A stretch of 64,000 nucleotides of DNA from Ascidia mentula. Its lineage: Eukaryota; Chordata; Ascidiacea; Phlebobranchia; Ascidiidae. A program made the position numbers and the translations under genes. This document shows, piece by piece, positions 1 through 64,000 of this stretch. Positions within the stretch are counted from its first letter, which is position 1; each line of letters begins with the position of its first letter. The stretch lies in NCBI GenBank assembly GCA_947561715.1, contig OX387199.1:16249001-16313000 (forward strand). The letters are read 5' to 3'. The notes under the pieces were generated by a model. It did not search any database and was not told the origin of the DNA. It saw only the letters and a program-made list of their open reading frames with translations.

Positions 1-445
1 ATCCCAATATGATTTAAGCCTTTGTGCAGCTGACGCATTTGCAACGAATTCATAATTAACAAATCTAATCTATGCATATTGTTATGACACGAAAGCCAAG
101 TTGGTCGTTGTGTTGTGAGTTATTTCCAGTATATTGTCGTTGGCCCAAGTCTGAACATGTCAACGCCAGTGTGCTTTGCCTTCAATGTATGTTGTACAAC
201 GTTGTTTCACACTGGCGCGGCCATTTCCTCTCTGACCATAGTTTGCGTTTGCGCTGTGCCAGACATTCTGTTCTACACTATTTCGGTTGCCTCGTAAACC
301 GCGTATGCAAAAAGGATTGAAGTTAGCATTGCCTGCCTTGTGTCTTCATGTTGGCACTCGGCAAGAATAAAATTGTATGTACAAATTGGAAGATTGATTA
401 GTTCGAAAGGAGATTGCCAAATTTTAGTCCTAGGACTCATGCCTT

Positions 446-1725
446 TTAAAGGTCAAGGACCTTAAACTCTAGTGTGTGAGATTCACCTAGGAACTCTATG
501 CCTAAAGTAAGCGCTAACATACGTTGCACATTCGTCAACGGTTGTAAGCAACACTCACGACAGCAATAAATTTTATTGTTGCGCATTTTTGACCATGTTA
601 GTGGCAAACGCAAGTGATGTAAAAGTGTCGTTCCGTCGTTTTGCTGCGTTCTTCCAAACTTGGCCCATGTCAAGTCAATCATTGTATTAGGTGACCACAT
701 TTTCGATGGTGAAGTTAGTGAGGTTTGAAAACAATACGCTTGACGTTATCATAGTTCTTAGTGTGGTTATCAATCGCATTTTTATAGAAGATTTTAACAA
801 AGAATGCAGAAATTTTTTGGTATAATGAAACCATATCGACAAATAATAAACGATTGCCTCTGAATGTTGTTGTCTGCTGTTAACGTTAACTTTTTCCTCG
901 TCAAGCATATTGATGATATACAATCTGCTTTATCTGCACATCTCATGAATTAAGGTACGGCCGAAATTTTCCTCTATAAATGTAGACAGGCAGTAGCCCG
1001 CGTAATGGTAACATGACCTACGACCTGCACATGCTTAATAAGTATATTTTTAATGTGTGTTAACCAGTTGGTTCACCTCCAGTTTGTGTATCCTAAAAAT
1101 CAGGCTTGCAAATGCAGATCCTTGAAAGGTAAGGAATTTAGCAATCGGACCTGATATGCGTTCATATTTCCCGTTTACAAGTTTCATACTTGCGACGTGT
1201 CTGAGCATACCATCAGCGTGTTTTTTTTACTTCATGGTTCAAGTCCAATTTCTTCATTCGTTATAGTTCTCTTCTCATAATGTTGTTGTACGATGTCTCG
1301 TTGAGAATGACCAGTACCCCATCTTTGCCAGATTTACATTATACGATATTATTTCGTGTCACCATCCGTAAAATCTTACGTAGACTGCATCTCAGGAAGG
1401 AGATTATGAGGGGAATTGTTTTGTTTGGGAAGCATTTGCTGCTTCTGCTTGTATGTTGCGTACCTTAGCAGATACCGATTATGTTAAAGCGCGAAACGTC
1501 AGGAATTGCAAGTTTTTCTATTTTTTCTTTTGCACTGAGTGAAGAAACCCGTCTTGTTGAAGTACAGAGTAATGTCGTTATGCTGCTGTACCTTTCGATT
1601 TGCCAATAATCGGACAGAAATAGCCTTTGGTGTGTGACGTCACAGCTTGCCCAGACATTTGATGAAACGTTATTTGGGGATTTTCTAGATTTGAATTCGC
1701 TACAGCAATAAAGGTTAACGATCAT
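446..1725 (-). pseudogene. Minus-strand coding-like relics of an unidentified repeated element
   Basis: Several short open stretches read on the minus strand and recur, with substitutions and indels, in six other units. They include a His-, Lys- and Arg-rich segment (best preserved at 14362-15038) and a later stretch aligning with 53345-53644, where the motif VDVVSLYPNI is visible. The frame is broken repeatedly here, so this is a relic. A reverse-transcriptase-like origin (Penelope-like) is possible because of the DVVSLY motif, but I cannot show it. Confidence 0.4.
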
Positions 1726-2280
1726 TGATCGCCGCTATTTTCAGTGCAGTTTTCAATCTCATTAAGTTGCCATGGCCTAACCACATGCACTTTAATCCTG
1801 GCCAGAATTTCGAAACGAATTGTCGTATGTTATAGTTACAACTGTATTACAGTCTTTTCAACTAATGAGTCACGACCTTAAGTTTGGTCGCCTGAGAATT
1901 CACTTGGAATGCCAGTAATTGTAATTAAAGCATAACAGATCGATTTATGTTTTTTTTGTGCAAAAAGGGCCATAATACTCATTGAGAGCTGCAGATAGAT
2001 GGTTCGTCCATATTGGTTTGTACCCAGTTGGGTACCAAACGGATCGACGTTGACCGAAAAGTACTACGAAGTGGAAATCTGTGTGCCTGCTAGTGTAAAT
2101 GCTAGCACAGTGCCACAGTCGTCAGATGAAATAATAATAGTTTGCAGGTCGAAACCGTGTGTACATCCTGTCTGCAGCTGTAGATTTATGTTTTCTTTTG
2201 CAGCATAAATTAGGGTTTATCGTCAAAAATTTGGAAGATGACTGCAGCAAAATAGAATCGGAATTGTAAGGAAAGCACAA

Positions 2281-2292
2281 GATGGCGCTAAA
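2281..2292 (+). promoter_or_regulatory. GATGGCGCTAAA motif upstream of degenerate peptide gene
   Basis: A copy of the motif shared by the peptide genes, about 165 bp before the start codon at 2455. Here the preceding bases are CACAA rather than CACAC. Confidence 0.55.
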
Positions 2293-2454
2293 GGGTTGTA
2301 TCAACTTAACTTCGATCATTTATGAAGTCCTTTTTTCCCAGGTCTGGGAGAAAAAAAGACTTTATGAATGATCGACGTATATACATGGAAAAGTACATGA
2401 AAACACGAATATTCGATAATATGTTTTGTGAGTTTGGATATTGTGATTGAAAGC

Positions 2455-2815
2455 ATGGAAGTTCGCAATATGTTACTTTTACTTATTATGTGTGGAATAT
2501 TCTTTTGTTTCCTCGGAAAAGAGTTTGACGATAAATGGGTGAAAACGATTTTGAAGAACATTAGAATTCTTTCGCGATGATTCAATGATAATGTAGAAAT
2601 TCGATAAAAAATAGATTCGGACTTTGTGAGGCCTCAACACGGATTAAACAACAACCCAGAAAATCGACAAAAAAGTGATTCGGATATTTTGTTACCTCCC
2701 TTTCTATGACAATGTAAAATATAGAGGAAACAGAGATTAGGATATTGTGAAACCTCAATGATAATCCAAAAATAGACCATCCGACAGGATTAGGCAGGGA
2801 CTAAATTTGTGAAAA
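2455..2815 (+). pseudogene. Degenerate secreted repeat-peptide gene
   Basis: An ATG at 2455 opens a signal-peptide-like sequence (LLLLIMCGIFFC) related to the intact family, then a non-repeat stretch (VKTILKNIRILSR) and a TGA at 2578-2580. Downstream, remnants of the peptide units can still be aligned (DSD..., GLNNN, PEN) but stops and indels break them, and the end resembles the family's C-terminal tail. The sister copy at 43063 reads slightly further. The 41-residue product has no processed repeats, so loss of function is likely; a short functional precursor is not excluded. Confidence 0.65.
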
Positions 2816-3164
2816 TCGACTAACCTTTCTTTAAAACGCGTAGATTGTTTACTAACCGACAGGATATAGTAATTTAGCTTTCTCTACAATGTGTTTAGCG
2901 CAATGATGTCCAACATTTGCAAAGTTACATTTTGCTTTCAAAAACGTTTCTTAGTTATTGTTGTCTTAGTGAAATGCATATCTACAAAGCTGACTTACCC
3001 AATTAATTTTCCGAAACCATTGATTAATATGTGAGAAGTATAACTCACCATGTAAAACTAGAACAGCCATATTTGTATGTAATAAGAGAAGTGGTTCTTT
3101 TCTCAAAGAGCTTCAAGAAGATTTTTGAAATTGGGCGTAGCAAAATAGAAACATTATGTTAATG

Positions 3165-3312
3165 ATAGCACACGATGGCGCTAAAGAAGTGAATCCACTT
3201 AATATCCGTCTTTAAAATCCCTTTTTCTCCCCGACCAAATTCACTTATACTTGGGAACGCACGAAAACACGAGTATTAGGTATTGTTAGTTGAGAGTCAG
3301 GATTTAAACAGC
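3165..3312 (+). promoter_or_regulatory. Proximal promoter of peptide gene A
   Basis: It contains CACACGATGGCGCTAAAG (about 3169-3186), a pyrimidine/A-rich stretch, a conserved CACTTATACTTGG block, an ACGAGTATT block and the 5' leader GAGAGTCAGGATTTAAACAGC just before the ATG. All these blocks recur in the same order before genes B, D, E and F. Confidence 0.6.
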
Positions 3313-3609
3313 ATGAAAATGAAAGCACACATTACGTTACTTTTCTTGATTTTGTGTGGATTGTGCTTTTGTTCTCACGGAAAATCATTCAACGATAAAA
3401 GGGATTCGGATATGGTGAAACCTCCATCGGGATTCAAGGATAATGCAGAAAATCGACAAAGAAGAGATTCGGATATGGTGGGACCTCCAAACGGATTCAA
3501 CGATAACGCAGAAAATCGACAAAAAAGAGATTCGGATATGCCGAGACCTCCAATGGGATTCAACGAATACGCAGGAATAGTGCCTCCGCGGGGATTACGC
3601 AAGGACTAA
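3313..3609 (+). CDS. Secreted repeat-peptide precursor A (3 units)
   Basis: This is a 98-residue intronless precursor. Residues 1-23 form a signal peptide with hydrophobic core ITLLFLILCGLCFCSHG, followed by a short spacer ending in Lys-Arg. Three units follow, each beginning DSDM and containing PPxGF. The first two end ENRQ plus a dibasic site (one is Arg-Arg); the last ends in a distinct tail, GIVPPRGLRKD. Cleavage at dibasic sites by a proprotein convertase would release 19-residue acidic peptides; this is inferred from the layout. No Gly precedes the dibasic sites, so amidation is not expected. The start is the ATG after the conserved leader; an upstream in-frame TTG is not credible. It is nearly identical to gene F (43958) but has two fewer units. 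The family is not recognised; neuropeptide-like or host-defence roles are both open. Confidence 0.85.
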   Translation: MKMKAHITLLFLILCGLCFCSHGKSFNDKRDSDMVKPPSGFKDNAENRQRRDSDMVGPPNGFNDNAENRQKRDSDMPRPPMGFNEYAGIVPPRGLRKD

Positions 3610-4114
3610 AATTGAGAAAAAATAGTAATCTCTCCTTGAAATGTATAGATTTTAACTAACTCAAATGAAACGTAGTAGCTTGGCTTCCTATATACCGTGT
3701 TTAGGCCTGCCGACGTTATTCAAAGTAACATTTTATTACTGCAAACATTTCTCATAATATTGTTACAAAGAAACAAATTTTTAAATCTAACCTTCAAAAT
3801 GTAACGACATGAAATAATTAATCTTTAAAAAAAGGAAAAATGGCGATTTAAATTGTGACTTTCCAACTTGCAAATTTCCGTAAACACGACGCTTATCTGG
3901 CTTAGCTGCAAAAAACAAATACACAACCAAGTACAAAAGTTTTATGTGAACTTTTGTGATTTATTTTACACATTTCAGATTCTCTTTTGGATCTAGTGGG
4001 GTACTAGTTGAGGAATGAAACAGATGTAGATACTGAATGTTGGTCTCCAAATCACGAAATTTATAAAAATTGATAAGCGGATTGGAAGTAATTACATAAC
4101 CTAATGTTAAGATT

Positions 4115-4600
4115 TACGAACAACAGAATATCCTCGTCCCAATCAAACGCGAGGTTTGTCCCATCATGTCATGGTCCAATGCACATCCACAAAGCAGTCT
4201 AACCCAATTTCGTGCTAAACACGGCTAAGTGAACGCCAAGTTAGCGAAAACAATCCTGAAACACCTCCATGTACAACTTTGCAGCTTGGTATCCGACTTT
4301 TGGATGGGCAGGCAAGCGGAACCCTTTTTCGTAAAGGAAATTCATCGTTTAATGTTTTACATGCATCTGTAGTCAAAACACAGAGTTTGGCATTGCAAAC
4401 TTTCCTAAATATGTGCTTTTTTGCTTGATATACTTTTGTCATACCAAATTTTTTTTTGCAATTTTTAACATCATTGAACGACTGAGTAAGTTTAAATTTT
4501 TGGCAACAGTTTGATGACTCGTGGTCGCGCCAATCTTATACCCAAACACGAAGTGAAACCTCAATTGAAATAAAGCTATGTTTTACGAATTTACATTGTG
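4115..4600 (+). repeat. Module alpha (reference copy)
   Basis: A ~480 bp non-coding module downstream of each peptide gene. It is marked by ATGTCATGGTCCAATGCACA, a GCCAAGTCAGC block and GATGGGCAGGCAAGCGGAAC. Other copies start near 6545, 10570, 22140, 31690, 34730, 44885, 48360 and 57350, all on the + strand. Short ORFs across it are not conserved. Confidence 0.8.
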
Positions 4601-4959
4601 TCTCCACAAACGCTTATGTGAATAATGTTATGATGGCTAAATTTTCAAAAACCTTGAAAATCTATCGACAAGATTTGTATCCATTGTAATCCGAGAAAGA
4701 AGTGTAAATGATGATTTAGATGTATTACCTTTTTGTAACACAACGCTTACCTCGCTTAGCTGTAAAAAGCAAATGCAAAACAAATTTTGGTATGAACTTT
4801 TTTCTTTATTGTGAGGATTTCTGAAAAGCTCAACGGCGACGTAAAAGAATTAGATGATGTGCAACAAAATTTGCTAATCTCCAGAACACAATTAGGTATA
4901 AAAAATAAAAGAGGCATATCTACAGCGCATAAAGTATAATAAAATGAATTATAGTTGAG

Positions 4960-5720
4960 GTTTCAAGTCCTCGACCACAAGAATGAATTGTCCAATCACG
5001 ACACGGTCCAATGCACGTCGGTAAGTGCGAGCTTACTAACACAAAACTGCGGAACACTGTTGAGTGAACCCCAAGTCAGCAAAAACAAACATGACACACC
5101 TCCAAATGCAGCTTTGTGGTCTATTTTTTAGATGGACAGTCAAGCGGAACCTTTTCGCGTGATCTCGGACAAAGAACACTTAATGTTCTGGCAATGTAAG
5201 TTTTCCTGAAGATTAAGCCAAAAGAGTATGAGTTGTACCCTTTTTTGCTTTACATACCAATAGCATATACCAATTCATATTTGCAAATTTGTTAAAACTG
5301 ACTTTTAGATGCAACACAGTAATAAGTACGTACGCAACATTTTAGCCGCCATCCCTAAGAGCAACCAAGCGGAAAACTTTTATTGATCTTAAAAAAAATT
5401 ATATGTGCCATGCCTGACGGCTTGATAAATACATTTCCTACACTGCTGTTTTACAGAGATTTGTGGTACGATATAACGACTTTATATTTGTATTTTTGCG
5501 TAATTACCATGATCAGCATGAAATATGGGCGCAAAAATTCTGTATATATAAGACTTATCGGGACTTCTGTAGAAACAGAAAGCAATGGGAAGCATTAAAC
5601 CATAAGTTATTAAATTCCAGCGCCACATCTGGCTCCACAAGCTTTTCATAGAAACTCGCGGGCAACGTTGTCACGCTCAAGTTCACCACACAATGTTACT
5701 TAATCCGGACCGGCGGACAA
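4960..5720 (+). repeat. Module beta (reference copy)
   Basis: A ~750 bp module whose first ~280 bp resemble module alpha (CACGGTCCAATGCACGTC, AAGTCAGCAAAAACAAACATG, GATGGGCAG, CGCGTGATCTCGGACAAAGA). It then has its own 3' part with TACGTACGCAACATTTTAGCC and TTATATGTGCCATGCCTGAC. Further copies lie near 6730, 11310, 22440, 32535, 38800, 45735 and 51845. The alpha-beta similarity suggests an older internal duplication before the large units multiplied. Confidence 0.8.
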
Positions 5721-6091
5721 AATATTATCCCTAGCACAACTTGCTTTGGTCGTGAAAACCTTGTAGCCTTCTGATTCATTCTGCAAACGGGCGTTATTTG
5801 TGCACTTTTCTTGATAAGTTTTGAGTCTATTTCAAACTAATTAAATTAGAATTTGTTCATTTATAAATATTGTTGTTTATTCAAGCAAAAAGAAATGTCG
5901 TTAGTAACTTGCGCAAAAATATTGGACTGCATAAATCTTGTTTTTTTTTACAATATGCATAGTTTAATTATGAAATAATTTTTTTTCCCACACCAATGTT
6001 TGTATCCAGGTTAGCCAGGAAAAAAAATCCAAATCAGGTTTTCCATCTGTAATATGGGTCAGGCCCTGGGTCACTATTCCCGCCCTGAAGT

Positions 6092-6215
6092 GATTTTTTT
6101 TTACCACTCCGGGATTTGAACCCAGGTCATCCTGGGCACGAATCCCGATCAGGTTTTCTTCTTGGTTCACGGGTCGGGCGCTTGGCCAATGCTGCCAATC
6201 ACCCGCCCTGACTTT
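6092..6215 (-). mobile_element. tRNA-derived SINE copy
   Basis: On the minus strand there is an A-box-like TGGCCAAGCG and, about 60 bases later, a B box GGTTCAAATCCC, followed by an A-rich tail (T run at 6093-6102 on +). The A-to-B spacing is too long for a functional tRNA, which fits a SINE head. Similar copies lie at 12509-12722 and 52861-52975, and more diverged ones near 33590, 39930 and 46860. Confidence 0.6.
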
Positions 6216-7647
6216 TTTTTATTGTCGATAAGTCGCAAATGAATGTGTTGTCTGTTCGCTCTTGCGGTCAAATTCAAATGCCCCGAACATAACGTCAGAT
6301 TAACACAATAGATTATAAAAGCCAATTGCATAGTGGATTTCGCGGAACTTTAGAGTTCCATAAAAACCTGAAAAGCTTCATGGGCTTCTAGTAGCTAGTT
6401 TGATGCAAAAAGTTCCCAATATGATTTAAGCCCCTGTGCAGCAAACGCATTTGCAACGAATTCATAATTAACAAATCTAATCGATGTATATTGTTATGTC
6501 ACGAATACCTCTCCCAATCACAAAATTTATAAAAATTTATAAGCGCATTATAAGTACATTAATAACTTAAAGTTAAGATTTACAAACAACGGAAAATCCT
6601 CGTCCCAACCAAACTAGAGGTTTGTCCCACCATGTCGTGGTCCAATGCACATCCACATAGCTGTCTAACCGTATTTCGTGCGGAACACTGCTCAGTAAAC
6701 GCCAATAGAGAAAACGTCAAAAAATTGACTACAGGAATCAGCCTTTACAAGTCGGTAAACGCCAAGTCAGCAAAAACAAACATGACACACCTCCAAAAGC
6801 AACTTTGTAGCCTATTTTTGGATGGGCAGTGAAGCGGAACTCTTTCGCGTGATCTTGGACAAAGAACACTTAACGTTCCAGTTCTTTCACTGTTCTGGCA
6901 ATGTAAGTTTTCCTGAAGATTAAGCCAAAAGAGTATGGGTTGTGCCTTTTTTTTGCTTTACATACCAATAGCATACCAATTCATATTTGCAATTTGTTAA
7001 ACTTAACTGACTTTTAGTTGCAACACAGTAAAAATTACGTACGCAACATTTTAGCCTCCATCTCTACGAGCAACCAAGCGGAAAACTTTCATTGATCTCA
7101 GATAAAAATTATATATGCCATCCCTGACGGTTTGATAATTATATTTCCTACGCTGTTGTTTTACAAAGATTTGTGGTACGATAACGACTTTATATTTTTA
7201 TTTTTGTGTAATTACCTTGATTGGAATTATATATAAGCGCAAAAATTCTGTACATATGTAAGGCTAATCAGGACTTTTGTACAAATAGAAAACAATGGAA
7301 GGAGTTTAAACATAAGTTATTAAAATCCTAAGGCCACATCTGACTTCACATGTTTTTCGTAGAGACTCGCGGGCAACGTTGTCACGCTTAAATTCACCAC
7401 AAAATGTTAGTTCATCTAGACCGGCGGAGAAAACCTTAACCACACAACTCGCTTTCTTCGTCCGTCAACGGGCTTTGTAATTGTTCATCTCATGTGTGCG
7501 TTTTTTTATTTAGTTATGAGTCCATTTCCACCTAATTTTGCATAAATATATTAATGCCTGTGGAGAAAAAAGGACTTTATAAGTGATCGATGGTCATACT
7601 TGGGAACTTATGAAAACACGACTGTTCGATATTGTGATTTAAAGCAT

Positions 7648-7810
7648 GGAAAGGAAAGTGACATTTAAAAATTTTGTGTGGATTGTGCTTTTGTTCGCAC
7701 GGAAAAGAGTTTAACGATATTGGGCTAAAAACGATTTTGAAGAACATTGGTGTTCTTTCGACATAATTCAATGATAATGTAGCAATTCGACAAAAAATAG
7801 ATTCTTTCTG
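7648..7810 (+). pseudogene. Degenerate repeat-peptide gene fragment
   Basis: The family leader, ATG and MERK start are recognisable, but a deletion inside the signal-peptide region shifts the frame and a stop follows soon after. One TGTGGATTGTGCTTTTGTTC signal segment and a FNDN-like remnant remain; no complete unit survives. The GATGGCGCTAAA motif is missing upstream. Confidence 0.65.
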
Positions 7811-8534
7811 TTTACCGTGTTTATGTCAACCGACGTTTTTCATAGTAACATTTTTTCACTGCAAACATTTCTCATAATATTGTTATGAAGTCAAAATTGT
7901 TAAACTTTAAACTTTGAAATCTAACGGCAGTAAAAATCATAAAGTTCTACACAGCATTTGTGTTGCGTTAAGGCCGTAAATAGCATGCGAAAACGGACCG
8001 ATAGATTACGCACGTAAACGGAACGAATTTTCGTCCCGAACCATCCGTTAAAAGGCACTGTACACAGTATCCGTTATCGTTCGAATTTACGCTTGGTTGC
8101 GCAGGTCGCTGGGAAACCAAATCCAACTGCTGTGTGTGTAAACAGTTCCAAAACTATCATTTTAATTGTTCTCCATGACATGTTGGTCAACTATTGAAAA
8201 GAAAAAAGCCTTAGAATGTTTGATAGCTACGAAATGCTTCTTATTTTGTGATCAAATGTATTTATTGTACTGAGAAAAAGGAAAAGACACATACAAACTG
8301 CCACACACTGATAACACCAGGATATTTAGCTTGAATATACCATTATCACATATTTGAATCTGGAGGTAAACTGACTATTAAATTGGTAGAACGTGCTTTT
8401 CACAAATGCTAACCACCTGCACAGGGTTGCAAGTCATATCATTCAGAGCCATGCTGCATTCGTGGTCATCACAGGAAGTGTCACTAACTGTATGATTGTT
8501 TTACATGTATTAAAAACTTGACAAATCAAAATTA

Positions 8535-8715
8535 CATTTAATAGTCTTCTCTTCTGGCACAATAAAAACGTAACTTTATTGACCGACGTTTCGCCTGTTA
8601 TCCAACAAGGCTTCTTCAGGGTAATGGTACTGGTCCAGAACACAATAGCTGTGTTTCGTCGGTTAATGAAGTTACGTTTTTTTGTGCCTGAAGAACAGAC
8701 TATTAAATTACAATA
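8535..8715. mobile_element. Penelope-like terminal fragment with inverted repeat
   Basis: Bases 8535-8590 and 8661-8715 are imperfect inverted copies sharing GAAGTTACGTTTTT and CAGACTATTAAAT-type blocks. Between them the minus strand reads CTGAAGA, a GCCT/AGGC stem, and GAAACGTC, a layout typical of the 3' ends of Penelope-like elements. No coding sequence survives. Confidence 0.45.
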
Positions 8716-9444
8716 TACCTGGCAGCAACAGAAACATTATATTTCAAAATTACGTGTTTGTAAAACCAATTGTTATCTTTGCCGTATTGTAGACATTGAG
8801 ACTCACAATAATAGTAAATATTAAACTGTCAGTTTTGCAACAATATAAATAATATAATATGATTTTCTTTTTTGCAAACATAAAAAGTTTGCAAAAAAGA
8901 AGAAGCACTGCAAATGGAGGACAATAAATCACGGAAAGCAAAACAAATTGTGGAAAAAACTTAAATCTACTATAGTTGACAAATACCGAGTTTTCATCAT
9001 TTTTTTATAATTATAATACATAAACACATTGCAATTGCTTTGTTTAGTGCTCATTCCAATTGTCCCAGTGCATCAATGTGTTTGTTGTCTACATATGCAA
9101 GCTGACAGTTGTTCTTTTTTCATGACAAAAATGTTTCCGGATCATTTGAACTGTCATGAAAATTCCCTGCCTAGTATGCAAAATACCCTAAGCCAACAAA
9201 CGTCTATAAGCACATTATTAACCAACTATTGCATTGTAATTTTCCATTTAATAGCGCTAGCCTTCGAACTAAAACTTTTCAAGTCAAATTTTATACTTTA
9301 TGGTTCGTCTCTATTGACGGATCCACGTTAACCGAAAGGCACCACAATGTGGTACATGTTTACTTTCATCACATAAAATTGTTTTTATCGACAAAAAACG
9401 TAAAAATTTGACTGGTCTACAGCAAAGTAGAATCGTTATGGAAA

Positions 9445-9582
9445 GTTAAGCACATGATGGCGCTAATGGTTTTCCGTTATTATAAAGCCTTTTTTCCTCA
9501 CAGACAAAAATCACTTATACTTGGGAACGTATGAAAGCACGAGTATTTGAAATTGCAAATTGAGAGTCAGGATTTAAACAGC
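9445..9582 (+). promoter_or_regulatory. Proximal promoter of peptide gene B
   Basis: It holds a variant CACATGATGGCGCTAATG motif (about 9451), a TATTATAAAG TATA-like box (about 9478), the CACTTATACTTGG block and the GAGAGTCAGGATTTAAACAGC leader. The more distal sequence (TTCGTCTCTATTGACGGATC at about 9303) is shared with gene D but not with genes A, E or F. Confidence 0.6.
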
Positions 9583-10068
9583 ATGGAAAGTAGAGTACAC
9601 ATTACGTTACTTTTCATGATATTGTGTGGATTCTGCTTTCGTTCTCACGGAAAAGCGTTCAACGATAAAAGGGATTCGGATATGGTGAGACCTCCATTGG
9701 GATTCAAGGATTATGCAGAAAATCGGCAAAAAAGGGATTCGGATATGGTGGCACCTCCATCGGGATTCAAGGATAATGCAGAAAATCGACAAAAAAGGGA
9801 TTCGGATATGGTGGCACCTCCAAATGGATTCAAGGATAATGCAGAAACTCGACAAAAAAGAGATTCGGATATGGTGAGACCTCCAAAGCGATTCAAGGAT
9901 AATGCAGAAAATCGACAAAAAAGAGATTCGGATATGGTGAGACCTCCAAAGGGATTCAAGGATAATGCAGAAAATCGACAAAAAAGAGATTCGGATATGG
10001 TGAAACCTCCAGTCGGATTCAACAAAAACATAAAAATAGCGCCTCCGCTGGGATTACGCCAGGACTAA
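9583..10068 (+). CDS. Secreted repeat-peptide precursor B (6 units)
   Basis: This 161-residue intronless precursor is the longest intact family member. A signal peptide (HITLLFMILCGFCFRSHG) is followed by a short spacer and Lys-Arg. Six units then begin DSDMV; five end with the dibasic site and the last runs into the tail APPLGLRQD. Variable residues are confined mostly to the two positions around the Pro-Pro pair (R/A/K before, L/S/N/K/V after), while DSDMV, PP, GF and ENRQ are nearly invariant; unit 4 has Arg in place of the Gly of GF. It lies between a Penelope-like fragment and module alpha. Release of several similar peptides is inferred from the dibasic sites. Function unknown. Confidence 0.85.
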   Translation: MESRVHITLLFMILCGFCFRSHGKAFNDKRDSDMVRPPLGFKDYAENRQKRDSDMVAPPSGFKDNAENRQKRDSDMVAPPNGFKDNAETRQKRDSDMVRPPKRFKDNAENRQKRDSDMVRPPKGFKDNAENRQKRDSDMVKPPVGFNKNIKIAPPLGLRQD

Positions 10069-12169
10069 AATTGTGAATAATACTAAACTCTTATTGAAAC
10101 GTTTAGATTTATTGCTAAATCAAATGAAACGTAGTAGCTTGGCTTGATGTATACCGTGTTTAGGCCTGCCGACGTTTATTTAAGTTACATTTTGTCACTC
10201 CAAATATTTCTCAGAATATTGTTACGAAGACAAACATTTTAAATCATTAACCTTTGAAATCGAACGACAGTAAATATCTTAATCTTTGAATAAAGTGAAA
10301 ATTACGATTTTATTTTTAATTTCGCAAGTTGGAAATATCTGTAAGCACGACGGTTAATCTGGTTTAGCTGCAAAAAAACAAATACAAAACCGAACACAAA
10401 CGTTTTGTGTGAACTTTGCTGAATTATTTCACGCATTTCAGAACCGCTTGTGTATCTAGTGGATCAATAGGTAAGGACTGGAACAAGTTTACTAAATATT
10501 ATTGGTCTCCAAAACACAAAATAATAAAAATTAATGAGCGCATTGTAAGTAATTAAATAAGTTAAAGTTGAGATTTACGAACAACAGAATATCCTCGTCC
10601 CAACCAAACGAGAGGTTTGCCCCACCATGTCGTGGTCCAATGCACGTCGACAAAGCTGTCTAACCCATATGCAATTTCGTGCGGAACACGGCTAAGTGAA
10701 CGCCAAGTCAGCGAAAACAATCTTGACACACCTCAAATTACAACTTTGGCAGCTTCATATCCGATTTTTGGATGGGCAGGCAAGCGGAACCCTTTTTAGT
10801 AAAAAACATTTATCGGTTGAATGTTTCAACTGTGTCTGTAATCACCACACAGAGTTTGGCATTACAGATTTTCCTAAATATGTTCTTTTTTGCTTAATAT
10901 ACTTTTGACATACCAATAAATTATTGTGCAATTTTTGGAATCATTAAACGACTGAGTAAGTTTAAATTTTTTGGCAACAGTTTCATGAGTTGTTAATCGC
11001 GCCAACCTTTGTTTTATGTTGTGCTGAACGTTGTTTTCCCTGTAACCATACTCCGAAAAGTTCAATATCAATGCCGCTGTCCATCTAGCGAGGCAGAAAC
11101 TATTAATCTTACTCCAACACAAAGTGAAACCTTAATCGAAATAAGGCTATGTTTCCGAATTTACATTTTGGCTCAACAAACGCTTCTGTAAATATTGTTT
11201 TGATAAAAGAATTAGATTATGTGCAACAAAATTTGTTAATCCCCAGAACACAAGCACAAAAAATTAAAAAGGCATATATACAGTGCATAAAGTGCAATAA
11301 AATGAATTATAGTTGACGTTTCAAATCCTGGACCAAAAAAATGAATTGTCCAATCACGTCACGGTCCAATGCACGTCTGTTAGTGCGAGCTTACTAACCC
11401 AAAACCGCGGAAAGCTGCTGAGTGAACCCCAAGTCAGCAAAAACAAACATGACACACCTCCAAATGCAGCTTTGTAGCCTATTTTTGGGCGGGCAGGCAA
11501 GCGGAACTCTGTCGCGTGATCTCGGACAAAGAACACTTATCGTTCAAGTTCTTTCAACGTTCTGGTAATGTAGGCTTTCCTGATGATTAAGCCAAAAAAG
11601 TATGAGTTGTACCTTGTTTTGCTTTACATACCAATGGCAAGCAAATTCATATTTGCAATTTGTTGAAACTTAACTGACTTTTAGATGCAACACAGTAAAA
11701 AGTACGTACGCAACATTTTAGCCGCCATCTCTACGAGCAACCAAGCGGAAGCCTTTCCTTGATCTAAGGTAAAAATTATATGTGCCATGCCTGACGGTTT
11801 GATAATTATATTTCCTACGCTTGTGTTTTACAAAGATTTGTGCTACGATAACGATTTTATATTTTTAGTGTTGTGTAATTGCCATGATTGGAATTATGTA
11901 AAGGCACAAAATTCTGCATATATATAGAGAGAACTTATCAGGACTTCTGTACAAATAGAAAACAATGGAAGGCATTAAACCATAAGTTATTAAAATCCTA
12001 ACGCCACATCCGGCTCCACAAGCTTTTCGAAGAGACTCGCGTGCTACGCTGTCACGCTCAAGTTCACCACACAATGTTACTACATCCGGACCGCTGGAGA
12101 AAACCTTAACCCCACAACTCGCTTTCTTCGTGAAAACCTTGTAGCCTTCTGATTCATTGGTCGTTCGTC

Positions 12170-12303
12170 AACGGGCTTTGTATTTCATCGCCCCACTGCG
12201 CAGGTCCTTTCTTGGCGATCACAGCTAACGTATCGCGATCATGAGGTTTGCAGGCTTGGCAGCCCACGCATTGCAGCCTAGCTTGATTAGCCACTTTCAG
12301 TAC
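12170..12303 (-). other. GC-rich coding-like fragment with CxxCxxC motif
   Basis: On the minus strand about 45 codons are open and contain CVGCQAC followed by KPHDRDTLAVI and a GPAQWGDEI stretch. The segment is clearly richer in G+C than its flanks and replaces the ordinary unit sequence here and in the sister copy (about 52531-52655), where the frame is also open. It has no start codon or obvious splice sites. I do not recognise it; it may be captured filler DNA or an exon of an element. Confidence 0.35.
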
Positions 12304-12508
12304 TATTGTTTAATCAAACAAACAAACTGTCATTAGTACTTCGCGCAAAAATTTTGGACCGCTTAGGACTTGTTTTTTTACAACGTGTATAATTTAATTT
12401 AATATTGAAATATTTTTTACCGCACCAATGTTGGAAGCCAGGTGAGGTTTTCCATATGTTATATGGATCGGGTGCTTGGCCGCAAAGCCGGCCTTTGGTG
12501 AAATTATG

Positions 12509-12722
12509 ATTTTTTTTTCTAAGACCAAACCGGGGTTTGAACCCAGGATGTCATGGGCACGAAACCCGATCAGGTTTTATTCTTGGTATACGGGTCGGGC
12601 GCTTGGTTAATGTTTTTTTTTTTTTTTTTTTTTTTACCACACCGGGATTTGAACCCAGGATATCCTGGCCACGAATCCCGATCAGGTTTTCTTCTTGGTT
12701 AATGTTGCCAATCACCCGCCCA
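12509..12722 (-). mobile_element. Two nested tRNA-derived SINE copies
   Basis: Two minus-strand heads each with a B box (GGTTCAAACCCC and GGTTCAAATCCC) lie back to back. The right copy ends in a 24-base A tail (T run at 12612-12635 on +), and the left copy in a shorter one at 12509-12518. The long clean tail suggests the right copy inserted more recently into the older copy. At 52861-52975 only the older copy is present. Confidence 0.65.
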
Positions 12723-12903
12723 ATGAATGTGCTCTCGAGCTCGCCCTTGCGGTCAAATTCAAACGCCAAGTGTCGGAATAACAGAATAGATAAAAAAAAG
12801 CCTGTTGCATTGTGAACTTTGCAAAACTTTAGTGTTCCATAAAAACCACCTGAAAAACTTCATGGGCTAGTGGCTAGTTTGTTGCAAAAAGTTCTAGATT
12901 CAA

Positions 12904-14330
12904 TGGTTGTCCACAGTTCGGACGTGAACTGAGGGCCACGATCTGACGATACGTGACTGGGAATGCCGAACCTCGCAACCCAATGAAAAACGAAAGCACG
13001 TGCACAAGTGATGGTGGTGGCGTCATCGATTGGTATCGCTTCCGGCCATCGGGTGAAGCGGTCGACCACAGTTAATAAATACCTTTGAACTAGACAAAGT
13101 GGAAGAGGACCAACGATGTCGATGCTTATGTGTTGAAAACGAGATGTCGGAGGGCGGTACTCGGCAAGTGGAGCCTGAACGTGCTGCTGAACCTTGGCGC
13201 GCTGGCAAGCTACACATTGCTTGGCCCACAACGCTACTTGCTTCTTTAACCCATGCCAAACAAATTTGGAGGCAACAAGGTTATTCGTGGTGCGAATGGA
13301 CGGGTGGGACAATCCGTGAACGGCATCGAACACCTTCTTTTGCCAGGACGAGGGAACGACGGGCCGAGGTCTTCCAAGGGATGTGTCACACAGCAGCGTG
13401 GTTCCTGAATTTCCAACCGGGACATCTTGCAAAAGCAACACGGTAATTGCTGTGCGATAAGACTGCACTTCATCGGTTTGTTGCGCGGCTGCCAGAGCCT
13501 CGCAATCAAGGTCGAATAGAGGCACACGTAGGGCACTAAAGAGAGACCTGGAAAGTAAGTCCGCGACAGCATTCGACTTGCCGCTACTGTGCCGGACATC
13601 GTTAGTGAACTCGGAAATGGAAGAAAGTTGATGCTGCTGGCGAGCAGGCCAAGGGTCGGCATCCTTCTTGAATACGAAAGTAAGGGGCATGTGGTCGGTG
13701 TACGCAGTAAACTTGCGCCCTTCCAGAAAATAGCGGAAGTGCCTGATTGCCAGATGCAGCGCAAAAAGCTCGCGGTCAAAGGCGCTGTACTTTGTTTCCG
13801 GCTTACTCAACTGACGGCTGAAGAAAGCAAGTGGGGCCCAATGACCGTCGGAAAAAAAAGGACTGCACCCACAGCGGTCGCAGAGTCATCTGTCGTGAGC
13901 GCGATGCAGGCTTGCCACTGTGGATGATGCAAAAGCGTAGCATTGGCGAGCCACACCAGTTGTTTAGGTTTGCCCGCTAAAGTACCATAAAGCGGTTTCA
14001 TAATATTGGCAATATTGGGCACGAACCTGTGGTAGAAGTTGACCATCCCTGAAAACTCCTGTAAACCTTTGATGGTGGTCGGCACAGGAAAGTTCTTCAC
14101 CGCGTCAACTTTGCTGGACGAGGGTTGGATGCCGCAGTGGTCGACGAAATACCCAAGAAACTCGATGCTACTTTTGCCAAACTCGCACTTTTGTACGTGC
14201 TTTCGTACTGCGCCTCAGCTTGTGGCGAACAACACAAAAAACACGAGTATATAAGGCGGCAATCACGACACGGGAAAATGGCAATAGCACGCTTCAATGC
14301 ACAGGCGAACACTACAGTTTGGTCGCCACA
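12904..14330 (-). pseudogene. Ty3/gypsy relic (RT end, RNase H, integrase core, part of LTR)
   Basis: The minus strand encodes the RT/RNase H connection (QEFSGMVNFYHRFVP), RNase H (FDRELFALHLAIRHFRYFLEG, TDHMPL) and integrase with a zinc-finger C-x2-C and the catalytic-core stretch SIDIVGPLPL. Frameshifts separate the pieces and the 3' end is cut off inside integrase at 12904. Bases ~14230-14330 are the remaining part of the short LTR. It is the sister copy of the element at 53662-55638 and keeps the integrase core that the other has lost. The gag start seen in the other copy is missing. Confidence 0.8.
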
Positions 14331-14361
14331 ATATCTTCAATATGTGTGTTAAGCTGTTTGT

Positions 14362-15038
14362 TCACCTCCAGTTTGTGAGTCCTAAAAATCGGGCATGCAA
14401 ATGCAGATCATTGACAGGTAAGGAATTTAACAATCGGACCAGGTATGCGTTCCTATTTTTTTCAACAAGTTTCATAATTGTTACGTGTCTGAGCATACCA
14501 TCATCATTTATGGCACCAGCTTGACGAAGGCCCTTCACAAATTTCTCGCACCAGGCCTTACTATGCAAGTGAGGATTTATAGATTCATGGTTCAAGTCCA
14601 ATTGCTTCATTTGACATAGTTTCCTTTTCCTAACGTTGTTGTAGGATGTCTCGCTGAAAATTGCCAGTTTCCCATGTTCGTCCGATTTGTATTTTTCGAT
14701 GATATTGTGTGTCACCAACCGCAAAATCTTACGCAGATTGCATCTTTGGAGAGAGATTATGAAGAAAATTGTTTCGTTTCGGGAAGCATTTGCTGCACTT
14801 TTGCTTGTATAATGCGTAGCTTGGCAAATGCCGATTCCGTGTAGGTCTTGATCTTTTTATGTAAAAACTCAGCACCGGGGCCCGAAACATTAGGAATTGC
14901 AAGTTTTCCTATTCTCATCACTTTCACACTGAGTGAAGAAATCCGTCTTGTTGAAGTACAGAGTAATGTCGTTATGCTGCTGTACTTCCCGGTTTGCCAA
15001 TAAACCAAGACAAATAACCCCCTGGTTTGTGACGTCAC
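14362..15038 (-). pseudogene. Unrecognised repeated coding-like segment (best preserved)
   Basis: Two open stretches read on the minus strand. The first (15038-14757) contains IGKLAIPNV and a lysine-rich IKTYTESAFAKLRIIQAKVQ helix-like run. The second (14724-14362) contains THNIIEKYKSDEHGKLAIF, LCQMKQLDLNHESIN, SKAWCEKFVKGLRQAGAIND and MLRHVTIMKL. A near-identical copy is at 55670-56346 and diverged copies lie near 1040-1725, 29824-30186, 34530-34718, 41750-42344, 47797-48340 and, inverted, 19620-19990. An RT-like motif lies further downstream on the same strand at 53345-53644. It could be the N-terminal part of a Penelope-like polyprotein; not established. Confidence 0.4.
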
Positions 15039-15586
15039 AGTGTCGTATTTTGTGTGATGCCACAGCTTGCCTTGACCCTTAAAAGAAACGTACTTTGGGG
15101 GTTTTCCTGTATTTGAATTCGCTGCAGCGATAAAGGTTTACGATTATTGGTCGCCGCTATTATCAGTATAGTTTTCTACACTAAGTTGACGTATAAGCGA
15201 AAAACTTTGAAAATACGTGAATTGTAGATGTACCTTTAGTTTTCCACAAGTTGCTATGGCCAAACCACATGCACTTTAATCGTGCCCACAGTTTCGAAAC
15301 GAATTGTCGCATGTTAAAGTCACGACCTAAAAGTTTATCCCCTGAAAATGTACTTGAATCGGCAGTTGTTGTAAGTAAAACATAGCATAAAGATTTATGT
15401 TTTGTTTTACCACAAAATATGTTGATATTTGACCGCAGCAAAATAGAATCGGTTTGGCAATAAAAGCACACGACGGCGCTAAAGGGGTGTATCTACTGAA
15501 TTTCGATCATTTATGAAGTCCTTTTCACCCAGGTCTGGGATCTTCGATATTGTGGTTTAGGAGTTTGAATATTGTGATTAAAAGCA

Positions 15587-15832
15587 TGGAAATGAAAGTT
15601 CGCAGTATGTAACTTTTATTGATTTTATGTGGTTTGTGCTTTTGTACCCACGGAATTTGATGACAATCGTCTGAAAACAATATTGATGAACATTAGAGTT
15701 CTTTCGCGAGAGTTCAATGATAATGTGGAAATTCGACAAAAAAGAGATTCGGATAATGCGTTCGCGAAAAACATTCGCAAAAAAAGTAAAAATGCCCAGT
15801 TCAATTTCAATGTTGTTACATGTAAATTTTAG
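15587..15832 (+). pseudogene. Degenerate repeat-peptide gene
   Basis: The start MEMKVRSM is followed at once by a TAA inside the signal peptide. The rest, in shifted frames, retains CGLCFCTHG, TILMNIRVLSR, FNDNVEIRQK and a single RDSDN remnant before diverging into lysine-rich sequence ending at 15832. The copy at 56895-57140 has the same lesions, so it was already broken before duplication. An upstream motif copy (CACACGACGGCGCTAAAG) sits at about 15468. Confidence 0.7.
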
Positions 15833-16331
15833 AAAACACAACGCTTATCTCGTTTCGCTTTAAAAAGGAAATACAAAATTAAACACGAACTTTTTGTATG
15901 AATGTTTCGGATTTTGTTCCAGTCCTCACCTACAACCCAACTCGATCCACAAACGGATCTAAAATATGTACAATAAATCAGCAAAGTTCGTATAACACTT
16001 TTGTGTTTGGTTTTGTATTTGGTTTTTACAGCTAAGCCAGACAAGCGTCGTGCTTACGAAAATTTGCAAGTTGCGGCATCAAAATTAAAATTATCATTTC
16101 CAATATTTCCAAAGATTAAGATATTTACAGCCGTTAGATTTCAAATGTTGAAATTTTTAAAATGATTGTCTTCATAGCAATATTCTGATAAATATTTGCG
16201 GTGATAAAATGTAACTTAAAAAAACGTGGGTAGGCTAAAATATGGCATATAGAAAGCCAAGCTATTACATTTCTTTTTTTGTTAGTTAAAATCTACACCT
16301 TATAAGAAGCGTTTAGTATTTTTCTACAATT

Positions 16332-17238
16332 TTAGGCCTTCCGTAATCCCCGCGGAGAGGATATTCCTGCGTTTTCGTTGAATCCGGATGGAGGTGCCAC
16401 CATATCCGAATCCCTTTTTTGTCGATTTTCTGCATTATCACTGAATCTTGGTAGAGGAGGTCCCATCATATCCGAATCCCTTTTTTGTCGATCTTCTGCA
16501 TTATCATTGAAACCTAGTGGAGGAAGTCTCACACTATCCGAATCCCTTTTTTGTCGATCTTCTGCATTTTCATTGAAACCTAGTGGAGGAAGTCTCACAC
16601 TATCCGAATCCCTTTTTTGTCGATCTTCTGCATTATCATTGAAACCTAGTGGTGGAAGTCTCACACTATCCGAATCCCGTTTTTTGTCGATCTTCTGCAT
16701 TTTCATTGATACCTAGTGGAGGAAGTCTCACACTATCCGAATCCCTTTTTTGTCGATCTTCTGCATTATCATTGAAACCTAGTGGAGGAAGTCTCACACT
16801 ATCCGAATCCCTTTTTTGTCGATCTTCTGCATTATCATTGAAACCTAGTGGAGGAGGTCTCATCATATCCGAACTCCTTTTTTGTCGATCTTCTGCATTA
16901 TCATTGAAACTTAGTGGAGGAAGTCTCACACTATCCGAATCCCTTTTTTGTCGATCTTCTGCATTATCATTGAAACCTAGTGGAGAAAGTCTCACACTAT
17001 CCAAATCCCTTTTTTGTCGATCTTCTGCATTATCATTGAAACCTAGTGGAGGAAGTCTCACACTATCCGAATCCCTTTTTTGTCGATTTTCCACAATATC
17101 ATTGAATAATCGTGTAAGACCTCCAATGTTTTCCGAGATCGTTTTCAGCCGATTATCGTTCAAATCATTTCCGTGAGAACAAAAACACAGTCCACACAAA
17201 ATTAGTAAAATTAACGTAATGCTACCTTTCCTTTGTAT
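16332..17238 (-). pseudogene. Repeat-peptide pseudogene C (11 units)
   Basis: This is the largest family member. Reading on the minus strand: a signal peptide core (SITLILLILCGLCFCSHG), a non-repeat stretch (LKTISENIGGLTRLFNDI), then 11 tandem units, most of them of 22 residues (DSDSVRLPPLGFNDNAED plus RQKR), and the tail SSPRGLRKA. Two lesions are visible. The family ATG is ATA here (17236-17238), and one extra base near 16679 shifts the frame between units 6 and 7. Most units carry an extra Leu before Pro-Pro, making a 66-base repeat, so this array amplified independently of the 63-base arrays elsewhere. A non-ATG start is possible but unproven. Confidence 0.75.
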
Positions 17239-17279
17239 GTTTTTCGAAGTCTCTCAACTTACAATATCAAATACTCGTG

Positions 17280-17390
17280 TTTTCATAAGTTTCCAAGTAT
17301 AAGTGAATTTGGTCTGGGAGAAAGAAGGGACTTGACACTGAAGGAGGTGATGCACATACAACCCTTTAGCGCCACCGTGTGCTATCATTT
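17280..17390 (-). promoter_or_regulatory. Proximal promoter of peptide pseudogene C
   Basis: It contains the minus-strand motif AGCACACGGTGGCGCTAAAG (about 17364-17383), the CACTTATACTTGG block and the ACGAGTATTTGATATTG block in the family order. Confidence 0.5.
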
Positions 17391-18019
17391 CCATACAGTT
17401 TATATTTTACTACGCCCAATTCCAATATTCTTCTTGTAGCTGTTTGAGAAAATTTATACAAATTCTCATTAAATATATATGGATTTTCTAGTTTTACTTG
17501 GTAGAACTCACCTACTAATATCAATGGTTTGGAAACTTACAGCAAAACTTCTCAGCACGTTTACAATACTGACAGTCATGTGTTGTATCTACATTTTAAC
17601 GCACGAGAAACAACATGGCATTATGTATTTCTGCTAAAATAACAAATTTTTTGATGGCCACTTGTAAATGCCAGTCTCGATTTCGTCAATAAATGTTAAT
17701 TTCTTCGATTATTTCCTTTATTGAAAATTCTATGTGATTTTAATATTCAGCGAATTATATATAAGCACGTAGTATTTTGCTACACACATAAATTACTTAT
17801 TTACAATATCCACTACCAAGAGCTGGTAGAGCTCTGCAAATAGGTGATATCAAAACGTTTATTGGAGTTTTTTGGTCCAGTACAGAGTCCGTGTCGCAAT
17901 GAAGGCGGAAGGGCAAACACCTAGCCATATTCCAGGCAAAAGACAGGTAAGATTAATTGTTTCTGCCATTACTGCGCTGAGCACGGTGCAAAAAAGGCCA
18001 ACTACTATATTTCAAGTTT

Positions 18020-18700
18020 TAAGAATAGTTTATGACTATATGCTTGCTTGTGCACTGCTTTTATAAGAGACTGACTATGAAATCATTTTAATAGCACGAG
18101 CTTTCGCGAGATTGATCTCGCTACATCAGGTGCAGCAAATAACGTGTCAAATAAAATGCGGTAACAGCGCTAAAAACAAGAAAGAAAAAAAGGAAAAACG
18201 CACGAAGAGGTGATCATTGTTGGTCACTGAGTGCCCGTGGCATCTTGGTGCGTATAATGACTCATAAAGGCCCAGTCTCTATTGAGACCGTGGTTGATAG
18301 AGTCAAATTTTTCGATGAGGCGTTGTTCTGCCGTCTCTTTCGCTAGTCTCGTTCTTCTCTTAACCTTCTGTAGCACCATGACCCTCAAGTCTTCAACACT
18401 GTGGTCAGGCTCGTTGAAATGAGCTTCTACCGGTTTCTCGTAGTTGTTGTGCCGAATATCATTTTTGTGTCCGTTCATTCTTTGTCTTAGTGTTTGTCCG
18501 GTTTGTCCGATATACAAAGCTCGTGGACAGCGCGCACACGTCAAGGCGTAAATGACATTGGTTGACCTGCAGGAAAATGTTCCCTGTGGTGAAAAGAGAT
18601 CAATCTCGCGAAAGCTCGTGCTATTAAAATGGTTTCATAGTCAGTCTCTTATAAAAGCAGCGCACAAGCAAGCATATAGTCATAGATCAGAGACTGACAC
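18020..18700 (-). mobile_element. Penelope-like element fragment flanked by inverted repeats
   Basis: Bases ~18024-18107 and ~18593-18690 are inverted copies (AGCACGAGCTTTCGCGAGAT, TTATAAGAGACTGACTATGA, ATATGCTTGCTTGTGC blocks). Between them lies a minus-strand GIY-YIG endonuclease reading frame. Penelope-like elements carry this nuclease at the C-terminus and often show such inverted terminal arrangements. The reverse transcriptase is missing, so this is a 5'-truncated insertion within the inverted duplication segment. Confidence 0.7.
18224..18544 (-). pseudogene. GIY-YIG endonuclease domain of a Penelope-like element
   Basis: This 106-residue open frame begins CARCPRALYIGQTGQTLRQR, the family form of the GIY-YIG nuclease with the YIG tripeptide and the downstream Arg. 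A His-x-His-like NGHKNDIRH stretch, a PVEAHFNEPDHS stretch and a conserved C-terminal block (ETAEQRLIEKFDSINHGLN, with the catalytic Glu) follow. This is the C-terminal end of the polyprotein, which nicks target DNA in retrotransposition. The first codon is not a true start; the frame is cut upstream at the inverted repeat. Core residues look intact, but without the reverse transcriptase it cannot work alone. Confidence 0.75.
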
Positions 18701-18719
18701 GACAAATTGAAGAAATTGA

Positions 18720-19022
18720 AAGAATAGTTTAGTATTTTTCCACAATTTGATAATTGTGTAATCCCAACGGAGGTCCTATTTCTGCATTATCATTTAAACC
18801 CTTTTTTGTTGATTTTCTGTATTGTTGTTAAATCTGTTCCACATTACTCGAAGTCCCTGTTTAGTCGAATTTGCATATCATCATTAAATACTTGCGAGTG
18901 AACTAAATGTTCTTCAAAATCGTTTTCGGTGGATTATCATCAAACGTTTTTCCGTGGGAACAAAAGCACAATCCACAGAAAAGTAGTAAAATTACCATAC
19001 TGCGAACTTTCCTTACATGCTT
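18720..19022 (-). pseudogene. Degenerate repeat-peptide gene (inverted)
   Basis: On the minus strand the ATG is followed directly by a TAA. The signal-peptide segment (LLLFCGLCFCSHG), a TILKNI remnant and traces of two units (NNNTENQQK, NDNAEI) remain in broken frames. An upstream motif (AGCACACGATGGCGCTAAAG in minus orientation) is intact at about 19068-19087. Confidence 0.65.
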
Positions 19023-20010
19023 TCAATCACAATGTCCAAAATCTTTGATCACGATATCATACAGCCCTTTAGCGCCATCGTGTGCTTTCTTTACCATGTC
19101 GATTCTATTTTGCTGCGGTCAAATTTCAACTTTTTTTCCATAAAAAACATTTTTTGTCTCAAAAGTAAACATATGACTTTATGCTATTCATTACTTACAA
19201 CATCTGGCGCTCCAAATAAATGCCGTGATTCATAGGTGGGGAAACACTGTAATATAGTTCTAACTATACCATACGACAATCCGTTTCGAAACCCTGGCCA
19301 TGATTAAAGTGCATGTGGGAAAGACATGGCAACTTACGCAAAACTCAAGGTACATCTACATCAAATACGCTTCACGTCATCTTAAACCTAAAAAAACTAC
19401 ACTAAAAATAACGACGAGCAATAATCGAAAACCTTTATCGCAGTAGTGAATTCAAAGATAGGAAAATCCCCAAACTTCTTTTCTGCATAGGCTAGGGCAA
19501 GCTCTGGCATCAGATAAAACACGTCACTGTGACGTCACAGATCAAAGGCTTATTTGTGTCCGATTTTGGCAAATCGAAAGGTAAATCAGCATAACGACAT
19601 TACTCTGTACCTCAACAAGACGGGTTTCTTTGTGCGGTGTGAAAGTGATGAGAATAGGAAAACTTGCAATTCCTGACGTTTCGCCCCCATGTGTTGTGCT
19701 TTCAGATGAAAAGATCAAGAACTACACGGAATCGATATTTACCAAGGTACGCAATATACAAGCAAAATTGTAGCAAATGCTTCCCAAACAAAACAATTTC
19801 ACTCATCATATCCCTCCTGAGATGCAGTCTACTTAAGATTTTGCGGTTTGTGACACACCGAATAACAACGTGCAATGTAAATCGGACAAAGATGGGGAAC
19901 TGGTCATTTTTCACGAGACATCGTACAACAACATTATGAAAAGAGAACTACGACGAACAAAGCAATTGAACTTAAAACATAAATCTATAATAGCTCACTT
20001 GCATATTAAG

Positions 20011-20692
20011 TCTAGTCGTTTTACGAATATAAAACCACGTAGTTAATAGCGAGGCACATGTTGCACGCAGTAGGCGCTTTGGTCGTGCCCTCTGTAAAAC
20101 GAGGTTGTACGACTGTCATTTGCTGTGTTTGCCTTCAAATGACTTGAAATTGTCAACAAGTCAACACGAATGAATATGAAGATTACCTGTCTTAACAGTT
20201 TTCATTGAAGTCGAGTCGTTTTTCGAATATTAAACCACGTAGTTAATATCGTGGCGCATGTTGCGCGCAGTCAGCGCGTTGGTCGTGCCCTCTATAACAA
20301 GAGGTTGCACGACTGTCATTTGCAGTGTTTGCCTTCAAATGACTTGAAATTGTCAACAAGTTAACAAGAATGAATATGGAGATGACCTGTCGAAAGGATT
20401 TTCGTTGAAGTCAAGTCGTTTTTTGAATATTAAATCACGTATTTAATACCGTGACGCATGTTGCGCACAGTCAGCGCGTTGGTCGTGCCCCTCTGCAAAA
20501 AGAGGTTGCACGACTGTCATTTGCAGTGTTTGCCTTCAAATAACTTGAAATTGTCAACAAGTTAACAAGAATGAACATGGAATTGACCTGTCGAAACAGT
20601 TTTCGTTGAAGTCGAGTCGTTTTTTGAATATTAAACCACGTAGTTAATACCGTGGCCCATGTTGCGCGCAGTCAGCGCGTTGGTCGTGCCCC
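20011..20692 (+). repeat. Tandem repeat, ~200 bp x 3.4
   Basis: The GGTCGTGCCC landmark falls at 20081, 20281, 20481 and 20682, giving periods of 200, 200 and 201 bases. Each monomer contains AATATTAAACCACGTA, CATGTTGCGCGCAGTCAGCG, GGTTGCACGACTGTCATTTG and CTTGAAATTGTCAACAAG. No open frame is conserved. It occurs only here, at the right edge of the inverted segment. Confidence 0.9.
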
Positions 20693-21169
20693 CCTGTTTC
20701 TTTCCTTGAAATGAAGCCAAATAAATATCAGTTAAGCCTTCGTTTGCTTAATGTAAAATCGAAATACCATATTTTATTTTGCAATTTGTTGAAACTAAAC
20801 TCACTTTAAATGTGAATAAACTACAGACGAAGTTTAGATGCTTGGGAACAGTTGTATTATTTACCTTGTGATCATTTTCAGAGAAATTTCAACAAAAATG
20901 TATGTGTTTCTCAAGCTTGGCAGAAACTACTCACCTTATTGTAAGTTGTTGTAAGTAAATCATAACGTAACGATTTATGTTTTGATTGCAAAAAGAACCA
21001 TAATATTCAATGAGAGCTGAAGACAGGTTGTTCGTCTCTATTGACGGATCGACGTTAACGGAAAGGCACCACAAAGTGGAAGCCTACCCTCTGTCTGTAG
21101 CTATTTTTTCGACAAAAATGTTTAAATATATGACCGGTTCACAGCAAAGTAGAGTCGGTATGGAAAGTA

Positions 21170-21294
21170 AAGCACACGATGGCGCTAAAGGGTTTCCAAT
21201 ATTATAAAGCCTTTTTCCCCCTAGATTAAAATCACTTATACTTGGCAAAACACGAGTATTTGATATTGTGGGCTGAGAGTCAGGATTCGAAAGC
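21170..21294 (+). promoter_or_regulatory. Proximal promoter of peptide gene D
   Basis: It contains CACACGATGGCGCTAAAG (21173-21190), TATTATAAAG (about 21200), the CACTTATACTTGG block and the leader GAGAGTCAGGATTCGAAAGC. The distal block TTCGTCTCTATTGACGGATC at about 21031 links it to gene B. Confidence 0.6.
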
Positions 21295-21648
21295 ATGGAA
21301 ATGAAAGCACACATCACGTTACTTTTCTTGATATTGTGTGGATTGTGCTTTTGTTCACACGGAAAAGAGTTCAAGGATAAAAGAGATTCGGATATTGTCC
21401 GACCTCCATTTGGATTCAACGATAATGCAGAAATTCGACAAAAAAGGGATTCGAAAATGGTCCTACCTCCATTGGGATTCAAGGATAATGCAGAAAATCG
21501 ACAAAAAAGGAATTCGGATATGGTGAAACCTCCATCGGGATTTAACGATAATGCAGAATATCGACAAAAAAGAGATTCGGATGGTGTGATGCCTTCAAGG
21601 GGATTCAACGCAGGAATATCCCCTCCGCGGGGATTACGCAAGGATTAA
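21295..21648 (+). CDS. Secreted repeat-peptide precursor D (4 units)
   Basis: This 117-residue intronless precursor has a signal peptide nearly identical to that of gene A, then EFKDKR and four units: DSDIVRPPFGF, DSKMVLPPLGF, NSDMVKPPSGF and DSDGVMPSRGF. Three are closed by a Lys-Arg site; the last leads into the tail AGISPPRGLRKD. The first residues of the units vary more than in genes A, B and F (Asn for Asp in unit 3, Lys for Asp in unit 2, Pro-Ser for Pro-Pro in unit 4), so this copy is older or less constrained. It is followed by shortened alpha and beta modules and then the gypsy insertion. Intact, presumably expressed; function unknown. Confidence 0.83.
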   Translation: MEMKAHITLLFLILCGLCFCSHGKEFKDKRDSDIVRPPFGFNDNAEIRQKRDSKMVLPPLGFKDNAENRQKRNSDMVKPPSGFNDNAEYRQKRDSDGVMPSRGFNAGISPPRGLRKD

Positions 21649-23437
21649 TATCGTGGAAAAATACTAAACTCTCCTTATCACGTGTAGATTTTACTGAGAA
21701 AAAATAAATGTAATTGCTTGGCTTTCAATATACCGTATTTAGGCCTGCCGACGTTTATTTAAGTTACATTTTGTCACTCCAAATATTTCTCAGAATATGG
21801 TTACGAAGACAAATATTTTAAATCATTAACCTTTGAAATCGAACGACAGTAAATATCTTAAACTTTGAATAAAGTGAAAATTACGATTTTATTTTAGATT
21901 TCGCAAGTTGGCAATTTCTGTAAGCACGACGGTTAATCTGGTTTAGCTGTAAAAAAACAAATACAAAACCGAACACAAACGTTTTGTGTGAGCTTTGCTG
22001 AGTTATTTCACGCATTTCAGAACCGCTTGTGTATCTAGTGGATCAATAGGTAAGGACTGGAACAAGTTTACTACATATTATTGGTCTGCAAAACACAAAA
22101 TTATAAAAAATAATAGGCGCATTGGAAGTAATTAGATAACTTAAAGTTGAAATGGACGAACAACAGAAAAACCAAACGCGAGGTTTGTCCCTTCATGTCA
22201 TGGTCCAATGCACAACTACAAAGCTGGCCCAACCCAATTTCGTGCTGAACGCTGCTCAGTGAAGGACAAGTCAGCAAAAACAAACTTGACACACCTCAAA
22301 TTACAACTTTGGCAGCTTCACATCCGATTTTTGGATGGGCAGGCAAGCGGAACCCTTTTCAGTAAAAAACATTTATCGGTCGAATGTTTCAAATGTATCT
22401 GTAATCACCACACAGAGTTTGGCATTGCAGATTTTCCTAAGTCCTCGACCAAAAGAAAGAATTGTCCAACACGGTCCAATGAACGTCGGTAAGTGCGAGC
22501 TTACTAACCCAAAATTGCGGAAAACTGCTGAATGAACCCTAAGTCAGCAAATACAAACATGGCACACCTCCAAATGCAGCTTTGTAGCCTATTTTTGGAT
22601 GGGCAAACAAGCGAAACCTTTCCGCGTGATCTCGGACAAAGAGCACTTAACGTTCAAGTTATTTCACCGTTCTGGTAATGTAAGTTTTTGTTGTACCTTG
22701 TTTTGCTTTACATACCAATGGCATACAAATTCATATTTGCAATTTGTTGAAGCCTCACTGACTTTTAGATGCAACACAGTATAAAGTACGAACGGAACAT
22801 ATTAGACGCCATCTCTTCGAGCAACCAAGCGAAAAACTTCCATTGATCTTATGTAAAAATTATGTGTGCCATGCCTGACGGTTTGATGACTATATTTCCT
22901 ACATTGTTATTTCACAAAGATTTGTGGTACGAAAACGACTTTATATTTTTATTTTTGTGTAATTACCATAATTAGAATTGTATATTGGCGCAAAATTTCT
23001 GTATATATAAGACTTATCAGGACTTCTGTACAAATAGGAGTAATGACAAGCATTTAACCCAGCGCCACATCTGGCTCCACAAGCTTTTCGTAGAGACTTG
23101 CGTGCAACATTGTCACGCTCAAGTTCACCACACAATGTTACTTAATCCGGACCGCCAGAGAAAACCTTAACCCCAGCACAAATCGCTTTCTTCGTAAAAC
23201 CTTTTCGCCTTCTGATTTATTGGTCGTCCATCAACGGGTTTGTATGAGTCACATTATGTGTACGTTCTTCTTCATCAGTTTCGAGTCTATTTTCAGCTAA
23301 CTTTTGCGTTTTTATACATACATAAATATTATTGTTTGCTCAAGCGAGAAATTATTGTTTGCTCAAGCGTTACTAACTCGTGCAAAAATTTTGGAGCATA
23401 GAATTTGTTGTTTTTTACAATATGAGCGATTTACAAA

Positions 23438-23957
23438 TGTAACCGAAATTAGCTTCTCTCTAAACCGGCTAACGCCCAGGTTACTCCGCACTAACGGCCT
23501 ATCGCCAAGACCTGGAGTCACACGACCAAGGTGGCTAGTTTTGTAATAAAATGGAAGCGCTAATAGGTATAAAAGCGTAAAATGGTAAAAGTACGGATAA
23601 AACAACGGTTGTTTTTTTATACAAAAAGGACTTTCCACTGCACATATAGCGTTCACAACAATTACTTCTCGCCACAATAAAAACAGTGCTTTCTACTCGC
23701 CACCACCAGAGAACTGCCTGGCTTTTCGCTTATTCTTTTCGCCGCCAGCACTTACACCAATTATCACTGTCCACGTTTGCCACGCAAGCGTGACTGCTCG
23801 GGCGTATAAAAACGAGTAAAATAGAAATAATTACAAATATATTATAAAAGGTGAGTGTAAGTAAACAAAGAAAAACATGTGAGTAAAAGTGAAGGTGAAG
23901 TGAAAATACAAAAAGAAATAAAGCGTGTGAAAAACAAAACGAACAAAGACGTTTACA
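23438..23957 (-). repeat. 3' LTR of the gypsy element
   Basis: 520 bp, TG...CA. It carries an 11-base insertion (around TATAAAAGCG near 23568) that the other LTR lacks. Confidence 0.9.
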
Positions 23958-23986
23958 CCCCCCACGTTAAAAATTGTCCTACTCCG

Positions 23987-26680
23987 TTAGGACGCTTGAT
24001 AAAATTTGGTTTGTCGCCGATTTCGCTGTGACCGGCTATCATTCATCGTCGCCGCAGCGTCATTTATGTCGGCGCCCAAACCTTGACCAACGTCCATCAA
24101 TGGCCGTGTAGGCAACCCAGTATCCTGCGCAGTGGGTGTGTTCGTGCGTGTTTCGCTTTGTGGTGTGTAGATAACAAAATTGTCTGTGTCGTGCAGCCCG
24201 AGCTCATCCGGCTGCGTGCTTCGGCGTTCTTTTTCATGGTAAGGCATGTTTGCCTTTTTCAAGCGGTTAAAATGTACTTGCTGCTGTTTGCCATCCTCTC
24301 CTTCAATAAGGTAATTCACCATACCGTGTTGCTCAATAACTTTAAAAGGGCCTTTGTATGGTCTGATGAATTTTCGGCACTCGCCAGGCGGAACCACCGG
24401 ATTCTCCAACAGAACGATGTCGCCTTTCGTGATTTCGTCTCCATGCCGTCGTCTATTATATTGTTCTTGCATGTGAACTCGTTGGGTCGTCAGGGTTTCT
24501 CTGGCTACCTCCTCGGCCAGTCGCAACCGAGCTCGTAGCCCATCCAAATGAACCAGCGGAGTCGTTGCCACTTCATGATCTGGAGAAATGAGATCGGCGG
24601 GTAGGCGCAGTTCGTGTCCTGTAAGTAGAAAGTGAGGGGATACCCCCGTGCTTTCATGCCGGCTTGCGTTGTACGAAGTCACCACCGCCGACAGTGCTTC
24701 ATCCCATTGTTTACTATCGCGTTGGACGTAATTGCGGAGCATTGTTATGATGGTGCGGTTGTTGCGTTCGACTCCCCCATTGCTCGCGGGGTGATATGGC
24801 GTCGTTCGGGTCTTTTTACAACCCATCAACCTCACCAGTTCTGCAAATAATTTGCTTTCGAAATTCCCCCCTTGATCGGAGTGAATTACCTCAGGTACCC
24901 CATGTACCGTTAGCCACCTGTGAAACAAAATGCTCGCTGTTTCATGTGCGGTTTGATGCCGCATAGGCCACGCCCTAACATATTTTGTGAATAAATCACA
25001 AGCGACTAGGATATACTGGTATCCTGTCCTGGTTAACGGAAGTGGACCAAGCACATCAATCTCAACGCGTTGCATCGGTCGCATTTCTTGTGATGGAACT
25101 AACGGTGCTCGGGTGGTAGTGGTTGGTTTCTTGTTTCGTTGACAGTGTTCGCATTTACGGCAATAAGCCTCGGTCTCTTCTCTCCATTTTAGCCAGTAAA
25201 AACGCTGTGACAGTTTGCTCAGGGTTTTAGCCATTCCCAAGTGTCCCCCGCCGTGTACCTGGTCGTGGCACGCGGACAGCACTTCGCTGCGCATGGCAAA
25301 GGGTACCAACACTTTCTGAACATCGTTTAAACCTGGCACCGCACCAGGGTCAGTAATGAATAGCACCCCACCGTGACATGATAGCCGCTCGAAAAGGCTC
25401 CATAAGTGTTTTGTCTCTGCCGACAGGCGTTTGACGTGGCGAAAAGACGGCCTTATACCCTGTTGCACCCATTTTACTACAGGACGCAAACTTAAGTCCC
25501 CATACTGCGCTTCTGCTACATGGGTGGACTCATACCCGTACTCCGCCTTTAAATCAAGTGCAAGTACCTCTTCCAATGACTCATCCTCACGAACTGTGTA
25601 AGGGAATCCGTCATCTTTCGGTTGCCTCCGGCTAAGCGCGTCTGCGTTTGTGTGCTTCTTTCCGGGCCGGTGTTGAAGATCAAAATTGTAACTAGCCAGG
25701 TGTTCAACCCATCGAGCACATTGTCCATAGAGTTCCCTGGATCTCCACAGCCAGCGAAGGGATGAATGGTCTGTGCGCAACAAAAATTTCGATCCGAGCA
25801 AATAACTGCGATACAACTTAGTCGCAAATATGACGGCCAGCAATTCCTTGCGAGTTGTGGAATAATGCTTTTCAGCTTTGCTCAATGACCTACTGCCGTA
25901 AGCGATCACATGCTCCTTACCGTCAATTTCCTGACCGAGAACACAACCTACGGCTGTGTCCGAGGCATCGGTGTCCAACACGAAGGGTCGGCTAAAGTCG
26001 GGATACTGTAGGACTGGAGCTGTTGTCAGAATTCTTTTCAGTCTGGCGAACGCCTGCTGGCAACTGTCCGTCCAGACAAAACGACGTCCCTTTTCTGTCA
26101 ATTTGTGCAAGGGGGAGGCAATACGAGCGTAATCTTTAACAAACTTTCTGTAATACGATGTAAGACCCACAAATTGACGCACCTGTTTTACAGATTTTGG
26201 TACTGGCCAATCTTTAACTGATCGTACCTTATCGGGGTCGCATCGTATTCCATGTTTTGACACTACGTGACCAAGGAATCGCACTTCATCTTTGAACAGG
26301 TCGCACTTCGTGGGCTTTAGTGTAAGTCCAGCCGACTCTAGGCGTGAAAGAACATCTTCAAGACGCTGCATGTGTTCGTTGAAATTTCTACCATAAACAA
26401 TCACATCGTCTAAGTATGCGAGTGTTCCTTGCCACTCTATACCCTGCAGCACAATACGCATTAGGTGTTGGAAGCTTGCCGCTGAGTTGCATAATCCCAT
26501 AGGCATCACGGTGAATTCAAACAAACCCATGTGACTGGCAAAGGCTGTCTTCTCCCTTGATTGTTCGTCCATGGGGATCTGCCAGTAGCCAGATTTTAGA
26601 TCAAGGGTGGAAAAGAAACGTGACCCAGACATTTCATCCAGGCTATCATCAACCCGGGGAATAGGGTAACTGTTTTTTTT
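23987..26680 (-). CDS. pol: Gypsy Pol: reverse transcriptase, RNase H, integrase
   Basis: This is an uninterrupted 881-residue frame from its first Met at 26632 (open slightly further upstream). It holds the RT palm with LDLKSGYWQI and catalytic YLDD (residues ~73-76), the RNase H domain (VLDTDASD near 220, then ELLAVIFATKLYRSYLLG), the integrase zinc finger (H...H...CRKCEHC near 480-520) and the DDE core (EIDVLGPLP, HSDQGGNF, GGVERN with the catalytic Glu). A GPF-type motif lies in the C-terminal region; there is no chromodomain and no env. All catalytic residues I can place are intact. The frame is separated from the upstream Gag-protease-RT frame only by a single-base shift in an A run, described in the next entry. 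Confidence 0.9.
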   Translation of the reverse strand, partial: KKNSYPIPRVDDSLDEMSGSRFFSTLDLKSGYWQIPMDEQSREKTAFASHMGLFEFTVMPMGLCNSAASFQHLMRIVLQGIEWQGTLAYLDDVIVYGRNFNEHMQRLEDVLSRLESAGLTLKPTKCDLFKDEVRFLGHVVSKHGIRCDPDKVRSVKDWPVPKSVKQVRQFVGLTSYYRKFVKDYARIASPLHKLTEKGRRFVWTDSCQQAFARLKRILTTAPVLQYPDFSRPFVLDTDASDTAVGCVLGQEIDGKEHVIAYGSRSLSKAEKHYSTTRKELLAVIFATKLYRSYLLGSKFLLRTDHSSLRWLWRSRELYGQCARWVEHLASYNFDLQHRPGKKHTNADALSRRQPKDDGFPYTVREDESLEEVLALDLKAEYGYESTHVAEAQYGDLSLRPVVKWVQQGIRPSFRHVKRLSAETKHLWSLFERLSCHGGVLFITDPGAVPGLNDVQKVLVPFAMRSEVLSACHDQVHGGGHLGMAKTLSKLSQRFYWLKWREETEAYCRKCEHCQRNKKPTTTTRAPLVPSQEMRPMQRVEIDVLGPLPLTRTGYQYILVACDLFTKYVRAWPMRHQTAHETASILFHRWLTVHGVPEVIHSDQGGNFESKLFAELVRLMGCKKTRTTPYHPASNGGVERNNRTIITMLRNYVQRDSKQWDEALSAVVTSYNASRHESTGVSPHFLLTGHELRLPADLISPDHEVATTPLVHLDGLRARLRLAEEVARETLTTQRVHMQEQYNRRRHGDEITKGDIVLLENPVVPPGECRKFIRPYKGPFKVIEQHGMVNYLIEGEDGKQQQVHFNRLKKANMPYHEKERRSTQPDELGLHDTDNFVIYTPQSETRTNTPTAQDTGLPTRPLMDVGQGLGADINDAAATMNDSRSQRNRRQTKFYQAS

Positions 26681-28760
26681 TGGTTGCTTCGTTTACTTGT
26701 CGATAGTCGACGCAAAATCGTAACTCACCAGACTTCTTTTTCACCAGAACAATCGAACTTGACCATGGTGAGGTTGAAGGTCTCACGAGTCCTTGGCTTC
26801 GCATTTCGTTGATGATCTTCTCAACCTCCGTTTTATGATGGATGGACATTCTTCGAGGATGTTGACGGATTGGTGCCGCATCCCCGGTGTCGATCGAATG
26901 TCGAACAAGATCAGTCCGGCCTAGGTCAAAGTTACATGTCGAAAATGCTTTTTGATGGCGACGAAGAAGTTTTAAAACATCCTCCCTCTGGGTTGCTGAC
27001 AACCCATCTCCGATACTCACGCCTTGGTGAATGCATTCCCAACTTTCTTCATTGGTCGGTGTCTGTGCATAGGAGATATTGCAAACTTCCTCTGTAGGTT
27101 GCACACTGCTGTCTTCAACAACAACACACCATTCCGATAATGGACATGCAACGTTGCCAAAAGCGTGTACTGGAATCGCGACAGCAACCCTAGTTGCTGA
27201 TGGTACTAGGATTGGGTCATCGGTAAAATTGGCTATACGTATGTTTACCTCATTTTTCCGCACAGTTGAAACACAGTTCGCTGTACAGAGTCCAATCTTT
27301 TCTGTAAACCCCGGTCTTCGCGCAATATACACTTCAAAGTCAGGGATGTCTTCTCCGCAGACGTCAAGGTGGTAACGACATGTGGCCCACACCTCCGACG
27401 TTGGAGGGACTTCTGTGGCATCGGTCACACAAATATCTCTGGTACGTTGTACGAAAGACGACGAGAGTAATGGCACCTTAGCACGGCCCGCTGTCAACAA
27501 ATTTTGGTCGTAACACACACTGCAGCGGTTCTTCTGCAGAAAATCCAAACCCAAAATTAAGTGGTGAGCGACTCCCGACGCGACATATAAACACGTGGGT
27601 ACATCTAGCCCTCCCAGTTTAACATTTACAGTGATTTTCCCAATAACTGAAACCAAACTACCGTTAATTCCAGAAAAACGTTCGTTTTGGCCCAGCGGGG
27701 AGATTTTGAGGCGATCATTGTTCAACGTCTCTAAACACTTTTGGCTAATCAAAGAGACACTTGCACCAGTATCAACTAAAGCACATACCGGCTCTGAAGC
27801 GATAGAAATGTTGACAAACCGTACTAATCGGGGTTTGGTGGGATTCTCGCTCGTGTTCTGATTATTGGTAGGATTCGAAGTTTTGGGTTCGGTGTCCTTC
27901 AAACATACGCTTGCTTTTGCCTCTTGGGTCACAGGGGTACCAGGTCTTTTATTGAAATTCCTGCGAGGCGTAAAACTGGCATGAAAGCCGCGCTTACCTT
28001 GCATTGGGCAAAATTTTTGCAAGTGTCCTGGTTTACCACAGGCATAACAGCGTCGATCCAACCTGTCTGCCATCTGATGTGGTGTTGGTTTCCCCAATCG
28101 CTGCACCTCGCGGCGTACAAGCTCAATGTCCTTCTGGAGCGCGGTCACAGTTTTTTTGAATTCTCGAACGCTGATGTCTGCATCCTTTTCCGGTTGTTTT
28201 GATACTGATGGACCTTGAACATCACGACGACACACGCCTAAAACCTGGGACATTTCCGGTACATGCGTGGACAAGACCATCTGAGCGGCCGTCCAAAAGT
28301 CCCGTTTATATTCCAACCGTTGCGGCAGGGATCTGGCCATGTGCTGGTCCAACATGCCAACAAAGAGTAATGAATATAACACCTCATTTTTAACAGCCTT
28401 CTCCGTAGGATAAGCCTTGTCGCCAAGAGCTTTCAAAGCATACACAAAGTCCTTAATGCTTTCCTGTGGCAACTGCCGCCGGCCAAACAACATTGCGCGT
28501 GTTTCATGGAGGCGCGAGTGGTCAGAACCTTGCTTTAGGGCGCGGCTAATTAACTCATCGTACTTCAGTTGAAAAACATTATTGTCGTTTCCCTGAACTA
28601 GCCAGCGGAGGTCATCATCAATTGATGTCAAAAAAAGATGACGTTTAACTTCCTCACTAGCTTTCACACTCTCACAGTACGATTCAAATAAGGCAACAAA
28701 CTGGCCAACATCTTGTCCCGGTACAAAGCGCGGTGGCGATAAAAACAAATTAAAAGACAT
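26649..28760 (-). CDS. gag: Gypsy Gag, protease and start of RT
   Basis: A 703-residue frame starts at an ATG 64 bases inside the 5' LTR boundary. Residues 1-200 are a Gag capsid-like region. A coiled region precedes the CCHC knuckle CYACGKPGHLQKFC (~239-252). An aspartic protease follows with LVDTGAS (~330-335) and HLILGLDFL, and then the RT fingers (CVDYRQVNEA near 685). The frame then ends early. A run of nine A (complement of T at 26673-26681) shifts the reading by one base relative to the RT palm frame downstream. That is either a true inactivating mutation, an assembly error in a homopolymer, or a programmed slip site. Confidence 0.88.
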   Translation of the reverse strand: MSFNLFLSPPRFVPGQDVGQFVALFESYCESVKASEEVKRHLFLTSIDDDLRWLVQGNDNNVFQLKYDELISRALKQGSDHSRLHETRAMLFGRRQLPQESIKDFVYALKALGDKAYPTEKAVKNEVLYSLLFVGMLDQHMARSLPQRLEYKRDFWTAAQMVLSTHVPEMSQVLGVCRRDVQGPSVSKQPEKDADISVREFKKTVTALQKDIELVRREVQRLGKPTPHQMADRLDRRCYACGKPGHLQKFCPMQGKRGFHASFTPRRNFNKRPGTPVTQEAKASVCLKDTEPKTSNPTNNQNTSENPTKPRLVRFVNISIASEPVCALVDTGASVSLISQKCLETLNNDRLKISPLGQNERFSGINGSLVSVIGKITVNVKLGGLDVPTCLYVASGVAHHLILGLDFLQKNRCSVCYDQNLLTAGRAKVPLLSSSFVQRTRDICVTDATEVPPTSEVWATCRYHLDVCGEDIPDFEVYIARRPGFTEKIGLCTANCVSTVRKNEVNIRIANFTDDPILVPSATRVAVAIPVHAFGNVACPLSEWCVVVEDSSVQPTEEVCNISYAQTPTNEESWECIHQGVSIGDGLSATQREDVLKLLRRHQKAFSTCNFDLGRTDLVRHSIDTGDAAPIRQHPRRMSIHHKTEVEKIINEMRSQGLVRPSTSPWSSSIVLVKKKSGELRFCVDYRQVNEATKKKQLPYSPG

Positions 28761-28824
28761 TAAGTTCTCTGAAAGCCGTGTGACCCCTTATAAGCGATAG
28801 CAGAGTCCTGGCGTGCTCGCCAAA

Positions 28825-29333
28825 TGTAACCGAAATTAGCTTCTCTCTAAACCGGCTAACGACCAGGTTACTCCGCACTAACGGCCTATCGCCAAGACCT
28901 GGAGTCACACGACCAAGGTGGCTAGTTTTGTAATAAAATGGAAGCGCTAATAGGTAAATGGTAAAAGTACGGATAAAACAACGGTTGTTTTTTTATACAA
29001 AAAGGACTTTCCACTGCACATATAGCGTTCACAACAATTACTTCTCGCCACAATAAAAACAGTGCTTTCTACTCGCCACCACCAGAGAACTGCCTGGCTT
29101 TTCGCTTATTCTTTTCGCCGCCAGCACTTACACCAATTATCACTGTCCACGTTTGCCACGCAAGCGTGACTGCTCGGGCGTATAAAAACGAGTAAAATAG
29201 AAATAATTACAAATATATTATAAAAGGTGAGTGTAAGTAAACAAAGAAAAACATGTGAGTAAAAGTGAAGGTGAAGTGAAAATACAAAAAGAAATAAAGC
29301 GTGTGAAAAACAAAACGAACAAAGACGTTTACA
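28825..29333 (-). repeat. 5' LTR of the gypsy element
   Basis: 509 bp, TG...CA, almost identical to the left LTR. The transcription start would lie inside it, reading leftwards. Confidence 0.9.
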
Positions 29334-29823
29334 CAAATAAAATCTGTTATATGGGTCGGGCTTGGCCACAAAAGCCGCCCTGTTGTGAAAATTTGCTCAA
29401 AGTCGCAAATAAATGTGCTCTCGAGCTCGCTATTGCGGTAAACTTCCATTGGTTCAAAGGTAACGTCAGATTGACACAAACAGATTATAAAAACGTGCTC
29501 CACAGTAAACTTTGCGAAACTTTAGGGCTCATAAAAACATTTGAAAAGATGTATGGGGTAATAATTACTTTTATGCAAAAAGTTCTCAATATAATTCATG
29601 ACGTTAGTCAGCTTCATAATGATAAGCTTGACATTAGAGTGGATAATCACAGAACTTTGAGTGCTGGTTATTAGTCTCAAAAAAGAATGTTCGACATTTG
29701 TGTACAAAAAAAAACACATTGACTGTAACAATTATTAACGGATTTGCCTCTAGCTATTGTGGTATGCTGTTGTTGTTAGCTTCCTACCAGTCAAGCTTAG
29801 GCCTATTGATAATATATATTCTG

Positions 29824-30186
29824 CTAAGCATATGTATATGCAGATCCGTGACAGGTGAGGAATTTAGCAATCTGACCAGGCTCATATTTTCCGTTTATAA
29901 GTTTCATACTTGTTATGTGTCTGAGCATAACATCATCATTTATGGCACCAGTTTGACGTAGGTTCTTCACAAATTTTTCGCACCAGGCCTCGCTATGCCA
30001 TTGAGATTTTGTAGATTCATGTTTTAAGTTCAATTGCTTTATTCGGCGTAGTTCTCTTTCCGTAATGTTGTTGTACCATGTCTCATTGAGAATGACCAGT
30101 TCCCAATCTTCGCCTTTATTGCGACACGGACTCTGAACGGGTGAACAAAGAAACTCCCAAATCTTCCATAAACGTTTTGATATCAC
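29824..30186 (-). pseudogene. Coding-like segment related to 14362-14724
   Basis: A 120-codon minus-strand frame keeps the conserved words NITERELRRIKQLNLKHEST, SEAWCEKFVKNLRQTGAIND, MLRHITSMKLING. Its first ~20 codons come from the flanking upstream module, so the element is 5'-truncated. Identity unknown. Confidence 0.4.
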
Positions 30187-30621
30187 TTATCTACTCTACC
30201 AGCTCTGGATTGTGGACAATATAAATCTAATTGATTTGTAAGCAGCAAAGTGTTAGGTGAGTATCTAATTAGCTGAATATCAAAAGACCACAAAGTTATC
30301 AATCATGGAAATAACCGGAGAGATTTACATTTACTGTTGTAATCGAGACTTGCATTTGCAAGTTGCCGCCTAAGAATAAAGTTATTTTTTTAACGAACAA
30401 ATAAATGCCATGTTGATTCTCGTGCGTTGTCAGTATTGTAAAGGTGCTGAGAAGTTCTGCTGTAAGTTTCCAAAACTATTGATATTAATATGTGAGATTT
30501 ACCACGTAAAACTACAAAAAGCAATGTATGTATGCAATAAGAGATGCGGTAAAAAGTTTCTTAAACAGCTTCAAGAAGATTGTTAAAATTGGACGTATCA
30601 ATTAGAAAACAGTATGGTAAT

Positions 30622-30770
30622 GATAGCACACGATGGCGCTAAAGGATTGTATCTTCTCCACCAATATTATCAAGTCCCCTTTTTCTCCCAGACCAAAATC
30701 ACTTATGCTTGGAGACGTATGAAAACAGGAGTATTTGATATTGAGGTCTAAAAGTCTAGATTCGAAAAGC
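30622..30770 (+). promoter_or_regulatory. Proximal promoter of peptide gene E
   Basis: It holds AGCACACGATGGCGCTAAAG (about 30626-30645), the CACTTATGCTTGG block and GAGTATTTGATATTG. The preceding 250 bp (GTGAGATTTACC, GTAAAACTA, AATAAGAGATG, CTTCAAGAAGATT) match the region upstream of genes A, F and C. Confidence 0.6.
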
Positions 30771-31193
30771 ATGGAAAGGAAAGTTCACATTGCCTTAATT
30801 TTCTTGATTTTGTGTGGAATGTGCTTTTGTTCTCACGGAAAAGCTTTCAACGGTAAAATTGATTCAGATATTGTCCGACCTCCAGCCGGATTCAACAAAA
30901 ATGCAGAAAATCGACTAAAACGAGAATTGGATATTTTGTTACCTCCAAAGGGATTCAACGATAATGCAGAAGATCGACGAAAAAGGGATTTGGATATGGT
31001 GAGACCACCACCAGGATTCAACGATAATGCAGAAAATCGACAAAAAAGGGATTTGGATATTTTATTACCTCCAAAGGGATTCAACGATAATGCAGAAGAT
31101 CGACAAAAAAGGAGTTCGAATATGGTGGCACCTCCAATAGGATTCAACGAATACGCAGGAATAGCGCCTCCGCAGGGATTACGCAAGGACTAA
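30771..31193 (+). CDS. Secreted repeat-peptide precursor E (5 units)
   Basis: This 140-residue intronless precursor is the most divergent intact member. Its signal peptide is VHIALIFLILCGMCFCSHG. Units begin DSDIVRPPAGF, ELDILLPPKGF, DLDMVRPPPGF, DLDILLPPKGF and SSNMVAPPIGF, with AEN/AED before the dibasic sites (LKR, RKR, QKR) and the tail AGIAPPQGLRKD. Units 2 and 4 are the same variant alternating with others, which points to duplication of a two-unit block. Here the N-terminal Asp-Ser-Asp is often replaced by Asp-Leu-Asp or Glu-Leu-Asp, so the released peptides would differ from those of genes A, B and F. Function unknown. Confidence 0.83.
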   Translation: MERKVHIALIFLILCGMCFCSHGKAFNGKIDSDIVRPPAGFNKNAENRLKRELDILLPPKGFNDNAEDRRKRDLDMVRPPPGFNDNAENRQKRDLDILLPPKGFNDNAEDRQKRSSNMVAPPIGFNEYAGIAPPQGLRKD

Positions 31194-34100
31194 AATTGTG
31201 AAAAAATAGTAAACTCTCCTTGAAATGTGTAGATTTTATCTAACTCAAATGAAACGTAGTAGCTTGTCTTCCTATATACCGTATTTAGGCCTGCCGACGT
31301 TATTAAAATTAACATTTTATTACTGCAAACATTTCTCATAATACTGTTATAAAGAAACAAATTTTAAAATTTTACTTTCAAAATGTAACGACATGAAATA
31401 ATTAATCTATGAAAAAAGTAAAAATGACGATTTAAATTGTGAATTTGCAACTTGCAAATTTCCGTAAACACGACGCTTATCTGGCTTAGCTGCAAAAAAA
31501 TACAAAACCAAGCACAAAAGTTTTGTGTGAACTTTTCTGATTTGTTGTACACATTTCACAACCGCTTGTGGATCTAGTGGGGTATTAGTTGAGGAATGAA
31601 ACAGATGTAGATACTGAATGTTGGTCTCCAAATCACGAAATTCATAAAATTGATAACCGGATTGGAAGTAGTTACATAACCTAATGTCAAGATTTACGAA
31701 CAACAGAATATCCTCGTCCCAACCAAACGAGAGGTTTGTCCCATCATGTCATGGTCCAATGCACATCCACAAAGCTGTCTTACCCAATTTCGTGCTGAAC
31801 ACTGCTGAGTGAACGCCAAGTCAGCAAAAACAAACATGACACACCTCGAATTACAACTTTGGCAGCTTCGTATTCGATTTTTGGATGGGCAGGCAAGCGG
31901 AACCCTTTTCCGTAAAGGACATATCGGTTAAATGTTTCGACTGTATCTGTAGTCACCACGCAGAGTCATTGTAGATTTTCTTAAATGTGCGTTTTTGCTT
32001 AATATACTTCTGATATAACAATAAATTATTGTGCAATTTTTGAAATCATTGAACGACTGAGTAGGTTTAAATTTGTTGCAACAGGTTAATGAGTTGTTGG
32101 TCGCTCCAATCTTATACTCAAACACAAAGTGAGACCTTAATCGAAATAAGGCTATGTTTTACGAATTTACATTGTGTCTTCACAAACACTTCTGTGAATA
32201 GTGTTGTGATGGCTAAATATTCAAAAACCTGGAAAATCTGTCGACTGGTGAAATTGTAATCCGAGAAAGAAGTGTAAATGACGATAAAGGTAGTGATGTA
32301 TTAACTTTTTGTAACACAGCGCTTACCATGCTTAGCTGTAAAAAGCAAATACAAAACAAAACACAAAATTTTTTTGTGAACTTTCTAACTTTTTCATAAA
32401 GATTTCCGAAAAGCTCAAAGGCGACGTAAAAGAATTAGATGATGTGCAACAAAATTTGTTAGCCTCCAGAACATAATAAAGTAAAAAAAAGGAAATATCT
32501 ACGGCACACAAATAATAATAAAATGAATTATACTTGAGGTTCTAAGTCATGGACCAAAAGAGTGAATTGTCCAATCACGACACGGTCCAATGCACGTCTT
32601 TAAGTGCGAGATGACTAACCAAAAATTGCGGAAAACTGCAGAGTGAACCCTGCAGAACAATTTACGTTCTAGCTCTTTCACTGGTTTGGCTCCATAAATA
32701 ATTTTTTTTACAAGGCGTTTCTGAAAATTATGCCAAAACAGTATGAATTGTGCCTTGTTTTGCTTGATATACCAATGGCATACAAATTGATACTTGCAAT
32801 TTGTTGAAACTTAACTGACTTTTTGATGCCACACAGTAAAAAGTACGTACGCAACATTTTAGCCGGCATGTCTACGAAGCCTTTCCTTGATCTTAGGTAA
32901 AAAGTATATGTGCCATGCCTGACGGTTTGATAATTATATTTCCTACACTGGTGTTTCACAATGAATTGTGGTACGATAACGACTTTATATTTTTATTTTT
33001 GTGTAATTACCATGATCAGAATTATGTTTAGGCGTAAAAAAAAACAGAATTATGTTTAGGCGTAAAAAAAAAAATGTATAAAAGACTCGTCAGGAATTCT
33101 GTAGAAATAGAAAAAAATGGAAAGCATTTAACCATAAGTTAAAATTCCAACCCCACATCTGGCTTCGCAAGCATTTCGTAGAGACTCGCGTTTAACGTTG
33201 TCACGCTCAAGTTCCACACAATGTTAGTACATCCGGTCCGGCGGACAAAACCTTAACCCCAAGACAACTTGCTTTGGTCGTGAAAATCTTGTAGCCTTCT
33301 GATTTATTGGTCGTCTTTCAAACGGGCGTTATGTGTGCACTTTTCTTAATAAGTTTTAAATCTATTTTCAACTAATTAAATTAGATTTTGTTAATATATA
33401 AATATTGTTGTTTAATCAAGCAAAAAAAAATTGTAGTTAGTAACTCGCCCATAACTTTTGGACACCATAAATCTTGTTGTTTTTTTACAATATGTGATAT
33501 TTAATGATGAATTATTTTTAACACCCCAATGTTGGAAGCCAGTTTAGCCAGGAAAAAATCCCAATCACATTTTCCATCTGTTATATGGGTCAGGCGCTGG
33601 GCCACAAAGCCCGCCCTGAGGTGTTTTTGTTTATTGTCGATGAGTCGCAAACGAATGTGCTCTCGAGTTCGCTCTTGCGGTCAAATTCAAATGCCCTAAA
33701 CAACGTCAGATTAACACAATAGATTATAAAAGTCTGTTCCACAATGGAGTTCGCGGAACTTGAACTGAAAGTGTCATGGGTTAATAGCTAGTTGATACAA
33801 AATGTTCCTGATATGATTTAAGTCGTAGTGCAGCTGACGCATTTGCAACGAATTCAATAGTTAACAAATGTAATTGATGCATAAAGGTCATATTACTATG
33901 TCACGAAAGCGAAGTTGGTCGTTGTGTGTTATTTCCAGTATATCGTCGTTGCTGGCGTAGGTCCAAGTCTAACCATGTCAACGCCAGTGTGCTTTGCCTT
34001 CAATGTATGTTGTACAACGTTGTTTCACACTGTCGCGACCATTTCCTCTCTGACCATAGTTTGCGTTTGAGCTGTGCCAGACATTCTATTCTATACTCTA

Positions 34101-35144
34101 TCGGTTGCCACGTAAACTGCGTATGTAAAAAGGATTGAAGTTAACATTGCCTGCCTTGTGTCTTCATATTGGCACTGGATATGAATACAATTATATATAT
34201 ATATATACATTAAGCCCAAGATTCATGCCCGTTAAAGGCCAAGGACCCTAAACTCTTGTGTGTGAGGTTCACCTAGGACCTCTATGCCTAAACTAAACGC
34301 TATTTATTGCATAAATAAAGGAATGCCTCTGTATGTTGTTGTATGCTGTTAACGTTAACTTCTTCCCAGTCAAGCATATTGATAATATACAATCAGCTTC
34401 ATCTGCACAACTCATGAATTAAGGTACGGCCGAATTTTTTTCCTATAAATGCAGACAAGCAGTGGCCCGCGTAGTGGTAATATTACCTGCGACCTGCATA
34501 AGTATATTTTTAATGTGCGTGTTAACCAGTTAGTTCACCTCCAGTTTGTGTATCCTAAAAATCAGGAATGCAAATGCAGATCCTTGACAGGTAAGGAATT
34601 TAGCAATCGGACCTGATATGCGTTCATATTTCCCGTTTACAAGTTTCATACTAGTTACGTGTCTGAGCATAGCATCAGTGTGTTTAATAACTTCATGGTT
34701 CAAGTCCAATTTATTCATTCGTTATTCAATGCACATCTACAAAGCTGTTTAACACAATTTCGTGCTGAACACTGCTCAGTGAACGCCAAGTCAGCAAAAA
34801 CAAACATGACACACCTCAAATTACAACTTTGGCAGCTTCGTATTCGATTTTTGGATGGGCAGGCAAGCGGAACCCTTTTTCGTGAAGGACATTCATCGGC
34901 TAAATGTTTCAACTGTACCTGTAGTCACAACGCAGAGTCATTGTAGATTTTCTTAAATATGTGTTTTTTGCTCAATATACTTTTGATATACCAATAAATT
35001 ATTGTGCAATTTTTGAAATCATTGAACGACTAAATTTGTTTAAATTTGTTGCAACAGGTTCATGAGTTGTTGGTCGCGCCAATCTCACTCAAACACGAAG
35101 TGAGACCTTAATCGAAATAAGGCTATGTTTTTCGAATTTACATT

Positions 35145-35162
35145 TAGCCCGTTTACATGGCC
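35145..35162 (+). repeat. Left terminal inverted repeat of the Harbinger element
   Basis: 18 bp; its reverse complement ends the element at 38416-38433. The inner core GTTTACATGGCC is repeated at ~35232 and, inverted, at ~38262 and ~38342, so these are likely transposase or Myb-protein binding sites. Confidence 0.9.
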
Positions 35163-35605
35163 ACTTCAAAAGTGGCTAAAAATGAGACCGGCCCCGTTTT
35201 TCGGCCACTGTGGCCAATTTTTTAGCCACTTTTGGCAGTGGGTTTACATGGCCGCGAAAATGTGGCTACCAAAGTGGCCTGGCCGCATTATTTGACCACT
35301 GTGGCCAAATTTCAGCGGAAAATGTGGCTTTTACAAGGACCTGCTCCGGAGTTGGTCCAGCCGAAAGTGACTTTTCAAAAACTTCCTTTTTTCGACGACG
35401 GTACGTCGACAACTTGGCTTATGGTGCCTATGGCGCAGAGTTTTGCAATGTAAGAAGTTTTGTTTGCTGTGCTAAGATGTTTTTTGGCGTGCTGTCTGTG
35501 TTTAGTGGGAGTTGATTAATGTTTATAGACAGTTTTAGAGGTGCATAGTTAACAGAATTATTAGTTTTGTCGGGAGGTTAAAACTTTATTTCACGCAATA
35601 TCAGT

Positions 35606-36772
35606 ATGGAAGATACAAGAGCAAAGTGGACGGATTCGGCAACATTGGACCTAATAGCATGTATTGATGAAAGTAAATTAATGCAAAGAATCGATTGCAA
35701 AAATGTTCGGAAAAGTGTTTTGTATGAAGCAGTAGTTGAAGAAATGAAGAAACAGGGATACAATTTTTCAAAGTAAAACAGTGCTTTTTATGATTGTCAC
35801 TTTCCATTGTCATACCAAATGTATTGCAGGACACAAATAAAAAATAAGTGGAAGAAGGTAAAAGAAACATATCATGATTTATCTGGTGAGTTAAACAAGT
35901 CCGGTGCAGCATCGACAAAGGCACTAAAATGGCCATATTTTTCTGCAGTGAGCAGAATTTTAGCAACAAGACCAAGGAACACTGTAAGTGCTTTATATTT
36001 ATACAAAGTCATGAACCTTGTTTCTGGAATAAACAATGTTTTTATTCCTTTAGGCAGTTGAGTCAATCATTCCACCAACACCAGAGTCATCAGAACCATT
36101 TGGGACAGTCAATGACGAAAGCGTTATTAACTTGGAGAATGTGGAGCAGGCTGGACCCTCCACGGAACAGGATGCATATTACATTTTAGAAAGCATCGGT
36201 AATTTGTAATGAGTTATCATTAATTTTAAACGGTGTTATTAATATGTATAAGCACCACAAGTTGCACTAATGAAACCTAACAGGTCAAAGCAGCCCATAA
36301 AAAAGTTTTATAAATGTTTAAAATAATCCAAATCAGAGGAAGTTTTTTTGATATAATTTTGTGCAGATGAAGAGTTAGATGTAGAAAGCAGAACAGAGCA
36401 AGATACTACAAATGAAGAAGTGGGAGTGTCTGGTAATGAGTTACATGTATGTTTAATGAAAAAAATTGGGTACCTAAACCAACTATGTTTCAGGGCAGTC
36501 AAATCGAACAAAGCGCAGGCACAAACAGAAAGGTTTTAGACATTTTGTGTGTTTTCATCCAAAAATATTAAACTCATTAATTTTTAGCGAAAGCAGAGGG
36601 GGAAGCATTGGACAAAATAACCAGAGTGATTGCAGAGGAGTCTGAAAAAGACAGAGAATTGATAATAGCAGAAGATGAAAAGATCCTTAAAGCAATATCT
36701 GATGAAAATCAGAAGTTCATTTACGCTCTGCTTCAAAGACATACTACAGAAGAGAACTTTTTCTTGGTATAA
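35606..36772 (+). CDS. Harbinger Myb/SANT-like DNA-binding protein (6 exons)
   Basis: Exons are 35606-35772, 35830-35983, 36054-36198, 36367-36432, 36494-36532 and 36588-36772, all with GT-AG introns and matching phases, giving 251 residues. Residues 1-100 form a trihelix/Myb-like domain (KWTDSATLDLIACID ... NKWKKVKETYHDLSGELN ... WPYFSAVSRILA, with the spaced Trp/aromatic residues). A Ser/Glu-rich acidic middle, a basic TKRRHK patch (nuclear signal) and a C-terminal charged coiled-coil-like helix follow. In Harbinger elements this partner carries the transposase into the nucleus and binds the ends. The exon model is mine, built from splice signals. Confidence 0.85.
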
Positions 36773-36802
36773 TTTGAACTTCAAGTGCCTACCATTTTAT
36801 TT

Positions 36803-38182
36803 CTATTCAATTTGTTTGTATTTCACTTCTAAGTTTGTGCTTAAAACTAGTTTATTGCCACTTCTTGCAATAATCAGCGGAGTTTGATTAACAGGAATCG
36901 CAATTTTTTTTTGTAAAATTCTCCACCTTGCCTTTAATCTTTCAAATGCATTTTCAACCACAATCCTTGATGTGCTGTGGTAACAGTTAAATGAAACCTG
37001 TTCAGGGGTCAGCCTCGATCCAGTGTATGGCTTAATAAGCCATGGCAATAATGGGTAAGCTGCATCTCCAGCCATCATTAATGGAATCTTCACATCTTCA
37101 ATCAGTATGACACCCTAGACCAGAAACCTCATAAAATTTGGCAATGACAAATGAGTAGGATACCTTTGGTAAAAGTTGATCAGCAAATTGGTACAAATTT
37201 GACTTTTTCAGAACTGCAGCATCGTGACTAGATCCTGGCATTTTTATACTGACATCTAAAAATCTAAAATTTCATACAATTAAATATCTAACTGTATGCA
37301 CATCAACATTTGATGGCACTAAAAAATACCTGTATTGTCTGTCAACTACAGCTTGAAGAACAAGTGAAGGAAACATTTTTCGGTTGATGTAGTCCGATGA
37401 ACCATGTTGTGGTGGGGAAACATGAATGTGGCAACCATCTATAGCACCCCATACTTGAGGAAACTTGTTGCACCTTTGATTGTATTTAGCCAACTCCATT
37501 GCCTCCTCGTCATTAGGAATTTTAATGTATTTGTTAATATTTTTCACCATGGCTTTGCAAAACCTGCAACAGCAAATCCTGTCACCACCAAATTGCAGTT
37601 AATTTCAATTGTACCTATGAATGCAGTTGTGAACAGAAGATTTTGATACCCCAAAAACAATACCAGTTGTTCTAAATTGAGCTGAAGATGCGAGTTGAAA
37701 TAAAGCAATTGCAAGTCTTTTTTCAATAGAAATTGGCTCTCTAACTGCCCTTTCATCTGTATGATCACAAAATTATTACATATATTTTTTTACTTGCACT
37801 CAACCTATACCTGGTGCTAAATCTTCTTTAATTTCATTTAAAATCCTAAGAAAGGTCCATTTGGTCATCCGAAAGTTTTGAACCCAGTGTTCATCAGAAT
37901 GATTGGAAAAGGCAAAGTTCCACCATTCTGTGGATCTTGGAAATATGACAGTAGGTATTATAAGTTTGGAAAAGAATATTAAAACGTATTTTACCGTTTC
38001 ATCATCCAAAATCTCCGAGATTTGTTGGTCTGTTTAGAAAGTATTACACACAACATTATAAACAAACGTTTTCTCTTTCTTGTCCGCCAATTCCACAACA
38101 CATTTCTTCTCATAACAAACAATCTGGTGACATTATTTACGAACATTTTTTTTGCAATCACGTAATCGTTCATGAGGGTCAT
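36803..38182 (-). CDS. Harbinger DDE transposase (6 exons)
   Basis: Exons in transcript order are 38182-37995, 37935-37811, 37756-37615, 37563-37330, 37263-37164 and 37114-36803, in frame for 366 residues. Seen: an N-terminal basic part (RTRKRKR), TEWWNFAFSNHSDEHWVQNFRM, a helix-turn-helix-like FGVSKSSVHN segment, first catalytic Asp in WGAIDGCHI, a GSSHDAAVL block, second Asp in MAGDAAYPLLPW, and the Glu in VENAFERLKARWR. These are the DDE motifs of the IS5/PIF superfamily. The last ~20 residues after the IPVNQTPLII stretch do not match the usual ending, so a further exon or C-terminal erosion is possible. No stop or frameshift interrupts the domain. Confidence 0.85.
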
Positions 38183-40797
38183 CTCTGCATAATATTTAGC
38201 AGCGTACAGCAACTAGCACTGTAGAAAAGAAAACTCGTCTGTTGAGATCGCGGCCTTCAATCGGCCATGTAAACGCGCCACAAAAAGTGGCCAAACTGCA
38301 ATATCATTCGGCCAGCCCTTTTCGGAAAAGCCCTGGTTTGGTGGCCATGTAAACGCATAACGAAAAGCGGCCGCAAAGGCCGCTTGTGTTGGCCGGCCGT
38401 TATTCAAAAATCCCCGGCCATGTAAACGGGCTAATTGTGTCTCCACAAACGCTTTTGTGAATGTTGTTTGATGGCTTAATGTTTAAAAACCTTGAAAATC
38501 TATGGACTGGTAAAATTGTAATTTGTAAAAGAAGTGTAAATGACAATTAAGAATGTGATGTATTAACTTTTTGTAACACAACGCTTATCTCGCTTAGTTG
38601 TAAAAAGCAAATACAAAACAAAACGCAAAAGTTTGATGTGAACTTTTTTAGTGTATCATAAACATTTTTGAAAAGTTCAATGGCGACGTTAAAACAATTA
38701 GAACACGTGTAACAAAATTTATTAATCTCCAGAACACAAAAAAAATATAAAGACATATCTACAGCGAACAAAGTGTAATAAAATGAACTGTAGTTGAGGT
38801 TTGCGCTGACACAGAGGAAATCCAAGTCCTGGACCAAAGGAAAGAATTGTCCAATCACGACACGCTCCAATGCACGTCTGTAAGTGCGAGCTAACTGACC
38901 CATTTTTGTTCGGAACACTGCAGAGTGAACCCCAAGTCAGCAAAAACAAACAAGACACACCTCCAAAAGCAACTTTGTAGCCTATTTTTGGATGGGCAGT
39001 CAAACAGAACCTTTCGCGTGATCTCGGTCAAAGAACACTTAACGTTCAAGTTCTTTCAATGTTTTGGCAATGTAAGTTTTCTTGAAGATTAAGTCAAAAG
39101 AGTATGAATTGTGCCTTGGTTTGCTTTACATACCAATGGCATACAAATTCATATTTGCAATATGTTGAAAATTAACAGACTTTTAGATGCAACACATCAG
39201 TAAAAAGTACGTACGCAACATTTTAGCCGCCATCTCTACGAAGCCTTTCCTTGATCTTAGGTAAAAATTATATGTGCCATGTCTGACGATTTGATAGTTA
39301 TATTTCCTACCCTGTTTTTTTACAAATTTTGTGGTACGATAACGACTTTACATTTTTATTTTTGTGTAATTACCATCATCAGAATTATGTAAAAGTGCAA
39401 AAATTCTGTATGTATAAGACTTGACAGGAATTCTGTACAAATAGAAAACAATGGAAAGCATTTAACCATAAGTTAAAATTCAACGCCACATCTGGTGTTT
39501 CAAGATTTTCGTAGAGACTCGCGTTTAACGTTGTCAAGCTCAAGTTCCACACAATGTTACTTAATCCGGTCCGGCGGACAAAACCTTAACCCCAAGACAA
39601 CTTGCTTTGGTCGTGAAAATCTTGTAGCCTTCTGATTCATTGGTCGTCCTTCAAACGGGCGTTATATGTGCACTTTTCTTGATAAGTTTTGTATCTATTT
39701 CCAACTAATTAAATTAGATTTTGTTAATATGTAAATATTGTTGTTTAATCAAGCAAAAAAAAACTGTCGTTAGTAACTCGCGAAATAATTTTGGACAGCA
39801 TAAATCTTGTTGTTCTTTTGCAATATGCATAGTTTAATTATGAAATACTTTTTTACCACACCAATGTTGGAAGCTAGGTTAGCCAGGAAAAAAACCCAAT
39901 CACGTTTTCCTTCTGTTATATGGGTCAGGCGCTGGGCCACAAAGCCCGCCCTGAGGTGATGTTTTTTTATTGTCGATGTGTCGCAAATGAATGTGCTCTC
40001 GAGTTCGCTCTTGCGGTCAAATTCAAATGCCCTAAAACATAACGTCAGATTAACACAATAGATTATAAAAGTCTGTTCCACACTGGAGTTCCGGAACTTG
40101 AATTGAAAGTTTCATGGGCTAATAGCTAGTTTGATTCAAAATGTCCCTTATGTGATTTAAGCCTTAGTGCAGCAGACGCATTTCCAACGAATTCAATACT
40201 TAACAAATCAAATTGATGCATAAAAGTCATATTACTATGTCACGAAAGCGAAGTTGGTCGTTGTGTTGTGTGTTATTTCCAGTATATCGTCGTTGCTGGC
40301 GTAGGTCCAAGTCTGATCATGTCAACGCCAGTGTGCTTTGCCTTCAATGTATGTTGTACAACGTTGTTTCACACTGGCGCGGCCATTTCCTCTCTGACCA
40401 TAGTTTGCGTTTGCGCTGTGCCAGACATTCTATTCTATACTCTTTCGGTTGCCACGTAAACTGCGTATGTGAAAAGGATTTAAGTTAACATTGCCTGTCT
40501 TGTGTCTTCATGTTGGCACTCGGCAAGAATGAAATTGTATGTACAAATTGGAAGATTGATTAGCTCGAAAGGAGATTGCCATATTTTAGTCCCAAGATTC
40601 ATGCCTTTCTAAGGTCAAGGACCCTAAACTCTAGTGTGTGAGATTCACCTATGAACTCTATGCCTAAAGTAAGCGCTACCTATTGCGGCATGCGTTGCAC
40701 ATTCGTCAACAGTTGAAAGCAACACTCACGACAGCAATAAATTTTATTGTTACGCATTTTTGCGCATGTTAGTGGCAAACGGAAGTGATGAAAAAGT

Positions 40798-41282
40798 TGT
40801 AGCAACACGCATGTTTCCCTACTTAATTCTTTACACATTTGGAACACATACTGACCGAAGACTGCAGACGGTGTTAAGCTTTCCTGTCGGAGCTCCCACA
40901 GGCTTTCTGGCATCCTGCTGGACAACACATTTTTTCTGACACTTTGTTATAAAACGCCCATTTCGTAATCCTTCAACTTAGTCTTGTCCAGTCTACTCTC
41001 TCAGTCGCTCGTACTCTCTCGGCCCTGTCGTTATTCTTGCCATCGCGCTGTAAACGTTTGCACGTTCTTTTAATAGTTAAATTCGCTGCAATTCAGTCAC
41101 GTGTTAAGCGCGCTTGAAACAAAAATAACTTAAGCCACCTGGTAATTGCAATCGTGTGTTTCCATTAATAAAGCAGTCTGTTCACGGAGCTTTTAATTCA
41201 GTAGTCTATATCAGCAAGAACACGCAAACAGACTTTTGATTCAGCAAAGCAGTGACATAGGGAATCCTATTGGTACGCTACA
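40798..41282 (+). mobile_element. Solo LTR
   Basis: 485 bp beginning TGTAGC and ending GCTACA, with a 4-bp AAGT duplication (40794-40797, 41283-41286). The sister unit at ~620-635 reads GTAAAAGTGTCGTTCC without it, giving the empty site. A TATAAAA box (about 40950) and an AATAAA signal (about 41166) suggest + orientation. It remains after recombination between the two LTRs of a lost element. Confidence 0.88.
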
Positions 41283-42616
41283 AAGTGCCGTTCCGTCGTT
41301 TTGTTACGTTCTTCCAAACTTGGCCCATGTCAAGTCAATCTTTATATTAGGTGACCACATTTTCGATGGGGAAGTTAGTGAGGTTTGAAAACAATACGTT
41401 AGACGTTATCAAAGTACTCAGAGTGGTTATCAATCGCGTTTTTATAGAAAATTTCAATAAAAAATGCAGAAATTGTTCGGTATAATGAAACCATATCGAC
41501 AATAAATAAAGGAATGCCTCTGAATGTTGTTGTATGCTGTTAACGTTAACTTCTTTCCAGTCAAGCATATTGATAATATACAATCTGCTTCATCTGCACA
41601 ACTCATGAATTAAGGTACGGCCAATACCTTAAATGCAGACAAGCAGTGGCCCGCGTAGTGGTAATATTACCTGCGACCTGCACATGCTTAATAAGTGTAT
41701 CTTTAATGTGTGTGTTAACCGGTTGGTTCATCTCCAGTTTGTGTGTCCAAAAAAGCAGGCATGCAAATGCAGATCCTTGACAGGTAAGGAATTTAACAAT
41801 CGGACCTGATATGCGTTTATATTTCCTGTTTCATACCAGTTACCTGTCTGAGCATAGCATCAGCGTGTTTTATAGATTCATGGTTCATAGTTCTCTTTTC
41901 ATAATGTTGTTGTACGATGTCTCGTTGAGAATGACCAGTACCCCATCTTTGTCAGATTTACATTATACGATGTTATTGCATGTCACCATCCGTAAAATCT
42001 TACGTAGACTGCATCTCAGGAAGGAGATTATGAGGGAAATTGTTTTGTTTGGGAAGCATTTGCTGCTTCTGCATGTATATTGTGTACCTTAGCAGATACC
42101 GATTATGTTAAAGCGCGAAATGTCTGGAATTGCAATTTTTTCTTTTCTTTCACACTGAGTAAAGAAACCCGTCTTGTTGAAGTACAAGTAATGTCGTTAT
42201 GCTGCAGTACCTTTCGATTTGCCAATAATCGGACAGAAATAGCTTTTGGTGTGTGACGTCACAGCTTGCCCAGACATTTGATGAAACGTAATTTGGGGGT
42301 TTTCTATATTTGAATTCGCTACAGCGATAAAGGTTAATGATCATTGATCGCCGCTATTTTCAGTGCAGTTTTCAATCTCATTAAGTTGCCATGGCCTAAC
42401 CACATGCACTTTAACCCTGGCCAGAATTTCGAAACGAATTGTCGTATGTTATTGTTACAACTCCATTACAGTTTATTCAACCAATGAGTCACGACCTTAA
42501 GTTTGGTCGCATGAGAATTTACTTGGAACGCCAGTAATGTAATTAAAGCATAACAGATCGATTTATGTTTTTTTTGTGCAAAAAGGGCCATAATACTCAT
42601 TGAGACCTGCAGATAG

Positions 42617-42900
42617 GTGGTTCGTCCATATTGGTTTGTACTCAGTTGTGTACCAAACGGATCGACGTTGACCGAAATGTACTACAAAGTGGAAATTTGT
42701 GTAAATGCTAGCGTAGTGCCACAGTCGCCAGCTGAAACAATAATACTATGCAGGTCGAAACCGTGTGTACATCCTGTCTGCAGCTGTAGATTTATGTTTT
42801 CTATTGCAGCATAAATTAGGGTTTATCGTCACAAATTTGGAAGTTGACTGCAGCAAAATAGAATCGGTATGGTAAGGAAAGCACACGATGGCGCTAAAGG
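42617..42900 (+). promoter_or_regulatory. Upstream region of the short peptide ORF at 43063
   Basis: It contains GATCGACGTTGACCGAAATG (distal block shared with 2040 and, more weakly, genes B and D) and CACACGATGGCGCTAAAG at about 42883-42900. Confidence 0.45.
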
Positions 42901-43062
42901 GTTGTATCAACTTAATTTCGATCATTTATGACGTCCTTTTTTTCCCAGGCTATGGAGAAAAAAAATACTTGATGAATAATCGATGTATACACTTGGAAAC
43001 GTATATGAAAACACGAATATTCGATATTATGTTTTAAGAGTTTGGATATTGTGATTGAAAGC

Positions 43063-43215
43063 ATGGAAGTTCGCAATATGTTACTTTTACTTATTATGTG
43101 TGGAATATTCTTTTGTTCCCACGGAAGAGAGTTTCATGATAAACGGGTGAAAACGATTTTGAAGAACATTAGAGTTGTTTCGCGAGGATTCAATGATAAT
43201 GTGGAAATTCGTTAA
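43063..43215 (+). CDS. Short secreted peptide ORF, degenerate or divergent family member
   Basis: This open frame of 50 residues has a signal peptide (MLLLLIMCGIFFCSHG), EFHDKR, then a 22-residue basic stretch beginning VKTILKNIRVVSRGF and ending NVEIR before TAA. Unlike the acidic units of the main family, the segment after the Lys-Arg site is cationic and could form an amphipathic helix. Remnants of ordinary units follow the stop out of use (to ~43445), so truncation of a longer gene is the simplest explanation. The sister copy at 2455 stops nine codons earlier. Homologous basic stretches remain in the pseudogenes at 15587, 16332 (C), 18720 and 56895. Either a pseudogene or a small cationic peptide gene. 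Confidence 0.45.
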   Translation: MEVRNMLLLLIMCGIFFCSHGREFHDKRVKTILKNIRVVSRGFNDNVEIR

Positions 43216-43807
43216 AAAATAGATTCGGACTTTGTGAGGCCTCAACACGGATTGAACAATAACCCAGAAAATCAACAAAAAAATGATTCGGATATTTTGT
43301 TACCTCCCTTTATATGCAATGCAAAAATATAGAGGAAACAGAGATTGGGATAGTGTGAAACCTCAATGATAATCCAGAAATAGACCATCCGACGGAATTT
43401 TGTTGATAATCCAGAAATACACCATCCGACAGGATTAGGCAGGGACTAAATTTGTGATAATCAACTAACCTTTCTTTAAAACGCGTAGATTGTTTACTAA
43501 CAGACAGGATATAGTAATTTAGCTTCCTTTGCAATGTGTTTAGCGCAATGGTGTGAAACATTCGCAAAGTTACATGTTGCTTTCATAAACGTTTCTTAGT
43601 TATTGTTGTCTTAGTGAAATGCATATCCACAAAGCTGACTTACCCAATTAATTTTCCGAAACCATTGATTAATATGTGAGAAGTATAACTCACCATGTAA
43701 AACTAGAACAGCCATATTTGTATGTAATAAGAGAAGTGGTTCTTTTCTCAAAGAGCTTCAAGAAGATTTTTGAAATTGGGCGTAGCAAAATAGAAACATT
43801 GTGTTAA

Positions 43808-43957
43808 TGATAGCACACGATGGCGCTAAAGAAGTGAATCCACTTAATATCCGTCTTTAAAATCACTTTTTCTGCCCGACCAAATTCACTTATACTTGGG
43901 AACGCACGAAAACACGAGTATTAGGTATTGTTAGTTGAGAGTCAGGATTTAAACAGC
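43808..43957 (+). promoter_or_regulatory. Proximal promoter of peptide gene F
   Basis: CACACGATGGCGCTAAAG (about 43815-43832), CACTTATACTTGG, ACGAGTATT and the leader GAGAGTCAGGATTTAAACAGC, virtually identical to gene A. Confidence 0.6.
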
Positions 43958-44380
43958 ATGAAAATGAAAGCACACATTACGTTACTTTTCTTGATTTTGT
44001 GTGGATTGTGCTTTTGTTCTCACGGAAAATCATTCAACGATAAAAGGGATTCGGATATGGTGAAACCTCCATCGGGATTCAAGGATAATGCAGAAAATCG
44101 ACAAAAAAGAGATTCGGATATGGTGAAACCTCCATCGGGATTCAAGGATAATGCAGAAAATCGACAAAAAAGAGATTCGGATATGGTGGGACCTCCAAAC
44201 GGATTCAACGATAATGCAGAAAATCGACAAAAAAGAGATTCGGATATGGTGGGACCTCCATTGGGATTCAAGGATAATGCAGAAAATCGACAAAAAAGAG
44301 ATTCGGATATGGTGGGACCTCCAATGGGATTCAACGAATACGCAGGAATAGTGCCTCCGCGGGGATTACGCAAGGACTAA
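43958..44380 (+). CDS. Secreted repeat-peptide precursor F (5 units)
   Basis: This 140-residue intronless precursor has the same signal peptide and leader as gene A, then five units: two identical DSDMVKPPSGF units, DSDMVGPPNGF, DSDMVGPPLGF, and the terminal DSDMVGPPMGF with tail AGIVPPRGLRKD. Every internal unit closes with Lys-Arg after ENRQ. The flanks are nearly the same as those of gene A over more than a kilobase on each side, so the two genes are recent duplicates. The extra units here, including one perfectly duplicated, show change in unit number by slippage or unequal exchange while the frame is kept (63-base steps). The encoded units are highly uniform, which supports function or recent homogenisation. 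Function unknown. Confidence 0.87.
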   Translation: MKMKAHITLLFLILCGLCFCSHGKSFNDKRDSDMVKPPSGFKDNAENRQKRDSDMVKPPSGFKDNAENRQKRDSDMVGPPNGFNDNAENRQKRDSDMVGPPLGFKDNAENRQKRDSDMVGPPMGFNEYAGIVPPRGLRKD

Positions 44381-47300
44381 AATTGAGAAAAAATAATAAT
44401 CTCTCCTTGAAATGTATAGATTTTAACTAACTCAAATGAAACGTTGTAGCTTGGCTTCCTATATACCGTGTTTAGGCCTGCCGACGTTATTCAAAGTAAC
44501 ATTTTATTACTGCAAACATTTCTCATAATATTGTTACAAAGAAACAAATTTTAAAATCTAACCTTCAAAATGTAACGACATGAAATAATTAATATTTAAA
44601 AAAAGGAAAAATGGCGATTTAAATTGTGATTTTGCAACTTGCAAATTTCCGTAAACACGACGCTTATCTGGCTTAGCTTAAAAATAATACAAAACCAAGT
44701 ACAAAAGTTTTGTGTGAACTTTTCTGATTTATTGTACACATTTCAGATCTGCTTGTGGATCTAGTGGGGTATTAGTTGAGGAACGAAACAGATGTAGCAA
44801 CTGAATGTTGGTCTCCAAATCACGAAATTGATACAAATTGATAAGCGCATTGGAAGTAATTGCATAACCTAATGTTAAGATTTACGAACAACAGAAAATC
44901 CTCGTCCCAACCAAACGCGAGGTTTGTCCTATCATGTCATGGTCCATTGCACATCAAAGCTGTCTAACCCAATTTCGTGCGGAACACTGCTGAGTGAACG
45001 CCAAGTCAGCAAAAACAAACTTGACACACCTCAAATTACAACTTTGGCAGCTTCGTATTCGATTTTTGGATGGGCAGGCAAGCGGAACCTTTTTTCGTGA
45101 AGGACATTCATCGGTTAAATGTTTCAACTGTACCTGTAGTCACAACGCAGAGTCATTGTAGATTTTCTTAAATATGTGTTTTTTGCTCAATATACTTTTG
45201 ATATACCAATAAATTATTGTGCAATTTTTGAAATCATTGAACGACTAAATAGGTTTAAATTTGTTGCAACAGGTTCATGAGTTGTTGGTCTCGCCAATCT
45301 CACTCAAACACGAAGTGAGACCTTAATCGAAATAAGGCTATGTTTTTCGAATTTACATTTTGTCTCCACAAACGCTTCTGTGAATGTTGTTTGATGGCTT
45401 AATGTTTAAAAACCTTGAAAATCTATCGACTGGTAAAATTGTAATTTGTAAAAGAAGTGTAAATGACGATTAAGAATGTGACGTATTAACTTTTTGTAAC
45501 ACAACGCTTATCTCGCTTAGTTGTGAAAAGCAAATACAAAACAAAACGCAAAAGTTTGGTGTGAACTTTTTTAGTGTATCATAAACATTTTTGAAAAGTT
45601 CAATGGCGACGTTAAAACAATTAGAACACGTGTAACAAAATTTATTAATCTCCAGAACACAAAAAAAATATAAAGACATATCTACAGCGAACAAAGTATA
45701 ATAAAATGAATTGTAGTTGAGGTTTACGCTGACACAGAGGAAATCCAAGTCCTGGACCAAAGGAAAGAATTGTCCAATCACGACACGGTCCAATGCACGT
45801 CTGTAAGTGCGAGCTAACTGACCCATTTTTGTTCGGAACACTGCAGAGTGAACCCCAAGTCAGCAAAAACAAACATGACACACCTCCAAAAGCAACTTTG
45901 TAGCCTATATTTGGATGGGCAGTCAAGCAGAACCTTTCGCGTGATCTCGGTCAAAGAACACTTAACGTTCAAGTTCTTTCAATGTTCTGGCAATGTAAGT
46001 TTTCTTGAAGATTAAGTCAAAAGAGTATGAATTGTGCCTTGGTTTGCTTTACATACCAATGGCATACAAATTCATATTTGCAATATGTTGAAAATTAACA
46101 GACTTTTAGATGCAACACATCAGTAAAAAGTACGTACGCAACATTTTAGCCGCCATCTCTACGAAGCCTTTCCTTGATCTTAGGTAAAAATTATATGTGC
46201 CATGTCTGACGATTTAATAATTATATTTCCTACACTGTTGTTTTTTGTTTAACAAATTTTGTGGTACGATAACGACTTCACATTTTTATTTTTGTGTAAT
46301 TACCATCATCAGAATTATGTAAAGGTGAAAAAATTCTGTATGTATAAGACTTGACAGGAATTCTGTACAAATAGAAAACAATGGAAAGCATTTAACCATA
46401 AGTTAATTAAATTCCAACGCCACATCTGGCGTTTCAAGCTTTTCGTAGAGACTCGCGTTTAACGTTGTCACGCTCAAGTTCCACACAATGTTACTTAATC
46501 CGGACCGCCAGAGAAAACCTTAACCCCAAGACAACTTGCTTTGGTCGTGAAAACCTTGAAGCCTTCTGATTCATTGGTCGTCCTTCAAACGGGCGTTATA
46601 TGTGCACTTTTGTTGATAAGTTTTGTATCTATTTCCAACTAATTAAATTAGATTTTGTTTATATATAAATATTGTTGTTTAATCAAGCAAAAAAAACTGT
46701 AGTTAGTAACTCGCCCATAACTTTTGGACAGCTTAAATCTTGTTGTTTTTTTACAATATGTGAGATTTAATGATGAATTTTTTTTAACACCCCAATGTTG
46801 GAAGCCAGTTTAGCCACGAAAAAATCCCAATCACATTTTCCATCTGTTATATGGGTCAGGCGCTGGGCCACAAAGCCCGCCCTGAGGTGATTTTTTTTAT
46901 TGTCGATGAGTCGCAAATGAATGTGCTCTCGAGTTCGCTCTTGCGGTCAAATTCAAATGCCCTAAACATAACGTCAGATTAACACAATAGATTATAAAAG
47001 CCTGTTCCACAGTGGAGTTCGCGGAACTTGAACTGAAAGTTTTATGGGCTAATAGCTAGTTGATACAAAATGTTCCTTGATATGATTTAAGCCTTAGTGC
47101 AGCTTACGCATTTGCAACGAATTCAATAGTTAACAAATCTAATTGATGCATAAAGGTCATATTACTATGTCACGAAAGCGAAGTTGGTCGTTGTGTTGTG
47201 TGTTATTTCCAGTATATCGTCGTTTCTGGCGTAGGCCCAAGTCTGATCATGTCAACGCCAGTGTGCTTTGCCTTCAATGTATGTTGTACAACGTTGTTTC

Positions 47301-48769
47301 ACACTGGCGCGGTCATTTCCTCTGACCATAGTTTGCGTTTGCGCTGTGCCAGACATTCTATTCTATACTCTATCGGTTGCCACGTAAATTGCGTATGTAA
47401 AAAGGATGGAAGTTAACATTGCCTGTCTTGTGTCTTCATATTGGCACTGGGTATGAATAAAATTATATATATATATTAAGCCCAAGATTCATGCCCTTTA
47501 ATTCATGAGTTGTGTAGATGAAGCAGATTGTATATTATCAATATGCTTGACTGGGAAGAAGTTAACGTTAACAGCATACAACGACATTCAGAGGCATTCC
47601 TTTATTTATGCAATAAGTAGCGTTTAGTTTAGGCATAGAGGTCCTAGGTGAACCTCACACACAAGAGTTTTGGGTCCTTGGCCTTTAAGGTACGGCCGAA
47701 ATTTTCTCCTATAAATGCAGACAAGCAGTGGCCCGCGTAGTGGTAATATTACCTGCGACCTGCACATGCCTAACAAGTATATCTTCAATATGTGTGTTAA
47801 GCAGTTGGTTCATCTCGTATAGTTTGTGTCCTAAAAAGCAGGCATGCAAATGCAGATCCTTGAAAGATAAGGAATTTAGCAATCGGACCTGATATGCGTT
47901 CACATTTCCCGTTTACAAGTTTCATACTAGTTACGTGTCTGAGCATAGCATCAGCGTGTTTTATAACTTCATGTTTCAAGTCCAATTTGTTTATTTGTTA
48001 TAGTTCTCTTTTCATAATGTTTCGCAACTTGTACGATGTCTCGTTGAGAATGACCAGTACCCCATCTTTGTCAGATTTATGTTTCACGATGTTATTTCGT
48101 GTCACCATCCGCAAAATCTTACGTAGACTGCATCTCAGGAGGAAGATTATGAGGTAAATTGTTTTATTTGGGAAGCATTTGCTGCATCTGCTTGTGTATT
48201 GTGTGCCTTAGCAGATACCGATTATGTTAAAGCGCGAAACGTCTGGAATTGCAAGTTTTTCATTTCTTTCACACTGTGTGAAGAAACCCGTCTTGTTGAA
48301 GTACATAGTAATGTCGTTATGCTGCTGTACCTTTCGATTTGCTAATTAAATAACTTAAAGTTGAGATTTACGAACAACGCAAAATCCTCTTCCCAATCAA
48401 ACACGAGGTTTGTCCAACATGTCATGGTCCAATGCACATCTACAAAGCTGTCTAACCCAATAGCGTGGTAAACACTGCTGAGTGAACGCCAAGTCAGCAA
48501 AAACAAACATGACACAGCACCTCTATATACAACTTTGGCAGCTTTGTAGCCGAATTATGGGTTGGCAGGCAAGCGGAACATTTCGCGTGATCTCGGATTA
48601 ACGTTCAAGTCCTTTCCCTGTTCTGGCACCATAAAAAAAATCGACAATGTATATTTTCCTTGAAATGAAGCCAAATGGATATCAGTTGGCCTTCTTTTGC
48701 TTTATGTAATATCAAAATACCAAAAATTATTTTATTTTGCAATTTGTTGAAACTAAGCTTTAAATGAGA

Positions 48770-50850
48770 GAAGGTTACCAGTTTTGGGTGATGAAATTTT
48801 TGACGTCGGCCAGGACGCCTTTGAGAGAGGAGTTTTCCCTGTAACGCTGTAAAGTCAGTCTTAAAGATATGAAGGTTATAAAGGATCGGATGAGGTGTGT
48901 GGAGATTTTATTCAAAGGGCGGGGGTTGTGTTTAATGCGGTTGCGTGTTTTCCAAATGATGTGGGCTAAGGAGGAGTTTAAAAGGGCTGTTAGTGTCGAT
49001 GCGTAAGGGGTATCGTGTTGGGGGAGTTTTGGGAAATTAAGGTGTAAAGGGGTGTCAAAGCAAGGAACGGTGTCATTTAGTAAGGGATTGAGGGTTTTTC
49101 TAACAAGATTTAACAGGGGTTGAATTGTGGGGCAGTTATGAAAGAGATGTGAAAAGGTTTCAGAGGGGTAAGTGCAGAGGTAACAGTGGGGGTCTTTGTC
49201 GAATGGAAGAAAGGTTTGTTGGCATTTAAGAGGGAGGATTTTGTAAGTAAGGCGGCAATTGATGGTTATGAGATAGTTAGGGAAAATAGGGTCATGAATT
49301 TGTGTCCAATCTGTCAGGTTGAGGGGGTTTGAAGAGGTGTTGGTTAGTCTAGTGTAGAGGGGTTTCAATTTGGGGCAAAGGAGTTCCTGTTCTGTGGGGA
49401 TTATGGAGGTTATTAAAGAGTAAATGTATTGATAATGAGGGGAGGGTGTAGTTGCGTGAGGGAGAAAGTTACGTGTCCGGAGGTTGACGAATTTGGAAAT
49501 TTGGAGTCCGAGGTTGTATTCAATGAGGGAAAGTTGGGGTGTAGTTGGGGTGTCAAGGATGCGATGTTTATAATATTTTTTTGAAAGGGGAGAGAAGATA
49601 AAGATCAGAATAGAGGGGGATGTTGGCCGCCACGGCGGGCTGCCAAGGTGTTAATGGGAAAAGTAGGGTTGTTTTGGCCTACGACAAAGCTCGCCACGAT
49701 GCTGTCGACTCGCTCGCGTTGCCGGGATGGTAGGGGATAGGTGTTGGCCATGTAAGAGATTTTGGGTGAGAGCATAGTTTTGGAAAGGATGCATTTCAAA
49801 TCGAAAGTTAGAAAGGGGTTGCTTATAGAGTTGGCGCGGGTTTGTAAAGAAGAATTTTTTAGTGTCTAAGTTTTAGTTAGAGAAGAAGCCATGGGAAAGA
49901 AATAGAATCAAAAGCTTTTTGGAAATCGAGTGAAATGATGAAAGAGTCCGTATTTATTAAAGAGGCGTGATAATAAAGTTCGCGAAGGAGGGAAGTGGCG
50001 TCAGATGTTGAGTTACCGGGTGTGGAGAATTGGTTGGGGGAGAGAATTGTGGAGATGAAGGGTTTGATGCGGAGGTTGAGAAACTTGTGGAGTATTTTGA
50101 GGTCTGTATTGAGGAGAGAGATGGGTCTGTAGTTGTTTAAGAGGGTCGGGTCGTTCTTTTTGTGGATGAGTGTAAGGTGTCCGAGGTTGTATTCCAAGGG
50201 GGTATATGCGTTAAGATAGGCGCAGTTGAGGGCTTGGGTTAAGTCGGCCCCGATGAACTCCCAGCAGAGCGAGTAGAACTCGATGCTGAGACCATCGGGA
50301 CCGGGGGTTCTGCCAGAGTGGGGAAGTGTGTTTTTGACTTCTTGTTGGGTACAGGGATTTGTCGGCTATATTTTTATAATGTGGGTCAGAGGAGAGAGAT
50401 TTAAAGAGGGAAGAGCGGACTTTAGAGAGGTAAGTGTTGTTAAGGGACTTTTTAAGGTACTGGAAAAGAGCTAGGTTTTGTGGGGTGGGATTGTCGTTGA
50501 CTGTTTTTCTAGCGTTTTCAAATTGTTGCTGGAGGTGTTGGGATTCGTAGCGGTATTGATGGGCAAGGCGTTTGGAGTGGGATTGTAGCAGGGTCTTGAA
50601 TTTATATTTAAGTGTAAGCCAGTATTCCATGGGGTTGGGGTGAAAGGGAGCCAGAGTTTGCCAGAGGGGGTAATGTAGAGAGAAATCTTATTGGAAAAGG
50701 GGATCAGTGAACGTGGCGGTATTATTTTTCCAGGAGTTTTTGTCCCTTGGGGGAGAAGAAATAAGGTTAAGGTTTGCAGAGAAACTGTTTGATTAAACGT
50801 CATTTTTTGTGTTAAATTGTGCAATTCAATTACTTTGCGTATATACGTAC
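48770..50850 (-). pseudogene. LINE ORF2 remnant
   Basis: Minus-strand frames encode parts of a non-LTR retrotransposon polyprotein. A pre-RT region (QSHSKRLAHQYRYES, 50630-50211) is followed by RT with NNYRPISLLNTDLKILHK and SLDFQKAFDSI (50197-49877), a thumb-like segment (LSPKISYMANTYPLPSR, 49799-49605), and a C-terminal part with a CYLC...H...C zinc-binding motif and WKTRNRIKHNP (49368-48775). The palm segment with the catalytic Asp-Asp pair is missing near 49870, so it is dead. The style suggests an L1/Tx1-like clade, but this is a guess. It interrupts the duplication unit between alpha and beta. Confidence 0.75.
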
Positions 50851-50855
50851 ACATC

Positions 50856-51276
50856 TGTTAGATTTTGCGTTAATCACTTGGCTCTCTTCGCCAGATGGGT
50901 TAATCTCGCACATATGTGCTAATCGGGTTTTAGTTTCAATTTTTCATCGACGTTCTTTAATAATCCGTCCATATTCGCATTTTTCTCATTTTCGATGATG
51001 TTATAAATACCGCCACACAGCCTTAAGCTAGTAGAGAGAACGAGAGAGACCGAATGAGAGAACGAATTACGCGCATACTAAGAAACATCGTACGTGTATT
51101 GAACCAAGGTATGTTTGTTTAGCGTTTTATGTTTTAATTAAAAAGTCGCAAAGGTAGTTTCTTTGGCAGATGTACTTAATAGTCTTAGGAGTCAGATTAA
51201 CACGGAGTGTTTCGTTCTGCAAACTTAGGTCCCTGTAGAAATTGGTGACCCCGACGTGATATTTGAACACCTAACA
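50856..51276 (-). mobile_element. Solo LTR inside the LINE
   Basis: 421 bp bounded by TGTTAG and CTAACA, separating LINE ORF1 from ORF2. On the + strand TGGTGACCCCGACGTGAT (51243-51260) lies just inside the right end. This is the primer-binding type matching the 3' end of tRNA-Trp, or its palindromic counterpart within the LTR. A TATTTATAAC box on the minus strand favours minus orientation. I found no clear target duplication. Confidence 0.6.
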
Positions 51277-51390
51277 ATAAACCTTCTGATATAAGTCCCT
51301 GCAGGTTAAAGTGACGAGGTCGTGGTCACAGAATGGGCATGGAGTGAAGAGATGTTGTTTAGGGATCAATGGGGCTTGGCAATGTAAATT

Positions 51391-51845
51391 CTATCTATGC
51401 GGGATTGGGTGCCGGGGGCGCGTCGAGAAATTGGCAAAGGGAGGGGTGGAGGGTACGGAAGGAATCTTTAAGGTCAAAGGCGCCGACTCGCTCTTATCTT
51501 CTCCTTGTTTGTTCTGCGCACCTGCGTCTTTGGCTGCAGCTGCCGCCGCTTTTCGCTCTTCTGCATGTTTTACGAAATTTGGGCACTCGCGTTTACCATG
51601 GCCCATTTCGTGACAAAAAACACACTTCTTAGGCTGTCCTTCGTAAGTTACTTCGATAACTTTCCTTCCCAGACGCAGGCGCTCAGGTATATGGGTTTGG
51701 GTCAACACTGAGCTCTTCATAATAATGACGCGCTTGCCACAATAGACGCTTTCGTCGTCATAGACTTTCCACCCCTTTTTGACTGGGGCGAACTTCGACA
51801 TGAAACTAGACCCACTTCTCGTTGCCATCCCAAACACCCCCCCCT
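51391..51845 (-). pseudogene. LINE ORF1 fragment with zinc knuckle
   Basis: On the minus strand, from MATRSGSSFMSK onwards, about 145 codons encode a basic nucleic-acid-binding protein with KKCVFCHEMGHGKRECPNF (CCHC knuckle) and an alanine-rich linker. The residues before MATRSG come from module beta, so the LINE's 5' boundary is near 51845. The C-terminus is broken close to the solo LTR. ORF1 of LINEs coats the RNA; here only a fragment remains. Confidence 0.7.
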
Positions 51846-52530
51846 CTGGACGGGCAGGCAAGCGGAACTCTATCGCGTGATCTCGGACAAAGAACACTTA
51901 TCGTTCAAGTTCTTTCAACGTTTTGGCAACGTAGGCTTTCCTGATGATTAAGCCAAAAAAGTATGAGTTGTACCCGTTTTTGCTTTACATACCAATGGCA
52001 AGCAAATTCATATTTGCAATTTGTTGAAACTTAACTGACTTTTAGATGCAACACATCAGTAAAAAGTACGTGCGCAACATTTTAGCCGCCATCTCTACGA
52101 GCAACCAAGCGGAAGCCTTAACTTTATCTTAGGCAAAAATTATATGTGCCATGCTTGACGGTTTGATGATTATAATTCCTACGCTGGTGTTTTACAAAGA
52201 TTTGTGTTGCGATAACGATTTTATATTTTTAGTGTTGTGTAATTGCCATGATTGGAATTATGTAAAGGCGCAAAATTCTGCATATATATAGGGAGAGCTT
52301 ATCAGGACTTCTGTACAAATAGAAAACAATGGAAGGCATTAAACCATAAGTTATTAAAATCCTAACACCACATCCGGCTCCACAAGCGATTCGCGTGCTA
52401 CGCTGTCACGCTCAAGTTCACCACACAATGTTACTACATCCGGATAGCCGGAGAAAACCTTAACCCCACAACTCGCTTTCTTCGTGAAAACCTTGTAGCC
52501 TTCCGATTCATTGGTCGTTCGTCAACGGGC

Positions 52531-52655
52531 TTTGTATTTCATCGCCCCACTGCGCAGGTCCTTTCTCGGCGATCACAGCTAACGTATCGCGATCATGAGG
52601 TTTGCAGGCTTGGCAGCCCACGCATTGCAGCCTAGCTGGATTAGCCACTTTCAGT
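52531..52655 (-). other. Second copy of the GC-rich CxxCxxC fragment
   Basis: Same 45-codon minus-strand frame as at 12170-12303 with two amino-acid changes (Gln to Pro, Lys to Glu) and no stop. Its presence in only these two related units dates its arrival before their duplication. Confidence 0.35.
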
Positions 52656-52860
52656 ACTATTGTTTAATCAAACAAACAAACAAACTGTCATTGGTACTTC
52701 GCGCAAAAATTTTGGACCGCATAGGACTTTTTACAACGTGTATAATTTAATTTAATATTGAAATATTTTTTACCGCACCAATGTTGGAAGCCAGGTGAGG
52801 TTTTCCATATGTTATATGGATCGGGTGCTTGGCCGCAAAGCCAGCCTTTGGTGAAATTAT

Positions 52861-52975
52861 GATTTTTTTTCTAAGACCAAACCGGGGTTTGAACCCAGGA
52901 TGTCATGGGCACGAAGCCCGATCAGGTTTTATTCTTGGTATACGGGTCGGACGCTTGGTTAATGTTGCCAATCAC
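52861..52975 (-). mobile_element. tRNA-derived SINE copy
   Basis: Minus-strand B box GGTTCAAACCCC with a short A tail at the left (T run at 52862-52869); orthologous to the older copy at 12509-12611. Confidence 0.6.
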
Positions 52976-53344
52976 CCGCCCAATGAATGTGCTCTCCAGC
53001 TCGCCCTTGCGGTCAAATTCAAACGCCAAGTGTCGGAATAACAGAATAGATAAAAAAAAGCCTGTTGCATTGTGGACTTTGCAAAACTTTAGGGTTCCAT
53101 AAAAACCACCTGAAAAACTTCATGGGCTAGTGACTAGTTTGTTGCAAAAAGTTCTAGATTCAAGACTTTGTGCAGCAGATGCATTCGTCAACGATTTTAA
53201 GCAACACTCACGACTGCAATCCATTTTATTGTTGTGCATTTTTGCGCATTTCACTGGCAAACGCAAGTGATGTAAAAGTGCCGTTTCGTCAATCCGCTGC
53301 GTTGTTCCAAACTTGGCCCATGTTAAAGTTATCATTGTATTAAG

Positions 53345-53644
53345 TTACCACATTAATTTTAGTGAAGCTAGTAAGATTAATAGTAATAAGCTTGACGTTA
53401 TCAAAGTACTTTGAGTGGTTATCAAAGTTTTTAAAGAAGATTTCAATAGGGAATGTTTGATATTTGGGTACAATGAAACCACATCTACAATAAATAAAGG
53501 ATTTGCCTTTAGCTCTTGTGGTATGCTGTTAATGTTAGCTTCTTCCAAGCATATTGATAAAGAAATTTTCACGTATAGGCTGTAAAATGCATCAAAGAAA
53601 AACAGTTGCCCGCGCGTGGTGGTAATATTACCTGCAGCCTGCAC
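53345..53644 (-). pseudogene. RT-like relic with VDVVSLYPNI motif
   Basis: A 99-codon minus-strand frame has ITTTRGQLFFFDAFYSL, then NPLFIVDVVSLYPNI. This resembles the first catalytic-Asp motif of Penelope-like reverse transcriptases (and, less well, of type B DNA polymerases). It continues the coding-like segment at 55670-56346, from which it is separated by the gypsy insertion. The later catalytic Asp-Asp box is not seen and the frame decays, so it is a relic. Confidence 0.4.
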
Positions 53645-53661
53645 GTGCCTAATAAGTATAT

Positions 53662-55638
53662 TAAAGCGGTTGATGTTTTATTGCGAGAGTTAGAAAGGGG
53701 CGAGCAACACGAGTATATAAGGCGGCAATCGCGACACGCGAAAAAGGCAATGGCACGCTTCAATGCACAGGCGAACAATACAGTTCGGTCGCCACAGGAC
53801 CCCCCTCAAGAAGCGGGCAAGTGTCACGCTGAATAGCGTTGCGGTGGTCGTACATTGCGCCGTGGTCTGCCTCTCGCTGATGGTACGGCAACTGGAACTG
53901 GTACCGTAAGGTCGACGTGAGCCGGCTTAAGGCGGTCGATCGAAATCGTTTGTGAGCGACCTCCAATGTCCAAAGTGAAAGTTTTGTCCGACGCTAGCAA
54001 CACCTTGTACGGGCCATCGTATGGTCTGGTCAGCGAAGGTCTAAAAACGTCTCGACGAACGAACACATATGGGCTTGTCCTCAACGAGGAAGGGACGGAC
54101 GGCCGAAGTTTGGCGTGACGTGACATCAATGACGGCAAAAACTTGACGTTGGAGTCGCCTGCAGGGGCAATAAAATCACCAGGAACGGTGAAGGTAGTAC
54201 CGTAAACAAGCTCCGCGGAAGAGGCCTGCAGGTCATCTTTGGGTGCGGTACGAACACCAAGTAACACCAACAGTAATTCGTCCAACCAATTGGAGTCAGT
54301 TAGACGCGCCATCAACGCGTGTTGAAAACGAGATGTCGGAGGGCGGCACTCGGCAAGTGGAGCCTGAAGGCAAGCTACACATTTGCTTGGCCCACAACGC
54401 TACTTGCTTCTTTAACCCATGCCAAACAAATTTGGAGGCAACAAGGTTCTTCGTGGTGGGAATGGACGGGTGGGACAATCCGTGAACGGCATCGAACACC
54501 TTCTTTTGCCAGGACGAGGGAACGACGGGCCGAGGTCTTCCAAGGGATGTGTCACACAGCAGCGTGGTTCCTGAATTTCCAACCGGGACATCTTGCAAAA
54601 GCAACACGGTAATTGCTGTGCGATAAGACTGCACTTCATCGGTTTGTTGCGCGCCTGCCAGAGCCTCGCAATCAAGGTCGAATAGAGGCACACGTAGGGC
54701 ACTCAAGAGAGACCTGGAAAGTGAGTCCGCGACAGCATTCGACTTGCCGCTACTGTGCCGGACATCGGTAGTGAACTCTGAAATGGAAGAAACTTGAAGC
54801 TGCTGGCGAGCAGACCAAGGGTCGGCAGCCTTCTTGAATGCGAAAGTAAGGGGCTTGTGGTCGGTGTACGCAGTAAACTTGCGCCCTTCCAGAAAATAGC
54901 GGAAGTGCCTGATTGCCAGATGCAGCGCAAAAAGCTCGCGGTCAAAGGCGCTGTACTTTGTTTCCGGCTTTCTCAACTGGCGGCTGAAGAAAGCAAGTGG
55001 GGCCCAATGACCGTCGGAAAATTGTTCAAGGACTGCACCCACAGCGGTCGCAGAGTCATCTGTCGTGAGCGCTTGCCACTGTGGATGATGCAAAAGCGTA
55101 GCATTGGCGAGCCACACCAGTTGTTTAGGTTTGCCCGCTAAAGTACCATCAAGCGGTTTCATAATATTGGCAATATCGGGCACGAACCTGTGGTAGAAAT
55201 TGACCATCCCTGAAAACTCCTGTAAACCTTTGATGGTGGTCGGCACCGGGAAGTTCTTCACCGCGTCAACTTTGCTGGACAAGGGTTGGATGCCGCAGTG
55301 GTCGACGAAATGCCCAAGAAACTCGATGCTACTTTTGCCAAACTCGCACTTTTGTACGTGCTTTCGTACTGCGCCTCAGCTTGTTGCAACCAAACACGTG
55401 GCTGGGTTGGCCAGAACGTGGACAGCTTAAGCGCGACAGCGTTTTTAGTCTCCATAACCTCTAAATAACGGTTTTAGAGCCTCGGGGTCACCAGTAATGC
55501 TGTTGATGCTTTATTGCGAGAGTTAGAAAGGGGCGAGCAACACAAAAAACACGAGTATATAAGGCGGCAATCACGAGACGGGAAAATGGCAATAGCACGC
55601 TTCAATGCACAGGCGAACACTACAGTTCGGTCGCCACA
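53662..55638 (-). mobile_element. Short-LTR Ty3/gypsy element, internally deleted
   Basis: Very short LTRs (53662-53796, 135 bp; 55495-55638, 144 bp) differ by a 9-base indel and a few substitutions. A 4-bp ATAT duplication flanks the element (53658-53661, 55639-55642); the empty site is at ~47780. On the minus strand TGGTGACCCCGA follows the 5' LTR (tRNA-Trp-type primer site) and a G-run polypurine tract (complement of 53799-53806) precedes the 3' LTR. The LTR has a TATATACTCG box and an AATAAA signal. The body is gag start fused to the RT end, then RNase H, integrase zinc finger and integrase C-terminus; RT and the integrase core are deleted. The primer type and Gag style (FWPTQPRVWLQQAEAQYES) suggest the CsRn1-like group. 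Confidence 0.85.
53824..55282 (-). pseudogene. Remnant Gag-Pol of the short-LTR gypsy element
   Basis: The frame at 55282-54296 (328 codons) covers the RT/RNase H connection (QEFSGMVNFYHRFVPDI), RNase H (FFSRQLRKPETKYSAFDREL, YTDHKPLTF) and the start of the integrase zinc-binding region. The frame at 54315-53824 covers the integrase C-terminal region with RPYDGPYKVL and a basic tail. The integrase catalytic core between them is deleted. The gag start lies at 55455-55390 in another frame. Compared with 12904-14330, this copy keeps the ends but lacks the core. Confidence 0.82.
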
Positions 55639-55669
55639 ATATCTTCAATATGTGTGTTAAGCTGTTTGT

Positions 55670-56346
55670 TCACCTCCAGTTTGTGAGTCCTAAAAATCGG
55701 ACATGCAAACGCAGATCATTGACAGGTAAGGAATTTAACAATCGGACCAGGTATGCGTTCCTATTTTTTTCAACAAGTTTCATAATTGTTACGTGTCTGA
55801 GCATACCATCATCATTTATGGCACCAGCTTGACGAAGGCCCTTCACAAATTTCTCGCACCAGGCCTTACTATGCAAGTGAGGATTTATAGATTCATGGTT
55901 CAAGTCCAATTGCTTCATTTGACATAGTTTCCTTTTCCTAACGTTGTTCTAGGATGTCTCGCTGAAAATTGCCAGTTTCCCATGTTCGTCCGATTTGTAT
56001 TTTTCGATGATATTTTGTGTCACCAACCGCAAAATCTTACGCAGATTGCATCTTAGGATAGAGATTATGAAGAAAATTGTTTCGTTTCGGGAAGCATTTG
56101 CTGCACTTTTGCTTGTATAATGCGTAGCTTGGCAAATGCCGATTCCGTGTAGGTCTTGATCTTTTTATGTAAAAACTCAGCACCGGGGCCCGAAACATTA
56201 GGAATTGCAAGTTTTCCTATTCTCATCACTTTCACACTGAGTGAAGAAATCCGTCTTGTTGAAGTACAGAGTAATGTCGTTATGCTGCTGTACTTTCCGG
56301 TTTGCCAATATACCAAGACAAATAACCCCCTGGTTTGTGACGTCAC
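55670..56346 (-). pseudogene. Unrecognised repeated coding-like segment (sister copy)
   Basis: Nearly identical to 14362-15038, with the same two open stretches and only a few substitutions (for example a lost Met/Val in the middle). Together with 53345-53644 it seems to be the 5' part of one minus-strand coding element into which the gypsy element inserted. Confidence 0.4.
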
Positions 56347-56894
56347 AGTGACGTATTTTGTGTGATGCCACAGCTTGCCTTGACCCTTGAAAGAAACGTA
56401 CTTTGGGGATTTTCCTGTATTTGAATTCGCTACAGCGTTAAAGGTTTACGATTATTGGTCGCCGCTATTATCAGTATAGTTTTCTACCCTAAGTTGACGT
56501 ATAAGCGAAAAACTTTGAAAATACGTGAATTGTAGATGTACCTTTAGTTTTCCACAAGTTGCTATGGCCAAACCACATGCACTTTAATCGTGCCCACAGT
56601 TTCGAAACGAATTGTCGCATGTTAAAGTCACGACCTAAAAGTTTATCCCCTGAAAATGTATTTGAATCGGCAGTTGTTGTAAGTAAAACATAGCATAAAG
56701 ATTTATGTTTTGTTTTACTATAAAATATGTTGATATTTGACCGCAGCAAAATAGAATCGGTTTGGCAATAAAAGCACACGACGGCGCTAAAGGGGTGTAT
56801 CTACTGAATTTCGATCATTTATGAAGTCCTTTTCACCCAGGTCTGGGATCTTCGATATTGTGGTTTAGGAGTTTGAATATTGTGATTAAAAGCA

Positions 56895-57140
56895 TGAAAA
56901 TGAAAGTTCGCAGTATGTAACTTTTATTGATTTTATGTGGTTTGTGCTTTTGTACCCACGGAATTTGATGACAATCGTCTGAAAACGATATTGATGAACA
57001 TTAGAGTTTTTTCGCGAGAGTTCAATGATAATGTGGAAATTCGACAAAAAAGAGATTCGGATAATGCGTTCGCGAAAAACATTCGCAAAAAAAGTAAAAA
57101 TGCCCAGTTCAATTTCAATGTTGTAACATGTAAATTTTAG
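56895..57140 (+). pseudogene. Degenerate repeat-peptide gene
   Basis: Sister of the copy at 15587, with the same TAA inside the signal peptide and the same single RDSDN remnant. Motif CACACGACGGCGCTAAAG lies at about 56774. Confidence 0.7.
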
Positions 57141-58351
57141 AAAACACAACGCTTATCTCGTTTCGCTGTGGAAAGGAAATACAAAATTAAACACGAATTT
57201 TTTGTGTGAATGTTTCGGATTTTGTTGGGAGACCTGGTGAAGCATTAGGTGTGGAATGGAGCAAATGTATTAAACACTGCTTGTCTCCGAATCATAAAAT
57301 GTTTAAAAAATGAACAGTTATTTGGCATGTATCAAATACTTAGTTGAGATTTACGAACAACGAAAAGTTCCTCGTTCTATTCAATCGCGAGGTTTGTCCC
57401 ACCATGTCATGGTCTAATGCACAGCTGCAAAGCTGGCTTTTCGTAGTTAACACTGCATGCTGATAGAACGCCAAGTCAGCGAAAACAATCTTGACACACC
57501 TCCAATTACAACTTTGGCAGCTTTGTATCCGACTTTTGGATGGGCAGGCAAGAACCTTTCCGTGATCTTCGACAAAAACATTCATGGTTTAAACGTTTTT
57601 ATTGTACTGTAGGCACTACACAGTGTTCGACATTGTAGGTTTTCCAGAATATGTGGTTTTTCGCTTAATATACTCCAGTTACACCAAAATTATGTTGTGC
57701 ATCTTTTGAATTCATTGAACGCCCGAGCAAGTTTCATGAGTTTTTTTTTCATGTTCTGCTGCTTATTGCTTGCCCTTGAGAAAGCCTCGAAAAATTTCAA
57801 TAATATATGTGCTTGTTATCGCAGAAACTATTAAACTTGCCTTCCCAGGTTTTTAACCGTCTGCCTTTATTGCGACACGGACTCTGTACCTGTGAACCAA
57901 AAAACTCCAATATCTTCCAGTTTTGGGTAGTAGATATTGCGAATTATAAGATCTATAGGTGGCAAAGTGTAAGGTGATTCGCTGAATTTAAAAGCCTACA
58001 GAATCTTCAGCAAAGTGGAAAACTGGTAAGATTGATATTTACTGACGAAATCGAGACTGATGGCATCTGCAAGTTGCCACCGAAGAATAAAGTAATTATT
58101 TTAACAAAATAATATAATGGCATGTTGTTTCCCGTGCGTTATAATATATATAGCACCTGATTGTCAGTATTGTAAAGGTGCTGAGAAGTTTTTCTGTAAG
58201 TTTTCCAAAACCATTGATATTAATATGTGAGATTTACCATGCAAAGTATAAAATCCATATATGTGTGTAATAATAAGGGAAAAACTTTTTCAAATATCTC
58301 CAAGTAGATTATTGAAATAGGGCGCAGTAAAATAGAAACAGTATGGTAATA

Positions 58352-58368
58352 ATGATGGCGCTAAAGGA
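58352..58368 (+). promoter_or_regulatory. GATGGCGCTAAA motif upstream of the last family member
   Basis: AATGATGGCGCTAAAGG, about 140 bp before the ATG at 58496; CACTTCTACTTGG and ACGAGTATTTGATATTG follow as in the family. Confidence 0.5.
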
Positions 58369-58495
58369 TTGTGTCTACTTCACCTCCTTCATTATTAAGT
58401 CCCTATTTTCTACCTAACCCAAATCACTTCTACTTGGAGACATAGGAAAACACGAGTATTTGATATTGTAACCTGAGAGACTTGAGTCGAAAAAC

Positions 58496-58719
58496 ATGGA
58501 AATGAAAGTTTACATTACGTTACCTTTCCTAATTGTGTGTGGATTGAGTTTTTGTTCCTACGGAAACAAAGGTCAACACGGTGGGCATTTCCCGACAACG
58601 AAACTTATTTTCATAAAAATATGCGTCCTTCAGACTGTGACGACACATTGTACATAGTTCCAAGCACGCAACGAGAAAAAGCAGGACATGCAGCCACAGA
58701 GCAAACCAGTGATGCATAG
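58496..58719 (+). pseudogene. Divergent last member of the peptide family
   Basis: The leader and signal peptide (MEMKVYITLPFLIVCGLSFC) clearly belong to the family, but the repeat units are replaced by unrelated sequence. In the frame of the signal peptide there are about 53 residues ending at TAG 58655-58657. In the next frame the sequence stays open to 58719 and encodes a hydrophilic stretch with two Cys (MRPSDCDDTLYIVPSTQREK). Either a frameshifted member with a new C-terminal part, or a splice junction that I cannot see. Confidence 0.45.
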
Positions 58720-58730
58720 GGCTCAATTTT

Positions 58731-60149
58731 TCGGTTGAATAGATGCGTGTGCTGTTGTCATGGCGAATTTGTGTGTTCGGGGCAGTTTTAGTGGGGTTTT
58801 GGGCTATTTCGATCAGGTAGTTACTTGGTGGTGGGTGCTACTAAAATTATGGTGAAATTCTCTGTAAAATTCACTATGCCAAACACATTAATTCGAATAA
58901 CAGTTTATTGTTAGGCTTTCAGGCAATAAACCTCAAGCCGGCAAACGTCACAAACCCATGGTATAGCAGCAACGTTATTACTCTTCACTTCAATAAGACG
59001 TGGATGGTGCGTTGCTTCGCTCAGTGACATTACATGGCGTCATTTGGGGTTTGATGTCATAACTTTAACCTCACCTTTGTGGTGACGTAATCTGATGTTT
59101 CTAACATTTCTAGTTACAAACTGTATTGCGATAAGTGTTTTTGTTGTAGATTGCGTCGAATTTAGTTGTGATAATGAACTTGAACAATCACCAGTGAAGT
59201 ACCTCATCGTTTAACTAAGTTGTGACCGAAACCGATTATTGAGCACCACGAATTTATTCGGATAAATTAATCGAATCATTTAAGATGTTACGAAAACCCG
59301 TAGGCAACACTACTGCCAGACAAAAAGTAGTTCTACGACAGGATATCTGTGTTCCATACATCTTAGTATCGTGGTTTTTTCTCGGCGGTCTTTGCCGCCC
59401 GTAAAATTTAATTACCGGTACTTATCATTTGCAGGGAGTAGACAATTCGACTAGGCTTCAATAAATACTAATTGGCGCGATAAATAAACCAATAACAGTT
59501 CGTATCCCTAACTCATCATTCACTTGTTGTGCTTCTGTTTAGTGCAAAATTACCAAACCAGCAGTTTCACAGTGTTTTCCACTTATGCGCATAAGCCTCG
59601 CTGGCAGCTCCAGCACGAATGAATCGCCTTGCATGACGTCACGCAACAATAATCTCGCATTCTCACGATTACGTTCGCAACGGTTTAAACGTAAGTGTGA
59701 TCGGCTGTATCTTAGAAACTTGAGACCGTATCAAGCTACTTTTTTCACCAAATATTGTGGAAAGTTCTGACCATTTTATGTTTAAGTTATTTTTTATTTT
59801 AATTTTTTATGTCATATGCACTTTAACGCTAAACCGTGACCCGGAGGTCTTTTCCGGTTTTCTGAATAATGACACAACAAGCAAAAGGTTTCATGTTTTA
59901 AAGTTCCATGTATATTATTTTATATGTGATGATTTGTGAAGCAAAGTATTTACAAAATATTCACAGCATCAAGAAAATACACTTGTGAGTTCGTAGTGGT
60001 AATAAGTATATGCGGTTAATAAATTGTTAATCACTTTTTCACAGAACAACAAACGAAAAAAATGTTTCCAATAGTTTCGATGATTTCTCCTTATTTTTTT
60101 AATCACGTAAATAATTCCATTTATTTGTTTTGGTTCAACCTAAGTTTTA
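58731..60149. other. Single-copy spacer
   Basis: No member of the duplicated units is found here. Short ORFs (59585-59770, 59757-59939) lack coding character. I see no gene. It ends at the 3' side of the ficolin-like gene; AATAAA on the minus strand at about 60118-60125 is a candidate poly(A) signal for that gene. Confidence 0.6.
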
Positions 60150-62981
60150 TTACATCACAGGTCTTATTTTCATTTCCGAACGTTTACGTGATACGAAATT
60201 CCAATGGTTCGAATCGCCAGCTCTTGTCGCCTCCTTGTAATACTTTCCGTTCAGATTGGAGACAGCACAACCCCTATACCACCAAGCTCCATGAACACGA
60301 ACAGCACAGTTTCCACCACTCGAATCGTGATTTCGGTCATGTGTGGTGAATGGCATCCGATTGTGATAATCCAGCTTATCACCTATTGGTGCAAATTTTT
60401 TAACAGTTTAGTTTGCGGTTCAGATGTTAACCATTCAATCACCTGACATAGAATTGAAAGCAATGTATGTTTAATATATGTAAGTTTAACGCATTTTGTG
60501 TAACATACACAAAAGTGCAAACAACACTATAAAGTGCAAATGACGCAATAATTGCGAAACACATTGTTTTTGAATTTCGAAATTTTTCGTAATTCGCATT
60601 CAGACTTAGCAAAATTGCAATTTCAGTTCTTGGAGACATTTTTATAGATTTATTTTAATCTTCTGACGACTTTGGCGGCTAGCGATTTTCACAAATGGTA
60701 AAAACATGTTTATCAACCGCCACACAAGTGATTGGCTTGCATATTTACATCAAAAGTACGCGGACTGTTATGGAAAAAAGTCTTGCATAAAAAAAGGAAA
60801 TACGAGTTAAATTCAGCACGTCAATAATTGGAAAATAGCACGCGTAAAATATTTCTTTATTTGACCAATACAAGCCATAACGCTGAAAAATGACCTCGCA
60901 GTTTTTTGTAGGATATAAACGGTCACCAGATGAGGATCTAAAAAGTCTTGTCAGGAGGCACGCGACCTGATAGTATAAAATATTTTAGCACGCATCCTCA
61001 TATGAGTTTTGTAACTCACCCACGATTTAGAGCAGGGGTACACAACCTTCGGCCGTACACATGCTTTATATTACATTTATATTGTCGGCCGTACACATGC
61101 TTTATAGTACATTTGTATTGTCGGCCGTGCATTGTGAAAAACTTAACAGGTTTTGCTTGGATGTTTGGCTTATTGAATTGGTAAGTCTTTGTTATGAAAC
61201 AAAATAAGATCTTTCATTTTTACGTAAGAAATTTTGTTAAATGTAAAATTTCATTACACTTTTATGTATAAGTAAATGCGAAATTGTCAGTTTGGACTCA
61301 CTGGCGACTGTTAGTAAAATAAAGTCTGTGTGATGCGGCCGGTATTAATAAAAAGGCTGTGCGCCCATGAGTTAGAGAGTCTATTAAACTCATTTGTATC
61401 AAGCTAATTTATTTGAAAGTGTTTGTTCACTTACCTGCGTCACCAGTGTACCCACCAACAGTCAGACGGTAATTCTCCCCTGATGAACCGATGCTGAAGT
61501 TGCTGTCAAGATGGTACAAATAGGAACTCAAAAACTTGGCACTCAAACGTACGCAAGTAGATGTAGTTACCTGTACTTTGCATGATACTTTGTGTTATCG
61601 AAATTTTGCAGGTCAACGCGGAGCTCTTGACGTTTCCAACTTGTAAGTTCGTGCATCAGCTCCAAGCCTTAATTAATCAACAAACGTTGAGTTTTATTTG
61701 TTTATGCTTTTACAAATGTTGTTGGTGTTTGGAGATGAAAAGCTTTGCTTACACTAATGCGCAGCCCAAGATATGACAATCGGGACGACAAGAAAATATT
61801 AACACATTTACACACAAACCTATCTACCATTGTTAGTGTTTAAAACTACCGCTGGAGGCGCCAAAGAACAAAACCTAATAGGGAGTTGGAAAAATACAAA
61901 TAAACAAAATACACAATTTACTTAAATGCGGGTAATGCTAATGTCGCAATACCTAACCAAGACTCTCCAGTCAAGGAACCAAATCCATTTTCATATTCTC
62001 TCCAGTCCCGATAGAAATTAGTTGAACCGTCAAATCTTTTCTGTACAACCTGAAAATACAAAATTTTTTGTGGAAAACGTTTGTATTTGTTGCAGAAATT
62101 AATTTAAGTCACCCTGTTTGCAGCTTCGGTTCCATTAAAGTTGTTTGTATAACATAACCCTGTTCTTTTAAATAGAGGTTTCCATTCTTGGTTAAACCTT
62201 TTCAGTTGACCAACAATGGCTTAGTTCTAATCTTAAAATATGAACTCACTAGCCAACCTCCACCATCAGTTTGCATGTCGCAATATCCCTTGTACGGTTT
62301 AGGAGAATATAAATTGTAGACTCCGCTTTGTGTCATTCCGTTCTGCAATGCATCCTTGCAACTGGCGTAAACAAAACGATTCATATCTCCTGCAAAATAA
62401 AACGTAATCATTGGTTTGAATATGAATTATGTCCCTTTAACACCGATACAACTTTACTGATATCGACAACATTGCAATAATAAAAAAGAACAATCACCAA
62501 ACCTGCTGTTACAGTAAGATTGTTCTCCAATTCATCCTGTTTTGATGCTAACTTCGCGACAGAGACGTTGACGCCTGTTAAAAAAAATATAAACTTTAAA
62601 AAATAACCTTAAATCCTTTTTGCTTGAGGTTTTGAAACAAGTGCTACAAACGCAGTTTCGAAATAAAATTTAACTGTTTTAACTTTAGCAAAACTAAATA
62701 CGTTTAAGTTCAGTTTCCATTGCTTCCATCTTTGCTTCCAATCTCCTAAATTCATCTTCCCAGGTGTTATTGGCACCGGGCTCTCCTTTCGGTCCCTGGA
62801 CACCACGAGGCCTAACAGCTCCCGGTGGACCCCGTTTTCCAGGAGGACCTGCTGGTCTTGGAATCGGATCTTCGTTGCTTCCTCCACGAGTCACGATTAC
62901 CTGATTGGCTCTTTGACACAAGCTTAGAATTGGACAAGTTAGAAAAAGCAGCATAATGTAGTTGGTATTTGCCATCTGCAT
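60150..62981 (-). CDS. Ficolin-like secreted protein: collagen stalk plus fibrinogen C domain (7 exons)
   Basis: Exons in transcript order are 62981-62702, 62574-62503, 62389-62250, 62049-61953, 61667-61571, 61502-61435 and 60382-60150. All introns are GT-AG and phases match, giving 328 residues. Visible: a signal peptide ([16 protein letters not shown]), a short collagen run of about nine Gly-x-y triplets with one interruption (RPR), a charged coiled coil ([18 protein letters not shown]), then a fibrinogen C domain with [27 protein letters not shown]-like [24 protein letters not shown], a DRNHD calcium-site-like motif, NCAV...GAWWYRGC and SEMKIRPVM. The four usual Cys are present. Such proteins are oligomeric pattern-recognition lectins of innate immunity; ligand specificity cannot be read. 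The start is the ATG at 62981; the open frame extends upstream only through a TTG. Confidence 0.93.
61050..61135 (+). repeat. 36-bp tandem repeat in an intron
   Basis: CGGCCGTACACATGCTTTAT starts at 61050 and 61086, with a partial third copy at 61122. It lies in the ~1 kb last intron of the ficolin-like gene. The preceding CAGGGGTACACAACCTT resembles the end of a hAT-type transposon, but no partner end was found. Confidence 0.75.
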
Positions 62982-63011
62982 TTTGAAAGTAGGCCTGCTG
63001 AAGTTAAACAA

Positions 63012-63778
63012 GACACAACATGGAATGTTACATGCTGATTATGTCAAATCGGACGCAGCAGAATGCTTTAAAAAGGAAACTACCTTTTAATACATTTTAT
63101 CCGTTTGTTGTTCATTTGTGTTTAATTGAGTTGCGCATTTTTGATTTACGTTTATTTCATCGAAAATTTAGTGTTTTTTCTACACGACATATGAATATAA
63201 GAAAGTTAGTTAACAACGTGCAGATAGTTTCACATCACAATCATTACATAGGGTTTTAAGGGTTCTGTTTTAGGTTAGCTGAATTGCGAAACCACTGCGT
63301 TTTTTCGGCGATTGTTGATTTGATAACTTGATTGTTTGCAATTGAACTATCTTTTTAGCCGTGTGACCTTATTTAAAAACTTAATATTTAACATACAAAA
63401 ACGACTGCACTTCACCCAGATGATTTTATCGTTTCATATCTTTCGTCACAAACTCATACAAACACCTTAACACAGAGGAAGTATATCCCTCTGTCTTGAT
63501 CTGCAACGGTATATTAAACACTCTATCTCTATTTTTGGCGAAGGCACTGCCAACAGTAGCACGTAACCACTTGAGACTCAAGAGTTTTCAACTGATGATG
63601 GCATAAGCACTTGCAGAAACGTTCAAAATATATAAAACAAGGCAAAGTTTACGGGCCAGACTCTATATTCTCAGAATCTTATCTAGATCTGCAACAATAT
63701 TTCAAGCTTTCAGACGCTTATATACTTGAATGTTATTTCAGTTTGTCGAAAAACAAAAAAGGCGGTTTGCTGGTAATC
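63012..63778. other. Spacer upstream of the ficolin-like gene
   Basis: AT-rich, no convincing gene. The promoter of the ficolin-like gene must lie here, but I see no distinctive element. Confidence 0.5.
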
Positions 63779-64000
63779 TGGGAACCGTCAGGTACTTGTG
63801 AAAATATTGCTGGGAACCGTCATTTAATTGTGGAAATATGGCTGGGAACCGTCCGGGTACTTGTGGAAATATTGCTGGGAACCGTCATTTAATTGTGGAA
63901 ATATGGCTGGGAACCGTCCGGGTACTTGTGGAAATATTGTTGGGAACCGACATGTAATTGTGGAAATATTGTCGGGAACCGTCAGGTACTTGTGGAAATA
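63779..64000 (+). repeat. Dimeric minisatellite, 32-33 bp units, open at window end
   Basis: Seven units begin TGGGAACCG (one CGGGAACCG). Two variants, one with GGTACTTGTGGAAATATTG and one with ATTTAATTGTGGAAATATGG, alternate, so the true period is about 65 bp. The array continues past the window edge. No palindrome or spacer structure. Confidence 0.9.

Follow-up and report, generated by a model that had tools for sequence, protein, structure and literature searches.

Neuropeptide precursors in general have a leader followed by tandem near-identical units with KR junctions, and those of the cnidarian RFamides, among others, hold many peptide copies between basic cleavage sites. Fungal Kex2-processed repeat proteins have far lower unit numbers, and the usual multi-peptide precursors are far smaller, than the family described here, one member of which has 226 units. 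According to PMC8423362, Baramicin A of Drosophila is a secreted precursor of the fly immune response, from which tandem, related, IM10-like peptides of about 23 residues are cut at RXRR furin sites; it differs from the present family in its few units, its one or two genes, its motif VXRPXRTV and its insect host. In PMC3415428, precursors such as those of apidaecin and ant hymenoptaecin, in which repeated defence peptides within a single chain are cut at basic pairs, are regarded as a means of dose amplification; they have EAEP spacers, in contrast to the direct KR joints and mostly acidic peptides found here. The fungal Kex2 repeat proteins and yeast α-factor are likewise secreted with a variable number of units (PMC6339444, PMC7329392 and PMC5850478), and the sequence comparison with these fungal systems consists of the two protein-collection searches given below.

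Here we describe, in the sea squirt Ascidia mentula, an extensive and as yet unnamed gene family of predicted secreted repeat-peptide precursors. The COX1 of this genome agrees with the ascidian mitochondrial code and shares 90% identity with that of Phallusia, which places the host among the tunicates; fungal Kex2 repeat proteins and cnidarian and ctenophore peptides, considered at first, were dropped. The window, a genomic stretch of 64,000 nucleotides, was searched by tblastn with the leader, unit and tail, which recovered five open genes and eight broken copies (Table 1), in agreement with the five intact and at least seven broken genes reported in the earlier note. The top leader match had an E value of 1.4e-33, compared to 0.019 for the best of 88 hits in the reversed window, which served as control. 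All five open genes, encoded on the plus strand, follow the general order of leader, units and tail proposed before: the leader is hydrophobic, the 21-residue units close with KR or RR, and the tail terminates in GLRKD or GLRQD. The unit consensus in the window is DSDMVxPPxGFxDNAENRQKR. Rfam and tRNA scans of the window gave no matches. The only immune-like neighbour noted is a ficolin-like gene on the edge of the window, and its position may be due to chance.

Table 1. Members of the repeat-peptide precursor family in the window
Feature	Position	Strand	Description
Intact precursor gene 1	3313..3609	+	98 aa; leader, 2 units, tail GLRKD
Intact precursor gene 2	9583..10068	+	161 aa; leader, 5 units, tail GLRQD
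Intact precursor gene 3	21295..21648	+	117 aa; leader, 3 units, tail
Intact precursor gene 4	30771..31193	+	140 aa; joint of leader and first unit KI, not KR; 3 more units
Intact precursor gene 5	43958..44380	+	140 aa; leader, 4 units, tail
Broken copy, largest in the window	16332..17238	-	leader without ATG; frame shift partway along an array of about ten 22-residue units, type DSDSVRLPPLGFNDNAEDRQKR
Broken copy	2455..2700	+	in-frame stops; KTILKNI in variant leader
Broken copy	7671..7796	+	in-frame stop; KTILKNI in variant leader
Broken copy	15586..15790	+	leader holds stop
Broken copy	18800..19010	-	found by tblastn
Broken copy	43063..43308	+	in-frame stop; KTILKNI in variant leader
Broken copy	56894..57098	+	leader holds stop; surrounding stretch 98.3% identical to 14224-15918
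Remnant, leader alone	58496..58564	+	found by tblastn

The window genes are part of a cluster of ~377 kb (16.17-16.55 Mb) on contig C52 in the 195.8-Mb genome, with at least 37 matches beginning at the leader among the matches listed. Among the fetched cluster sequences, 32 gene starts were counted including inner-Met duplicates, the removal of which left the 26 genes used for later counts. Members as short as 80-161 aa are common, and the canonical tail is retained in 22 of the 26 fetched leader ORFs. Judging from the sequence, the family appears to have grown on C52 by local duplication, both in tandem and of whole segments, as near-identical blocks (98.7-99.8%) are spaced ~205.4 kb apart on this one contig; local duplication accounts for these observations, in place of the genome duplication invoked in the earlier note, to which nothing seen here points. 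An out-of-frame satellite (L038:1599-3345) consists of 28 copies of 62 bp, corresponding to the 63-bp unit less one base, and thus unit expansion by itself is no proof of selection. The aligned upstream regions of the 26 genes have a partially conserved TATAAAG-like consensus. Moreover, the family extends far outside the window to distant paralogues on the same contig, including genes at 17.85 Mb and 17.874 Mb with 67 and 27 tabulated units, respectively. These paralogues, together with the 226-unit precursor and the furin-type junction described below, are absent from the earlier note.

In total, 479 units of six subfamilies were tabulated by cutting at KR, with R-X-[KR]-R as a further cutting pattern in the 17.84-, 17.85- and 17.874-Mb subfamilies, leaving aside pieces outside 17-27 residues (among them lost-junction pieces) and the 15.58-Mb member (L052). 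Phe occupies P11 in 477 units and Glu occupies P6 in 471; the C-terminal half is nearly fixed (F-x4-E-N-R-Q), whereas the N-terminal half varies in both sequence and length. The cutting rule itself fixes the final KR in all 479 units and P4 Arg in 109 of them; where it left P4 free, Arg is present in 294 of 370 units. A pattern count over the 26 fetched cluster genes found the furin-type R-X-[KR]-R at 147 of 148 unit junctions. The leader junctions are plain dibasic in 20 of these genes, and in the other six the leader is not followed by KR. These counts correct the dibasic Lys-Arg processing proposed earlier. Lost junctions are represented by one piece of 42 residues in the cluster and one of 44 residues, containing RQER, at 17.85 Mb.

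The leader has a hydropathy of ~3.0 across 11 residues, and Ser-x-Gly precedes the presumed cleavage site of this putative signal peptide, which was judged by hydropathy alone. The overall layout at the sequence level, a signal-peptide-like leader, 0 to 226 tandem units mostly ending in R-X-K-R, and a short tail, is that of a peptide-hormone or defence-peptide precursor with its cutting junctions, as first suggested. The cluster consensus contains no Cys and a single Phe. The predicted mature 19-mers comprise 79 distinct peptides among 138 units, for example DSDMVGPPNGFNDNAENRQ, with a mean GRAVY of -1.33; 68 of the 79 are net negative, 10 neutral and one positive. Immediately before KR, the 21-residue units of the cluster carry Gln, His, Arg, Leu or Tyr, and the 226 units on contig C67 carry Gln or Pro; since Gly was never seen at this position, the amidation signal is absent from both sets. 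Structure prediction by AlphaFold yielded short helices of low confidence, with a mean pLDDT of 55.9 and a pTM of 0.15.

Contig C67 encodes a single uninterrupted precursor of 5014 residues with 226 tandem units, in which all 227 KR junctions are intact and would separate 228 pieces. The P4 Arg is replaced by Cys in 75 of the 226 units, which spoils the furin consensus there. The variants among these units are 16 replacement and no silent ones (chance of zero silent ~0.02).

Selection was assessed by uncorrected Nei-Gojobori proportions (pN and pS). In the window's subfamily, 16 of the 21 unit sites are constrained, with a pN/pS of 0.28 (0.19-0.37 in a bootstrap, for which the genes were resampled 60 times and 40 units taken from the resampled genes), whereas sites 6 and 9, on either side of Pro-Pro, show a pN of 0.63 versus a pS of 0.17 elsewhere; the constant core and the variable residues around Pro-Pro noticed at first reading are both borne out. 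The whole-unit ratio in this subfamily is 0.68. For the five window genes alone, pN/pS is 0.51 in the leader, 0.33 at the 16 core unit sites, 2.55 at sites 6 and 9, 2.51 in the last 16 tail codons (few sites), and 0.90 over the whole unit. A ratio near 1 across these genes had been named as a sign against the family; the whole-unit average comes close to it, but the core is not neutral. Across the cluster, the leader has a pN/pS of ~0.69, averaged over the 217 of 231 pairs that differ upstream by more than 2%; among the 14 closest gene pairs, the leader has equal pN and pS (0.021 and 0.022). Judging from the mutation pattern, the peptides seem to matter, and two of the unit positions seem to be undergoing variation.

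Sequence searches found no relatives. In a collection of 5.8 billion proteins, which includes UniRef and nr COX1 entries from several ascidians, a single-gene query gave none among 1800 candidates at E ≤ 0.001, and a profile query gave none among the 7993 candidates scored at E ≤ 0.01, so that such repeat genes may escape gene finders. All Pfam lines, including Neurokinin_B, Tal_Pri, L32e, KIND, MenC_N and others, were under the cut-off save DUF4019, which scored 34.7 bits against a cut-off of 26.5 on the 17.874-Mb protein and which we regard as a repeat artefact, as no stretch passes alone. NCBIfam gave one line at 25.1 bits against a cut-off of 429, a PDB sequence search had no matches, and a search of the open literature with family strings found no paper on the family. 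The opinion in the earlier note that no named family has this consensus thus stands for the candidates, databases and literature searched. Some units read R-P-P-x-G-F, which resembles the RPPGF core of bradykinin-type peptides; given the extra residue between PP and GF, the acidic and Asn-rich flanks and the lack of a Pfam or PDB match, this likeness was attributed to chance.

We tentatively propose, at somewhat less than even confidence, that the family encodes furin-processed precursors of short extracellular defence effector peptides, specific to the ascidian lineage and Baramicin-like in their working. A furin-like convertase of the secretory pathway would cleave after R-X-K-R and a carboxypeptidase would trim K and R, releasing peptides of ~16-24 residues that are probably mostly acidic, hydrophilic, unamidated and Cys-free, save the third of C67 units that carry one Cys. 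Each peptide would combine the nearly fixed C-terminal half with a variable N-terminal half, diversified in the window's subfamily at the residues flanking Pro-Pro. Array growth inside genes, in addition to tandem and segmental gene duplication, might provide higher dose and new variants, and the peptides would serve as a set of extracellular defence effectors, like those from insect Baramicin or apidaecin precursors. This proposal draws on the leader hydropathy, the furin-type junctions, the nearly fixed P6 and P11, the core constraint beside the diversified sites 6 and 9, the many distinct 19-mers, the gene cluster with its broken copies and near-identical blocks, the high unit numbers, and the models offered by Baramicin A and the dose-amplifying multipeptide precursors. 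The defence role is its least certain step. Against the proposal, the acidic 19-mers are unlike classical cationic antimicrobial peptides. The out-of-frame satellite, the Cys units of C67, the lost junctions, the near-neutral whole-unit ratio, the equal leader pN and pS of the closest pairs and the single immune-like neighbour also argue against it. Compared to Baramicin, the family has the secreted layout with furin-separated tandem peptides (save the C67 units lacking P4 Arg) and lacks the VXRPXRTV motif in its consensus; the match is one of layout only, which backs a similar way of working and not homology. Membership among the Baramicins, apidaecins and amidated neuropeptides was rejected on their defining features, namely this motif, the spacers (units here adjoin directly at KR) and a Gly before the basic site, respectively.

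It is unlikely, though conceivable, that these are neuropeptide or peptide-hormone precursors, from which neuroendocrine convertases would release the units as ligands for the animal's own receptors. The signal peptide by hydropathy, the tandem units and the dibasic cleavage agree with such precursors in general, and the nearly fixed half could be a receptor-binding end. However, compared to multi-copy neuropeptide precursors, the family shows no amidation signal, furin-type rather than plain dibasic cluster junctions, a gene cluster and diversified sites beside Pro-Pro, and its gene number, in the dozens, and unit number, in the hundreds, lie well above the hormone norm. Species-specific neuropeptides do exist in Ciona (PMC8936170), which speaks for this reading, whereas the motif is absent from CiEMa, the sole Ciona peptide compared (PMC10888236).

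We consider it rather improbable that the peptides are external chemical signals, such as pheromone-like cues in gamete, larval or kin recognition, with a fixed binding end, a variable identity end and an output set by unit number. The diversified sites 6 and 9 and the joining of one C-terminal module to differing N-terminal halves among subfamilies would suit such signals, as would the precedent of yeast α-factor, the output of which rises with unit number (PMC5850478). In that same account the gain ends at about six units, and therefore dose alone would not account for 226.

Still less probable is a mostly neutral coding satellite, in which a leader and an unstable 63-66 bp repeat undergo unequal exchange with little function. 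The 62-bp satellite derived from the unit, the numerous broken copies, the excess of replacement variants on C67, and the ratios of the cluster leaders and of the whole unit in the window genes are consistent with it; the canonical tails, the constrained core, and the Phe P11 and Glu P6 common to subfamilies with unlike N-terminal halves argue against it. A structural, adhesive or tunic matrix protein, whose units stay joined at incidental KR sites, is very doubtful: although the C67 protein is extremely long and internally homogeneous and its Cys could form cross-links, it retains all its KR junctions, and the common short members, the cluster consensus with no Cys and one Phe, and the low-confidence short helices also speak against this reading.

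Returning to the defence-effector proposal in its wider setting, the family might, as a speculative and rather unlikely extension, represent an ascidian peptide-diversity system, in which a nearly fixed C-terminal module for docking and processing (F-x4-E-N-R-Q-K-R) is joined to many N-terminal halves, and unstable in-frame arrays of up to 226 units and cluster turnover would make variants that recognise microbes, mates or kin. For the joint action of repeat number, homogenisation and diversifying selection, the family offers a natural case.

A tblastn search with leader, unit and tail pieces revealed five intact precursor genes and eight broken copies in the window (best E 1.4e-33), compared to 88 matches with a best E of 0.019 in the reversed-window control. 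These agree in place with the five intact and at least seven broken genes of the earlier note, whose observation of a repeat-peptide family is correct; the family is bigger than it claimed. Four broken copies, at 2455-2700, 7671-7796 and 43063-43308 (+) and at 17238 (-), have in common a leader variant in which KTILKNI or KTISENI follows the signal peptide, and perhaps represent an older subfamily. The nine window ORFs scanned for domains comprise four of retroelements, one each with a transposase, a GIY-YIG and a fibrinogen domain, and two with no domain. The collagen and fibrinogen C-terminal exons at 62202-63011 (-) look like a ficolin-type gene.

Features of the window (bare positions) and a divergent family member on the same contig (C52)
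Feature	Position	Strand	Remarks
Intact precursor genes	starts 3313, 9583, 21295, 30771, 43958	+	98-161 residues
Gypsy-type retroelement	23987-28760	-	from domains; long open stretches in the protease and pol frames
Fibrinogen C-terminal exon	62202-62426	-	adjoins collagen-like exon, window edge
Collagen-like exon	62694-63011	-	below Pfam cut-off
Divergent member (interval L052)	C52 15.578-15.579 Mb	-	mixed units: HRSPPPGFKQHFESRRKR, MKR and GKLTSSIQNV runs

The window occupies C52 16249001-16313000 in a genome of 195.8 Mb and 79 contigs. Searching that genome at the protein level, with the intact gene at 43958-44380 as query, gave at least 163 matches. Among the matches listed, 37 at C52 16.17-16.55 Mb, hereafter the cluster, reach back to the leader, starting no later than query residue 5; two of them have internal stops. 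Twenty fetched intervals, covering most but not all listed genes of the cluster, contain 26 open leader-bearing ORFs, 22 of which have the canonical tail. A further group lies at C52 17.80-17.88 Mb, with ORFs at 17.85 and 17.874 Mb (67 and 27 tabulated units, respectively), and another piece of the family is found at 15.58 Mb; all family and unit counts refer to the assembly as given, in which long arrays may be misassembled. In addition, a segment with several family genes is present at both 16.227-16.243 and 16.432-16.449 Mb of C52, ~205.4 kb apart and with 98.7-99.8% identity, reflecting either a recent duplication or an assembly artefact.

On contig C67, where family matches of the whole-genome search repeat at ~4 kb spacing, one unbroken frame of 5014 residues (intervals L039 and L040) opens with an ATG at 7459626, and the last base of its stop is 7474670. 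Its first 34 residues form a piece that includes the leader; 226 units, each 22 residues long, follow, and the protein closes with a short SEENDAPL stretch. None of its 227 junctions is lost, and all 16 variant bases of the array alter the residue (chance of none silent, ~0.02).

Counted back from the cut after the unit-final Lys-Arg, the 479 units of six subfamilies have P11 Phe in 477, P6 Glu in 471, P5 Asn in 411 and P4 Arg in 403. Cutting the pieces on this pattern makes the final Lys-Arg invariant by construction, as it does the P4 Arg in 109 units. The furin consensus is R-X-K-R. With P4 free, Arg is found in 294 of 370 units; of the 76 units lacking it, 75 come from the C67 gene, where Cys replaces the P4 Arg in 75 of the 226 units. 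In a junction count, 147 of 148 cluster junctions with P4 free read R-X-[KR]-R; the lost junctions leave one 42-residue piece in the cluster and one 44-residue piece at 17.85 Mb. As the constant P11 Phe and P6 Glu are, we presume, mostly beyond what furin requires, such conservation points to probable constraint on the peptide as well as on the cut. The N-terminal half of the unit varies in sequence and length between subfamilies (DSDMVxPPxGF, SEENVLPPLPGF, SKENAPPANVGF, NLGNxPPPPGF and SLEHHSDLQDLPGGRF, for example), giving units of 18-26 residues. Thus the PPxGF consensus proposed earlier is characteristic of the window subfamily, but not of the whole family.

This layout is of a kind already known, the multi-peptide secreted precursor. 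The signal leader would direct the precursor into the secretory pathway, furin-type cuts would free the unit peptides, and trimming would leave peptides with an ENRQ end; 68 of the 79 distinct predicted cluster peptides are net negative. The same precursors could be read as those of neuropeptides, which we consider unlikely, or the peptides as external signals, which is a little less likely still.

For 94 distinct 63-base units from 26 genes, pN/pS is 0.68 over all sites and 0.28 at 16 core sites (bootstrap 0.19-0.37), the latter lowered because sites 4, 12 and 17 were excluded once the table was seen. At sites 6 and 9, which flank Pro-Pro, pN is 0.63 versus a pS of 0.17 over the other 19 sites; the earlier note had already called these residues variable, so that they were not chosen solely post hoc. 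It had also raised a check for a neutral ratio in the five intact window genes, where, in small numbers, pN/pS lies below 1 at the core (0.33) and in the leader (0.51), but reaches 0.90 over all unit sites, 2.55 at sites 6 and 9, and 2.51 over 16 tail codons. Over 217 of 231 gene pairs, leader pN is 0.129 and pS 0.188, with divergences of 0.256 in 300 bases upstream and 0.197 in 600 bases downstream; since the 14 closest pairs among them have equal pN and pS (0.021 and 0.022), leader constraint is at most moderate. All these ratios are indicative only, because of shared ancestry and gene conversion. Moreover, the interval L038 (1599-3345; C52 ~16.340 Mb) harbors a 62-bp satellite of 28 copies with 97% matches, which is the 63-bp coding unit minus one base, out of frame, and unit matches with regular stops run on across ~16.340-16.351 Mb. 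Unit DNA therefore also grows without coding, and a high unit number alone does not prove selection for dose. That the family is a near-neutral coding repeat is improbable in our judgment, slightly more so than external signaling.

A single gene searched against 5.8 billion proteins found no match among 1800 candidates, nor did a nine-sequence profile including distant paralogues among the 7993 candidates scored. The ascidian coverage of this collection is known from COX1 records (UniRef and nr) for several of these animals. The COX1 gene of the genome itself, on contig C79, is closest to that of Phallusia (90% identity; 76-81% for other named tunicates among the matches listed). The ascidian mitochondrial code turns 16 of its AGR codons, including those of MIGGFGNW, into Gly, whereas table 5 gives Ser; Gly is the usual residue at those positions, and Phallusia COX1 has it as well. 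Code and identity together place the animal among the ascidians, close to Phallusia. No sound match to the family was found in Pfam, NCBIfam or PDB, and nine of its peptide strings are absent from the full-text literature searched, consistent with the earlier note, which knew of no named family with this consensus. The family, its 226-unit member and the design of a fixed and a varied half did not turn up in these proteins, families, structures and texts. AlphaFold, given an alignment of eight sequences, yielded no confident fold (mean pLDDT 55.9), and the helices that it placed in the C-terminal halves of the units are short and of low confidence. This would be expected of a disordered precursor, but also of so small an alignment. 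That the repeats build a structural protein is the least probable reading.

The leader, unit, predicted cut-site and substitution patterns have been demonstrated at the level of the genes. The sections of PMC8423362 on Baramicin A describe 23-residue peptides cut at RXRR that are part of the immune response, and that alone in vitro failed to kill the tested fungi; the likeness lies in the layout of tandem peptides with predicted furin-type cut sites between them. In the part of PMC3415428 on apidaecin and hymenoptaecin, multipeptide precursors are described as amplifiers, a type that the present precursors resemble. By analogy with both patterns, our working model is that the peptides may serve Ascidia mentula as defence or other extracellular effectors, the defence role above all being putative.
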